IMG/VR virus record: IMGVR_UViG_3300044618_002500
Coordinates: 1 to 37,415 of that record
Length of the DNA: 37,415 nucleotides
Source of the DNA: a virus
Reading direction: 5' to 3' (one strand)
The translations under genes were made by a program, and so were the position numbers. The notes beneath the pieces were generated by a model that was given only the letters and a program-made list of their open reading frames with translations, did no database searches and was not told the DNA's origin. The first letter of the stretch is position 1. Each line of letters opens with the position of its first letter. Shown piece by piece: positions 1 to 37,415 of the stretch.

Positions 1-2
1 AG

Positions 3-122
3 AACATACCGCCCGAACAGCTTACGCCGCTCTTACAGGCTGCAAAGCAGATTCTAGACAGGAAACAAGAGCTGGAAATCTACAAACAGAACATTAAATT
101 ATTTTGGAACATTGAGTTGTAA
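3..122 (+). CDS. C-terminal end of an unknown small phage protein (partial)
   Basis: An open frame runs in from the left edge and stops with TAA at 120-122. The visible 39 residues are rich in Gln, Lys and Leu (PEQLTPLLQAAKQIL and onward) and look like a helical tail of a small protein. The next gene starts 10 bases later with its own Shine-Dalgarno, which fits a packed early operon. No family is recognisable. The reading frame is chosen because the other two frames are Arg-rich or broken. Confidence 0.5.
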   Translation, partial: NIPPEQLTPLLQAAKQILDRKQELEIYKQNIKLFWNIEL

Positions 123-132
123 GGAAATAGCC

Positions 133-333
133 ATGAGAACAAGGGATAATATAGGACGAGAGCTGAAAAGATTACGAGGTAAACTATGGGATGCGCTTTA
201 CAACGAGCGCTCCCTACTTACCCGCTCCGAATATAACGCCATTGATACGGCTTGTCTGGAGCTTACAGAGGCACTGAGAACATTACGAACAGCAAACGCA
301 AACGAAGGAGAACAAAATGATGACAACGAATAA
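133..333 (+). CDS. Hypothetical 66-residue protein
   Basis: The start is taken as ATG 133, preceded by AAGGA at 121-125; an in-frame TTG at 112 lacks such a site and lies inside the upstream gene. The protein is charged and predicted helical (MRTRDNIGRELKRLRGK, then LTEALRTLRTANA). It has an acidic end (DDNE) that overlaps the start of the next gene at 317. No domain recognised. It is probably one of the small accessory genes common in phage early regions. Confidence 0.6.
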   Translation: MRTRDNIGRELKRLRGKLWDALYNERSLLTRSEYNAIDTACLELTEALRTLRTANANEGEQNDDNE

Positions 334-586
334 GCAGAGCGGAAATCTAACTAGAATATCAGACGCTATGTCTCCAGACTCTCTTAGATTCCAACAGTAC
401 AAACAGCTAGAAGAGAGGCACGCAAACTTGCAAACTTATTGCAAATATCTAGAGTCTGAAAAGCAGGAACTCGAGAGCAAAGTTGACAGCATGAAAGGCG
501 TAATGTTCTTTACTTTTTTTATGTCGGCGCTTGCTTGCTTATTGATACTCGAACAAATACTATCACCATTTCTGAGGACTTTATGA
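317..586 (+). CDS. Small coiled-coil protein with C-terminal membrane anchor
   Basis: The 89-residue product starts with ATG at 317, with GAAGGAG about ten bases upstream. Residues about 28-58 (QLEERHANLQTYCKYLESEKQELESK is the core, heptad-like) should form a coiled coil. Residues about 62-83 (GVMFFTFFMSALACLLILEQ) are one hydrophobic transmembrane helix close to the C terminus. Such C-tail-anchored proteins often sit on the inner membrane and face the cytoplasm. Function unknown. It overlaps both neighbours, including ATGA with the next gene. Confidence 0.6.
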   Translation: MMTTNKQSGNLTRISDAMSPDSLRFQQYKQLEERHANLQTYCKYLESEKQELESKVDSMKGVMFFTFFMSALACLLILEQILSPFLRTL

Positions 587-840
587 AACATAAGAAAGAA
601 AGCGGCTGGCTTACCGTCAAAGAGGCCGCCGCTCTTCTAAACTGTTCCACGCAAAATGTTTACTATTTGATTTCTGGAATATACAGACCGAGCGCAAAAC
701 GAAAGAAAATTACGCCGCCTGTTTTCAGGTCGGTCAAAACAATCAAGAAAGGAAAGAGCTACTTCACACACTTAATAGATAGAAACGAAGTAAAAGTTTA
801 TTTACAAAACAAGAAAGGAGAGAGACATGAAAGTATTTAA
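583..840 (+). CDS. Helix-turn-helix DNA-binding protein (MerR/excisionase-like fold)
   Basis: The start is ATG 583, which overlaps the previous stop as ATGA and has GAGGA at 574-578; earlier in-frame starts fall inside the upstream gene. Residues about 9-32 (WLTVKEAAALLNCSTQNVYYLI) match the helix-turn-helix opening of excisionase and MerR-type small binders, where 'TVKEAA..L..S...VY.LI' is typical. The Lys-rich C terminus suits DNA contact. It probably binds phage DNA as a regulator. An excisionase role is unlikely because no integrase is visible. It overlaps the next gene by 14 bases. Confidence 0.65.
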   Translation: MKHKKESGWLTVKEAAALLNCSTQNVYYLISGIYRPSAKRKKITPPVFRSVKTIKKGKSYFTHLIDRNEVKVYLQNKKGERHESI

Positions 841-1714
841 TGCACAAGAAGTGATTCAGACTACAGGTTTGGTGACACTTATTTATGGCGAACCGGGTAT
901 TGGTAAGACTACGCTAGCCAATAGCAGCCCTAACCCTATTTTGTTGGACTTTGACAGAGGGGCACACAGAGCTTCATTCGGTAAGACTGTTGTTCAATTT
1001 GATTCATGGCAAGACGTTCTGGACTCAAGTTCTGAACTCTCTGCAATGATAGCAAACAGCGAAACTGTAATAATTGATACGGCTGGAACATTGTTGGAGC
1101 TTATCCAATCTCACCTTGTCGATACGCAGCCGATGCTGGCAAAGAACAGCATTAAACTTTGGGGTGAACTCAAGAAGGTTTTTACTGATTACTTTACGCC
1201 ACTCAAGAGGTCTGGAAAGAACATTGTCTTCATAGCTCACGCCAAAGAAAAAGAAGAGGGCGACATAAGAATTAAACGCCCACTCGTGCAAGGTAGCTCT
1301 TACGATTTGTTGCTCCAATCATGCGACTTGATTGGTTTCTATTCCATGAAGAACAATAGACGCTTTCTGACTTTTGATTTGAGCGACCAGCATGTTGCTA
1401 AAAATTGTGCTGGAATTGAACCAATAGAAATTACAGACCTAAACTTTGCCAGCCAAGCAATGTCTCACATTATTCAAAAAACAAAAGCCGCTCTTGTTGA
1501 CAGAATAGACGAGCACAAAGCTGCTATTGATAATGTTCAAAAATGGCAAGAGTTCGCGAAGACCTGTGAGCCTACTGTTCTATACCAAGCTCTTGCTGAT
1601 GCTAAGTTCAAGAAAACAGAAAAGACCGCTATTTGGGCTGGCGTCCAAAAAGTCATGCAAACGAGAGGCTTCAAATTTGACGAAGAGAAAAAGCAATTTA
1701 TTCTAAACGATTAA
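827..1714 (+). CDS. Sak4-like RecA-fold ATPase (AAA_24 family)
   Basis: The 295-residue protein has a Walker A loop GEPGIGKTT at residues 21-29 and a Walker B strand VIIDT at 81-85. It then has an HAKEKEEGD region (about 140-150) of the kind seen in AAA_24 phage ATPases. Members of this family include Sak4, a RecA/Rad51-like protein that acts with a single-strand-binding protein in phage recombination and replication. The C-terminal 80 residues are helical and charged and may contact DNA or partners. AAGGAGAG (815-822) lies just ahead of ATG 827. The replication-module location and the DUF3127 SSB-like protein downstream agree with a single-strand annealing or recombination mediator role, which remains inference. 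Confidence 0.75.
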   Translation: MKVFNAQEVIQTTGLVTLIYGEPGIGKTTLANSSPNPILLDFDRGAHRASFGKTVVQFDSWQDVLDSSSELSAMIANSETVIIDTAGTLLELIQSHLVDTQPMLAKNSIKLWGELKKVFTDYFTPLKRSGKNIVFIAHAKEKEEGDIRIKRPLVQGSSYDLLLQSCDLIGFYSMKNNRRFLTFDLSDQHVAKNCAGIEPIEITDLNFASQAMSHIIQKTKAALVDRIDEHKAAIDNVQKWQEFAKTCEPTVLYQALADAKFKKTEKTAIWAGVQKVMQTRGFKFDEEKKQFILND

Positions 1715-1729
1715 GCCAGAGAGGACAGA

Positions 1730-2068
1730 ATGTTCAAATACAAAAACATAGACCTAAGATTCGACAACATAAAAGAAAGACTCTTTGTAATGGGTGTGCA
1801 AAACTTGGAAAGCAAAGCCCCTTTAGTCGAAGACGATTTCACTGCAATCTTATCACAAGAGGCAACTGGAACGATTATCGTCAATTTCAATTTTCTATCT
1901 TTTGCACAAACCCTTACCAAAAAGAACGCGGAACAATTGATTACTTTGCTCTGTCAACTTTGGGGTCCCGAAATTGCGTCTGATGCTATCGAATACCTAG
2001 AAAGCGAAGAGTCTGAAAATGACCCATATCGTTATACAAGTTTTGAAAAGCAGGAAAGGTCAATATAG
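1730..2068 (+). CDS. Hypothetical 112-residue protein
   Basis: ATG 1730 has GAGAGGA at 1719-1725. The protein has a beta-rich N-terminal half (YKNIDLRFDNIKERLF, GTIIVNFNFLSFA) and an acidic C-terminal helix (ASDAIEYLESEESEND). I recognise no family. It lies 15 bases after the Sak4-like ATPase and before a 160-base gene-free stretch, so it is probably the last gene of that transcription block. A partner role with the ATPase is possible but unsupported beyond position. Confidence 0.6.
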   Translation: MFKYKNIDLRFDNIKERLFVMGVQNLESKAPLVEDDFTAILSQEATGTIIVNFNFLSFAQTLTKKNAEQLITLLCQLWGPEIASDAIEYLESEESENDPYRYTSFEKQERSI

Positions 2069-2228
2069 GTATGCAGCAAAGCGGGGCGGCTGAAATACGG
2101 TAAGAGGAACGTTAGCCGCCTCTGCTATTCATTACACGGCAAAACATAATAACGAGCCTCTTACGGCTTTTACGGCCGCAAAAACGGCATAATTTACTAA
2201 CAGCAAACACAGGAAAGGAAACAAATAC
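2069..2228 (+). other. Gene-free stretch with stem-loops
   Basis: This 160-base gap holds no convincing gene. GGGCGGCT near 2084 can pair with AGCCGCCT near 2113, closing a loop of about 22 bases. A smaller hairpin GCCG-CAAAAA-CGGC lies near 2174-2187. The second hairpin has no uridine run, so neither looks like a standard terminator. A ten-codon frame starting at ATG 2071 has no ribosome site. The region may carry an RNA element, leader or processing site for the gene at 2229. No tRNA is seen. Confidence 0.4.
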
Positions 2229-2609
2229 ATGAAATTACCCACTCACATGGAAATTCTTTTGATTCTGGTAGCTCTGATAAACCTCTCCAGTTTATTCTTT
2301 TTCACTTATCATTTTGTCAAGAGGGTTCTTTTATCAAGACAGCTCCAGAATAATGCTTACGAAGTACATAAGTTGCCGACTCAGAATATACTAGACTTTG
2401 CCCGCTCTTTCTTTGAAAGCCATGACAACAAGAAAGCTATTGACAAAAAAGCACAGGACATTTTTTTGCTCTTCATAGACTTGCAAGGAGAGAGAGAAAA
2501 GATAGTAATAAAAAATAGTTTCCTTTACGGATATCAATGTGCTGGAAAAACTGACACGCCAGAACTTCTAGCAGAGGTTTACTACAAAACACAATGGAAA
2601 GGTGAATGA
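2229..2609 (+). CDS. Membrane-anchored hypothetical protein
   Basis: ATG 2229 follows AGGAAAGGAA (2211-2220). Residues about 8-30 (ILLILVALINLSSLFFFTYHFV) form one strong transmembrane helix near the N terminus. A basic stretch (KRVLLSRQ) follows, suggesting the roughly 95-residue C-terminal part is cytoplasmic. The soluble part shows no recognised domain. It overlaps the downstream nuclease gene region closely. A membrane protein inside a replication module may tether DNA machinery or affect the host envelope; neither can be shown here. Confidence 0.6.
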   Translation: MKLPTHMEILLILVALINLSSLFFFTYHFVKRVLLSRQLQNNAYEVHKLPTQNILDFARSFFESHDNKKAIDKKAQDIFLLFIDLQGEREKIVIKNSFLYGYQCAGKTDTPELLAEVYYKTQWKGE

Positions 2610-2610
2610 A

Positions 2611-3255
2611 ATGAATGAAGAGACAGAAGGCATACTAAGAATAAGCGTCACGCAAGTGCAGTCTTATTTGACATATTTGAGCGGGCGCATATCTCTAGGA
2701 CAGTTTGTAGATAGCTACTTATATCGAAACCCGCGAACAATAAAAATGATTGCAGGGACAAATTTTCACTGTGAGATTCAGGGGCTACTATACGAGAAAG
2801 ACGAGAGGATTATTTTTGATTCTGCAGACATTGAAGAGGCGAAACAAAAAGTAGATTCTAATAGCGACATTTTTGAGTACAAGATTCGCAAACAATTTGA
2901 TACGCCGTCTGGGAAGGTGATGCTAACTGGAGTCGCGGACCAAGTGGTAGGGAATATGGTATGCGAGTTCAAAACGACATACTCAAGTTTCAGCTACGAT
3001 AGCTATGCAGACTCTATACAATGGAAAGCGTACTGTAATCTTTTTGACGTTGAGCTTATCAAATATCAAGTCTGGCAACTTTCAGAGCCTGACGAGCTTT
3101 GGACAGCTGATAACGCTAAACCTTTGAAGGTCAAATCATATAACGAGTTCGTAATTGAAAGCAACGCCTGTACACAGAACACATTTTTGCAGGCTCTTCA
3201 TGAAGCTGTTGCTTTGGTAAAAAAACTAGGCATTGTTCGATATTCGAACAAATGA
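2611..3255 (+). CDS. PD-(D/E)XK nuclease, RecB/Cas4-like
   Basis: The start is taken as ATG 2611 with GGAAAGG at 2596-2602; an in-frame GTG at 2602 would overlap that site. In the 214-residue protein, GVADQVVGNMVCEFKTT supplies the core motif: Asp110, Glu119 and Lys121. Gln137 in SIQWKAY fits the downstream QxxxY motif of RecB/Cas4-like and PDDEXK_1 nucleases. Phage members act as exonucleases in replication and recombination. No Cys cluster for an iron-sulphur centre is evident, unlike Cas4. It probably pairs with the Sak4-like ATPase as an exonuclease/annealase-type system, by analogy with Red pairs; this is inference. Confidence 0.72.
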   Translation: MNEETEGILRISVTQVQSYLTYLSGRISLGQFVDSYLYRNPRTIKMIAGTNFHCEIQGLLYEKDERIIFDSADIEEAKQKVDSNSDIFEYKIRKQFDTPSGKVMLTGVADQVVGNMVCEFKTTYSSFSYDSYADSIQWKAYCNLFDVELIKYQVWQLSEPDELWTADNAKPLKVKSYNEFVIESNACTQNTFLQALHEAVALVKKLGIVRYSNK

Positions 3256-3291
3256 TTCATTTTGAACAGAAACACAAAAACGGAGAAAAAC

Positions 3292-3831
3292 ATGGATAAT
3301 TTGCCAATGAATAGAGAAAGTTATGAAATGCTTAAAACTAGCGTTTTGAGTGAAATTGACAAACTTGAACACTTTGCTGAAAAAGTGCAGAAACTAGCCA
3401 AAGAACTAACTTTAATTTCAAGGAATATACTATATAGTATAGATAATAATGCTGAAAATGAAAAGTTGCAAAAGTTGCAAAACTCGCAAAAACTGGCAAA
3501 AGAGGAAAAAGAGCTGATTTTGCAAAAAATAACAAAACACTTTTCTCTCATGGCAAAAAACTTGAATAGCTTAGAAACTGAGAGGCTTTATTCAAAGAGA
3601 GCAACAGAAGTCGCTATTGAAACCTATTGCAAACTTTTGAAGCTAGGATATACAGAACAGCTGATTGCACAATCTGTTCAAGACGCTTGTAACGATTCAT
3701 TCTGGTCAAGGCAATTTAGGTCATACCCAAAGCTGCTACGCAAGAACAAAGACGGAGTTTTTTACATAGATGTTTTTTTGAGCTTACGACAAAACTCGCA
3801 TAAGCTCTCAATACCAAAAGTTATACGGTGA
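3292..3831 (+). CDS. Replication-organiser-like helical protein
   Basis: The start is ATG 3292 after GGAG (3282-3285). An earlier in-frame TTG at 3262 lies beyond that site. The 179-residue protein is strongly helical, with a repeated LQKLQNSQKLAKEE segment (about 57-75). Its C-terminal end DSFWSRQFRSYPKLLRKNKDGVF resembles the tail of phage replication proteins, which often end in a DxFW...SPxKLRK pattern. I infer a replication initiator or helicase-loading role. Its neighbours, a DnaA-like protein and the primase-helicase, agree. The gene carries iteron-like repeats and an AT palindrome at 3426-3497. Confidence 0.5.
   Translation: MDNLPMNRESYEMLKTSVLSEIDKLEHFAEKVQKLAKELTLISRNILYSIDNNAENEKLQKLQNSQKLAKEEKELILQKITKHFSLMAKNLNSLETERLYSKRATEVAIETYCKLLKLGYTEQLIAQSVQDACNDSFWSRQFRSYPKLLRKNKDGVFYIDVFLSLRQNSHKLSIPKVIR
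3426..3497. repeat. Iteron-like repeats beside a perfect 16-bp AT palindrome (candidate origin)
   Basis: TATACTATATAGTATA at 3426-3441 reads the same on both strands and sits in an AT-rich stretch. About 20 bases later comes a run of near-identical 9-10-base units: AAAAGTTGC (3461-3469), AAAAGTTGC (3470-3478), AAAACTCGC (3479-3487) and AAAAACTGGC (3488-3497). Tandem binding sites next to an AT-rich unwinding element inside an initiator gene are how lambda-type origins are built. The repeats also encode a KLQ-rich helix, so coding constraint is an alternative. Confidence 0.45.
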
Positions 3832-3835
3832 TTCA

Positions 3836-4438
3836 ATGAAGACGCTCCAATACTTAGGCAGTTTATCTAACGAGGTTATGCTTCGCAGTGAAGCTAGCAG
3901 AAAGAAGGCAAAACTCAGTGACGAACTTAGACAAGAACGTGAAAGATTATTCAAAGAGCCGAAGAGATATAGAAAGAATAATTTACCGTTCTCCAAAAAA
4001 ACACCAAAAGACAGAGAGAGAAAAGTAACAACCAAAATGATAATTGACGAAAGTCTTTACATAATGTCTTTGCTCTGGAATGAAGCTGACAAACTTGGAG
4101 TTTCATGCGAGTGGATTACTCTTGATAATTTGAAGCTAGATAATGAGTCCGCAGTTGACAGATATTGCAGAAACTGGAAAAGAGATAACCCGCTGATTAC
4201 AAAAGTTGACTTGAAAAAGAACTTAACTTTCTATCGAACAATGGTTTGTTTTATGCTTTATCATTGCTACGGATTTCAGCCGCAAACAGTCGCTGAGTTC
4301 TATGGAGTTCACAGAGATTTCACAGGAACCGCAAACAGAGTGCTGGTTCCTACTTTCCAAACAAACAGAAAAGCAGAAAGAGCTTTCTTAGATATATTTG
4401 ATTCTCTCATGATAAAAAACGAACGAGAATACTTATGA
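3836..4438 (+). CDS. DnaA-domain-IV-like replication protein
   Basis: The 200-residue protein has a basic, helical N-terminal third (RKKAKLSDELRQERERLFK). Its C-terminal part (about 130-170) contains FYRTMVCFMLYHCYGF followed by QTVAEFYGVHRDFTGTANRV. This pattern resembles the helix-turn-helix of DnaA domain IV, where a helix with R..A..L precedes 'I...FG.RDHSTV'. There is no ATPase domain, so it could bind origin DNA but not act as full DnaA. It starts at ATG 3836 only 4 bases after the preceding gene and overlaps the primase-helicase start as ATGA. The assignment is by pattern only. Confidence 0.45.
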   Translation: MKTLQYLGSLSNEVMLRSEASRKKAKLSDELRQERERLFKEPKRYRKNNLPFSKKTPKDRERKVTTKMIIDESLYIMSLLWNEADKLGVSCEWITLDNLKLDNESAVDRYCRNWKRDNPLITKVDLKKNLTFYRTMVCFMLYHCYGFQPQTVAEFYGVHRDFTGTANRVLVPTFQTNRKAERAFLDIFDSLMIKNEREYL

Positions 4439-6126
4439 CAACTTTTAAGGATTACGGCATTACAGGAACAGAAGGATATAACGGACAAATTCATACAACT
4501 TGTCCAGAGTGTTCGCATGAAAGAAAGAAAGCAAATGAAAAATGTCTCTCTGTCAATATAAACGAAGGCACATGGTTTTGTCATCATTGCGGTTGGAGCG
4601 GCGCTCTGAAAAGAGCGGCCGAAAGAAAAAGAGACATTCCAGACTTTTCGGATATTTTGCAACAGAAACAAATTGATTCAATTAAGAGTGAGGATTCCAG
4701 TCTATTTGAAGCGTTGACCTCACGCGGAATAACTGAAAAGACAATAAGAGCAAACGGTATCTTTGCAGAGATTTCTGAGTGGGATAAAACAGAGTGGTTT
4801 GGGTTTCCGTATTTTCTTGACGGGAAGTGTGTAAATATCAAATATCGTTCCGCGAACAAAGAGTTTAGACAAACGAAAGACGGTCACAGAGTTTTCTACA
4901 GACTTGATTCCATACGAGAACATAAACAGGTCGTAATTACTGAAGGCGAAATTGACGCTCTGAGTTTTTGCGAGGCTGGAATTGAAAACGTTTTGAGTGT
5001 TCCCGACGGAGCTATTGCAGCCGATGCTAGAAACGTCACACAGAAACTTGTTTTTATTGACAATTCAATAGATAAGCTCGAACATATAGAAACGTTCTAT
5101 CTTGCACTTGATTCAGACGCACCGGGTCGACGTATGACTGAAGAGCTAGCTCGTCGCTTAGGTAAAGACAGATGCAAAACTGTAATCTTTCCAGAGGGCT
5201 GTAAGGACGCGAACGATGTTCTATTGATTCATGGCAAAGAGCAACTTTACAAGTGTCTTGACGATGCTCTGGACTATCCAATAGACGGAGTTTATTTGCT
5301 CTCTGATTCTTATGCTAATTTACAGGACATATACGATAATGGTTTCCAACAAGGCGTTTCCACAAACGAGTGGCCAAACTTAGACAGGCTGATTAAATGG
5401 TTTGCTGGTCATTTCACTGTGGTCACTGGAATACCCTCTCACGGAAAGTCAAACTTTATTGATAATTTACTTGTCAACTTAGCAAGGCATAATGGCTGGC
5501 GTGCCGCTGTTTTTTCTCCAGAGAACCCTACGCCTGAAACTTGGGTTATTCGCTTACTTGAGATTGCAACAGGCCGACCATTTTTTGGACAGAATAGAAT
5601 TGAACAGGAAAAGTTGAAGGGAACACTTGACGCTCTTGCTCAGTATTTCTATTTAATTACGCCAGACGATTCCTATACTCTGGACGTTGTGCTGGCAACA
5701 GCGAAGAGCTTACTCAGAAAAGTTGGAATAAACGCTCTTGTTATTGACCCTTGGAACAATTTAGAAGTCAAAGGAAAGAGCGGCGAAAATGAAACAGCAT
5801 ATACGGCTAGAGTCTTGGTTCGTCTCCGTACTTTTGCTAGACAGACTGGAGTTCACGTTATATTGATTGCACACCCTAGAAAGATGCAAAAGAACACAGA
5901 CGGCAACTATGAAATTCCAACCGCTTACGATATTTCAGGAAGTGCGCACTTTTACAACGTAGCTGATAATATCGTTTCGGTATACAGAGAGTTCCTAAAT
6001 GATAGCGACGATTTGAGCCGCACTCATGTTTTTATTCAAAAAGTAAAAACGAAATACTCTGGACAAATAGGCTGTGCAACTTTTGATTTCGACAAACAGA
6101 CGCAACGATATATGGAGAGAGTATGA
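4435..6126 (+). CDS. Bifunctional primase-helicase (T7 gp4-like)
   Basis: The 563-residue protein has three parts. A zinc-binding primase domain has Cys23, Cys26, Cys49 and Cys52 (CPEC...CHHC). A TOPRIM domain has TEGEIDAL at 169-176 and DSDAPG at 226-231. A DnaB/RecA-type hexameric helicase has Walker A GIPSHGKSN at 332-340. The helicase part continues with ALVIDPWN as Walker B (about 439-446) and HVILIAHPRK (about 479-488). It unwinds the fork and lays primers for lagging-strand synthesis in the cytoplasm. Length and order match T7 gp4. It overlaps its neighbours as ATGA on both sides. No DNA polymerase gene is visible in this window, so the phage may use the host enzyme or encode it outside. 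Confidence 0.92.
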   Translation: MTTFKDYGITGTEGYNGQIHTTCPECSHERKKANEKCLSVNINEGTWFCHHCGWSGALKRAAERKRDIPDFSDILQQKQIDSIKSEDSSLFEALTSRGITEKTIRANGIFAEISEWDKTEWFGFPYFLDGKCVNIKYRSANKEFRQTKDGHRVFYRLDSIREHKQVVITEGEIDALSFCEAGIENVLSVPDGAIAADARNVTQKLVFIDNSIDKLEHIETFYLALDSDAPGRRMTEELARRLGKDRCKTVIFPEGCKDANDVLLIHGKEQLYKCLDDALDYPIDGVYLLSDSYANLQDIYDNGFQQGVSTNEWPNLDRLIKWFAGHFTVVTGIPSHGKSNFIDNLLVNLARHNGWRAAVFSPENPTPETWVIRLLEIATGRPFFGQNRIEQEKLKGTLDALAQYFYLITPDDSYTLDVVLATAKSLLRKVGINALVIDPWNNLEVKGKSGENETAYTARVLVRLRTFARQTGVHVILIAHPRKMQKNTDGNYEIPTAYDISGSAHFYNVADNIVSVYREFLNDSDDLSRTHVFIQKVKTKYSGQIGCATFDFDKQTQRYMERV

Positions 6127-6392
6127 ATAAGCAAGCAGCGGTAAAAATGTTCAAAGCTAAAAAACAAACAAAGAGATTCCGAAAAAATCAAATTGTATGG
6201 GTTCTTGAAGACTTCGCACATTATGCAATAATATGGCACCAATGGCAAGGTAAAGGAAGATACGTGCTTTCAAAAATTGCCAAGTTTAACAATAAAGGCT
6301 GGAACTCAATTATAGGTGATAATGGGTTCAAAGAAATAGCCGTCACCTTAGATGAATTTTTCCCTGGTGGAATTAACTTTGAAGAGCACTAA
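6123..6392 (+). CDS. Hypothetical 89-residue protein
   Basis: ATG 6123 overlaps the end of the primase-helicase (ATGA). The N terminus is very basic (KMFKAKKQTKRFRKNQ) and the rest reads like a small beta domain with aromatic residues (VWVLEDFAHYAIIWHQWQGKGRYV). A small nucleic-acid-binding fold is possible. No family is recognised. Translational coupling to the helicase is likely from the overlap. Confidence 0.6.
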   Translation: MNKQAAVKMFKAKKQTKRFRKNQIVWVLEDFAHYAIIWHQWQGKGRYVLSKIAKFNNKGWNSIIGDNGFKEIAVTLDEFFPGGINFEEH

Positions 6393-6427
6393 TAAAGCAT
6401 AGCAAATAAAAATAAAGGAGACAGAAC

Positions 6428-6715
6428 ATGAGCAAACAGCAAACGGCGGTAGAGTGGTTGAAGCAAAGTATAGAAAATACGTCTATACATTGGGGTTCGG
6501 AATTATACTATAACCAAAAAGGCGATAGTTTCAATTACCTTGTAATTAGAATACAGCCCGAAAAATTAGACGAGTTTTTTCACCAAGCTAAGCAAATGGA
6601 AAAAGAGCAGATTGTTGATGCGCATTTACTCGGACTTGTACATGATTTGACAAAAGATGTATGCACACAAGCAGAGGAATACTATAAAGAAACCTACGGA
6701 GGCGACCATGAGTAA
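6428..6715 (+). CDS. Small AVEWL-type phage protein of unknown function
   Basis: ATG 6428 follows a strong AAAGGAGA site (6414-6421). The 95-residue protein opens with TAVEWLKQSI and ends with AEEYYKETYGG, with a central FFHQAKQMEKEQIVDAHLLG. This arrangement is familiar from short hypothetical proteins in Bacteroidota phages and prophages, which supports the host guess. Function is unknown. It overlaps the next gene by eight bases. Confidence 0.65.
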   Translation: MSKQQTAVEWLKQSIENTSIHWGSELYYNQKGDSFNYLVIRIQPEKLDEFFHQAKQMEKEQIVDAHLLGLVHDLTKDVCTQAEEYYKETYGGDHE

Positions 6716-7094
6716 GCAAAAAAAGTCTCTTTCAGAACAGTTGAAAGAGGAACGCCTTAGACTAGAGTCTTCAGCCATAGCAGAGACGGAATGTGAAGAA
6801 CAAAAAAAGAAAAGAAAGTGGAAATACACAACAGCGAAGTTCCAGTCAAATGTAGAAACTAAGATTGAAAGAGCACAAAAAAACAAACAAGAAAAAACTG
6901 TTTTAATCAAGACAAGCAAACCAGGACCAAAGCCAAAACCTGAAAACAAGAACTTAGTTCGTTTTCATCATGGCATGGAACGTGCTCTTGTAATCAAAAT
7001 GAGAGAATACTCTAGTTCCTCAGGAGTCCCTTTAAGACGTGTAATTGAAGACGGAATAAAACTCTACTTTCAGAAATTGGAGAAAGGTAAGTGA
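6708..7094 (+). CDS. Basic protein with possible ribbon-helix-helix-like C terminus
   Basis: The start is ATG 6708, after GGAGG at 6699-6703; an upstream in-frame start at 6657 would lie deep in the previous gene. The 128-residue protein is Lys/Glu-rich with a coiled N-terminal half and a proline-lysine linker (KPGPKPKPE). Its C terminus (LVRFHHGMERALVIKMREYSSSSG, then VIEDGIKLYFQKLE) looks like a short DNA-binding module of the ribbon-helix-helix type. It could be a transcription factor or DNA-binding accessory. The domain call is weak. Confidence 0.5.
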   Translation: MSKQKKSLSEQLKEERLRLESSAIAETECEEQKKKRKWKYTTAKFQSNVETKIERAQKNKQEKTVLIKTSKPGPKPKPENKNLVRFHHGMERALVIKMREYSSSSGVPLRRVIEDGIKLYFQKLEKGK

Positions 7095-7462
7095 AACATA
7101 ACTCAGACTTCAAATATGACTTGCTTGTTGGAATTGAGTATGAAGGAAAAGTTGCGGACATGCTACGGAACAAAAAAGTTGAAGTCAAGACAGATTTCAT
7201 TGCACACAAAACAGGAAACATTGCTATCGAATTTCAAAGTAGGGGTAAGCCGTCTGGAATATCAATAACTGAAGCTGATTACTACGTCTATCTTATTCCG
7301 TTTGCGCCGCTCTCTGAAATCATGATTGTTGCCAAAGTATCGGAGCTTAAAAAAATTACTCGTATCTTTGGAAAGCAAAACGGAGTCAAAACAATGGGTG
7401 ACTCGAATACTTCGAAATCTGTCTTAATTCCAATCAAGAGGCTGTTCAAACATGAAGACTAA
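7091..7462 (+). CDS. PD-(D/E)XK endonuclease-like protein
   Basis: GTG 7091 overlaps the preceding stop (GTGA). In 123 residues, KVEVKTDF (29-36) followed by GNIAIEFQSRGKPSGI (42-57) matches a phage nuclease-like family in which an ExK pair and a downstream Glu form the metal site: here Glu31, Lys33 and Glu47. Glu18 (EYEGK) could complete it. TEADYYVYLIP then gives the characteristic strand. Relatives are thought to act as Holliday-junction or structure-specific nucleases, but the substrate is not shown here. It overlaps the next nuclease gene by 11 bases. Confidence 0.6.
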   Translation: MKHNSDFKYDLLVGIEYEGKVADMLRNKKVEVKTDFIAHKTGNIAIEFQSRGKPSGISITEADYYVYLIPFAPLSEIMIVAKVSELKKITRIFGKQNGVKTMGDSNTSKSVLIPIKRLFKHED

Positions 7463-7790
7463 AAAATACGAGACCAATCACAATGCTTTTCTCTTTATAT
7501 GCAAAGCACAGGGTATAGAAGGCATTGTTCCAGAGTTTATGTTTGCAGCCGAACTAAAACGAAAGTGGAGATTTGACTTTGCCATACCAGAGGCAATGTT
7601 AGCAATAGAGATAGAGGGCGGTCTGTGGATTACAGGCCGTCACAATAGAGCATCTGGCTTTGTTAAGGACATGGAAAAGTACAACACCGCTGCTACTCTA
7701 GGTTGGCGTGTTTTGAAATTTACGCCACAGGAAATTCAGAAAGATTCCACATACCAAACAATCAAGAAATGTCTGGAGACAAAAGCATGA
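7452..7790 (+). CDS. Vsr/VRR-like PD-(D/E)XK endonuclease
   Basis: The 112-residue protein contains RKWRFDFAIPEAMLAIEIEGG (its core is Asp42, Glu53 and Glu55), then GRHNRASGFVKDMEKYNTA and GWRVLKFTPQEI. This order matches small Vsr-fold or DUF559-type nucleases common in phage replication modules. ATG 7452 lies inside the end of the previous nuclease gene, suggesting coupled translation. A role in resolving branched DNA or processing intermediates is inferred. Two consecutive nuclease genes of the same superfold are notable. Confidence 0.68.
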   Translation: MKTKKYETNHNAFLFICKAQGIEGIVPEFMFAAELKRKWRFDFAIPEAMLAIEIEGGLWITGRHNRASGFVKDMEKYNTAATLGWRVLKFTPQEIQKDSTYQTIKKCLETKA

Positions 7791-8347
7791 ATAAAAAATA
7801 TAAAACTATCTTAATAGACCCACCTTGGAAATATGGGAAATGGGGCGTAGGAAGTAAAAAAAGCGCTTTCAAATCAAAATACAATCAAGAGCCGAAATCA
7901 ATTGAGTACGAAACATTGACTACAGAGCAAATTAGAAATATAGACATAAAAAGTCTAGCATCTGAAAATTGCGAACTGTATCTGTGGACTACTCAAAAAT
8001 ACCTACCGTTTTCTTTTGACATAATAAAAAGCTGGGGCTTTAAGTATTGCCAAACTTTGGCATGGTGTAAAGCTCCAATGGGTAAGGGACAGGGGGGAAT
8101 TTACTGTCCGACAACAGAGTTCTTGATTCTTGCAAGAGTAGGTAAAGCGCCAAAAGTCAAGCGAGAAGATTCTACATGGTGGAGAGTCAAGAGAACAGGC
8201 CGCCATTCTCAAAAGCCAGTTTTCTTTCACGAGCTAATTGAAAAAGTTACTGAAGAGCCGCGACTCGAAATGTTTGCAAGAGCAAAAAGAGAGGGCTGGG
8301 ATGTCTGGGGTAATGAAGTTAACTCAGACATATATTTTGAAATATAA
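7787..8347 (+). CDS. MT-A70-family DNA adenine N6-methyltransferase
   Basis: The start is ATG 7787, overlapping the previous stop (ATGA) with GGAG at 7775-7778; an upstream in-frame start at 7703 is inside the nuclease gene. The 186-residue protein begins MNKKYKTILIDPPWKYG, with the DPPW catalytic motif at 11-14. It continues with LYLWTTQKYLPFSFDIIKSWGF (start of the SAM fold), CPTTEFLILARVGK and GRHSQKPVFFHELIE. This is the standard MT-A70/Ime4-like phage layout. It should methylate adenine N6 in DNA using S-adenosylmethionine, probably to protect phage DNA. The target sequence cannot be read from here. Confidence 0.88.
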   Translation: MNKKYKTILIDPPWKYGKWGVGSKKSAFKSKYNQEPKSIEYETLTTEQIRNIDIKSLASENCELYLWTTQKYLPFSFDIIKSWGFKYCQTLAWCKAPMGKGQGGIYCPTTEFLILARVGKAPKVKREDSTWWRVKRTGRHSQKPVFFHELIEKVTEEPRLEMFARAKREGWDVWGNEVNSDIYFEI

Positions 8348-8353
8348 AAATAA

Positions 8354-8384
8354 TTTTTGCGGTTCAATATAAACCGTATATTCG
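8354..8384 (+). promoter_or_regulatory. Promoter of Bacteroidota-like type
   Basis: TTTTTGCG (8354-8361) and TATATTCG (8377-8384) frame a 15-base spacer containing CAATATAAAC. Almost the same layout recurs at 10398-10429. The second box resembles the Bacteroidota -7 element TAnnTTTG, with TTCG at its end, and TTG lies 17 bases before it. ATG 8406 follows at a suitable distance. It should drive the SSB-like gene. Confidence 0.6.
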
Positions 8385-8405
8385 CATAAACTATTGGAGA
8401 TAGAC

Positions 8406-8744
8406 ATGAGTAAATTTAGAGTTACTGGAACCCTTATTGAGAAAGGCGCACCTGTTCAATTTTCAGACAAGTTTACAAAAGCTGAAGTCGTAATTGAAAC
8501 GCAGGGCAAATATCCAGACTACATAAAGTTTGAAGTTGTCAACGATGACATTAAGATTCTTGACAATGTAAAAACCCTAGATGAAGTTGAAGCGGAAGGT
8601 TATGTTCAAGGCCGACGCTATACTGACAAAAAGACAAACGAACTGAGATATATGAACTCATTGCGACTGAAAAGCGTGAGGTCTCTTTCGTCCTCTGGTC
8701 AATCGTCTGGCGACGAGTCTGATTTCTTCACAAGCGGTTTTTAA
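8406..8744 (+). CDS. DUF3127-like single-stranded DNA-binding protein
   Basis: ATG 8406 follows TTGGAG (8394-8399). The first 75 residues (FRVTGTLIEKGAPVQFSDKFTK, then AEVVIETQGKYPDYIKFEV) match the DUF3127 family, an OB-fold group found mainly in Bacteroidota. The later GYVQGRRYTDKKTNELRYMNSL fits its last strands. A Ser-rich linker leads to the C-terminal tip DESDFFTSGF, which resembles the acidic, Phe-ended tail that SSB uses to recruit partners. I infer that it coats single-stranded DNA at phage forks and may load the Sak4-like ATPase. It has its own promoter and terminator, suggesting high expression. Confidence 0.7.
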   Translation: MSKFRVTGTLIEKGAPVQFSDKFTKAEVVIETQGKYPDYIKFEVVNDDIKILDNVKTLDEVEAEGYVQGRRYTDKKTNELRYMNSLRLKSVRSLSSSGQSSGDESDFFTSGF

Positions 8745-8757
8745 ACCGCTTTTTTTG
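8732..8757 (+). terminator. Intrinsic terminator of the SSB-like gene
   Basis: AAGCGGTTT and AAACCGCTT form a stem with a tiny loop, followed by a run of Ts to 8756. The stop codon of the SSB-like gene (8742-8744) lies within the hairpin. Confidence 0.85.
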
Positions 8758-8766
8758 TTTCTGCTT

Positions 8767-9012
8767 ATGAGTGATATTGATTACACCGAAGGCTCTCTGT
8801 TAGAGTGGAAAGCTACTGACAACGGGTTTGTAGCTAGGATATGGAAAAACAATAGAATATACTTAGGTATTCTCTCTCGTAAAGGGAACAGCTGGAAACT
8901 AGACTTAATAAAAAATTCAGACAAAAGCTCCGTGCTGAAAATGACTTTCGTTTGTAAAGACGAAGAGCAAGTCAAGGCAAAGTCTGAATACTATATTTAC
9001 GACGGAATTTAA
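8767..9012 (+). CDS. Hypothetical 81-residue protein
   Basis: The start is ATG 8767, ten bases after the terminator's T-run; an earlier TTG at 8755 lies within the T-run. The sequence (MSDIDYTEGSLLEWKATDNG, then FVARIWKNNRIYLGILSRKG) looks like a compact beta-barrel or SH3-like fold with a basic patch. No Shine-Dalgarno is clear. No family recognised. It must be transcribed by read-through or from an unseen promoter. Confidence 0.55.
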   Translation: MSDIDYTEGSLLEWKATDNGFVARIWKNNRIYLGILSRKGNSWKLDLIKNSDKSSVLKMTFVCKDEEQVKAKSEYYIYDGI

Positions 9013-9033
9013 TCACAATTGTCTATAAAAAAA

Positions 9034-9654
9034 ATGAAAGATTACAGAAGTTTTTTCGGTTTTTCTACGGCGGCTCTTCATGGCAAAACAATGGAAAGGT
9101 ATTTGAAGGCATTGAACCAAAGTAAGCCGCTCTCCATTTTGCAACATGGAATCATAATGGAAAGAGACGCTTTTTTGATTCATGAAACAGTTTCGAAAAT
9201 AAGCCCCTCGTACGCCTTGTTTTCAAGTATCTCGTCCGATAACGCGGTTCACGAGATTACAGCTCTTAAACAGGCCGAAACAGGCCTTTCAGACGATTCT
9301 TTGAAGCTCGACGCTATCTATGTTTGTCAAGAGGGTCCGACCGACTTGTTACCTAGCTTATTTCTCAGAGAGGGTTTTGAAGCTGCAATCAAACCAGAGG
9401 GGACTCTTTTGTTTATTGCCTCTTTTACTGATACGAAGTGGGTAACGTTAGATTCAAAGCAGCACGAAAAGTTTGGCTTTTCTCTGGAGCTTTTGGAAAA
9501 ACAGGATAATGAGAGCAGCAAAATATCTTTTCATGTTTATAGGCTCAAAATAGACAAGGCAAACGAACAGAACGAAGCTGCAAAAACAAATAAAACAAAA
9601 AAGCCTCTTTCAGACGAGGCAAAACTCATCACTAAATTTCAAGAGTCAAAATGA
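9034..9654 (+). CDS. Unknown protein, possibly a degenerate methyltransferase fold
   Basis: The start is taken as ATG 9034; a TTG at 9019 is possible and neither has a good ribosome site. The 206-residue protein has KLDAIYVCQEG, LREGFEAAIKPEGTLLFIASF and a late FHVYRLKI. These resemble the second half of class I SAM-dependent methyltransferases (aspartate strand, 'L.pgG.L.f' strand, closing hairpin). The glycine-rich SAM loop of the N-terminal half is not visible, so activity is doubtful. A Lys-rich tail follows (KANEQNEAAKTNKTKK). The fold call is low-confidence. Confidence 0.45.
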   Translation: MKDYRSFFGFSTAALHGKTMERYLKALNQSKPLSILQHGIIMERDAFLIHETVSKISPSYALFSSISSDNAVHEITALKQAETGLSDDSLKLDAIYVCQEGPTDLLPSLFLREGFEAAIKPEGTLLFIASFTDTKWVTLDSKQHEKFGFSLELLEKQDNESSKISFHVYRLKIDKANEQNEAAKTNKTKKPLSDEAKLITKFQESK

Positions 9655-9920
9655 AAAACAATCTAAGTACATTCGTTCCACTTTTAGTGCTTTCCGTTGT
9701 AGCTTTGGGCGCGACCCTTGGTGTTGGAGACGGAAGTTTCAGTACATTCGCGGTCGGCTTGACCAAGTATACGCTCGCAGTTGGAGCTGCTTGGTTTGTC
9801 GACTCGTTCTTAGTCAAGGAGGTTAACACACGTGATATCATTTCCAAAGACCCTATTGCTTACGCTTTGTTTATCTCTGCTAATATCATCACAGCCGCTC
9901 TCTGCTTTTCGCAGTCATGA
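9651..9920 (+). CDS. Holin-like small membrane protein
   Basis: The 89-residue protein has hydrophobic segments at about 8-27 (FVPLLVLSVVALGATLGVG), 33-53 (AVGLTKYTLAVGAAWFVDSF) and 68-86 (PIAYALFISANIITAALCF). Three helices in under 100 residues directly ahead of an endolysin fit a class I holin, which would form lesions in the inner membrane at the time of lysis. The N terminus is MKNNLS. No holin family is recognised by sequence, so this is based on topology and place. Its last 89 bases also encode the start of the endolysin in another frame. Confidence 0.5.
   Translation: MKNNLSTFVPLLVLSVVALGATLGVGDGSFSTFAVGLTKYTLAVGAAWFVDSFLVKEVNTRDIISKDPIAYALFISANIITAALCFSQS
9816..9822 (+). promoter_or_regulatory. 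Perfect Shine-Dalgarno that decides the endolysin start
   Basis: AAGGAGG at 9816-9822 lies nine bases before GTG 9832. It is the strongest ribosome site in this part of the window and lies within the holin-like gene. No ATG occurs anywhere in the endolysin frame, so this GTG is the only good start. Confidence 0.8.
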
Positions 9921-10389
9921 AACTTACTTGATAGCCAAAGGTTTCATTGGAACAAAAGAGGTCGGCAACAATGGTGGATATTGGATTGAAAGATTCCAGA
10001 AAATAACTAGGTCTCCAAAAGGCGCTCAATGGTGCGCAAGTTTTGTCAACTTCTGTCTTGATTCAGCTGGAGTGAGAGGTTTACCGTTTACTGGTTCTGG
10101 TTTGGCTAGACATTTTGTGTCGCGAAATAAGACAACAAAAGCGACAGATGTCTTGACTAAAAATATCGAACTCCCACCGGGAACGATAATCGTCTGGAGA
10201 CGAGGCACAACTCCGTTTGGACACGCTGGAATAGTAGAGAAATGGAAAGGAAAAAGCGGAACTACAGTTGAAGGCAATACTAGTTCTGGAAAGAAAGGCT
10301 CGCAGCACGATGGTGACGGAGTTTGGAGGCGAACAAGAACGATAAACCCGACCGCTTACTTTCGAATAACTGATTTCATAGTCTACTAA
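9832..10389 (+). CDS. Secreted CHAP/NlpC-type endolysin
   Basis: GTG 9832 with the perfect AAGGAGG site starts a 185-residue protein. Residues 1-25 (basic MISFPK, a hydrophobic LLLTLCLSLLIS core, then PLSA) look like a cleavable signal peptide. The mature part has the Cys-His pattern of CHAP-type amidase/peptidases: Cys68 in QWCASFVNFC, His131 in FGHAGIVEKW, and an Asn/Glu in VEGNTSSG. It should cut peptidoglycan. With an export signal it would be released by Sec rather than only by holin pores, so the holin-like partner may time or speed release. The first 89 bases overlap the holin-like gene in a different frame. Confidence 0.82.
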   Translation: MISFPKTLLLTLCLSLLISSQPLSAFRSHETYLIAKGFIGTKEVGNNGGYWIERFQKITRSPKGAQWCASFVNFCLDSAGVRGLPFTGSGLARHFVSRNKTTKATDVLTKNIELPPGTIIVWRRGTTPFGHAGIVEKWKGKSGTTVEGNTSSGKKGSQHDGDGVWRRTRTINPTAYFRITDFIVY

Positions 10390-10397
10390 GAAAAAGA

Positions 10398-10429
10398 TTT
10401 TTGCGTCTCAATATAAACTTTTACATTCG
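10398..10429 (+). promoter_or_regulatory. Promoter of Bacteroidota-like type, upstream of a terminator
   Basis: TTTTTGCG (10398-10405), then TCTCAATATAAAC, then TACATTCG (10422-10429) nearly repeats the promoter at 8354-8384. The spacer is 16 instead of 15 bases. It lies 8 bases after the endolysin stop. The only feature between it and the terminator at 10474 is a hairpin region. Confidence 0.62.
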
Positions 10430-10431
10430 AG

Positions 10432-10504
10432 TGCAAATCTATGTTTGCATTCTGTTCTCATGCCTTTCTCCGCAGGGGCTACTCTTGGGTAGCCCTTGTT
10501 TTTG
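10432..10504 (+). ncRNA. Candidate small RNA or attenuator leader with two hairpins
   Basis: Directly after the promoter, TGCAAA (10432-10437) pairs with TTTGCA (10444-10449). A second hairpin with a T-run ends the segment at about 10504. Transcription from about 10435 would give a ~70-base RNA unless the polymerase reads through. The arrangement recalls a late-promoter/terminator pair controlled by antitermination. A ten-codon frame at 10460-10492 lacks a ribosome site. Confidence 0.4.
10474..10504 (+). terminator. Intrinsic terminator ahead of the late genes
   Basis: AGGGGCTAC and GTAGCCCTT form a nine-base stem including a G-T pair, with a loop of about five bases, followed by GTTTTT. It ends about ten bases before ATG 10515. 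Confidence 0.85.
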
Positions 10505-10514
10505 ATATAAAAAA

Positions 10515-10811
10515 ATGGACCTAATAATTGAAACCGCTCGCAACATACTCGCAGTCATTGTTTCCGTTGGGACTTTGGCTATAATGTTTTTGCGTTATTT
10601 GAATAGAGAGCGTTTACAGCACGCAAAACTTGTAAGCGAAATCATTGAAAAGACAGCAATGAGGGTTTTTACTACGACAGCTTTAGAGCATCGTGTCAAA
10701 ATGTTGGAAGACGCTGAAAAAGCAAACCAAGAATATATGCGTGAGTCATTCGCTCAAGTTAACAATAGACTTGACCAAATTTATTCGATAATTGCAGCGC
10801 TCAAAAAATGA
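10515..10811 (+). CDS. Small membrane protein with coiled-coil tail
   Basis: The 98-residue protein has one transmembrane helix at about 7-26 (ARNILAVIVSVGTLAIMFLRYL) followed by a basic stretch. It then has a long helical region (LVSEIIEKTAMRVFTTTALEHRVK, then NQEYMRESFAQVNNRLDQIYSII). This single-TM plus coiled-coil shape is common in phage lysis accessory or XhlA-like proteins. No clear Shine-Dalgarno precedes ATG 10515. It overlaps the next gene as ATGA. Its role in lysis is inferred from place and shape only. Confidence 0.55.
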   Translation: MDLIIETARNILAVIVSVGTLAIMFLRYLNRERLQHAKLVSEIIEKTAMRVFTTTALEHRVKMLEDAEKANQEYMRESFAQVNNRLDQIYSIIAALKK

Positions 10812-11008
10812 AATACAATTTCGGTCTCAGATATTGGAAAGAGCCGACCCCTACAAAAATTCGTAGAGTGTTCGGAGCTATCTCGTCCGCTGGCGTTGCT
10901 GCTTGCGGTTTTGCTTTTTTAAGGGATAACATAGCTTTGGCTATTTTCTTTCTTGTGTGTGCCTCTGGAGGCGCTTTCATATCAAAGTTATTCTCGGAGA
11001 AACCGTGA
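10808..11008 (+). CDS. Small two-helix membrane protein
   Basis: ATG 10808 overlaps the preceding stop. The 66-residue protein has a basic N terminus (MKYNFGLRYWKEPTPTKIRR) followed by two hydrophobic segments, VFGAISSAGVAACGFAFL and NIALAIFFLVCASGGAFI, separated by RD. It is likely an inner-membrane hairpin protein. A holin or holin-modulator role is possible given the lysis genes close by. No family recognised. It overlaps the next gene as GTGA. Confidence 0.55.
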   Translation: MKYNFGLRYWKEPTPTKIRRVFGAISSAGVAACGFAFLRDNIALAIFFLVCASGGAFISKLFSEKP

Positions 11009-11343
11009 GAGAAAAATACAATATCACAATTTACAGAGGCGAAACTTTCAGCACGCAAGTTGAACTTCGTGATGCTAGCAACTCTGCAATCTCTTTGAGC
11101 GGTGCTACGGTTACCTCTTCATGCCGTTCGAAAACTACCAACGAAATACTTTTCAATTTCTCTTGCATCATTACAAACCCAAGTTCGAATGGAATTTTTG
11201 TTTTGGGTTTGCCAAGTGCTTCAAGTCAGAATTTAACGCCTCAAAAAAATTTGATATACGATGTAAGAATTATGTTTGCGAGTGGAGATGTCAAGTATTG
11301 GTTGGGAGGCGATGTTGAAGTGAAAGACACGGTGACTACATGA
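11005..11343 (+). CDS. Fibre/baseplate-associated beta protein
   Basis: The start is GTG 11005 with GGAGA at 10996-11000, overlapping the previous stop. The 112-residue protein reads as an Ig-like beta sandwich: ITIYRGETFSTQVELRDAS, then ISLSGATVTSSCRSK, and a late YDVRIMFASGDVKYWLGGDVEV. Short phage proteins with 'RGdtf...v.l.da.g.p.dLtG' occur beside fibre and baseplate genes, where they act as structural or attachment modules. It is the first of four fibre-type genes here. Exact virion position unknown. Confidence 0.55.
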   Translation: MREKYNITIYRGETFSTQVELRDASNSAISLSGATVTSSCRSKTTNEILFNFSCIITNPSSNGIFVLGLPSASSQNLTPQKNLIYDVRIMFASGDVKYWLGGDVEVKDTVTT

Positions 11344-11711
11344 GCATAAGCACAGACAAAGTTGTAATCACAGCGCGGCCGCAAGATGTCAATATCAATA
11401 TCGAACAAGGCACTGGCGACATAAACATTAAAACAGTTCCAGAGGTAATAACGGTTCAAGTTGGAGCTACCGTTCAAACTTCGTCTGGAACTTTTGTCAT
11501 TGGTGAGCAGCCGATAGGAATTGTCAACGGTAGCAACGCAACTTTCTATTCAGAATTTTCCTTTGAACCTGATTCAATTCAAGTTTTTGTAAATGGGGTA
11601 AACCAAGCACTCGGAATTGATTTTTACACTATAAGTTCCAACACAATCATATTGAACACGTCACCAATTACAGGTGATATATTGCGAATAAATTACAAAG
11701 TAGGTGAATGA
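11340..11711 (+). CDS. Tail-fibre-type protein with C-terminal beta domain
   Basis: ATG 11340 overlaps the previous stop. The N-terminal half (STDKVVITARPQDVNINIEQ) is beta-rich. Residues about 60-123 (GIVNGSNATFYSEF, FEPDSIQVFVNGVNQ, then ITGDILRINYKVG) match a repeated phage fibre domain of the pattern 'NGSN..F......P.si.VyvNG......DY....GD.l...Y'. The same domain ends the next gene, so the two are related by domain duplication. It is likely part of the distal fibre. Confidence 0.6.
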   Translation: MSISTDKVVITARPQDVNINIEQGTGDINIKTVPEVITVQVGATVQTSSGTFVIGEQPIGIVNGSNATFYSEFSFEPDSIQVFVNGVNQALGIDFYTISSNTIILNTSPITGDILRINYKVGE

Positions 11712-11712
11712 T

Positions 11713-12537
11713 ATGCCAGAGACTACAATTGCCTCGCGTCAGATACGCGACGGAGCGATAACCAATAGTAAAGTCGCAGCGGGCGCTGCAATAGATTCAA
11801 GTAAACTAGCAGACGGCGCAAACTTTTTGAAGAAAGACGGCTCTGTTTCTCTAACAGGAAATTTGAGTGCGGGAAATAATAAGATTACAACTCTTGCAAC
11901 CCCAACAGATTCTGGAGACGCAGCAAACAAAAGCTATGTTGACACTCAAATTGCGAGTCTCCCTAGTGCCTACAAATACCGCAATGTCCGAGTAGCTACG
12001 ACTTCATTGATTGATATAACAACCCCTGGTACGAGTTCCTTTGACGGCGTCTCAGTATCCTCTGGACAACGAATACTTGTTTGGCAACAATCAAATCAAT
12101 CGCAGAACGGTATCTATGTTTTCAATGGTACATTTTCTGCAATGACAAGAGCGCAGGATTCAAACGCGTGGGACGAACTAACTGGAAGTTTGGTATATGT
12201 AGATGAAGGCACTCTCTACGGTGATAAGAGATTCTTTTGCACGTCTGATTCAGGCGGCACGCTTGGTTCCTCACCTGTAGTTTACTCGCAGGATATTGGA
12301 GGTTCGTTGTCCACCGCAAACTTTGTTACTGAAGAGACTCCAAGCGGTTCAATTAACGGCTCTAACACATACTTTACGTTAGCAAACACACCTACAACAG
12401 GAACTGTCAAAGTATATTTGAACGGTATCAGACTGAAGAGTGGAGCGGGCAATGATTACACAATGGGTACGACTGCAATCAATATGATAACAGCACCTGT
12501 TAGTGGTGACGTATTGTTAGTTGACTACATGAAATAA
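11713..12537 (+). CDS. Tail fibre protein
   Basis: The start is taken as ATG 11713; a GTG at 11704 is also in frame. The 274-residue protein has three regions. An N-terminal helical region follows ETTIASRQIRDGAITNSKVAAGAAID, a form common at fibre attachment ends, with ANKSYVDTQIASL. A middle beta region has GQRILVWQQSNQSQNGIYVFNG and FFCTSDSGG, as found in phage fibres. The C-terminal domain (INGSNTYFTLANTP, VKVYLNGIRLK, APVSGDVLLVDYMK) is shared with the preceding gene. It is probably a trimeric adhesion fibre. Confidence 0.7.
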   Translation: MPETTIASRQIRDGAITNSKVAAGAAIDSSKLADGANFLKKDGSVSLTGNLSAGNNKITTLATPTDSGDAANKSYVDTQIASLPSAYKYRNVRVATTSLIDITTPGTSSFDGVSVSSGQRILVWQQSNQSQNGIYVFNGTFSAMTRAQDSNAWDELTGSLVYVDEGTLYGDKRFFCTSDSGGTLGSSPVVYSQDIGGSLSTANFVTEETPSGSINGSNTYFTLANTPTTGTVKVYLNGIRLKSGAGNDYTMGTTAINMITAPVSGDVLLVDYMK

Positions 12538-12557
12538 ACGCTACATAGGAGAAGGCA

Positions 12558-13409
12558 ATGTCTGAAACAAGATTAAACAATTCGCAACTACCAGCGACGT
12601 TACAAAATAAGACCATTGATACCTCTAATGATATTTCAACGACCACTTCGAAATTGAAAGTCAGCGGAGGTACAAATGGTCAGGTTTTAACAACCGACGG
12701 TTCGGGAAATCTTTCTTGGTTAACAGCTCAGCCGAATATACCAGACGGCGACAAAGGTGATATCACAGTAGGTAGTTCGGGTACTACTTGGACAATTGAT
12801 AATGATGCTGTCACTTATGCAAAGATTCAGAATGTATCAGCCGCTTCAAAACTCTTAGGCCGTGGCGACTCAGGTTCGGGTGATGTTCAAGAGATTACAC
12901 TCGGAACAGGCTTGACAATGACAGGCACTACTTTGGCCGCAAGCGGTGGTGATATACCTACATTCATGGTTGTAAAAAGCGCAGACGAAACAGTTATCAA
13001 TTCAAATACATTACAACCTGATGATGAAATAGTATTTTCAGCAACAGCTGGAAAAAGATACTATTTTGAATGCGTTGTCATATATCAACGCTCGAATTTT
13101 GGCGGGGGCGGTGACCAACCCGGAATAAGAATTACAATGGGAAATGAGCTTGCTATACAAGGTTTAATGAATGTAATCCCGTTGCATCCAAGTAACACGG
13201 TATGGGTATTTGGAGGCGACTCTTTCCCGGGTCGCATAGACTATTCAGCTTCAATTACCCAAGCAATTGCAATAAAAATGCAAGGCACATATTTTCCACA
13301 AACAGGTCAAAACGCTATTATGCGGCTAAGATGGACGCAAATTACCCCGTCGACAACGGTGGGAACAATGGTGTTAAAAGGAAGTAAATTATTAGTATGG
13401 GAATTGTGA
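12558..13409 (+). CDS. Tail fibre / receptor-binding-type protein
   Basis: ATG 12558 has AGGAGAAGG at 12547-12555. The N-terminal 120 residues (LKVSGGTNGQVLTTDGSGNLSW, AVTYAKIQNVSAASKLLGRGDSG, then VQEITLGTGLTMTGTTL) are a fibre-shaft pattern widespread in phages of Bacteroidota and other hosts. The C-terminal 150 residues (from DIPTFMVVKSADETVI to GSKLLVWEL) form a compact beta domain, with TAGKRYYFECVV and AIMRLRWTQI, that is a good candidate for the receptor-binding head. It overlaps the next gene by one base. Confidence 0.7.
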   Translation: MSETRLNNSQLPATLQNKTIDTSNDISTTTSKLKVSGGTNGQVLTTDGSGNLSWLTAQPNIPDGDKGDITVGSSGTTWTIDNDAVTYAKIQNVSAASKLLGRGDSGSGDVQEITLGTGLTMTGTTLAASGGDIPTFMVVKSADETVINSNTLQPDDEIVFSATAGKRYYFECVVIYQRSNFGGGGDQPGIRITMGNELAIQGLMNVIPLHPSNTVWVFGGDSFPGRIDYSASITQAIAIKMQGTYFPQTGQNAIMRLRWTQITPSTTVGTMVLKGSKLLVWEL

Positions 13410-13615
13410 TGAAATTAAAATTAAAGTATGAAGCAGTAAAACGAATTCCAATAAAATGGGATAACGAAGGAAACGAAATTGAATGGAATGAAATTCCTGT
13501 TTTGTTATGGAAATTTATAGACGAGAATGGCAATCTTTGGAATACCGAAACTGTTATTGAAGCGACAGAAGGTGAAGCAAAAGAAATCATTTTGCAAAGT
13601 TTAGAAAGTGAGTAA
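13409..13615 (+). CDS. Hypothetical acidic 68-residue protein
   Basis: The start is taken as ATG 13409, overlapping the fibre stop as TGATG; an in-frame ATG at 13397 would overlap more. The product is rich in Glu and Trp (IKWDNEGNEIEWNEIPVLLW, KFIDENGNLWNTETVIE). A small protein directly behind a fibre gene may be a fibre assembly factor, as for some phage chaperones; this is positional inference only. Confidence 0.5.
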   Translation: MKLKLKYEAVKRIPIKWDNEGNEIEWNEIPVLLWKFIDENGNLWNTETVIEATEGEAKEIILQSLESE

Positions 13616-14486
13616 ACAAAAGAGAAATATCCGTGTTTCAGTGAATGAAGACGAATATCGTTTTGTTCGCGAGGTTTTGCACAAAAGCAAAGGCGCTGGA
13701 CGAAAGGCGAAAATCAGTGAGGTGGATTCCTTTGTTTCTGAGTGGCTTCATTCTTTTCCAGACGGTCAAGAGCAAGTAAAAAATACAATTACCGTAGAGG
13801 GCAAAGTTGCCGTCTTGAGTGATATTCACTTAGGAGTCCATGACAAACAAGCAATTGTTTCTGTCTTAACTTATCTCAAAAAAGAAAAGCCAGACTCAAT
13901 TGTTTTGAACGGCGACATAATGGACTCAGCTGCTATTTCTCGGCACCCCAAAGGACAGAACACACCAAAATATCTATATGAGTTGGAGCTTTGCAAAAAC
14001 TTTCTAACCGCAATTAGAGCTGATTACCCTTACGCAAAAATATATTTCAAAGAGGGGAATCACGAAGACAGGTTGCATAGATATATTCAAGAAAAAGTTA
14101 ACGAGTTAGAAGGCGTTGTTTTGCTAAACGAGCTACTTGATTTGAAAGCAAAAGATATAACTCATGTAGAAAGCACTCAGTTTATGAGAGCAAACAAAGT
14201 ATTCATTATTCATGGTCATGAATTGAAAGTCTCTGGTGGAATAAACCCCGCTCGTTCTTTGTTGCTGAAATCTTTTGAAAATACAATCATGGGTCATGTT
14301 CACAGGACGAGCTTTTCCTCTGGCAAAAGCATAGACGGAAAGACAATCAGAACTTGGACAACCGGTTGCTTATGTAAGCTCTCACAATCTTATATGCCTC
14401 ACTCTGCTAGCAATCATGGTTTTGCTATCATTGAACAAGACGGCGCTGTTCGAAATCATTTCTTGATAAACGGAGTAATAGAGTGA
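13608..14486 (+). CDS. Calcineurin-like metallophosphoesterase
   Basis: GTG 13608 lies inside the end of the previous gene. The N-terminal 60 residues (NIRVSVNEDEYRFVREVLHK) look like a small helical DNA-binding-type module. The phosphoesterase motifs then appear in order: SDIHLG (Asp72, His74), NGDIMD (Asp103), GNHED (Asn151, His152), IHGHE (His202, His204) and GHVH (His230, His232). All metal ligands are present, so it should be an active two-metal hydrolase of phosphate esters. Substrate unknown; relatives include nucleotidases and nucleases. It sits between fibre and spanin-like genes. Confidence 0.85.
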   Translation: MSKQKRNIRVSVNEDEYRFVREVLHKSKGAGRKAKISEVDSFVSEWLHSFPDGQEQVKNTITVEGKVAVLSDIHLGVHDKQAIVSVLTYLKKEKPDSIVLNGDIMDSAAISRHPKGQNTPKYLYELELCKNFLTAIRADYPYAKIYFKEGNHEDRLHRYIQEKVNELEGVVLLNELLDLKAKDITHVESTQFMRANKVFIIHGHELKVSGGINPARSLLLKSFENTIMGHVHRTSFSSGKSIDGKTIRTWTTGCLCKLSQSYMPHSASNHGFAIIEQDGAVRNHFLINGVIE

Positions 14487-14971
14487 ACGCTATTGGAAAA
14501 TATCTATCATGGATGTCAACTATTGTTTTCCTATATTTCATTTTGTTGGAAGTTCGCGGTTGCAAAGAAAGGCCTACTCATTTCATAAGAAAAGACACAA
14601 TTCAAAGCACGAAAATAATTGAAAGGCCTGTCTTCATAAGAGATACAATAAAAATCAAATCTGTTGCTTGGAAATTCAAAGACTCTCTGATATATGTAGA
14701 AACTGGAGAGTTGCCTTGTAATGATACGAGCTTCATTGCACAAGCAGACTCAGTAATTACGAACACAGGTGATACTCTAAACCTTGCTTTTTCTTATCAT
14801 GATAGGAAAGGCAACTTTTCGCTTGTCTTCAAACCGCGTCCAGACTCTGTATTGATTAAAACGATAGAAATTCCAATAACAGAGCCGAACAAGCTCTCTG
14901 ATTTCGGCGCTTTGCTTGGAACTTTTGGTCTCGGACTCTTAATTGGAGTCGGGGCTGTTTTATCTAGATGA
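14483..14971 (+). CDS. Spanin-like envelope protein with two terminal hydrophobic segments
   Basis: GTG 14483 overlaps the phosphoesterase stop. Residues about 5-24 (GKYLSWMSTIVFLYFILLEV) form an N-terminal membrane helix. A Thr/Ile-rich periplasmic-type stretch follows (FIRKDTIQSTKIIERPVFIRDTI) and a C-terminal hydrophobic segment (ALLGTFGLGLLIGVGAVL) ends the protein. Repeated 'DTI..' patterns are common in Bacteroidota phage membrane proteins near lysis genes. An envelope or spanin-like role is inferred; no lipobox is visible. Confidence 0.5.
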   Translation: MNAIGKYLSWMSTIVFLYFILLEVRGCKERPTHFIRKDTIQSTKIIERPVFIRDTIKIKSVAWKFKDSLIYVETGELPCNDTSFIAQADSVITNTGDTLNLAFSYHDRKGNFSLVFKPRPDSVLIKTIEIPITEPNKLSDFGALLGTFGLGLLIGVGAVLSR

Positions 14972-14985
14972 ATAAGCTAACTAAA

Positions 14986-15024
14986 AATACCGTATTTTAG
15001 GCCTACAAGGCCGTATACGCTTCG
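14986..15024 (+). repeat. Short palindromic element between the spanin-like and ParB genes
   Basis: Within the 88-base gap, CCGTAT occurs twice around GGCC-TACAA-GGCC, giving a small hairpin at about 15000-15012 with GTAT/ATAC available as an outer stem. There is no T-run, so it is not a standard terminator. It may be an operator or ParB-type site. A strong enough promoter is not evident. Confidence 0.35.
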
Positions 15025-15059
15025 AAAAACAAAAAAAGGTGTCAGAATAGGAGTATATC

Positions 15060-15659
15060 ATGAAAATTGCCGTAAACAAGCTGAAAGAGAACCCCAACAA
15101 CCCGCGCGTGATAAGAGATGCGAATTTCAAGAAACTCGTAAGCTCAATTAAGAGCTTTCCAGAGATGCTTTCTGTCCGAAAAATTGTGGTCAATAATGAT
15201 TACGAGGTTTTGGGTGGAAACATGAGGCTAAAAGCGCTGAAAGAGGCGGGCGTAAAAGAAGTCGAAATTGAAGTTGTTGACTGGCCTATTGAAAAGCAGA
15301 AAGAGTTTATCATTAAAGACAATGTTTCCTTTGGTGAGTGGAATTACGAGCTGCTAGCAAATGAGTGGGAATATCAAGACTTGACAGACTGGGGTTTAAC
15401 CGTACCCGGTCTTGAAAAGTTAGAGGGTGATACGGCGTTAGAAGACTTTTTTCTTGAAACAGAAAAGCCAGAGGGCGACGATATTTCCGTAAGCGTAAAG
15501 GACGACGGATATTCACGTTTTGAACTCATTATGTTTCATGATAACAAAAAGCGTTTAATGGAAACATTGAATAAGATTAAACAAAAGCATGACCTAGAAA
15601 AATTAGAGGACGCTCTTATGGAGCTTGTCTTTATTTATGAAAAGTATGACAGAGGCTAA
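15060..15659 (+). CDS. ParB-like protein (IbrB-type), first copy
   Basis: ATG 15060 follows TAGGAG (15047-15052). The 199-residue protein has a ParB/sulfiredoxin-fold N-terminal domain: LKENPNNPR at 8-16, then YEVLGGNMRLKALKEAG at 48-64, where GGNMR is the phosphate-binding turn that replaces GERR of classical ParB. A partner region follows (FIIKDNVSFGEWNYELLANEW). The C-terminal part is acidic and helical. It lacks the KorB-type helix-turn-helix of partition ParB. It heads a four-gene cassette with a cupin, a PP-loop ATPase and a second ParB-like gene. Confidence 0.8.
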   Translation: MKIAVNKLKENPNNPRVIRDANFKKLVSSIKSFPEMLSVRKIVVNNDYEVLGGNMRLKALKEAGVKEVEIEVVDWPIEKQKEFIIKDNVSFGEWNYELLANEWEYQDLTDWGLTVPGLEKLEGDTALEDFFLETEKPEGDDISVSVKDDGYSRFELIMFHDNKKRLMETLNKIKQKHDLEKLEDALMELVFIYEKYDRG

Positions 15660-15662
15660 AAA

Positions 15663-16466
15663 ATGAGACAAGAAACAAATTCATTCATAAGTTTTGGCAT
15701 TTCAGAGGCGGGTCTTGTTTTTGACGATAGCAGCCACGAAAAATATCCTCTTCGTTTTTACAACGTTATAGACGGTGAGGGTTTACCAACGCATGACAAA
15801 GTAGCTGATTATTCCTACTTTGTTTTTGTGTATCAAGGTGAGGCGGGGCTTACGCTCCCTACAGGATTACAAGCGCTGTTGCCAAAAGACACATATTTTT
15901 CAACGCATGGTTTTTACAAGCTAGCAGGCTCGTACAAGGCAATTGTTATTGAAGTCATATCAGACAGCGGATACTATGGACAGACAGGATATACGGCATA
16001 TACGAGTATCGGTGGAACAGTTGAAGAGAAAGGTCGCTTAAAATATATCGACGGTTGTACGGACAGCCTCTTGATATCTCCAGTCAAGAAAGGAGACCCA
16101 TGTCTGAATCACTTACACTTTCCTAGAGAGATTACACAAACGCCACACACTCACCCAACTCATAGATTTGGAATTGTTATCAGAGGCGACGGTGAATGTG
16201 TAACTCCGTTTGGAAATTTGCCTCTCGTAGAAGGCTGTGTGTTCGTGATAAAAGAGTACGACGGTGTTGGAATGCATGTTGGTCTTGACGGCTCTCTGTA
16301 CGAGGCTGGAACGCATAAATTTAATACATACGGAAACTCTATGGACGTTATAGCTTTCCACCCTGACTCAGACTTTGGTCCAGAGGACGAGTTTCATCCA
16401 ATGATAAACAGAACAATCGTTCACGGCGTTTCCGCTGCAAACATTGAATCTATCAGAACAAAGTAA
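15663..16466 (+). CDS. Cupin-domain protein
   Basis: The gene starts 3 bases after the ParB-like gene. The 267-residue protein has a C-terminal cupin: HTHPTHRFGIVIRGDGECV (about 163-181), a turn with GNLPLVEGCVFVI, and HKFNTYGNSMDVIAFHP (about 219-235). The His residues of HTHPTH and HKF are candidate metal ligands. The N-terminal half (YFVFVYQGEAGLTLPTG, YKAIVIEVISDSG) may be a second, ligand-free barrel. Cupins include many dioxygenases, isomerases and binding proteins, so the reaction is not predictable. The cassette context suggests it acts with the PP-loop ATPase. Confidence 0.75.
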   Translation: MRQETNSFISFGISEAGLVFDDSSHEKYPLRFYNVIDGEGLPTHDKVADYSYFVFVYQGEAGLTLPTGLQALLPKDTYFSTHGFYKLAGSYKAIVIEVISDSGYYGQTGYTAYTSIGGTVEEKGRLKYIDGCTDSLLISPVKKGDPCLNHLHFPREITQTPHTHPTHRFGIVIRGDGECVTPFGNLPLVEGCVFVIKEYDGVGMHVGLDGSLYEAGTHKFNTYGNSMDVIAFHPDSDFGPEDEFHPMINRTIVHGVSAANIESIRTK

Positions 16467-16469
16467 ATA

Positions 16470-17696
16470 ATGAGAGAAAGCAAAATGAGTGAAGCGAATA
16501 GAAAGCCAACGAAAGCAAAGCAAACAATGTCTAGGCCAAAGAGCTATAAAGAGACAGATGTTTGGAACGAAGCTCTGGACAGAATACGATATATCTACGA
16601 TAGTTTTGACAAGGTTGTTGTTTCTTTCTCTGGAGGGAAGGACTCGACAGCTGTCCTAAACGCTACAATAGCAGTTGCTCGCGAGAAAGGAAAGCTACCA
16701 GTTGAAGCGGTGTTCTTTGACGAAGAGGCTATTCACCCGCCGACAATTGAATATGTCGAAAGAGTAAGCAAGAATCCTGATGTAAAACTCAAGTGGTTTT
16801 GTCTAGAGGTCAAACATAGAAACGCTTGTTCGAATGAAGAGCCTTTCTGGTATACATGGGAAAAAGGAAAAGAGGATAAGTGGGTAAGACCGATGCCAGA
16901 GGGTGCAATTACAGAGCACCCGAGGTTCAAGAAAGGAATGAGTTTTCAAGACTTCGCTCCCTATATCTACAACAGAGCAGACGGTCGCGTCGCTATGCTT
17001 GTTGGAATAAGGACTGAAGAGAGCTTGCGTAGACTTCGAACAATTGTCTCAAAAAAAGAAGAGGCTTTTCTATCAAGTAACAGCGCAAACGGAAACAATC
17101 AATACAGGTGCTTTCCAATTTACGACTGGTTAAGCACTGATGTTTGGGCGGCTGTTCGAAAATTCGGTTGGGACTATAATAGGACATACGATATCTATGA
17201 TAAAACAGACATGTTCGGTAAATATCTAGCTCAAAGAGTTTGCCCGCCTTACGGTGAGGAACCGTTGCGTGGTCTCTATCTCTATGCTGAATGCTTTCCT
17301 GAAATGTGGCACAAAATGATAGACAGAGTTCAAGGTGCGGCTACGGCTTGGAGATATGGAAACACGGAACTCTATTCCAATACAAAAACAAAGCCAGAGG
17401 GAATGAAGTGGAGTGAATACTTGCACATTATTCTTGATTCATACGAGTTAGATGCAAGAGAGGCTGTAAAGCATACGATTTCTCACTACATATATCAGCA
17501 CAGGCAACATACAAAGCAGCCGATACCAGAAGAGGAGGCGCACCCGCTAACAGGTAAAAGTTGGAAAGGAATGTGCCGTGTCGCTATTCGTGGAGACTTC
17601 AAAGAAAGACAGAAAGATTATTTCTTTACAGAGGCTCTGAAACAACAAAAGAAACTAGGCATAAATTGGCAAAAGGCACAAGAACTTTATTCATGA
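16470..17696 (+). CDS. PAPS-reductase-like PP-loop ATPase (IbrA/DUF3440-like)
   Basis: The start is ATG 16470 or the in-frame ATG 16485, which has GAGAAAG just upstream. The 408-residue protein has the PP-loop SGGKDST at 54-60, an FFDEEAIHPPTIEYV region, and GRVAMLVGIRTEESLRRLRTI (about 170-190). Its C-terminal half (DVWAAVRKFGWDYNRTYD, then LRGLYLYAECFPEMWHKM) matches the IbrA-type extension of PAPS-reductase-like proteins. Such enzymes adenylate a substrate with ATP, often before sulphur transfer. In E. coli IbrA works with a ParB-like IbrB. Here it lies between a cupin and a second ParB-like gene. Confidence 0.85.
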   Translation: MRESKMSEANRKPTKAKQTMSRPKSYKETDVWNEALDRIRYIYDSFDKVVVSFSGGKDSTAVLNATIAVAREKGKLPVEAVFFDEEAIHPPTIEYVERVSKNPDVKLKWFCLEVKHRNACSNEEPFWYTWEKGKEDKWVRPMPEGAITEHPRFKKGMSFQDFAPYIYNRADGRVAMLVGIRTEESLRRLRTIVSKKEEAFLSSNSANGNNQYRCFPIYDWLSTDVWAAVRKFGWDYNRTYDIYDKTDMFGKYLAQRVCPPYGEEPLRGLYLYAECFPEMWHKMIDRVQGAATAWRYGNTELYSNTKTKPEGMKWSEYLHIILDSYELDAREAVKHTISHYIYQHRQHTKQPIPEEEAHPLTGKSWKGMCRVAIRGDFKERQKDYFFTEALKQQKKLGINWQKAQELYS

Positions 17697-17703
17697 GGAC
17701 AAA

Positions 17704-18222
17704 ATGAAAAAATATGAAAAGCAACCGCTAAACGAAATTGTTTGGCGCAAAAGAGAAGAGCTGAAACCCAATCACTACAACCCAAATAAAGTTGCGCCAC
17801 CTGAGTTGAAACTGTTGAAGATTTCAATTTTAGAGGACGGTTGGACGCAGCCTATTGTTGTGAATCCTGATTTGACAATTGTTGACGGCTTTCACCGCTG
17901 GACAGTTTCTGGTGATAAACAGATAGCAGCTCTTACAGAGGGTTACGTGCCCACTGTAATGATAAACCCGAAAGATGCTAGTCAACAACAAATGGCAACA
18001 ATAAGACACAACAGAGCACGCGGAACCCATGCAGTTCTTGCTATGGCTGATATTCTAGCAGATATGGTAAACTCTGGTCTCTCTGGAGACGAAATAATGA
18101 AGAGGCTTCAAATGGAAAAAGAAGAGGTCGTCCGTTTATTGTTCAAACATGGAATACCAAAAAGCAAGGTCTTCAATGATTACGAGTTCTCGAAGTCATG
18201 GGAACCAGGTGACAGAAAATAA
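17704..18222 (+). CDS. ParB-like protein (IbrB-type), second copy
   Basis: ATG 17704 follows GAGGAC (17696-17701). The 172-residue protein has LKPNHYNPNKVA (20-31) and the motif TIVDGFHRWTVSG (58-70), where DGFHR is the nucleotide-binding turn of IbrB/ParB-Srx proteins. The helical segment TIRHNRARGTHAVLAMADI follows, as in IbrB. It differs clearly from the first ParB-like gene, so this is not a recent duplication. It is likely the partner of the PP-loop ATPase, and ends 29 bases before the terminase small-subunit gene. Confidence 0.82.
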   Translation: MKKYEKQPLNEIVWRKREELKPNHYNPNKVAPPELKLLKISILEDGWTQPIVVNPDLTIVDGFHRWTVSGDKQIAALTEGYVPTVMINPKDASQQQMATIRHNRARGTHAVLAMADILADMVNSGLSGDEIMKRLQMEKEEVVRLLFKHGIPKSKVFNDYEFSKSWEPGDRK

Positions 18223-18251
18223 CAAACGAGAAAACAAACCAGAAAGCAGTT

Positions 18252-18581
18252 ATGCCAAACCCAGAAAATGTAATAGGCAAAGGTCGTCGCTGGAAAAAGG
18301 GTGAGAGCGGAAACCCGAAAGGCAGACCAAAAAAGATACCAGACTTGCACAAAGCTCTGGCGCTTGTTTTGGGTGAGGAAGGAAAGAAAGATTTGAACGC
18401 TCTGGAAATGATTCTTTTGTCTACTCGACAAGAGGCATTGAAAGGAAACATAAGAGCGGCTGAAATGCTTTTGAGGTACGCATTTCCAAACGGTTTGACT
18501 CAGACTACTGATTCCGATATGGAAGTTGTTTGGGGTAAGATAGGAAACGAAAATAATGAAGATACGACTGGAGTGTCATGA
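18252..18581 (+). CDS. Terminase small subunit-like protein (DUF5681)
   Basis: The 109-residue protein opens with a WKKGESGNPKGRPKK motif typical of the DUF5681 domain found next to phage terminases. A helical domain follows (ALALVLGEEGKKDLNALEMIL, GNIRAAEMLLRYAFP). The order directly before the large subunit supports a small-subunit role, recognising packaging sites and regulating the motor. ATG 18252 has AAAGCAGT upstream but no strong ribosome site. Its end overlaps the large-subunit gene by 26 bases. Confidence 0.7.
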   Translation: MPNPENVIGKGRRWKKGESGNPKGRPKKIPDLHKALALVLGEEGKKDLNALEMILLSTRQEALKGNIRAAEMLLRYAFPNGLTQTTDSDMEVVWGKIGNENNEDTTGVS

Positions 18582-19710
18582 CAAACAGCTTGAGATTATT
18601 CGCAATAGGACTAGGTTTAATGTTGTTCGGTGCGGCCGCCGTTTTGGCAAGTCTTTTCTTGCTTTCTCTCTTGCTCTTGAAAAGATGTTGGGAAAGCGTG
18701 GCTCGTTTGTTCTATACACAGCCCCGACATACTCAGACCTTAAAAAAAGATACAGAGACGCAAAGAAACTCTTCATTCCACTTGGTGCAACTTGCAGCGA
18801 AGGACAGATTAAATTGAACGGTTCGTATCTTGAGTTTACAGGCGTTTGGCGCTCTGAGTCAATAAGAGGGAATGCTTACGATAGAGCTATCTGTGACGAG
18901 TGGGCTTACGCCGCAAATGGAGAGGAAGCGTGGACAGACGTTATCATGCCGACTCTTGCTGATTACAAAGGAGACGCTTACTTTTTCAGTACGCCAGCTG
19001 GACGAAATCACTTTTACGAACTTGACCAAATGTCTGAAATCTATTCAAACTGGAAGTCATTTCATTACACTAGTTACGATAACCCTCTTATTGATACAGA
19101 AGAGATTGATTTAATGAAACAGCAGTTGCCCTCACTTGCTTTTGCACAGGAGGTCATGGCTGAATACGTTGACAGAGGCGCTTCAAAAATCAAGAGAGAG
19201 TGGCTGAAAATTGACGACACGAAAGTCTGCAAAGATTTCTATGTTGGCGTTGACCTTGCGATATCTCAAAAAGAAACAGCCGACTATACGGCCATAGTTG
19301 TCGTTGGTTTAACAGAAAGCGAAGAGGTTGTTGTAATAGATGCCATAAGAGGACGCTGGACTTTTGTTGAAATTGGAGAGAGAATACAAGAGATACATGA
19401 TAAATGGCAACCAAGAGTTATTGCCGTTGAATCTGTCCAAGCACAAGCGTGGCTTGTTCAAGAGCTGAAACGAAATACTAGAATGAATGTAGTCGGCGTA
19501 AAAGCCGATAGAGATAAGGTGCTACGCTTTCAGCCTGTAGAGGCACGATACGAGCACGGCTTGATATATCACAGTTCTTTTTTGCCTAGAGAGTTTACGG
19601 AAGAGCTGCTATACTTTACAGGAACTTCGCAAGACAAACACGACGACTTCATTGACGCTTTGGCGTACGCTTTTCATGCAATCAGAAAAACACCGAGTAT
19701 TTATCTATGA
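18556..19710 (+). CDS. terL: Terminase large subunit
   Basis: The 384-residue protein has the full motor-nuclease set. Walker A is GRRFGKS at 27-33, Walker B AICDE at 111-115, and a coupling motif FFSTPAGR at 143-150. The RNase H-like nuclease has Asp233 (GVDLAIS), Glu292 (AVES) and Asp363-Asp367 (DDFIDAL). It translocates DNA into the prohead and cuts it. The length is short but normal for this group. The end overlaps the portal start as ATGA. Confidence 0.95.
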   Translation: MKIRLECHDKQLEIIRNRTRFNVVRCGRRFGKSFLAFSLALEKMLGKRGSFVLYTAPTYSDLKKRYRDAKKLFIPLGATCSEGQIKLNGSYLEFTGVWRSESIRGNAYDRAICDEWAYAANGEEAWTDVIMPTLADYKGDAYFFSTPAGRNHFYELDQMSEIYSNWKSFHYTSYDNPLIDTEEIDLMKQQLPSLAFAQEVMAEYVDRGASKIKREWLKIDDTKVCKDFYVGVDLAISQKETADYTAIVVVGLTESEEVVVIDAIRGRWTFVEIGERIQEIHDKWQPRVIAVESVQAQAWLVQELKRNTRMNVVGVKADRDKVLRFQPVEARYEHGLIYHSSFLPREFTEELLYFTGTSQDKHDDFIDALAYAFHAIRKTPSIYL

Positions 19711-21791
19711 GTATCATTGAGTCCATAAGAGAGAGAGTCGCAAACGCTATACAGCCAAAGCGTTTACAGAATCCAAACAGAAGAGGGAAAGCAGACCGAA
19801 ACATTGGAGCTGTTCAAAGTGGAAACGCTTTGGAGGCTTCAATTAGAGGCACTGTTTTCGCTTGTCTCCAACACAGAGCAAACGCCCTCTCAAATATGAG
19901 ATTTGAGGTCTTTCGTGAGGACGCTTACGACAAAGCGGAACTACCGAACTATCACTGGGCTGTCGAGCTTTTGAGAAACCCAAACCCATACTTTACACGC
20001 TCTCAAGTTTTTACTTATATTGAGAACTGGCTTTCAATAAACGGTAATGCTTTTGTCTGGACTCCAACAAACGGCTACCGCGTTCCTCTTCAAATGTGGG
20101 TCTTGAACCCGACTCGCATGAGGGTTATCAAGGGCACGGACAATTTCATTGAAGGATATGTCTACCAATCAGCACAAGAGGGCAACATTGCCATACCTGA
20201 AAAAGAGGTAGTTCACCTAGCAAGAATCCACCCCGCTGCAAGACCAGAAGAGATAGTCGGAATGAATATCTTTGGTGTGGGTTTAGTAGAGGCCGCTCTT
20301 GAGTATGCGAATATAGACAGAGAGGTGTCGAAATATCTTGCACGCCTGTTCAAGAACAATGCCATTCCACCGCTCGTCGCAAAATATCCAGAGCGTTTTG
20401 ACTACGACGAGTGGGAAAGATTAAAGTCCCGCTGGAACGAAGAGTTGCCAGACTACAAACTCAGAGCTTTGCTTTCGAGTGGACTCTCATTGGAGCTACC
20501 GCCAAAGGGTGAACTGACAATTGGATATGATTCAGTAAGCTCCGATACTCGTTCTCAAATTGCACAAGTGTTCGGAGTCCCACCCGGTATGTTGACAGGC
20601 GAGTATCAGAACAGAGCAACAGCCGAAGTACAGTGGGGAATTTTCAGACAGAACACAATGGACCCCGAAGCTCACTACATTGCAGAGGAACTGACAAGGC
20701 ATTTCAGACGGTGGGACGAAGCGCTGCTTGTTGAAAGCGAAAGGTTCCAATACGATGACCCTCTTGTAGATATGCAGAGAGAGGAGTTCGAACTTCGTTG
20801 GGGTATCAAGACAATCAATGAAGCTAGAAAAGAACGCGGTTATGAAGAGATTGTTGGAGGTGACGCAGCTCTCATTGGAAATGGTTTTGTGCCTCTTTCG
20901 ACAACTTCGCAAATTACTCTAGGTGATTTGTTCGGAGGCAATAGAAAGCCAGAGGTTTCAAAGCCAACAGCACGCTCTCTTATGGAAAGAAACTCTGGAT
21001 ATGGAAATGAAGAGGGTTTATCTTTGGAGAATGCGTCTATTTCGCGCACAAATGGCGTAGGAGACGCGGAACTGGAATATACGAAAGCAAATATGCGTGA
21101 CTACTTTTGGCGCAAATATGACGGCCTTACAAGCAAAAATTCAAACTTGATTAAAAAGACAGTAGACACAGCTTTCCGTGAGCTTCAAAATGAAATCCTA
21201 GAGAGAGTCGGGAACGGCGCAACAGAGCTTAATGATGTCTTGATAAAGAACGAGGATATTGCAAAATACCAAGCGGCTGTTCAAGAATCATGCGAGCGTG
21301 TCAAGAGAGAGCTTGCAAAGGAACTCGGAGTCGAACCGAATGAAGTTCCGCCCGCTGTCAACAATTACATTGCTACTGTAACTCAGGAAAGCGCTTCAAA
21401 GATAAGCGAGTCTATTGGAGCTATAAAAAGCGAAGTAGAGGTGGAGCTTGCAAAGCTAGCAGGTGAGGACTCTACTGTTATCAGAAAGGCTCTAACCGCG
21501 AAATTCGATACGTTATTGCCAGCAAGAGCAAAGACGATAGCGAACACAACAGCAGCAAATGCAACAAGCGCTGTTCAATATACGATGTATAGGGAAAACG
21601 GTTTCAAGTCTGTTTGGCTTACTCAAAGAGACGGAGCTGTCCGTCCCGCTCACTTAGCTGTTGACGGTCAATATCCAAATGAGTCTGGATACTTTCTAGT
21701 CGGTGGTGAGCAAACGACAAGGCCGTTAGGCGGTGGGCTTTCAGCAAGAAACGCAGTAAACTGTAGATGCCAATTGTTTCCAGAGAGGTAA
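19707..21791 (+). CDS. Portal protein fused to a MuF-like head morphogenesis domain
   Basis: The 694-residue protein has an HK97-type portal domain over about residues 30-400, with TVFACLQHRANALSNMRFEV, NPNPYFTRSQVFTYIENW and QIAQVFGVPPGMLTGEYQNRATAE. A helical region follows, then a C-terminal MuF domain (about 605-694) with TTAANATSAVQYTMYRENG, VRPAHLAVDGQY, GGEQTTRPLGGG and NCRCQLFPE. Portal rings form the DNA gateway; MuF domains act in head assembly and are often separate genes. The fusion is one continuous frame with no sign of a lost stop. Confidence 0.9.
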   Translation: MSIIESIRERVANAIQPKRLQNPNRRGKADRNIGAVQSGNALEASIRGTVFACLQHRANALSNMRFEVFREDAYDKAELPNYHWAVELLRNPNPYFTRSQVFTYIENWLSINGNAFVWTPTNGYRVPLQMWVLNPTRMRVIKGTDNFIEGYVYQSAQEGNIAIPEKEVVHLARIHPAARPEEIVGMNIFGVGLVEAALEYANIDREVSKYLARLFKNNAIPPLVAKYPERFDYDEWERLKSRWNEELPDYKLRALLSSGLSLELPPKGELTIGYDSVSSDTRSQIAQVFGVPPGMLTGEYQNRATAEVQWGIFRQNTMDPEAHYIAEELTRHFRRWDEALLVESERFQYDDPLVDMQREEFELRWGIKTINEARKERGYEEIVGGDAALIGNGFVPLSTTSQITLGDLFGGNRKPEVSKPTARSLMERNSGYGNEEGLSLENASISRTNGVGDAELEYTKANMRDYFWRKYDGLTSKNSNLIKKTVDTAFRELQNEILERVGNGATELNDVLIKNEDIAKYQAAVQESCERVKRELAKELGVEPNEVPPAVNNYIATVTQESASKISESIGAIKSEVEVELAKLAGEDSTVIRKALTAKFDTLLPARAKTIANTTAANATSAVQYTMYRENGFKSVWLTQRDGAVRPAHLAVDGQYPNESGYFLVGGEQTTRPLGGGLSARNAVNCRCQLFPER

Positions 21792-21793
21792 GA

Positions 21794-23236
21794 ATGTCCG
21801 AGAGCTACCAACCGACACAAGGTATGAAGGACGAGGCCGAACGTGCAATCAAATGGAAAGACGAAGGGCACGAAGGCGGAACGAGAATAGGTCTCACAAG
21901 AGCACGCCAAATAATCAGAGGCGAAAACTTAAGCAGAGATACTGTTCTAAGAATGTACTCGTATTTTGAAAGGCACCTTGTTGACAAACAAGCAGAGGGT
22001 TTTTACCCCGACGAGAAAGGATATCCAAGTGCTGGTCGGGTAGCTTGGGGTCTTTGGGGCGGTGATGCTGGACACAGTTGGTCAAAAAAGATACGCGAAC
22101 AAATCAAGAGAGATGAAGAGCAAAATAAGCAACAGTCATACAGGTCAAAACAAACAGGAACAAAAATGGAACAATTGACAAGACGAGCGGAGCTACACCG
22201 CAACTCAGAATATGAAGAGCACGAGAAAGAATACGAACACGAACAGCAAAACAATATCTGGACTTTTGTAATATCTACGCCAGAGATAGACCGCTACGGA
22301 ACTGTCATTGTTCCAAGTGGTATTGATTATTCAGCATATATGCAAAACCCTATTGTTCTTGCACAGCATAACTCGGACCATTGGCCTGTTGGTCGGTGTT
22401 TGGGTTTCTTCATGAACGGTGAAAACTTAGAGGCAACAATTGAGATAGAGTGCATCACAGAAGAGGGTCGCACTTTGAACAAGCTAATTGAAGCTGGTTT
22501 TGTCAAAGCTGTTTCTGTAGGAATCATGCCAAAGGAAAGCGAAGAGCAAACAATTGACAGTGAGAAAGTTGTCGTATATCCAACTTCAGAGCTTGTTGAA
22601 TTTTCTATCGTTTCAGTTCCAGCAAACAGAGGCGCACTAATCAAGAGGTCAGTTCAAAAAACAATTACAGAATCACTAACAAAATACAAAAAGGAAATCA
22701 GAATGTTGACGCCAGAAAATGAGCAGAAAATTCTAGAAGAACTTTTGCCAGCTATTTCAGAGGCCGTTGCCGTAGAGCTGGAAACACTAGGTTTCTCACA
22801 AGCAGAATCTAGCGAAGCTGCTAGCCTGTTTGTAGAACACGGTGCAAAAGTTTTACTTTCAAAATTAGGTGGGCACGAAGCTCCAACAGAAGACCAAGTT
22901 TCAGAGCCGCCAGTTGCCGAACCGCCAGTAGAGGTAGTTTCAGAGGTTCCAGAGGATAACGAAGCGGACAGCGAACTAGACGATGAAACAGAGGCAACTG
23001 TTGCAGCTTCATTCACAGCAACTGAGACAAGAGTTGGAAAAAAAATTGGAGCAAGTACAGCCGCTCAAATAACCGAGGGCATGAAAATGATTAAGGACGG
23101 TTACAAGAAAATTCAACTCGCAGTTGACGACAGAGCAACCGTAGCGAAATCATGGCAACCAGAACAGAAGAGAACAATTGAAATTGCAAAACCTATTCAA
23201 AAAACAACAGACGAAATTCTTGCACTTATCCAATAA
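21794..23236 (+). CDS. Prohead protease-scaffold polyprotein (S78 family) with an extra N-terminal domain
   Basis: The start is ATG 21794 with AGAGAGG at 21781-21787. An ATG at 21767 lies inside the portal gene. Residues 1-115 are a small domain seen with phage head proteins (TRIGLTRARQIIRG, MYSYFERHLVDKQAEGFYPD, GYPSAGRVAWGLWGG). Residues about 125-310 are an HK97-type S78 protease: His192 and His196 (AQHNSDHWPVGR) and Ser241 (AVSVGIMPK). The rest is acidic and helical, like a scaffold. It should cleave scaffold and capsid delta parts during head maturation. In-frame starts at 22166 and 22703 sit at the domain borders with their own ribosome sites. Confidence 0.85.
   Translation: MSESYQPTQGMKDEAERAIKWKDEGHEGGTRIGLTRARQIIRGENLSRDTVLRMYSYFERHLVDKQAEGFYPDEKGYPSAGRVAWGLWGGDAGHSWSKKIREQIKRDEEQNKQQSYRSKQTGTKMEQLTRRAELHRNSEYEEHEKEYEHEQQNNIWTFVISTPEIDRYGTVIVPSGIDYSAYMQNPIVLAQHNSDHWPVGRCLGFFMNGENLEATIEIECITEEGRTLNKLIEAGFVKAVSVGIMPKESEEQTIDSEKVVVYPTSELVEFSIVSVPANRGALIKRSVQKTITESLTKYKKEIRMLTPENEQKILEELLPAISEAVAVELETLGFSQAESSEAASLFVEHGAKVLLSKLGGHEAPTEDQVSEPPVAEPPVEVVSEVPEDNEADSELDDETEATVAASFTATETRVGKKIGASTAAQITEGMKMIKDGYKKIQLAVDDRATVAKSWQPEQKRTIEIAKPIQKTTDEILALIQ
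22166..23236 (+). other. Possible internal start: protease without the N-terminal domain
   Basis: ATG 22166 (MEQLTRRAEL, residue 125) has AGGAA at 22156-22160. It starts exactly where the protease domain begins, so the same frame may give a shorter protease. This is an alternative start, not a separate gene. Confidence 0.35.
22703..23236 (+). other. Possible internal start: nested scaffold protein
   Basis: ATG 22703 (MLTPENEQKIL, residue 304) has AAGGAAA at 22691-22697 seven bases upstream. The product would be about 177 residues, acidic and helical, as expected of a scaffold. The arrangement parallels the nested lambda C/Nu3 protease-scaffold pair. Confidence 0.45.
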
Positions 23237-23248
23237 GGAAAAATAAAA

Positions 23249-24451
23249 ATGGAAAAATTGATTGTAACGAAAGACCAACTGAAAGAAGTTGTTGACCGCA
23301 AAGTAAGCGAACAACTCAAAAGCATGAATCCTGTAACAGCAGCCGCACCCAGTTCTGGTTATGTCAAAATTAAAGCTGACCACGACGCTCGCAATGAGAA
23401 AGCTCGTACAATATCCAACTGGATTACCGCTGTGCAAAAAGGTCGCGAGGGAGTCGCTGACGACATTGCTCGCGCTGCAAACGAAAAGTTTCAAACCAGA
23501 GCTAACTTTAACACAGGCACCTCGTCTCAAGGTGGCGCGGCTGTCCCACAATTTTGGGTTGAAGAAATCATGAGTGTAACCGACACTTTTGGTTATGCAA
23601 GAGCGCTCTCAAAAATTTACCCCATGCGCGGTAAGACTGAGAACCTTGTAAGCTCTGGTGCTTTTACAGGTGGCGTGGTTGCTGAAGGTTCCTCACTCAC
23701 TGTAACAGACTCTACAAATTTCTTCACAGCAACAGCAATGACAGCAAAGAAAATTGTTGCGGGTGCTATCATTTCCGAAGAGCAACTTCAAGACGCAACA
23801 CCAGCGTTTCTTGATTACGTTGTCAACGGTTTGGGTCGCGCTTTGGCTGAAACTGAAGACAAGCAGTTCTTCAATGGAGACGGTTTGTCCGCAAACTTCA
23901 CAGGTCTTTTGAACACATCTGGAACTACTGTCACATTTCAAGGTGGCTCTTCAACTTCTGGTAAGGACACATTCGCTGAAATCAGTTGGAAAGACCTAAT
24001 CAATTTGCGCTTGTCAATCAACTCAGGTGTTGGCGCAAACGGTGTGTTCGTAGTTCCTCAAACTGTTTTCGGTTTCCTCATGAAAGAAACAGACTCAGTA
24101 AACGGCCGTCCAATTTTCGACATGGTAAAGCCTATGGATGTTCCGTCTATCGGTATGACAGCACTCGAAGGAAACACTTATGTTTCAATCACAGGCCGTC
24201 CACTTCATGTAGTTCCAGACGCATTGTTCCCAACAAGCGCCGCTTCAAAAGCAAGTGCAATTTATGCAGACTTCTCACAGTTCACAGTAATGGGTATTCG
24301 TGAGGACGTAACGATAAATGAATACAAAGAATACTTTGGCGCGACTGGTTTGGGTGGCTCTCACCAGAAAGGCATTGAAGTTGTTGAGCGTGTCGCGTTT
24401 GCATTTCCAGCACCAAGCGCAATTGGTATCTTGAAAACTTCAGCTTCATAA
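23249..24451 (+). CDS. Major capsid protein (HK97 fold)
   Basis: ATG 23249 follows AAGGAAA (23236-23242). The 400-residue protein has an N-terminal helical region (LKEVVDRKVSEQLKSM) that may be the cleaved delta part. The HK97 pattern then follows: GGAAVPQFWVEEIMSVTDTFG, LSKIYPMRGKTENLVSSGAF, KIVAGAIISEEQLQDA, GLGRALAETEDKQFFNGDG, FVVPQTVFGFLMKETDS and ITGRPLHVVPDALFP. It forms the icosahedral shell. The position right after the protease is standard. Confidence 0.93.
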   Translation: MEKLIVTKDQLKEVVDRKVSEQLKSMNPVTAAAPSSGYVKIKADHDARNEKARTISNWITAVQKGREGVADDIARAANEKFQTRANFNTGTSSQGGAAVPQFWVEEIMSVTDTFGYARALSKIYPMRGKTENLVSSGAFTGGVVAEGSSLTVTDSTNFFTATAMTAKKIVAGAIISEEQLQDATPAFLDYVVNGLGRALAETEDKQFFNGDGLSANFTGLLNTSGTTVTFQGGSSTSGKDTFAEISWKDLINLRLSINSGVGANGVFVVPQTVFGFLMKETDSVNGRPIFDMVKPMDVPSIGMTALEGNTYVSITGRPLHVVPDALFPTSAASKASAIYADFSQFTVMGIREDVTINEYKEYFGATGLGGSHQKGIEVVERVAFAFPAPSAIGILKTSAS

Positions 24452-24461
24452 GAGGTGAATA

Positions 24462-24626
24462 ATGTTAACAGATATTTTTCTGCTTGAATCTTACAAGGGC
24501 GTTTCTGCTTTTCAATACACGCAAGTCGAACTTGAAGTAGCAGAGAAACTTATTGCAGAGGGAAAAGCAAAGAAACTAGAAACAACAAAACAAACTAAAA
24601 CAGAAACCAAGAAGGTAGTCAAGTAA
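24462..24626 (+). CDS. Small protein between capsid and head-tail connector
   Basis: A 54-residue frame runs from ATG 24462, with AGAGGTG at 24451-24457, to TAA 24624-24626. The sequence (MLTDIFLLESYKGVSAFQYT, VAEKLIAEGKAKKLET) has the form of short genes found just after the capsid in many phages, with 'yKG...a..Li..GkAk'. The Lys/Thr-rich tail may lie on the capsid or in the connector. The function is not known. It ends one base before the next start. Confidence 0.65.
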   Translation: MLTDIFLLESYKGVSAFQYTQVELEVAEKLIAEGKAKKLETTKQTKTETKKVVK

Positions 24627-24627
24627 T

Positions 24628-25254
24628 ATGCCGTACACAAGTCAATATCCTAAGCAGTTTAACGCGGTCATGAGTTTTCTAAACCTCTCTACAAACGGAG
24701 ACCCGTCTGAAGAGGATGTTGCTTTGTATCAATGGCTTGACTCACTTATTGATACTTGCTATGAAGAGGCTGAAAGCTATTGCGGGCAGCCTCTCCGTAG
24801 CGGTGCTGTCAATTATGTTTTCAATGCTGATAAAGGACAGGTCGGTATTGAAGTGAATCACAGAACGAAGTTTATTCCATACAATGCAAACACCTCTCTA
24901 GTTTCTGTTCAATGGAGACCTAATGAGTTTACGCCTTATCAAAATGTTGCAGCGACTGAGTATGCATGGAACGCAGAATCTTTTGGAAATTATCTAGCGT
25001 ACCGCGGACAATCTACAGGTCAATATAGACTTCAACTGAATAATGGTTTTACGGACGCAACGATGCCGAAAACAATTATGCAGGGAATAAGTGAAATGGT
25101 CGCTCTTATCTATCGGCTTTCACCTGTTGGTGGTAATTGGTTTGGACTTAATTCCATAGCAAGCGGCGGTGCTGGTCAAACTGTAAACGCCTCTCTCAAA
25201 ACCGATATTGGTTGGCAAAAGTATTTCGGAATCTATCACATTCCAACGGTCTGA
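24628..25254 (+). CDS. Head-tail connector protein (HK97 gp6-like)
   Basis: ATG 24628 lies just after the previous stop, with GAAGG upstream at 24611-24615. The 208-residue protein has ALYQWLDSLIDTCYEEAESY (about 31-50), the N-terminal helical pattern of gp6-like connectors, then PLRSGAVNYVF and TIMQGISEMVALIYRLSP. It should form the ring below the portal. The match is by pattern and order and is reasonably firm. Confidence 0.7.
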   Translation: MPYTSQYPKQFNAVMSFLNLSTNGDPSEEDVALYQWLDSLIDTCYEEAESYCGQPLRSGAVNYVFNADKGQVGIEVNHRTKFIPYNANTSLVSVQWRPNEFTPYQNVAATEYAWNAESFGNYLAYRGQSTGQYRLQLNNGFTDATMPKTIMQGISEMVALIYRLSPVGGNWFGLNSIASGGAGQTVNASLKTDIGWQKYFGIYHIPTV

Positions 25255-25255
25255 T

Positions 25256-25726
25256 ATGAGTATAGTTGACCTCTCGAAAATATACGAAAGCGCCGCTCGA
25301 ACAATAGCTAGCGACTGGCAGGCGTATATCGGAACTTACATGAAAAAGACAACGCTAGATAAAGCGACGCTCAAAACAAAAGAGGGCAGGAAAAACCCAA
25401 ATACAGGTGAGGGAACTCTTCGCTTGTTGACCGGAAAACTGTTCCGCTCTTTCTCTCCAAAACGAGGCACGCTAGACAATGTTTATCAAACCGAAATTAC
25501 GTCAAATGGATTTCAGCTTACATACGGAAGTTCGGTAGTGTATGCTGCTATTCACGAGTTTGGCGGAAAGGCTGGAAAGGGTGGCGCTGCTACTATTCCA
25601 GCAAGACCATACTTTTTCCCAGCAATAAAAAAATGGGAACAAGAGAAACAAGATATCACGGCAATGAAAATAAAACTCGAAATTATACAGGAACTAAGAA
25701 CATGGCTCGCGAAGCGACAGTCTTGA
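25256..25726 (+). CDS. Virion morphogenesis protein (gpG/gp10-like)
   Basis: ATG 25256 is one base after the previous stop; an upstream start at 25208 is inside the connector gene. The 156-residue protein has GTLRLLTGKLFRSFSPK and the diagnostic VVYAAIHEFGGKAGKGG followed by IPARPYFFPAIKKW. This is the phage virion morphogenesis (tail completion) family. It helps join the tail to the head. It overlaps the next gene by 25 bases. Confidence 0.8.
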   Translation: MSIVDLSKIYESAARTIASDWQAYIGTYMKKTTLDKATLKTKEGRKNPNTGEGTLRLLTGKLFRSFSPKRGTLDNVYQTEITSNGFQLTYGSSVVYAAIHEFGGKAGKGGAATIPARPYFFPAIKKWEQEKQDITAMKIKLEIIQELRTWLAKRQS

Positions 25727-26163
25727 AAGAGATTACAGAAAAGCTCTCAACTCTTTCTGGAATCAAAGTCTACGAACAAGTCTTGGTAGATAAGTGGAAT
25801 ACGTATCAATTTGACTATGTTGGAATTGTTGCTTGTGAGGACAGCCGCGAAGTCATAGGACTAGAAGACGATAGCGCCTTTACAAACAAGGGAACGATGG
25901 ATATTTACTTGCTTATCGGTGCGCAAATAAAAAAGCAGAACAATAGCAAAGCAAATCTAAGATACAGGCTGAGTGAGCTTTGTGAAATTATAGAAAATAC
26001 TTTAAGCAATTACAGACCGAAAGCCTACGAATCTGAATACGAAAGCACTATATTTGCCCCGCTTCATTTTGTGTCCACACAACTCGCAACATATTCAGAC
26101 GATGAAACGAAAGGTTTGTCATTGATTGTATTTCGTACCGTTTACTACAAAGGTGGGCAATGA
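25702..26163 (+). CDS. Tail terminator-type protein
   Basis: ATG 25702 has AGGAACT at 25688-25694 and lies inside the previous gene. The 153-residue protein (VLKEITEKLSTLSGIKVYEQ, then FTNKGTMDIYLLIGAQI, and GLSLIVFRTVYYKGG) has the small alpha/beta shape of tail terminators or minor tail proteins that cap the tail tube. The order between the completion protein and the tube supports the role. The family is not certain. Confidence 0.55.
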   Translation: MAREATVLKEITEKLSTLSGIKVYEQVLVDKWNTYQFDYVGIVACEDSREVIGLEDDSAFTNKGTMDIYLLIGAQIKKQNNSKANLRYRLSELCEIIENTLSNYRPKAYESEYESTIFAPLHFVSTQLATYSDDETKGLSLIVFRTVYYKGGQ

Positions 26164-26855
26164 AACTCTCTATCTGTGTAATGTATCAAGAGGGAGTTTC
26201 ACTAGCAGAGTGGCACAAAGGAATCCCGAACGGAGACGATGTGCAAATAGTCGCTCTCAAAACAAAAATAGACGAAGAGCTTTCTGAAAAAAAAGTCGAA
26301 GTCATTGCTGAAACTGAAAGCATTGTTGCGCTTGAAATTTCATACCCAAACTTCGAAGACTATTTTGACTTTTCAGAGTGTCGGAATCTACTTGACAAAC
26401 ATGCGACTGGAGATTGGATTTTTCATATAGACTCAGACGAAAAACTCGCAAATGATATACAGGATTTTTGGATTACGCTAAAAGCCATTACACAAACGGA
26501 ATCGTCGGCTGCTTGGGTTTCTATCGCTGGAATCAGTTTCGAGGCCGTAGATAGCCTTAAACGAGCAAAAAGATACAATATAGCAGCGCTTAGACTCTAT
26601 AAAAATAAACAGGGTTTCAAATGGCATGGAATATGTCACGAGACTTTGGATGTTGGAGAGGCGGCTGTACTTTGTGAGTCTGAAATACTTTTGCTGCATC
26701 ATGGCTACGCCATAGAAAATGAAGAGCTGTTGGAGAAAGCAGAGAGGAACGCAAAACTTTTGGTTCGCGAATATCAAAGGAACAAATCAGAAAGAAACTG
26801 GTCTTACTTAATTGAGACATTTTCCCTAATAAAAAACAAACGAGGTATGCAATGA
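26160..26855 (+). CDS. GT2-like glycosyltransferase
   Basis: ATG 26160 overlaps the preceding stop (ATGA). The 231-residue protein has a GT-A-type core: KLSICVMYQEGVSLAEWHK, then NLLDKHATGDWIFHIDSDEKL with the DSD metal motif at 91-93. The end has LRLYKNKQGFKWHGICHETL and a His-rich LLLHHGYA. That pattern is typical of GT2 enzymes such as SunS- or WaaE-like proteins that move sugars from nucleotide donors. Standing just before the tube gene, it may glycosylate a virion protein. It is within a structural operon, which is unusual. Target and sugar are unknown. Confidence 0.75.
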   Translation: MKLSICVMYQEGVSLAEWHKGIPNGDDVQIVALKTKIDEELSEKKVEVIAETESIVALEISYPNFEDYFDFSECRNLLDKHATGDWIFHIDSDEKLANDIQDFWITLKAITQTESSAAWVSIAGISFEAVDSLKRAKRYNIAALRLYKNKQGFKWHGICHETLDVGEAAVLCESEILLLHHGYAIENEELLEKAERNAKLLVREYQRNKSERNWSYLIETFSLIKNKRGMQ

Positions 26856-27397
26856 TAGTAGGCGGCGCAAACAAAAGCGTGTTCTATACTGCAAATGAAA
26901 CGACCAACATTCTCGGAACAGAGGTCGAGTTCACAATGGTCAAAAAAATCAAAACTTCAATCACAAGAACTTCATTCACGATTGACCAGAATGAAGACAA
27001 CGAGTTGTTATCACAATTCCTAGATGATTACGCTCCAAAGAACCAAGCGACACCTGATACAGGTGAGTACGAAAATGGTGAGAAGTTCAATTCTGGAAAC
27101 GCTAGTTCTCCAACATTGCTTCAAATTATTTACGGTGGCGTTGACCCCGCTTCAAGTCCTAAAAAGCGTAAGGTAATTCTCATGCTTTGTAAGCTGATGC
27201 AAGACGCTGGTTCGTTTGACCAAGAGTCTGGAAAGTATACAAAGCCAAAAGTTTCAGGTGACGTTGTAAACCCTGATGCTGATATGGTCGTACCAGCAAC
27301 ATATTTTGATACGACACTTGTAACAGGCGCAACTGGCGTAACCATTCCTAAACTCTACGGATACAAAGAGGTTTGGATTGAAGCTGTCGGCGTTTAA
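26852..27397 (+). CDS. Major tail (tube) protein
   Basis: ATG 26852 overlaps the glycosyltransferase end (ATGA). The 181-residue protein is beta-rich (VGGANKSVFYTANETTNILG, VEFTMVKKIKTSITRTSFTI). The order fits a tube protein: after terminator-type genes and before the chaperones and tape measure, with its own terminator directly behind. No family is recognised from sequence alone. If it is glycosylated, its Thr/Ser-rich surface segments are candidates. Confidence 0.6.
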   Translation: MIVGGANKSVFYTANETTNILGTEVEFTMVKKIKTSITRTSFTIDQNEDNELLSQFLDDYAPKNQATPDTGEYENGEKFNSGNASSPTLLQIIYGGVDPASSPKKRKVILMLCKLMQDAGSFDQESGKYTKPKVSGDVVNPDADMVVPATYFDTTLVTGATGVTIPKLYGYKEVWIEAVGV

Positions 27398-27410
27398 CGT
27401 TTTATTCTCA

Positions 27411-27446
27411 GAGGGTTGTCACAAGACAGCCCTCATATTTTTTTTT
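27411..27446 (+). terminator. Strong intrinsic terminator after the tail tube gene
   Basis: GAGGGTTGTC (27411-27420) and GACAGCCCTC (27425-27434) form a ten-base stem with one G-T pair and an ACAA loop, followed by ATATTTTTTTTTAT. The tube gene is often highly expressed, and the partial stop ahead of the chaperones may set the ratio. Confidence 0.9.
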
Positions 27447-27459
27447 ATAGGAGACCAAC

Positions 27460-27957
27460 ATGAAACTTTATTTTGACGGAAAGGAGAGAGAGGTGGCTTT
27501 GTTCTCAAAACTTACGCCAGCTTTGTACGATATTGTAACGCCGCTGTTAAACGAACTTGCTAACACGAAAGGCGCAACAACAGCCGCCGAACAAGAAGTA
27601 CTGGAGAAGGTTTTTGCTAACGAGTCTTTGGCAAAAAAAATTGATTTGACAAAAGGACAGGAAGCGTTCGCCGATATACTTGGTGATTTCAAGTTTCAGG
27701 AAATTGTCAAGACAGCTTACACAAACATAAGAGCAAATTTATTTGAAGTCATAAACATTGACTCGGTCACTATTCCAAAGATAATTGACTTTGCAAAAAA
27801 AGTTATTGATACAAAACTGATTACAGACTCAGAGTTTCTAGCAGCTCTGCAGACAGAGGCCGACTCAGAGTTCTGGCAAAATCAAGACATTGACTCTATT
27901 CTGGAATCACTCAAGTTTTTTCGTGAGAATGTATGTCGTAGAATCAAGCTATTGTGA
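27460..27957 (+). CDS. Tail assembly chaperone, short form
   Basis: ATG 27460 has TAGGAGA at 27448-27454. The 165-residue protein is helical and acidic (LTPALYDIVTPLLNELANTK, AFADILGDFKFQEIVKTAYT, FLAALQTEADSEFW), as expected for the first product of the tail chaperone pair that binds the tape measure. It lies between the tube gene and tape measure, with a second frame overlapping it at 27929. The TTTTTTC at 27916-27922 may let ribosomes enter that frame and give a 246-residue fusion. Confidence 0.72.
   Translation: MKLYFDGKEREVALFSKLTPALYDIVTPLLNELANTKGATTAAEQEVLEKVFANESLAKKIDLTKGQEAFADILGDFKFQEIVKTAYTNIRANLFEVINIDSVTIPKIIDFAKKVIDTKLITDSEFLAALQTEADSEFWQNQDIDSILESLKFFRENVCRRIKLL
27916..27922 (+). 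promoter_or_regulatory. Possible ribosomal frameshift site in the tail chaperone
   Basis: The codons read AAG-TTT-TTT-CGT. A Phe-tRNA on the second TTT (27919-27921) can move to TTC (27920-27922) by one base and stay matched, which opens the overlapping frame through 28201. The same run also allows a minus-two slip. The new frame differs by +1 (or -2), not by the -1 shift known from lambda G/GT. Confidence 0.45.
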
Positions 27958-28201
27958 GTACTTGCTCAGTGAGCTTGTTGCTTTCAATGACCCAGCTGAC
28001 GATGAATACGAGGACGAAGAGGACGGAGCTAGCTACTATCTAGGAGAGCAACTATCACGCTCGTTCTGGATATACGGAAATGTTGCCAAAGGAGACGCAG
28101 CAACATATTTGAAACTCTACTATGAGACTTCGCGAGTCGATGTTGTAAAAGCCCTCGCATATTCACAGACTTTCCATAAACTACAAAACAAACGCAGGTA
28201 A
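27929..28201 (+). CDS. Tail assembly chaperone, extension frame
   Basis: This frame (+1 relative to the short form) is open from about 27890, and its first ATG is 27929. Separate translation would give 90 residues (MYVVESSYCEYLLSELVAFN, then the acidic DPADDEYEDEEDG and FWIYGNVAKGDAATYLKLYY). A slip at 27916-27922 would instead give a fusion with the short form. The C-terminal part is the kind that binds tape measure proteins (GT-like). GTGAG near 27923 could be a ribosome site for independent starts. It ends six bases before the tape measure. Confidence 0.6.
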   Translation: MYVVESSYCEYLLSELVAFNDPADDEYEDEEDGASYYLGEQLSRSFWIYGNVAKGDAATYLKLYYETSRVDVVKALAYSQTFHKLQNKRR

Positions 28202-28207
28202 AAATAA

Positions 28208-31200
28208 ATGTCAACAGACCTACAGATTAAGCTCGGACTTGACGCTACCGAGTTACTTAGTGCTTTGAATAAAGCTATTGCACAATTGAACAAAGCAATA
28301 GCAGACATAAGCAACACCAAAGTAGATTTGAACGAAGCTCCAATTATTGCCGACATGAATAAGATACAAGCAGAGGCAAAACAGACTGGAGACGCAATAG
28401 ACAAATCTCTTTCTGGTGGAACAGGAAATGCAGTCGAAGGTTTGAAAGGAAAGTTCGGTGGTCTTGGTGATATGTTCGGAAAGCTAGGTGCTGAAAGCGG
28501 CGGTCTTGGAAATGCCTTTCAATCTTTGTCGGGTGGCGTTACGGGTCTCGTTCCAGGTTTGGGTTCGCTTACTGGAGTTCTTGCAACAGGTGGTATAGCG
28601 GCTGGAATAGCAGCCGTTGGCGGTAGCATAGCTTACTCAGTAGACAAGGGCAAAGAGTTTGAATCACAGCTTGCGTCCCTCTCGTCAATAACTGGAGTTT
28701 CTGGAGACGGCCTTGCTGATTTGGGTGAGAAAGCGAAAGTCATGGCGTCGAAGTTTGGAACAGATGCGAGTGCAAATATCGACGCGTTCAAAACTATTCT
28801 TTCAAAGCTAGGTCCAGACATAGCAAAGTCGCCAGAGGCACTTAATTCAATGGCTGAGTCTGTAAACACTCTGTCAAAGGCAACAGGCGATGACCCTGGT
28901 AAAGCCACAGAGGCGCTTACAGGGGCGTTATTGCAGTTCGGGGTGTCTCTGGACGACCCAAAGAAAGCAGCGGACGCTATGGCCACCGCAATGAATGTTT
29001 TGGCCGCTGGTGCAAAAGAGGGTGCGTCCGAAGTTCCAGAGGTCGCGGCTGCTATCAATGTTGCAGGGGTTGCGGCTTCAAAGTCAAAAGTTAGTTTTGA
29101 AGAGACAAACAGTGCCTTGCAAATTTTAGCGGCTGGCGGTAAGGTTGGTAGTGAAGCTGGAACTTCGTTACGGAATGTTTTGAACAAACTTGGTGAGGGT
29201 AGATTCTTACCAAAAGACACAGCGAAGGAATTGAAAGCAGCTGGCGTAGATATAAACAAACTAGGTGATACTTCGATATCATTTTCAGAGCGCTTACGCG
29301 AGTTAAACAAGGTAAGCTCTGATGCTGCTTTGACAACAAAGCTGTTCGGAACGGACGCAGCCGCCGCGTCTATTTTGATTAAGGGCGCAAACGGTTCTAT
29401 GGACGAGCTTACTAAAAAGCTCACAGGAACAAGCACAGCTTACGACCAAGCTGCTATCAATATGGCTACGTTCGACGAGAGTCTGAATAGAATAAAGTCG
29501 AACATTGACAACTTTGCAATCTCTTTCTACGACGGTATGAAGATGAGTTTTGGAATGCTAGCTGAATCAACAGGACCAGCGGTCTCCGAACTCATGACAA
29601 ACATGGGTGGATATTTTGAAAGAATGTGGTCAGTTGTCCAACCAATTCTTGGTGCTTTGGCTGGCGTGCTTATGGTCGGGATTTCGAACGCAATAAACAT
29701 TGCTGTCGAAGCTGTGAACGCTTTTTTCGAAATGGCTGTCTACGCTTTTGACGGAGTTATAAACGCATTGCGTCCTTTGACAGATGCTATCAAGTCCGCT
29801 CTTGGTATGGACGGAGCGGCTGGTGAGGGAATAGATGTGATGAAACTTTTGCAGGACGTAATGAATACAATGGGAACCGTAATTTCCGCTGTGTTCGATG
29901 TTCTCCAGACGCTAGGCAAAATAATTATTGACGTTGTTGTTGGAGCTTTCTCAAATACAATCAAAGTCATTGTTGCTGTTGGTGAAATGTTCGCTGCTTT
30001 CGGACGCTGGATTGGTGAATTGATAATGAAGATACCCGGTATCAAGTCTGTGTTTGACGGTTTGAAAAGCGGTTTTGATTCTGTCTACAATTTTTTTGCA
30101 AACTTACCAAAGGTCATCAATGAAGTTCAAATTTATTTGAAAGCTGTTGGCGGAACATTCACTTCTGTCTTCAACATTTTGGGACAGGCTTTCAATGACG
30201 CTCTGAATTTAGACTTTGGTAAAGCGGCTGAAAAACTTGGTAGCGTATTTCAATCTCAAACTTGGGTCAAGGCTTTCTCTGATAATTTGAATACGGCACG
30301 CAACGAACTGAAGGCAACCTCTGAAGTAGCTAAAAAAACAGGAGACGAGTTTAAGAAATTCCAAACAGATACCGATACTGGCGGCGGCGGCGGCGGCGGT
30401 GGCGGTGGAAACAAAGATGATGAAGAAAAGAAAAAGGAACAGACCACTCTTGACAAACGAAGAGATATGTACCGTGATTATTTGCAAAAGCTGCAAAATG
30501 ATAGGAACACATACGAGATAGGTTTGCAAGGTAGCGAAGAGGAAAAGTCACGCCTCTTAAAACAGAGACTTGAAGCTGATAACGAGTTGGCAAAAATCAA
30601 ACTCAATGAGCTTGCAAGAGAAACTAAAGATACAAAGTTTGAAATTGAAAGCATAAAAATCAAAGCAGAACAAGACGAGAGTATTGAGGACGTAAAGGAG
30701 TTCTATATCTCTGAGTTCAAAAAGTTACAAGACCAACTTGATAAGAACAAAGCAAAGGTCAAACCAGACCTTTCTTGGAGAGACCAAGTTATTTCCGAAC
30801 TTGAAACTTTTGTCAAAGACGCAGACGGCTCTGTTAAGGAATATGCGAAGAACCTAGAGTCTATGTTCAAAGCTCCTGTCAATACTGAAGGTCAGTTTGC
30901 AAAAGCAGAACAGGACTTTACGAACTTTAATGATATGCTGATTTCGCAGCAACAAGAAGTTCAAGAAAAGATACAGCTTGCTAGAGATATCGGTGACACG
31001 AAATCACTTGCAGCTTTGGAAAAACTCAGAGAGTCAAACCAATCTACTCTTGACGATATGTATAGACGCTTTGCTCGTTTTTCGCAGGACTCAGAAAAAG
31101 CTATTTCCGAAAATACTGTTTTCTTTCAAGTTGCAAAAAGTTTAGAGCTTTCCATACAAGAGGCGTTCAATGCTGATAAACTCAGAACCGAAATAGACGC

Positions 31201-32107
31201 GGAAAGAAAAGCAAGAGACGAAAAACTAAACGCTTTGAACCAGCAGGAAAGCGACCTGAAAAACAGTCTCGCAAAAAGAGAGATTTCGTTTGAAGAGTAC
31301 TCTAGCAAAATATCTCAAATTGAAAAAGAGAAAAGCGAGGCCTCTCAAAACATTGGCCAACAGTACTTAGGTAGACTGAAAAGAGCTGGCGACCAAGCAG
31401 CCGCGTCGGTCTTCAAATCACAAGCGGAAGTTTTCAATAAAAACGCAGAGGGTTTAGAAGGCAACCAAAAGATATTTAATCAATTCGTTGGAGAGACGCT
31501 GTCTAGCTTTGGAGAGTTGGCCGCCTCTGGAAAGGCTACTTTAGAGGACTTTGGTAAGGCGGCGGCTGGCGCTGCTTTCGATGCCGTCTCGAAAATGATT
31601 CCCTCATTCGTTGCGGGTATTCTTGGAAATTCGGTGACGACTCTTGGTCCGATACTTGGTCCTCTTGCAGCTGCAACTTTAACTGGAACCCTATACGGCT
31701 TGCTTGGTCTTGCTCGTAGCGCCGCTGGTTTCAAAGACGGTGTTGTTGCTCTTGACGGAGTTGGGACTGAAACAAGTGATTCAATTCCAGCGTGGCTTTC
31801 CAAAGGAGAGTCTGTAATTACAGCACGCGCAACAAAAAATAACTTAGCCGAACTTGAGTTTATGAATAAAACAGGCAAAAGCATTTCTGAGTTTTATTTG
31901 AACAAAGTGCCAATGTCTTCATACTCGGTTTCAAATAATGGAGAGATTGTTGAAGAGATAAAAAAACTCAGAGACGAAACACGAAATCTAGGAACGAGAA
32001 TATCTAGGAACACAAGAGTCGAAGTAAGCGGGGTTTTGTCTGGAGATTCCAGAGGCATAAGAGCAATAGTAGATTCCGAACGCAAACGAAATATGAGACG
32101 AGGTTAA
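28208..32107 (+). CDS. Tape measure protein
   Basis: The 1299-residue protein is the longest in the window. Its first part is Ala/Gly-rich with hydrophobic segments, for example GSLTGVLATGGIAAGIAAVG at about 120. A TP901-type minor tail domain (about 150-400) has VMASKFGTDASANIDAFKTI, TGALLQFGVSLDD and EETNSALQILAAGG. Hydrophobic segments follow at about 450-620, then a poly-Gly linker of nine glycines at about 724. A long coiled region follows to the C-terminal end, which has DSIPAWLSKGESVITARAT and a basic tail. It sets tail length and passes through the membrane during DNA entry. Its length suggests a tail of roughly 190 nm at about 1.5 Angstrom per residue; this is a rough guess. Confidence 0.92.
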   Translation: MSTDLQIKLGLDATELLSALNKAIAQLNKAIADISNTKVDLNEAPIIADMNKIQAEAKQTGDAIDKSLSGGTGNAVEGLKGKFGGLGDMFGKLGAESGGLGNAFQSLSGGVTGLVPGLGSLTGVLATGGIAAGIAAVGGSIAYSVDKGKEFESQLASLSSITGVSGDGLADLGEKAKVMASKFGTDASANIDAFKTILSKLGPDIAKSPEALNSMAESVNTLSKATGDDPGKATEALTGALLQFGVSLDDPKKAADAMATAMNVLAAGAKEGASEVPEVAAAINVAGVAASKSKVSFEETNSALQILAAGGKVGSEAGTSLRNVLNKLGEGRFLPKDTAKELKAAGVDINKLGDTSISFSERLRELNKVSSDAALTTKLFGTDAAAASILIKGANGSMDELTKKLTGTSTAYDQAAINMATFDESLNRIKSNIDNFAISFYDGMKMSFGMLAESTGPAVSELMTNMGGYFERMWSVVQPILGALAGVLMVGISNAINIAVEAVNAFFEMAVYAFDGVINALRPLTDAIKSALGMDGAAGEGIDVMKLLQDVMNTMGTVISAVFDVLQTLGKIIIDVVVGAFSNTIKVIVAVGEMFAAFGRWIGELIMKIPGIKSVFDGLKSGFDSVYNFFANLPKVINEVQIYLKAVGGTFTSVFNILGQAFNDALNLDFGKAAEKLGSVFQSQTWVKAFSDNLNTARNELKATSEVAKKTGDEFKKFQTDTDTGGGGGGGGGGNKDDEEKKKEQTTLDKRRDMYRDYLQKLQNDRNTYEIGLQGSEEEKSRLLKQRLEADNELAKIKLNELARETKDTKFEIESIKIKAEQDESIEDVKEFYISEFKKLQDQLDKNKAKVKPDLSWRDQVISELETFVKDADGSVKEYAKNLESMFKAPVNTEGQFAKAEQDFTNFNDMLISQQQEVQEKIQLARDIGDTKSLAALEKLRESNQSTLDDMYRRFARFSQDSEKAISENTVFFQVAKSLELSIQEAFNADKLRTEIDAERKARDEKLNALNQQESDLKNSLAKREISFEEYSSKISQIEKEKSEASQNIGQQYLGRLKRAGDQAAASVFKSQAEVFNKNAEGLEGNQKIFNQFVGETLSSFGELAASGKATLEDFGKAAAGAAFDAVSKMIPSFVAGILGNSVTTLGPILGPLAAATLTGTLYGLLGLARSAAGFKDGVVALDGVGTETSDSIPAWLSKGESVITARATKNNLAELEFMNKTGKSISEFYLNKVPMSSYSVSNNGEIVEEIKKLRDETRNLGTRISRNTRVEVSGVLSGDSRGIRAIVDSERKRNMRRG

Positions 32108-32109
32108 AT

Positions 32110-32586
32110 ATGTCTTGGAAATTTTGGGTTAAGATACAAGGCGCAACAGAGCCTACTTTCAATCCTGTTAACACTCTGTCCATAGAGATTCCAATTTTTG
32201 GTATTAAGCCAGACTATGAAATGGAGTCGGCCTCACAAGTTGCAATGTCTGGTGCTGAAATTGGACAGAATAGATTTCGCGTAAAGTTAGATATTGAGTG
32301 CGTTCCTTTTTCTACATGGGACTCAGGAACAGTAAGCACGGAAACTACAATGTACTTGCTCACTCAAATTCTATCAAGAAAGCACAGAAGGCTTGTCGCA
32401 CCGGACGCTGGTCTTGATAACAAAAAGTTGCCCGACAGATTCAGAGACGCAGTAAACTTTCCATTAACGACTGGTTTGTTTTCGTCTGGCTTTGAGTTTG
32501 TACGATGCAATGTGTCAAATGAAAAGAAGTGGGCGTCTGGTCTTGAACAAATGGTGCTTACTGTTTATAGAAGGACTTTGCTGTAA
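32110..32586 (+). CDS. Distal tail-type protein
   Basis: ATG 32110 follows ACGAGG (32099-32104), two bases after the tape measure stop. The 158-residue protein (WKFWVKIQGATEPTFNPVNT, FRVKLDIECVPFSTWDSGT) is beta-rich, with a C-terminal GLEQMVLTVYRRTLL. Place directly after the tape measure fits a distal tail or tail-tip ring protein. No domain is recognised. It ends just before the next start. Confidence 0.5.
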   Translation: MSWKFWVKIQGATEPTFNPVNTLSIEIPIFGIKPDYEMESASQVAMSGAEIGQNRFRVKLDIECVPFSTWDSGTVSTETTMYLLTQILSRKHRRLVAPDAGLDNKKLPDRFRDAVNFPLTTGLFSSGFEFVRCNVSNEKKWASGLEQMVLTVYRRTLL

Positions 32587-34482
32587 ATGTTGATACCTAG
32601 CCAATATACACCAAACAAAAGATTCTATACTGAGTGGACTTCAGAGGATAACATTGTTTATAGGCTTTATGTTATTCCAAGTAATGCAGACTACTCGTCT
32701 GGCGCACAGGACTTTCTTTTACCAGACGATTTCGTCTTAAGGGATATGAAACTAGATTCAAGTCTAGGAGACTTGCCTACGGGTCTTAGAAGCGATGTTC
32801 TGGAAATGTCTGTAAACATTGCAGCTTTGCAAGGGAGCGCTGACTTGAACAATTTACGTGAGCAGCTTTTGAAAGGAACTACCACGCAACTTGTGCCTCT
32901 TAATTCAGACGGCTCGCAATATCTAGCGACTATATCAAATTCCTATCACAAAGCTCCAACACAGGCCGAAAGACAGTTCAATGTATTCAATGCTTTCATT
33001 TTGCTGTATAACGATTCCTATGGCTTTGCGCCGAACGACTGGAAACCATTGTTTATTGGGTGTCAAAAGTATAGTGCTGAAAACGAGCTAGAAATTACGC
33101 CTCTTCAAAACTCCGTTCCTTTCAAAATGGAGCTTCATGACTTGACAAGATGCGTAGGTGAAATGATTACGCCGACAATTTGGAAAGCAGCGCTACGTTG
33201 CGAAGACACTCAAATTGAAATTGCGTCTGGTATATTCCGTTCTGAAAAAGAAGAGTACCGTTTTTTTCAAACTGGAGAGAATTACAAAGTAGGAAACGAA
33301 ACAGTAAACCTTGCTGATGTTTTAGACGGTCGCTTTTGGTCTTATGTTTCTACTTTCAAAAGACTCAGTTCAAAGATAGGCACAATGTATTCCGCTTATA
33401 TGAGAGCTATACTCAGAAACAATTCGTGTCAATTTATAGCTCCAACTTTTTATGGAGATTCAGTAAGGTTTCTTGACAACGCAATGAGTGATATAGACGC
33501 GGACTTTCTTTGCTACGTTGCAGAGGTATGGGAAAACGTAAGCGGTGCTGGTTTGCAACTCTTATCTGGAGCTCACGCAGACAATCAAATGTTTGCACAG
33601 TATGGAAATTTTCACGAAGTCTTGAAGAGCTTAGTAGAGGGTAGCTGTGAAATCTGTCGCTTTTCATATACGCGTACAGCTGGAACGCCAGATGTATACA
33701 CGTGTACTTTGACAAGCCAATTTCCATACGGCTCTACAAATATCAATACAAAAGTTTTCAATCAAGACAACACTTACAGTGGGTTGAAAATTAAGCTGTT
33801 CTCTGAAACTTTGAAGAGCGCAAAAATATCTGTCTCTTCGATAAATGGTGATGCCGATACGACAGAGTACAAGTATGAAGAACAAGGCACGAGTGGAGAC
33901 AATAGCAAAGATTTGAAAATTATGTTCCACAATTTGCCGTTGCTTACAAATAGGAACAAGAAAGAAAGAGTCAACGCAATTTGGGGCAATCAAAATATGA
34001 GTATGGTTCGAAGCTCCGTAAACTCTGGTAGCATATTCTATTTTGAAAGCGACGAGCCTCACTTACCAAAGCTAGTAAATGTTATTTGCAAAATTATTTT
34101 CGATGCTGATTCCATCGTTCCGCCGTCTTACGGAACTTACTATTGGCTACCATTTCCAGTACCAGCACCAATTGTTGGAATGATAGACTATAGTCTGGAG
34201 ATTATTCTTGACCAACAAAATTCAGGACTACCGAGCACCTATTGCTATGCTATGGTTCGCGGTCTTGGTGATAGAAAGCAAGCAGAGGCGGAACTTACGA
34301 CGAGGCTAGAACATGCAAAGACAAACGATGTTGGAGCTAGGGTTAAACTTAATCTGCAAAACTACAACCCGCTCTTGCAGGAAATATACAATACCGCAAT
34401 TGTCAAGGGTGTTCTATTGGAGCACTCTCTTGATATTTATGCAGGAACAGTAGACTTAAAAATCAGAATAGATGCGGAGTGA
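32587..34482 (+). CDS. Tail tip / baseplate protein
   Basis: The 631-residue protein starts at ATG 32587 directly after the previous stop. It opens NKRFYTEWTSEDNIVYRLYV, with a beta-rich N-terminal region (VLRDMKLDSSLGDLPTGLRS) of the sort seen in hub or tail-associated proteins. Later segments include FKMELHDLTRCVGEM and YCYAMVRGLGDRKQAEAEL. Size and order (tape measure, distal tail, then this) suggest a hub or tail-tip component. I see no lysozyme or peptidase motif. Family unassigned. Confidence 0.55.
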   Translation: MLIPSQYTPNKRFYTEWTSEDNIVYRLYVIPSNADYSSGAQDFLLPDDFVLRDMKLDSSLGDLPTGLRSDVLEMSVNIAALQGSADLNNLREQLLKGTTTQLVPLNSDGSQYLATISNSYHKAPTQAERQFNVFNAFILLYNDSYGFAPNDWKPLFIGCQKYSAENELEITPLQNSVPFKMELHDLTRCVGEMITPTIWKAALRCEDTQIEIASGIFRSEKEEYRFFQTGENYKVGNETVNLADVLDGRFWSYVSTFKRLSSKIGTMYSAYMRAILRNNSCQFIAPTFYGDSVRFLDNAMSDIDADFLCYVAEVWENVSGAGLQLLSGAHADNQMFAQYGNFHEVLKSLVEGSCEICRFSYTRTAGTPDVYTCTLTSQFPYGSTNINTKVFNQDNTYSGLKIKLFSETLKSAKISVSSINGDADTTEYKYEEQGTSGDNSKDLKIMFHNLPLLTNRNKKERVNAIWGNQNMSMVRSSVNSGSIFYFESDEPHLPKLVNVICKIIFDADSIVPPSYGTYYWLPFPVPAPIVGMIDYSLEIILDQQNSGLPSTYCYAMVRGLGDRKQAEAELTTRLEHAKTNDVGARVKLNLQNYNPLLQEIYNTAIVKGVLLEHSLDIYAGTVDLKIRIDAE

Positions 34483-35202
34483 ATGATGAAGTTTAACGAA
34501 CCGATAAGAACAGAAGGCATAGGCCGTAAGCAACTAGCTTTCAACACAGGAAATATACCTACAGTTTATGATATAGACTCAGACGATTCGCAACAGGTTT
34601 TACTCAATAACGCAGCTGATATTTCGTACTCTGTTTTGGCAAAAGCAAAAGCGTCTGCAGAGGCAACAGCAACGTCTCTTAAACAGGATATTCAAAACTT
34701 CGCAATGGAGATTACTGGCGTTAGCAATTTCTTTTTCAGTGCCGGTTCTATTGGAGTCGATATTCCGTGGAACCAATCAAGAATAATTGTTTCATCGCCT
34801 CTCTATTGGTACAATTGGTATGATAGATATATCTATGTCAGGAAACCAGGTTGGTATTTTGTCAAAGCGCAGCTCTTCTCACCCACTGTCAACGCAGCAC
34901 ATGAGTGGGGAATTAAACTTGTTTCGAATGTCGTACTCAATACGCCGAACTACGAACTTTATTCGACATACATGGACTACCAACATACAAGCAAGCACCC
35001 TTATGTCAATGGGACCGCAATTTTCAACGCTCCAGAACAAGCGTTTGTAAGCAACCCAAACGGCTTACCAGCTTTCAAAGTTCGACTCTATTCGACAAAC
35101 AGTAATATCAATTTTGAGCTTTTCAATACATACGCAGTTTTGCAAGTCTTCAGGCTTTCGGACATAGACCAATCGTCTCGCATGATTCTGCAATCTGTCT
35201 AA
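34483..35202 (+). CDS. Tail-tip protein of unknown family
   Basis: ATG 34483 (or 34486) follows GGAG (34476-34479). The 239-residue protein has an N-terminal helical segment (SYSVLAKAKASAEATATSLK) that may trimerise. A beta-rich C-terminal domain follows, with YWYNWYDRYIYVRKPGWYFV and VRLYSTNSNINFELFN, resembling C1q/TNF-like fibre heads. 'RKPGWYFV' is the kind of strand seen in such heads. It may contact the receptor or be a tip component. This is inferred from shape only. Confidence 0.5.
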   Translation: MMKFNEPIRTEGIGRKQLAFNTGNIPTVYDIDSDDSQQVLLNNAADISYSVLAKAKASAEATATSLKQDIQNFAMEITGVSNFFFSAGSIGVDIPWNQSRIIVSSPLYWYNWYDRYIYVRKPGWYFVKAQLFSPTVNAAHEWGIKLVSNVVLNTPNYELYSTYMDYQHTSKHPYVNGTAIFNAPEQAFVSNPNGLPAFKVRLYSTNSNINFELFNTYAVLQVFRLSDIDQSSRMILQSV

Positions 35203-35220
35203 ACAAACAAAGGAAACAAT

Positions 35221-35718
35221 ATGGAATTTTACTCAGGAAAATATGGAATAGATAGAAGGAGAGCTGTTGCAGAGTTCGGACAGTTCGATACAGCTACTTA
35301 CTCGACTGGAGATATTTTGACAAGCTCTGCAGTCGCTTACGGTTCAATGGCTAGAACTGTTGGAATGTCTGGCAATGTTGCTAGAATAATTTTGAAAGAA
35401 ACAGCGACCGCTGGAACAATTCAAAAGCCGACTCTTCGCTTATGGCTGTTTGGAGCTTCAGTTACACCAGCGGCTCGTAATTCGCCACAGGCTTTCTCTT
35501 CATCACAGCTAGACGTTTTGATAGGCACAATATCAATTCTGAATACTGAGTGGATTGATTGTGCTTCAAATGTTGCCTCTGTTGAAAAAGTGATAAACAT
35601 ACCCTACGTCTTGCAACCAAACTCTTCTACAATTTATCTCGTTCCAGAAGTTCGTGCCGCTTACACTTTCAATTCAACAGGCCGAATAGTTTCACAACTC
35701 ATTGTAGAGGCGGACTAA
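35221..35718 (+). CDS. Virion structural protein of unknown family
   Basis: ATG 35221 follows AAAGGAAA (35209-35216). The 165-residue protein is beta-rich (YSTGDILTSSAVAYGSMART, ARIILKETATAGTIQKPTLR, then IPYVLQPNSSTIYLVPEVRA) and looks like a compact jelly-roll-type domain. It follows the tail-tip gene and precedes the poly-Gly protein. It is probably on the outside of the tail tip. No family recognised. Confidence 0.5.
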   Translation: MEFYSGKYGIDRRRAVAEFGQFDTATYSTGDILTSSAVAYGSMARTVGMSGNVARIILKETATAGTIQKPTLRLWLFGASVTPAARNSPQAFSSSQLDVLIGTISILNTEWIDCASNVASVEKVINIPYVLQPNSSTIYLVPEVRAAYTFNSTGRIVSQLIVEAD

Positions 35719-35720
35719 AA

Positions 35721-35936
35721 ATGATGACTTTTACAGACGCAAATTCTGGACAGCCTTTCTCTTTGCCGAACAATTCCATACAAGAGGCTTACGAAGGTGA
35801 GGGAATATGCAGACTCATTGATATCAATGGTACCGAGTATGACGTTTCTGATACTTGGGCACAAGTCTTGAGTCAATTAACAGGTGGCGGCGGCGGCGGC
35901 GGCGGTGGCGGAACTATACCGTCAGCTGGTCCATAA
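35721..35936 (+). CDS. Small protein ending in a poly-glycine tract
   Basis: ATG 35721 (or 35724) is two bases after the previous stop. The 71-residue protein has an ordered part (FTDANSGQPFSLPNNSIQEA, then CRLIDINGTEYDVSDTWAQV) followed by ten glycines and TIPSAGP. The glycine codons are almost all GGC, like the linker in the tape measure gene. It is the last structural gene before the terminator. Poly-Gly segments occur in some phage adhesins. Role unknown. Confidence 0.6.
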   Translation: MMTFTDANSGQPFSLPNNSIQEAYEGEGICRLIDINGTEYDVSDTWAQVLSQLTGGGGGGGGGGTIPSAGP

Positions 35937-35943
35937 AAAACAA

Positions 35944-35968
35944 ACCCCTCTTTCAAGGGGTCTTTCTC
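35944..35968 (+). terminator. Intrinsic terminator after the tail genes
   Basis: ACCCCT (35944-35949) and AGGGGT (35956-35961) form a six-base stem with a CTTTCA loop, followed by CTTTCT. The pyrimidine run is weaker than in the other terminators here. Confidence 0.65.
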
Positions 35969-36119
35969 AGGGGGGAGACAGGCGGTTATTGTGGACCGCT
36001 TTGCAATATAAACATTTTTGTGATACTTCAAAATAAAAATACGGAGCTGGAAATCTTCCAGCCCCGCCCCAATACCGAGCAGCATCTACCTACATTAAAA
36101 TAGTTAGTTTTCGGTCTTC

Positions 36120-36228
36120 AAATTTAGCCAGTCTGAAACACCCGCAAAAGAAAAAACAAGCCACTTGTTTGTAAAAAACAAGATATAACAAGAAAAATAA
36201 GCCTCATCTGAAAAAAAAATTTAGCCAG
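36120..36228 (+). repeat. Twelve-base direct repeat pair
   Basis: AAATTTAGCCAG appears at 36120-36131 and 36217-36228, each followed within about 14 bases by a CCCGC. A hairpin lies between them. They could be operator or initiator sites. Confidence 0.5.
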
Positions 36229-36296
36229 CAAACCCGCTGTCAGAGCCACTACTTGAGTTTAGACAAAAAATAATTTTGCAAAAACGAAAAAAATAC

Positions 36297-36327
36297 TTGC
36301 GTTGTTTGCAAAACTGCCGTAAGTTCG
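36297..36327 (+). promoter_or_regulatory. Promoter for the right-end early genes
   Basis: TTG (36297-36299) and TAAGTTCG (36320-36327) are separated by 20 bases, a Bacteroidota-like arrangement with the same TAnnTTCG box as the promoters at 8377 and 10422. ATG 36386 is about 59 bases further on. A GCCG...CGGC hairpin can form around the start point. Confidence 0.55.
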
Positions 36328-36385
36328 TACTAGAAAATGACGCGGCAATGAGAGCCGAAAGCTAAAAACCCAAACGGAGACGGAA

Positions 36386-36610
36386 ATGAAAAGCTACAGA
36401 ACAGAACAAACGACAAAAGCTTCAAAGCAGTACGAAATGGCTTTGCAAAAGCTCAGAGCACAAGGCGAAAAATATCCACATATCCTTTGCATGAAGGTTG
36501 ACGCAGATAACAATATCGTCTTCATAAAAACAAAGAATGTTTACGGCGCAACGCAAGAGCATTTTTTCCGCGCTGATTATACAGCAACTGTTCTTTACAA
36601 ATTTCAATAA
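36386..36610 (+). CDS. Hypothetical 74-residue early protein
   Basis: ATG 36386 follows GGAGACGGAA (36376-36385). The product has a helical, basic N-terminal half (SYRTEQTTKASKQYEMALQK) and a beta-type second half (ILCMKVDADNNIVFIKTKNV). It is the first gene of the block behind the promoter at 36297, so an early role such as host takeover is possible. No family recognised. Confidence 0.6.
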   Translation: MKSYRTEQTTKASKQYEMALQKLRAQGEKYPHILCMKVDADNNIVFIKTKNVYGATQEHFFRADYTATVLYKFQ

Positions 36611-36633
36611 ACAAAATATCTAGGAGAAGAGAA

Positions 36634-36849
36634 ATGACAAACGCACAAAAAAACAGAGCCTATTTTGAGACTGCAGACAATCAAAAAACATTCTGGATTC
36701 TCAAGTCAATTTCAGACAGCTACGGAACTTCAACAAGCTATATTCTTGACGAGCTGATGTCTGACGAAGCGGAACACTTACTTGATTACTTGAACGGTGC
36801 TTTGAGAGCTGAAACATATATTGACATGAAGCAACTTGAACTTTTGTAA
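36634..36849 (+). CDS. Hypothetical 71-residue early protein
   Basis: ATG 36634 has AGGAGAAGAG at 36622-36631. The product (AYFETADNQKTFWILKSISD, SYILDELMSDEAEHLLDYLN) is acidic and mostly helical. It could be a small protein that binds a host partner; nothing in the sequence shows which. The preceding and following genes are similar in size, as in typical phage early blocks. Confidence 0.6.
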   Translation: MTNAQKNRAYFETADNQKTFWILKSISDSYGTSTSYILDELMSDEAEHLLDYLNGALRAETYIDMKQLELL

Positions 36850-36877
36850 AAAAACAAACATTAACTGGAGACAAGAA

Positions 36878-37189
36878 ATGAGACAGCAAGAAATCAAAAC
36901 GCTTGAAGCGAAGACTCGCAAATTGCAAACATTACTCGATAATTACGAGGACATTCTTGACGACATTACCCCAACTCTATTCTCACGAATAGAGAACAAG
37001 CTATCAAAATACAGGAGAGAGTTAAGTTCACTATATTCACTTGATAGAATTGAGACCGAGATTGAAGAGACAAACGCAAAGTTAAGTAATGACGAGAACG
37101 CGACTATATGGTACGAGCTTAATGATTATTTGAACTTTCTTGAAAAAGACAAAAGCTACTACGAAAAATTGATTGGAGCAAAGCAATGA
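36878..37189 (+). CDS. Hypothetical coiled-coil early protein
   Basis: The start is ATG 36878 with GGAG at 36867-36870; an in-frame TTG at 36836 lies in the previous gene. The 103-residue product is strongly helical and charged (LEAKTRKLQTLLDNYEDILD, SRIENKLSKYRRELSSLYSL), a clear coiled coil. It may oligomerise. No family is recognised. It overlaps the next gene as ATGA. Confidence 0.6.
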   Translation: MRQQEIKTLEAKTRKLQTLLDNYEDILDDITPTLFSRIENKLSKYRRELSSLYSLDRIETEIEETNAKLSNDENATIWYELNDYLNFLEKDKSYYEKLIGAKQ

Positions 37190-37404
37190 CTGGAGAAAAG
37201 TTTAGAGCGGACTCACTGAAAGACAATGAATATCTAGTTGAAGTCGCCTCATATAAAAACGAGAACATGGAGCACAGAGAAGTCCTCTGCTTAGGCTACC
37301 GAATCACTAACCATGTAAATGGTTTCTGCAAAGCGAGTCACCTAGACGGCTGGTATGATGAAAAGCAACTTAGACATTTCATAATAATTGGAGAACCAAA
37401 ATGA
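37186..37404 (+). CDS. Hypothetical 72-residue protein
   Basis: ATG 37186 overlaps the preceding stop. The product is a small mixed domain (GEKFRADSLKDNEYLVEVAS, GYRITNHVNGFCKASHLDGW). No family recognised. The end overlaps the next start as ATGA, indicating an ongoing operon that runs off the window. Confidence 0.58.
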   Translation: MTGEKFRADSLKDNEYLVEVASYKNENMEHREVLCLGYRITNHVNGFCKASHLDGWYDEKQLRHFIIIGEPK

Positions 37405-37415
37405 GTAGAGAGGAA
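37401..37415 (+). CDS. Start of a gene cut by the right edge (partial)
   Basis: ATG 37401 with GGAG at 37390-37393 begins MSREE before the window ends. The ATGA overlap and ribosome site support a real gene. Joined to base 1 the frame would stop after 23 codons, and the open frame at 3-122 is a different one, so the two window ends do not form one obvious gene. Confidence 0.55.

Follow-up and report, generated by a model that had tools for sequence, protein, structure and literature searches.

A small predicted endonuclease gene is associated with the absence of GATC from phage genomes

Why does a phage genome of 37,415 nucleotides lack every copy of one four-base sequence? The window, which is the whole stretch analysed (positions 1 to 37,415 of the IMG/VR phage record IMGVR_UViG_3300044618_002500, listed as 'linear', no strand assigned), is free of GATC: an exact count found 0 sites on either strand. 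A preliminary description had claimed that GATC is wholly missing from these 37.4 kb and that about 100 sites would be expected. The count bears out the first claim. Base composition predicts 137 sites, and Markov models predict 119 at order 1 and 63 at maximal order 2, the latter expectation already taking in the low ATC and GAT-C context. With 63, the lowest expectation, the Poisson probability of zero sites is ~5e-28, and 100 dinucleotide shuffles of the window gave 116 +/- 10.

GATC is the only 4-mer with a count of zero in the window. Other four-base palindromes do occur, as the same description had noted; CCGG (12 observed/57 expected), ACGT (50/120) and GTAC (55/103) are low, yet present. 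GATA is commoner than expected. The depletion extends to all three codon phases and is visible in codon choice. Asp codons that precede a codon starting with C are GAC in 41 of 41 cases, with 309 GAC versus 248 GAT elsewhere, and Ile codons that follow a codon ending in G are never ATC (0/128), with ATC at 119 of 606 elsewhere. Synonymous-codon shuffles predict 66 +/- 7 sites, the lowest shuffle having 48.

A nuclease-like gene and the loss of GATC

Comparison of gene content between GATC-free and GATC-containing relatives picked out a previously unannotated open reading frame at 7091..7462 on the + strand. It encodes a predicted GATC-specific PD-(D/E)XK-like endonuclease of 123 aa, belongs to PHROG 13596 (unknown function), and starts with GTG a short distance after a GGAG/AAAGG-type sequence. 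Pooled, the 188 viral records that carry this gene comprise 2.73 Mb and contain 3 GATC versus 7,532 expected, one each in L232, L407 and G008. These carriers span 26-52% GC and include siphophages, pelagiphages, a roseophage, HMO-2011 and the 385-kb Xanthomonas jumbo phage XacN1. XacN1 (384,670 b, 50% GC) has 0 GATC versus 1,679 expected, with every other 4-base palindrome at or above about half of expectation; keeping 385 kb at zero requires ongoing selection.

Non-carriers present a different picture. In a set of 178 records, all 58 carriers are GATC-poor (2 sites versus 2,761 expected), compared with 6 of the 120 non-carriers (7,147 versus 8,118). When the 58 carriers and XacN1 are pooled, GATC is the sole 4-mer missing throughout, with an observed/expected ratio of 0.0005; the next lowest ratio is 0.61. 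In the phage group to which the window belongs, GATC is absent from carriers (G000-G003, G005, G007) and occurs 87-143 times in non-carriers (G004, G012-G020, G029), and the two kinds are interleaved in a virion-protein tree. The contrast recurs in more distant relatives, where carriers G008 and G011 have 1 and 0 GATC versus 92 and 88 in non-carriers G025 and G026. The association between the gene and GATC absence across unrelated phages is near-perfect. GATC is also lost without the gene in one clade (G009/G010/L128/L133/L136) and in RanS_PJN03, and so other causes of loss exist.

Phages that infect the same strain allow the host to be held constant. Among phages of FZCC0023, carrier CRP-143 has 0 GATC observed/102 expected versus 180/136, 121/150 and 75/117 in non-carriers CRP-118, CRP-114 and CRP-113. 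Likewise, HTVC201P (0/81) differs from HTVC200P (55/69) on FZCC0015, HTVC121P (0/87) from HTVC119P (100/73) on HTCC7211, and carriers HTVC019P (0/87) and HTVC011P (0/84) from HTVC010P (131/86) on HTCC1062. GATC avoidance did not follow host restriction-modification (R-M) specificity, the phages of all four strains being split by gene content. Because phages of one strain differ in this way, host restriction cannot be the general cause. The preliminary description had proposed selection by GATC-cutting enzymes in the hosts; selection by such an enzyme is supported, but the split among same-strain phages favours an enzyme encoded by the phage. Its other proposal, a GATC-directed mismatch or methylation system, is not needed.

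Methyltransferase genes do not track the loss. A check of 22 carriers for Dam-type methyltransferases was negative in 21; the 22 had no PF02086 match over the cut-off and no PF05869 match, and only G005 encodes an N6_N4_Mtase (PF01555). A methyltransferase cognate to the nuclease, as expected in a Type II R-M system, was not found by these searches. A search of cellular genomes for the nuclease gene, in which an adjacent Dam methyltransferase was sought, returned three contigs only, all GATC-free, and revealed no R-M context of this kind. The window does encode an MT-A70 family methyltransferase (7703..8347, + strand, domain at 7799-8317). We rejected it as the cause, since among carriers tested it occurs in the window only, being absent from the other GATC-free phages tested, and G029, the single relative that encodes it, has normal GATC (96/138). 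This distribution fits the earlier suggestion that its target is unlikely to be GATC.

Predicted fold and gene neighbourhood

Eight residues of the protein (E18, E31, K33, N43, S55, G56, G103 and D104) are invariant across 187 homologues, which form 77 clusters at 90% identity and 49 at 70%. E31-x-K33 together with E18, invariant in 187/187, fits a PD-(D/E)XK catalytic motif. The canonical upstream Asp is found in the homologues of XacN1 (KDFDI..VEIK) and L369 (YRYDI..LEVK); short forms, the window protein included, do not have the canonical Asp hairpin, and E47 (186/187 homologues) could possibly substitute for it. PHROG 13596 was the sole family match of the window protein, with no Pfam match at E<=1 and nothing relevant in a PDB sequence search. 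An AF2 model of the long-form homologue L369 (pLDDT 88) has the alpha-beta-beta-beta-alpha-beta core fold of the PD-(D/E)XK superfamily, and its best structural matches are nearly all nucleases of this superfamily. They include Hjc (Z 9.8, 2.6 A, 101 residues aligned) and I-Ssp6803I (Z 9.8, 3.0 A, 118 residues), the top Foldseek match at probability 1.00. Eco15I, NhoI, HinP1I and PvuII also matched, and most other matches are restriction enzymes and resolvases. For the model of the short-form window protein, matches to known nucleases are weak, with a Z of at most 4.6 and a Foldseek E of 0.16.

The nuclease gene lies within a replication module, downstream of a DNA primase/helicase gene (4435..6126) and upstream of a gene for a DUF3127/single-strand DNA-binding protein (8394..8744), both on the + strand. 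An unknown ORF of 145 aa (6657..7094, +) overlaps its start by 4 bases and belongs to the same operon. At its other end it is overlapped by a second small nuclease-like ORF (DUF559/Vsr-like, PHROG 503; 7452..7790, +), which we rejected as the cause of GATC loss because the GATC-containing G004 has the same ORF. In other carriers the nuclease gene neighbours PolA, primase/helicase, T7-type exonuclease or HNH genes, which were named by eye from sequence except in the annotated pelagiphage HTVC019P, where it sits directly between DNA polymerase and exonuclease.

Explanations for the loss of GATC

We propose, with a probability of about 0.88, that these phages encode a restriction-like GATC endonuclease without a methyltransferase, directed against host or rival DNA, and that their own genomes have been purged of its site. 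In the 188 carriers it is exactly GATC that is missing across the genome, which would point to an endonuclease specific for this short palindrome. We infer that the protein cuts DNA and that its site is GATC, probably unmethylated. As a small stand-alone PD-(D/E)XK enzyme it would cut host chromosomes at GATC and so feed phage exonucleases and the recycling of nucleotides; competing phages and plasmids may be further or alternative targets, although the main one is probably the DNA of the host and not that of rival phages. The phage genome would be spared because every GATC has been purged, so that absence of the site would tell self from non-self, with neither a methyltransferase nor modified bases involved. 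This mechanism gives no account of how a GATC-containing phage could first acquire the gene.

Could the hosts have removed GATC instead? Host-driven avoidance is documented, GATC being under-represented in every one of 46 phages with a host that encodes the matching restriction enzyme (PMC6286503), and the nuclease-less GATC-poor phages (G009/G010, RanS_PJN03) avoid several palindromes, as a restriction-rich host would cause. We nevertheless consider it very unlikely that host-encoded enzymes of the Sau3A/Mbo/Dpn type purged the carriers of GATC, since gene content strictly separates phages of one strain with zero GATC from those with normal counts, the depletion is total, no site other than GATC is lost in all carriers alike, and SAR11 hosts reportedly have no R-M systems at all (PMC9516812). 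Host restriction might also have acted earlier, if phages already GATC-free took up a GATC-cutting nuclease that was harmless to them and now serves as a marker. This order of events would fit the bare correlation and resolve the acquisition problem, and gene-less GATC-free phages do exist (the G009 clade), but carriers are spread across many phage groups and hosts without known R-M, and 3 sites in 2.73 Mb requires selection continuing past acquisition. We regard it as rather unlikely; it is compatible with our proposal on maintenance and differs on origin alone.

A protein that binds or nicks GATC during replication, recombination or packaging might likewise cost the genome its sites through interference, without being a weapon. 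The closest fold matches include the Holliday junction resolvases Hjc and RecU, and the gene adjoins replication and recombination genes. However, toxicity at a site of four bases is not required of a resolvase, the complete purge implies a strong per-site cost as for double-strand cleavage, and the Vsr-like ORF, nuclease-like and in the same module, has no such association, which makes this role improbable. As for a mutational or compositional quirk (polymerase bias or Dam/MutH-like mismatch processing), nothing speaks for it except the depletion itself, and we give it almost no credence: GATA is over-represented, a dinucleotide-matched expectation is 116, the loss affects every codon phase of the window, carriers range from 26 to 52% GC, and the gene association is inconsistent with it.

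Relation to known systems and wider implications

The placement of the nuclease gene among replication genes resembles that of phage host-DNA degradation enzymes, namely T7 endonuclease I (gp3) with gp6 exonuclease, and T4 EndoII/EndoIV. By analogy, the enzyme would likely supply ends for an exonuclease. T7 gp3 selects its targets by structure, and in T4 it is modified cytosine that shields the phage's own DNA, whereas protection here would come from sequence purge. Homing endonucleases of the PD-(D/E)XK type (I-Ssp6803I; phage HEGs) share the fold and the stand-alone phage gene. Their recognition sites are long and nearly unique, and a carrier lacks no more than that site, unlike the 4-base site missing genome-wide from nuclease carriers. 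Avoidance of restriction sites by phages (e.g. Staphylococcus phage phiAGO1.3; PMC6286503) is likewise the loss of a short site under cleavage pressure, but here a gene of the phage itself would exert the pressure, and the site is lost completely, whatever the host strain.

DpnII/MboI/Sau3AI and CviAI of chlorella viruses, with a homologue in Marseilleviridae, target GATC, the site predicted for the window protein, and are of the PD-(D/E)XK type predicted here, and the CviAI and melbournevirus enzymes are virus-encoded (PMC7253447). In contrast to these Type II enzymes, the window protein has 123 aa, with no recognised sequence relation and no Pfam match found, and the window has no cognate GATC methyltransferase. 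The melbournevirus genome is still rich in GATC, with 387 fragments predicted, and its sites are methylated (PMC7253447); methylation protects it, and absence of sites would protect the window phage. We found no precedent in the open-access literature for a phage nuclease with its own sites purged, which is weak evidence of novelty.

Do restriction enzymes without methyltransferases form a general class in phages, interchangeable and each protected by purging its own site from the phage genome? We entertain this only tentatively. If true, GATC would be one case, and the ACGT-less G012-G020 and G029 and the GGCC-less G004 would carry other specificities; the AGCT-less L149-L160 and many GANTC-less pelagiphages would do likewise. 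The motif absent from a phage genome would then be a readout of its own nuclease specificity. The same gene-content logic yielded no convincing candidate for an ACGT- or GGCC-specific gene. Our proposal would give a likely function and a predicted 4-base specificity to a 'hypothetical protein' that is widespread in marine phages, including many pelagiphages, and is present in a jumbo phage. It would represent self/non-self discrimination without modification, the site being deleted everywhere, and motif avoidance, usually read as a fingerprint of host restriction, would need rereading in phage genomes. A GATC cutter as small as the predicted 123 aa would also be a useful reagent.

A search for the host of the window phage found no close DNA match among phages and distant protein matches to many hosts. 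Shine-Dalgarno sequences precede 25 of 38 genes in the window versus 8 in the control, and a Bacteroidota-type host is therefore unlikely.

GATC absence and an accompanying gene

The preliminary description held that GATC is missing from the entire window, and an exact count bears this out. The window is a whole IMG/VR virus record of 37,415 bases (41% GC) and is of siphophage type by gene content, encoding a primase/helicase, Sak4-like protein, MT-A70 methyltransferase, CHAP endolysin, terminase, portal-MuF, major head and tape-measure proteins. It contains no GATC, against 63 (order-2 Markov) to 119 (order-1) expected and 116 ± 10 in dinucleotide shuffles. The motif is missing in all codon phases, and codon choice maintains its absence: Asp codons preceding C are GAC in 41 of 41 cases, ATC is used for Ile after G in 0 of 128, and synonymous shuffles produce 66 ± 7 sites (minimum 48). 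Across 1-37415, three six-base palindromes are likewise strongly under-represented (AATATT, with 0 occurrences, AAGCTT and GAGCTC), perhaps as traces of host restriction.

We fetched whole records of phages sharing the virion module of the window. Six members of this group lack GATC (the window, G000, and G001, G002, G003, G005 and G007), whereas G004, G012-G020 and G029, at 61-64% TerL identity, have 87-143 sites and avoid other motifs, GGCC in G004 and ACGT in the G012 group. Palindrome avoidance therefore switches between close relatives. In tblastn searches of the window's ORFs against these genomes, the presence of the ORF at 7091-7462 (+ strand, 123 aa) coincided precisely with the lack of GATC. 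It also turned up in G008 and G011, which are GATC-free but otherwise distant, and was absent from GATC-containing relatives, including G025, a relative of G008 and G011. By profile search, 7 of 50 records have the gene and all 7 are GATC-free, while among the other 43 only one clade (G009, G010, G030) is GATC-poor. Carriers and non-carriers interleave in a tree of four virion proteins, in which one key node is weakly supported (0.55).

We also scanned viral contigs for the gene alone, irrespective of GATC content. Among the first 80 loci, 79 had no GATC and one had a single site (1 versus 2,128 expected); later scans made with divergent branches gave 81 of 82 loci at zero (1 versus 1,503). 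Only three cellular-genome contigs, one of 147 kb, carried the gene, all GATC-free over the stretches read. Altogether, the 188 carrier records (2.73 Mb, 26-52% GC) contain 3 GATC, one in each of three carriers, versus 7,532 expected. Clustered at 90% identity, their nucleases fall into 77 groups, and at 70% into 49; thus, the evidence does not come from a few copies of one phage, although the lineages are not fully independent.

A predicted nuclease and its proposed role

The ORF 7091-7462 protein matches no Pfam family and belongs to PHROG 13596, which has no function label. Fold and motif identify it as a predicted PD-(D/E)XK nuclease, because eight residues are invariant across 187 homologues (E18, E31, K33, N43, S55, G56, G103, D104), longer forms (XacN1, L369) have the textbook layout of Glu in helix 1, Asp, then Glu-x-Lys, and the AF2 model of L369 (pLDDT 88) matches Hjc (Z 9.8), I-Ssp6803I (Z 9.8; Foldseek probability 1.00) and many restriction enzymes. 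For the window protein itself, the model (pLDDT 88) places the structural elements in the expected order but matches known structures (PvuII, Hjc) only weakly.

When one and only one four-base palindrome is missing from all carriers of a nuclease, the simplest reading is that the enzyme cuts it. In the pelagiphage HTVC019P, its gene lies directly between the DNA polymerase and exonuclease genes; in other carriers the neighbors, named by eye from sequences, are primase/helicase, PolA, T7-type exonuclease, T7 endonuclease I-like or HNH genes. We propose that the enzyme opens host DNA at GATC for the exonuclease and nucleotide reuse, and that it would also destroy GATC-containing rivals. The phage would be immune to its own predicted nuclease because its genome lacks GATC. 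A Dam-type methyltransferase was sought in 22 carriers and 21 had none; the exception, G005, has one N6/N4 methyltransferase with no assigned target. A GATC-containing phage first gaining the gene could have survived through the protection of a Dam-positive host or through prior GATC loss. Earlier work has described both phages poor in GATC and GATC restriction enzymes encoded by viruses (PMC6286503, PMC7253447). Our open-access literature search turned up no phage nuclease whose carrier is protected by losing the target site, a weak sign of novelty.

Host restriction as an alternative

The absence of GATC had been ascribed to host restriction or to a GATC-directed mismatch or methylation system. 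The restriction reading fails among isolated phages with known hosts, some of which carry homologues of the gene. On Paracoccaceae FZCC0023, the carrier CRP-143 has 0 GATC (102 expected), whereas the non-carriers CRP-118, CRP-114 and CRP-113 have 180, 121 and 75. Counts likewise diverge on FZCC0015 (HTVC201P, 0; HTVC200P, 55), HTCC7211 (HTVC121P, 0; HTVC119P, 100) and HTCC1062 (HTVC019P, HTVC011P, HTVC031P, HTVC025P, Eistla and Gjalp, 0; HTVC010P, 131). Moreover, SAR11 genomes reportedly lack R-M systems (PMC9516812). The 384,670-base XacN1, which infects Xanthomonas citri, has 0 GATC versus 1,679 expected, with every other four-base palindrome at no less than about half of expectation. Host restriction cannot be the source of the gene/GATC pattern. 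Host-driven loss probably does explain the records that are GATC-poor yet lack the nuclease gene, five from one clade and RanS_PJN03.

Other avoided motifs

Pelagibacter methylates GANTC, and GANTC depletion in pelagiphages has been reported without explanation (PMC9516812). We found it depleted in the pelagiphages L285 (6/104 expected), L327 (0/95) and L329 (0/96) and normal in CRP-143 and XacN1; the depletion is perhaps another self-encoded specificity.

ACGT is nearly gone (0-14 versus about 100 expected), with GATC normal, in L010, L011, L035, L054 and other TerL relatives (G012-G020, G029); a cognate gene was sought in these ACGT-poor relatives and not found. GGCC is absent from L084 (record G004; 50 expected), with normal GATC, and AGCT is essentially absent from the phage clade L149-L160. 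The window's closest relative, L076 (record G001), avoids at least six palindromes together (GATC 0/260, ACGT 2/80, AGCT 6/121, CTAG 1/93, GGCC 3/66, GTAC 2/47). Joint avoidance of GATC, CATG, CTAG and CCGG in L127, L128, L129, L133 and L136, which lack the nuclease gene and mostly lack Shine-Dalgarno signals where tested, looks host-driven. Finally, the module at 15060-18222, adjoining the terminase genes, encodes a ParB-like protein, a 267-aa protein, an IbrA-like PAPS reductase/DUF3440 protein and a second ParB-like protein; within the group it is complete only in the window and the GATC-normal G004, and similar modules occur in phages of Chlorobiaceae and Microcystis and in RanS_PJN03.

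Follow-up and report, generated by a model that had tools for sequence, protein, structure and literature searches.

The question raised by this locus is what a phage makes from a promoter and a strong terminator that share one short gap at the border between its lysis and late genes. The window, by which we mean the entire stretch analysed (one complete IMG/VR virus record, 37,415 bases), carries its main genes on the + strand. The part up to 8744 holds genes for recombination and replication, a methyltransferase gene and, at its end, an SSB-like gene; beyond it come a small gene of membrane type, the CHAP endolysin gene (9832–10389, + strand), fibre-like, ParB-like and PAPS-reductase genes, and those for terminase, portal, head and tail. 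The gap of interest, 10390–10514, lies directly behind the endolysin and ahead of a gene for a 98-residue protein (10515–10811, + strand), and is the third largest of the 56 gaps in the gene list. A first-pass annotation had placed a promoter, two hairpins and a terminator ahead of the membrane and fibre genes, and every one of these elements is present in the gap. The host is probably a member of the Bacteroidota, since the primase matches, the distribution of DUF3127 and the style of the promoter all fit. Phages of Tenacibaculum and Flavobacterium are among the best matches of the primase; DUF3127 gave matches in 115 of the 198 Bacteroidota genomes searched and, among 14 control genomes, in a Bacteroides only.

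A plain sigma-70 scan returned no + strand promoter in the gap. A Bacteroidota-type promoter is found at 10400–10429 on the + strand, with TTTG at −33 (10400–10403), an 18-nt spacer and the −7 box TACATTCG (10422–10429). The Bacteroidota consensus is given in PMC7366714 as TTTG at −33 and TAnnTTTG at −7. TTTG-N18-TACATTCG fits this primary-sigma consensus with a single base off in the −7 box. Such a match arises in 2 of 1,000 dinucleotide shuffles of the gap, and the two + strand matches seen across all gaps of at least 40 nt arise in 0 of 1,000. Judged by its boxes, the predicted promoter is of the host (Bacteroidota) type and not of the E. coli sigma-70 type. It had also been described as a near-copy of a promoter at 8354, and a 28-nt near-copy does lie at 8347–8374, ahead of the SSB-like gene (86% identical; E=3.8e-4 within the record), where the promoter itself (8356–8384, + strand) reads TTTG-N17-TATATTCG. 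With a terminator at 8732–8751, the SSB-like gene of the window forms a small unit with its own promoter copy (8356). No such copy was found before SSB in the main clade of relatives, and the + strand gaps of at least 40 nt in the late region of the window hold no other promoter of the TTTG/−7 type. A third promoter-like site of similar style, TTGCG...TAAGTTCG, lies at 36297–36327, within a gap of 449 nt that precedes the early genes. An exact copy of the promoter motif at L036 was set aside, the surrounding sequence being without the module.

Transcription from this promoter is predicted to start at ∼10432, close to the 10435 of the first-pass annotation, and to end at ∼10503, giving a + strand RNA of ∼72 nt. 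Its 5′ end would be formed by the hairpin TGCAAA-TCTATG-TTTGCA (10432–10449), the arms of which, at 10432–10437 and 10444–10449, are those of the hairpin named at first pass, and which starts two bases past the −7 box. A linker of 22 nt (10450–10471; core CTCATGCCTT..CTCC) follows, with a mean unpaired probability of 0.96, and then an intrinsic terminator (10472–10503) with a 12-pair stem at 10472–10499, a loop of 4 and a U-rich tail to 10503. Previously described as strong, this terminator has the longest of the 14 stems found in 5000–16000 (8.0 expected). Folding of a 74-nt RNA gave −26.5 kcal/mol (z=−4.7), and 0 of 200 shuffles were equally low. Rfam 15 covariance models returned nothing at 10390–10514 up to E=5. 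The unit has its own promoter and intrinsic terminator without a conserved reading frame, as an sRNA should. Two coding readings were rejected. For a leader peptide starting at the linker AUG, the frames differ in the window and L031, in the main clade and in L032, and there is therefore no conserved peptide; for a gene on the minus strand, the main-clade reverse complement reads ATG AGA TAA, an immediate stop.

The module lies directly after the endolysin stop in 33 of 33 loci from a first-round endolysin search, and a pattern scan likewise returned 33 stretches, all of the same lineage. Seven further loci, from contigs new to the set, came from a profile search, six of them with a recognisable module (L120, L121, L123, L126, L127 and, in degenerate form, L124). 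The module is absent from L133 (45% identity). Of 15 matches from a pattern scan of genome contigs, none had the promoter, hairpin 1 and terminator of the module when the flanks were examined; distant endolysins occurred in 38 of 395 sampled Bacteroidota genomes, with the module motifs not found in the six loci examined, and a nucleotide search of 50,697 phage records gave no match. The truncated L060 and L064 were removed before counts. An alignment of 13 sequences, with one copy per distinct RNA, identifies the linker as the most conserved part (CUCAUGnCUU..CUCC), with CTCATG, CTT and CTCCGC invariant. The terminator stem carries compensatory changes, with 96.4% of cells paired and 12 cells altered on both sides, and its covariation score of 0.428, as against 0.246 for shuffled alignments, was reached by 0 of 500 shuffles. 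The fold of hairpin 1, open linker and terminator is common to 14 of 14 canonical RNAs, hairpin 1 often being of different sequence among them; L124 and unit 2 of L123 are without hairpin 1.

Several relatives show further features at this place. L123 (5072–5220), and likewise L126 and L127, carries an additional sRNA-like unit 5′ of the canonical one. Its promoter reads TTTG-N19-TATATTGC, the 5′ hairpin is long, the open linker differs from the canonical one, and the terminator has seven T. In L123 and L127, the promoter of the canonical unit has an operator-like inverted repeat, GGAATTGTCAAAACAATTC(C), between −33 and −7, which is degenerate in L124 and L126. The contig that holds L007 and L011 (IMGVR_UViG_3300032050_006297, 47,520 bases) has two differing copies of the endolysin and sRNA module ∼37 kb apart, and possibly represents two related phages joined in assembly.

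We propose that the module encodes a trans-acting phage sRNA of ∼72 nt that represses translation of the phage's own SSB-like (DUF3127) gene, a reading to which we give a probability of about 0.6. The predicted target (8406–8744, + strand) matches a phage single-strand DNA-binding protein family (PHROG 4932, E=6e-13; PF11325, E=8.7e-15) and lies ∼2 kb upstream of the module. The Bacteroidota primary sigma factor of the host would direct synthesis of a stable small RNA, in which the end hairpins would shield the molecule and leave the 22-nt linker open. The linker would then pair in trans, as an antisense, with the SSB-like mRNA from its Shine-Dalgarno sequence through the start codon into the opening codons, so that ribosome binding would be blocked. 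SSB synthesis would be restricted in time or amount, since the linker would cover the SSB ribosome-binding site. Module sequence and conservation, the compensatory terminator pairs, the open linker, and its pairing and co-variation with the SSB start are computed directly; synthesis of the RNA, repression and timing are what we infer from them. As SSB in the window has its own promoter copy (8356), the sRNA and the SSB mRNA could there share control.

The reverse complement of the linker, GCGGAG-AAAGG-CATGAG, resembles a Shine-Dalgarno sequence followed by a start codon, and the SSB-like start of the window, GGAGATAGACATGAG, matches the pattern GGAGNNNGNCATGAG with zero mismatches. The predicted target site spans 8394–8411 on the + strand, with GGAG at 8396–8399 and ATG at 8406–8408, and the duplex in the window comprises 14 pairs broken by two single mismatches. 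Co-folding of the RNA with the SSB start gains ∼17 kcal/mol and leaves both hairpins intact. The seed in the linker is accessible and conserved, and it complements the site at which translation of the predicted target begins. Among the conserved ortholog groups listed, the SSB start has the best mean energy with the own linker of each genome (−18.4, 9 of 9 genomes), a value reached by 0 of 1,000 permuted linkers and by 2 of 1,000 when CUCC and CAU were held fixed. When 720 windows were ranked (12 ortholog groups at 60 offsets each), the SSB start at offset +6 came first both for own-linker pairing (−21.3, against a mean of −9.9, s.d. 2.7) and for clade-matched pairing (−11.4, against −0.5, s.d. 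1.8). The clade interaction is likewise strongest for SSB among the 12 ortholog groups (−9.8), and sliding along the SSB gene over 100 offsets places the maximum of both measures at the start codon.

Linker and target also change together. The 18 distinct linker/SSB pairs, a set that omits L020 and L055 (no ATG within range), have energies of −10.8 to −24.0, 17 of them at −15.8 or stronger; the exception is the weak pair of L007 (−10.8). Exchanging linkers between clades weakens the SSB pairing: main-clade starts mostly favour main-clade linkers, and the SSB starts of L085 and L087 favour linkers of the L085/L087 type. The 5′ part of the linker tracks SSB codons 2–5, UUGAU occurring with AUCAAG in L085 and L087, and AAUCU or UAUCU with AGAUU in the main clade. 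Two further exceptions are a later pair, L171, at −15.0, for which the linkers of other clades pair better, and L086, the SSB start of which pairs at −22.6 with a main-clade linker versus −18.4 with its own. One outlying clade, held out and found later, has lost much of the linker/SSB match. Its SSB start is without GGAG, CUCAUG is gone from the linker of L136, and its early starts as a set are weakly matched; SSB there still ranks 2 of 26, 2 of 26 and 4 of 24 among gene starts. Some of the pairing signal is generic, a pyrimidine-rich linker facing a purine-rich coding strand, and 16 of the 20 best sites in the window are not gene starts. These comparisons span few independent lineages, with the division into main and other clades set after the matrix had been inspected, and the gene starts of the relatives come from a crude script, so that some of them will be wrong.

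The leading alternative, which we consider unlikely, is a late switch of the lambda kind, in which a late promoter is blocked by the terminator until the linker, as RNA or DNA, is bound by a factor of the phage or the host and polymerase can read through into the fibre, head and tail genes, the short RNA being a by-product. In lambda, with Q, the late genes are likewise preceded by a promoter (pR′) and then a close terminator (tR′). The module sits at the lysis/late border, the ATG of 10515 begins 11 nt past the terminator tail, the late-region + strand gaps contain no other such promoter, and the conserved linker could serve as the binding site. However, a PHROGs scan of 40 window proteins recognised no family of the Q-like, sigma or RNA-polymerase kind, in agreement with the first-pass annotation as far as Q is concerned, although a new family would escape such a scan. 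The gene 5′ of the lysis genes varies between clades, and the sigma-70 type expected of such a late promoter gave way to a Bacteroidota-type match. The switch would also leave the co-variation of the linker with the SSB start unexplained. The first-pass annotation had expected either an antiterminator or a regulatory small RNA; position, terminator covariation, open linker and co-varying predicted target all favour the latter, and the pR′/tR′ half is the less probable. Nevertheless, with 10515 so close behind the terminator and no other promoter of this type in the late-region gaps of at least 40 nt, read-through would be needed unless transcription comes from upstream, and a lambda-type switch may therefore coexist with the sRNA.

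It is less probable still that the RNA is a broad early shut-off factor, with the linker a general antisense to GGAG-spacer-ATGA starts, many early genes repressed and SSB only the best matched of them. Such a role would suit the finding that the own linker beats all 200 shuffles on early starts in each of nine genomes (z of −3.1 to −4.5), that shuffles which keep CUCC and CAU in place equal the early value in 3 of 1,350 cases, and that gene starts make up 44 of the 180 best sites in whole-stretch scans, against ∼8 expected. However, the enrichment extends to late starts (z of −1.6 to −3.4), the early-start set is weakly matched in the held-out clade (z of −1.1, −2.8 and −1.6), and the clade-matched signal is focused on SSB. 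Most of the best sites are not starts. The weakest candidate, a plain border element made of a lysis-operon terminator and a weak promoter, with the linker kept for another reason such as a protein site and the SSB match due to chance, would suit a compact genome with few gaps and a linker that is complementary in general to the coding strand, but is improbable given the first rank of the SSB start by both measures, the pairing peak at its start codon and the rarity of permuted linkers that do as well with CUCC and CAU fixed.

Under the proposed repression of SSB, other early genes could be damped as well, through weaker pairing, since they share the GGAG-spacer-ATGA start. PMC7366714 describes the Bacteroidota as a phylum without classical Shine-Dalgarno signals. 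We offer as a speculation, and a doubtful one, that early genes have strong GGAG starts in phages of hosts that rarely use Shine-Dalgarno sequences, so that a single start-complementary RNA could shut down early translation, SSB first, at the onset of late expression.

Among known systems, StxS of Stx phages is the closest in principle. According to PMC7873438, StxS is made from PR′ to tR′ and silences the ribosome-binding site of stx1B; it shares with the reading proposed here the production of a short RNA by termination just past a phage late promoter and the binding of a target ribosome-binding site. StxS is processed by RNase E, binds Hfq and acts on stx1B and rpoS, whereas the module described here has a Bacteroidota-type promoter, a predicted two-hairpin RNA of ∼72 nt and the phage's own SSB-like gene as predicted target. 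P22 sar and lambda OOP, reviewed in PMC12197685, are short antisense RNAs of phages with a phage gene under their control, as is proposed here; they lie opposite their targets in cis, whereas the present RNA would be encoded ∼2 kb from the SSB-like gene, on the same strand, and its pairing with that gene is imperfect. The abundant intergenic RNAs sRNA1 and sRNA2 (∼100 nt) of the Pseudomonas phage PAK_P3 were proposed to base-pair in trans (PMC4933390), their phage targets being drawn from 11-nt matches in one phage, whereas here the pairing is traced through several clades. The arrangement of lambda pR′/tR′ with Q resembles ours in its promoter and nearby terminator ahead of the late genes, and differs in Q itself, in its sigma-70 promoter and in the co-variation seen here between the linker and an mRNA start. 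Searches of the open-licence PMC literature gave no match for a phage small RNA against SSB, nor for a phage sRNA combined with a translation initiation region and early genes. Few phage small RNAs have known targets, and the examples found were mostly from enterobacterial prophages with Hfq. Here co-variation alone serves to propose both an RNA and its target, in uncultured phages whose hosts are probably Bacteroidota; if correct, the proposal would tie control of a replication protein to the late-gene border.

Three other features of the window were recorded. The PAPS-reductase gene (16470–17696) is an auxiliary metabolic gene. Between the SSB and lysis genes, the gene at 9034–9654 is swapped between clades: in the window it encodes a 206-residue protein, unrelated to the main-clade sequence at this place, which looks glycosyltransferase-like from its translation, and elsewhere there are other proteins. 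The late region has another terminator-like site at 27398–27459, where a hairpin (AGGGTTGTC..GACAGCCCT) between genes of the tail region leads into nine consecutive T.

Follow-up and report, generated by a model that had tools for sequence, protein, structure and literature searches.

A four-gene ParB, bicupin, PP-loop ATPase and ParB cassette beside the terminase of uncultured tailed phages, with a possible role in covalent DNA modification

IbrA and IbrB, annotated in E. coli K-12 as the counterparts YbdN and YbdM, are a DUF3440 PP-loop ATPase and a ParB-fold protein with a DGFHR motif, encoded by neighbouring genes. Hundreds of named phages carry this pair, which has no known chemistry. ParB-superfamily proteins also occur as partners in DNA modification systems, as exemplified by DndB and DpdB (PMC10853773, PMC12839542), and the asparagine-synthetase-like ligase of the CmoA/CmoX/CmoY cytosine hypermodification systems acts on phage DNA and has ParBc neighbours (PMC12783734). 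A PAPS-reductase gene has been read as sulfur metabolism in a study of Chlorobium-associated viral contigs (PMC8226683).

The window, the whole stretch of DNA analyzed here, is a 37.4-kb virus record. It contains four consecutive genes which, according to the original prediction, combine two ParB-fold proteins, a cupin and a PP-loop ATPase immediately ahead of the terminase. All four open reading frames were found at the predicted positions on one strand, each with its expected motif and separated by gaps of only 3, 3 and 7 bp. The packaging genes follow directly, beginning with a DUF5681 gene that starts 29 bp past ParB2:

15060..15659, + strand: ParB1, 199 aa; ParB/sulfiredoxin fold with a GGNMR motif and a C-terminal extension
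15663..16466, + strand: bicupin, 267 aa; HTHPTH motif and a putative 3-His metal site (H162/H164/H218)
16470..17696, + strand: IbrA-type PP-loop ATPase, 408 aa; SGGKDST motif, PP-loop domain (residues ~26–276) and a DUF3440-type C-terminal part
17704..18222, + strand: ParB2, IbrB-type ParB-fold protein, 172 aa; DGFHR motif
18252..18581, + strand: small DUF5681 protein in the small-terminase position (Pfam DUF5681, 55.3 bits); a neighbour in the same gene run
18556..19710, + strand: TerL, the large terminase subunit (Terminase_6N and Terminase_6C); overlaps the DUF5681 gene

Outside the cassette, the window encodes ordinary tailed-phage proteins, including a Sak4-like annealing protein, a primase/helicase, a DNA methyltransferase, an endolysin, a portal and a tail protein. 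Promoter and terminator scans of the window returned counts near or slightly over the shuffled expectation, and scans for RNA families and tRNAs found none.

The PP-loop protein matches PAPS_reduct with 57.6 bits, DUF3440 with 46.8 bits (cut-off 25) and PHROG 2302 with an E-value of 8.4e-89. Its AF2 model (pLDDT 84) adopts a PP-loop fold with Z-scores of 14–16 to PAPS reductase, FAD synthase and CysD; a profile search of PDB sequences gave only weak CysD, LarE and APS-reductase matches. ParB2 scores below the Pfam cut-off for ParB_N and matches the ParB-like PHROG 2159 with an E-value of 6.6e-62. Every position of its DGFHR motif (residues 61–65) is kept in at least 95% of relatives, and its relatives in phage records are annotated as IbrB or "co-activator of prophage gene expression". 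Judged by their sequences, the two proteins are the known IbrA/IbrB pair, for which 50,697 named phage records contain 215 PP-loop and 239 ParB2 matches. ParB1 matches Pfam ParB_N (29.4 bits, cut-off 26.3; E-value 8.3e-7). Its best PHROG, 498 (E-value 7e-25), is annotated as a DNA methyltransferase, the match lying within the ParB-like N-terminal part of that family.

The cupin is the least familiar of the four proteins. The window protein has no Pfam match at E≤0.01, no match in the PDB by sequence or profile, nothing significant among the PHROGs and no match in the 50,697 named phage records. Its relatives match Cupin_2 (25/36) and, weakly, AraC_binding (24/36). Structure prediction, which had been proposed for this protein, yielded a high-confidence AF2 model (pLDDT 92.3, pTM 0.88) that is a bicupin over its whole length. 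The closest PDB folds are bicupins of the ureidoglycine aminohydrolase/BacB group (4e2q, 1sfn and 3h7y), with Z-scores of 17–19 over 192–207 residues at no more than 14% identity. As this likeness is at the level of fold only, with other bicupins scoring within 1–2 Z units, it indicates the fold and not the reaction. The protein has the conserved β-barrel, HxH and distal histidine that characterize the cupin superfamily. His162, His164 and His218 are invariant in 131 viral cupins (a redundant set in which the same contigs recur) and are kept in 66–67 of 67 bacterial ones; by analogy with the general cupin motif, they are likely to form a 3-His metal site. Arg168, His233, His245, Cys132 and Cys147 are likewise invariant in the viral set and present in nearly all of the bacterial one.

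The original prediction called for a gene-neighbourhood survey, and IMG/VR was scanned with the cupin and PP-loop proteins. Cupin relatives are encoded on 191 stretches, of which 80 were kept, and 76 distinct cupin-bearing viral loci were obtained. ParB1 lies within 1.5 kb upstream of the cupin in 57/57 testable loci, a PP-loop gene within 2 kb downstream in 67/68, and ParB2 within 4.5 kb downstream in 41/42; one exception (L031), which speaks against the proposed pathway, has ParB1 and the cupin without a PP-loop gene. The underlying records come from metagenomes and could be incomplete; in addition, shared ancestry among the relatives means that the tallies do not represent independent events. 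Gene order (ParB1-cupin-PP-loop-ParB2-TerS-TerL) hardly varies, and the terminase comes next in most loci. Among 45 downstream open reading frames plus the TerL of the window (n=46), Terminase_6N was matched 35 times, Terminase_3 30 times and the GpA type once. In 51 complete loci, the median identity is 46–61% for the cassette proteins, compared to 18% for TerL, which indicates that the cassette holds its position while the packaging gene varies. All four genes are under strong purifying selection (median dN/dS 0.06–0.08). Mirror-tree correlations are above permutations for PP-loop/ParB2 (rho 0.61) and ParB1/PP-loop (0.50). Those of the cupin with the other cassette genes are weak (0.28–0.30, permutation maxima 0.22–0.36) and no better than that of the cupin with TerL (0.38), so its membership is argued from gene order. 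The four families thus occur together, in constant order, in dozens of divergent viral loci, and the four genes are one unit rather than a chance neighbourhood. The original prediction would have been undermined by random subsets of these genes in unrelated places; among cupin-bearing phages this is not the pattern, and only the IbrA/IbrB half travels alone. In 46 control IbrA loci that could be read on both sides, ParB2 is within 2.5 kb in 46/46, the cupin and ParB1 are each found in 0/46, and TerL in 3/46. Phage PJN03 has a ParB-ParB-PP-loop arrangement beside its terminase and no cupin, and a search with its PP-loop protein recovered one locus only. The suggested connection to packaging is one of adjacency only, and TerL differs freely between phages.

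Accessory genes offer clues to the chemistry. A second PP-loop ATPase is encoded inside the cassette in 20/82 loci, and nine of those 20 also encode a stand-alone class-II glutamine amidotransferase (GATase_6, 29.4 bits, cut-off 27), always directly after the second PP-loop gene and between the two PP-loop genes. SDR genes adjoin the cupin in L035, L036 and L146. The presence of these enzymes within some cassettes strengthens the earlier suggestion of a multi-step pathway. More variable accessory genes are a PD-(D/E)XK-like gene (13/82 loci) and the gene family g165 (15/82); the latter was not found in the control IbrA loci, and it is distinct from the C-terminal domain by which the ParB2 proteins of those loci are longer. 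In the main PP-loop protein, His89, Cys111, Cys258 and Cys275 are all retained in 62/74 proteins of the cassette clade and in 0/5 of the named-phage IbrA proteins compared. These four positions are altered in 6/6 PP-loop proteins of amidotransferase-type loci, and we considered whether a cluster site had been exchanged for the amidotransferase. We do not claim this, since L177, L203 and L030 are changed similarly with no amidotransferase detected, and all of these proteins may belong to one clade.

Bacterial chromosomes provide a second set of clues. Only four chromosomal cupin loci (L085, L086, L107 and L146) show the cassette; of these, L085 in Chitinophagaceae and L146 in Endozoicomonas are candidate prophages. 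At the 66 others, an asparagine-synthetase-like (AsnB-like) gene (18 loci) or a different, SGGIDST-containing (C6) PP-loop gene (10 loci) lies within 2.5 kb (28/66). Many of the AsnB-like-linked loci are from related Competibacteraceae; Planctomycetes, Acidobacteriota, Bacteroidetes, Polyangiaceae and Frankia are represented too. Wherever the N-terminus of an AsnB-like protein could be read, Met-Cys-Gly is missing, so these proteins are probably not glutamine users. Inspection by eye also placed chromosomal cupins near acyl carrier proteins, AMP ligases, oxidoreductases and nonulosonate genes. Small open reading frames beside bacterial cupins were considered as RiPP precursors, and this idea was dropped, as a Gly/Lys-rich frame occurs in L117 only and no consistent peptide emerged. 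The second PP-loop enzyme with its amidotransferase, the SDR genes and the chromosomal AsnB-like and PP-loop neighbours suggest that AMP-forming PP-loop enzymes are the working partners of the cupin, and the clues point to AMP-forming ligase chemistry. The cassette defines an uncharacterized cupin family, found in several bacterial phyla and recurrently beside such enzymes.

We thus consider it probable that the cassette is a single unit with AMP-forming PP-loop chemistry. With more reserve, at slightly less than even confidence, we favor the view that these uncultured tailed phages carry a self-contained cassette for covalent modification, whose target is the phage DNA. The PP-loop ATPase would form an AMP adduct on a carbonyl or carboxyl oxygen of the target, with ParB2 as its constant, DNA-engaging partner and ParB1 as a second DNA-engaging factor, and the 3-His bicupin may carry out metal-dependent tailoring of the same product. 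In variant cassettes, the second PP-loop enzyme and the amidotransferase would supply glutamine-derived ammonia to the pathway. Judging from gene position, the phage DNA would be modified at the time of packaging-gene expression, which could protect it against nucleases. A more specific version, a novel phage DNA hypermodification, is less likely than not: here, the IbrA-type enzyme, loaded onto DNA by the two ParB proteins, would activate an unmodified base and the metal cupin would complete the new group, the nucleophile differing by lineage and one lineage using glutamine ammonia via the stand-alone amidotransferase. If true, this would also reveal what chemistry the orphan IbrA/IbrB pair performs.

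DNA is favored as the target by the two fixed ParB-fold members, by the precedents of DndB, DpdB and the ParBc proteins encoded near CmoX/CmoY, and by the close packing with packaging genes; the similarity of ParB1 to the ParB-like region found in DNA methyltransferases of phages is counted on the same side. The same enzymology could instead act on tRNA, a virion protein, a free nucleotide or a small molecule, with the ParB proteins positioning the complex or serving as NTP-dependent switches, and we give this a sizeable minority share of the probability. Enzymes that would prepare a handle on DNA were found in none of the 21 cassette records, which are possible fragments: neither a DNA C5-methyltransferase (PF00145, CmoX-like; 0/21) nor a thymidylate synthase homologue, as used in 5-hydroxymethyl-pyrimidine hypermodification (0/21). 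The chromosomal cupins, beside their AsnB-like and C6 PP-loop enzymes, sit in contexts that resemble small-molecule or surface-sugar (glycan-type) biosynthesis, which also counts against DNA. These two observations keep our confidence in the DNA target where it is. Two fixed phage ParB-fold members would, however, be unusual in a small-molecule pathway, and ParB2 stays with the PP-loop gene even where the cupin is missing, as in all of the control loci.

Counter-defence or superinfection exclusion, in which the chemistry of the cassette would be aimed at competing DNA or at some host factor and not at the DNA of the phage itself, is improbable. The variable accessory genes would suit such a role, as would weak DndC/BrxP similarity in the PP-loop domain; nevertheless, the cassette occupies a constant spot in a packed pre-terminase gene run and not a variable accessory region, and PADLOC families match its members through general PP-loop/ParB similarity only. 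Somewhat less probable again is a regulatory module in which IbrA/IbrB, in keeping with their E. coli name and with the annotation of IbrB relatives, co-activate the expression of prophage genes, and the cupin is an AraC-type ligand sensor, in line with the weak AraC_binding matches. The invariant, enzyme-like site residues of the PP-loop and cupin proteins in both viral and bacterial sequences argue against it, the cupin model leaves no room for a fused DNA-binding domain, and a second PP-loop enzyme with an amidotransferase is ill-suited to a sensor. Least probable by far is an auxiliary gene of sulfur metabolism, encoding a phage CysH that reduces PAPS. Annotation pipelines can call the PP-loop half of IbrA/IbrB a sulfur-metabolism gene, and the PAPS_reduct domain and fold are indeed present. 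Yet the catalytic cysteine motif of CysH, ECGxH, occurs in 0/74 PP-loop relatives, the window protein included, curated CysH models reach 14.1 bits on this protein against a cut-off of 165.1, and a CysH would leave the coupling to ParB and cupin unexplained. The absence of the motif indicates that the cassette does not serve sulfate reduction, and the interference with host sulphur raised in the original prediction is, as far as this route goes, unsupported.

A literature search, mainly of open-access papers, found no description of this gene combination, in agreement with the original view of it as undescribed. Among characterized systems, the ureidoglycine aminohydrolase/BacB bicupins have the two-cupin fold in common with the cassette, with unrelated gene partners. 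Dnd phosphorothioation likewise joins a PP-loop enzyme of the PAPS-reductase group (DndC) to a ParB-superfamily partner (DndB), but the DndC model reaches 30 bits on the cassette against a cut-off of 290.4, and the cassette has no DndD- or DndE-like gene. CmoA/CmoX/CmoY resemble it in that their phage-encoded AMP-forming ligase has ParBc proteins close by, and a glutaminase domain is part of some Cmo ligases (PMC12783734); the cassette differs in having no C5-methyltransferase (0/21), a PP-loop enzyme of the PAPS-reductase/DUF3440 type and an additional cupin. The nearest relatives are the annotated phage IbrA/IbrB proteins, with ~30–47% identity to the PP-loop protein and ParB2 of the window. 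In the common pair, unlike in the cassette, ParB1 and the cupin are missing and a neighbouring terminase is rare. The new part is the ParB1 and cupin added to IbrA/IbrB, as originally predicted, and this defined four-gene set is directly expressible and testable, offering chemical clues to the widespread pair.

In some of the viral cassettes compared here, additional genes separate the PP-loop ATPase gene from ParB2. A conserved gene of ~165 codons, whose product carries the motif AKSY..TFPHxYTTR..YEYWEMGRP and matches no Pfam family over the cut-off, occupies this interval in 15 viral loci, and a ~190-aa PD-(D/E)XK / Cas4-like protein, with Pfam scores below the cut-offs, is encoded there in 13. 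Example copies are:

L002:9970-10467, ~165-aa conserved gene
L018:3455-4021, ~190-aa PD-(D/E)XK / Cas4-like protein

Upstream of the cassette, eight of the compared loci (L002, L014, L016, L019, L022, L026, L027 and L159) encode a ~335-aa protein that, judged by eye, looks like a glycosyltransferase; a Pfam search with the L016 copy returned no match. A metallophosphoesterase lies directly upstream of the window cassette, and is not a conserved neighbour among the viral cassette loci compared for gene order. The phage also encodes a DNA methyltransferase, distant from the cassette.

Window 7703-8347, DNA methyltransferase (PHROG 359)
Window 13608-14486, Calcineurin-like metallophosphoesterase
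Window 19707-21791, portal protein and Mu gpF-like head morphogenesis domain, fused in one ORF

The large terminase subunit of locus L009 (L009:3052-5181) is of unusual length, at 710 aa, and is probably the one member of alignment A3 in which intein/Hint domains are matched.

Bacterial chromosomal relatives of the cupin have neighbours of their own. Immediately upstream, loci L099-L109, L117, L135 and L147, from Lewinella relatives, Planctomycetes and one Steroidobacteraceae MAG, encode a ~360-aa SGGIDST PP-loop protein, the L108 copy of which has no Pfam match. One locus has a small ORF between PP-loop gene and cupin gene:

L117:7603-7911, small ORF whose product has the tail GGGKGGGKGGG

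In L114, L115, L154 and Competibacteraceae loci, the neighbours of the cupin include a zinc-ribbon protein and an asparagine-synthetase-like protein. The former has a Toprim-like match (TOP6A-Spo11_Toprim, scoring 31 bits in L115), and the latter lacks the N-terminal Met-Cys-Gly; together with the cupin, these two proteins may constitute a separate bacterial system.
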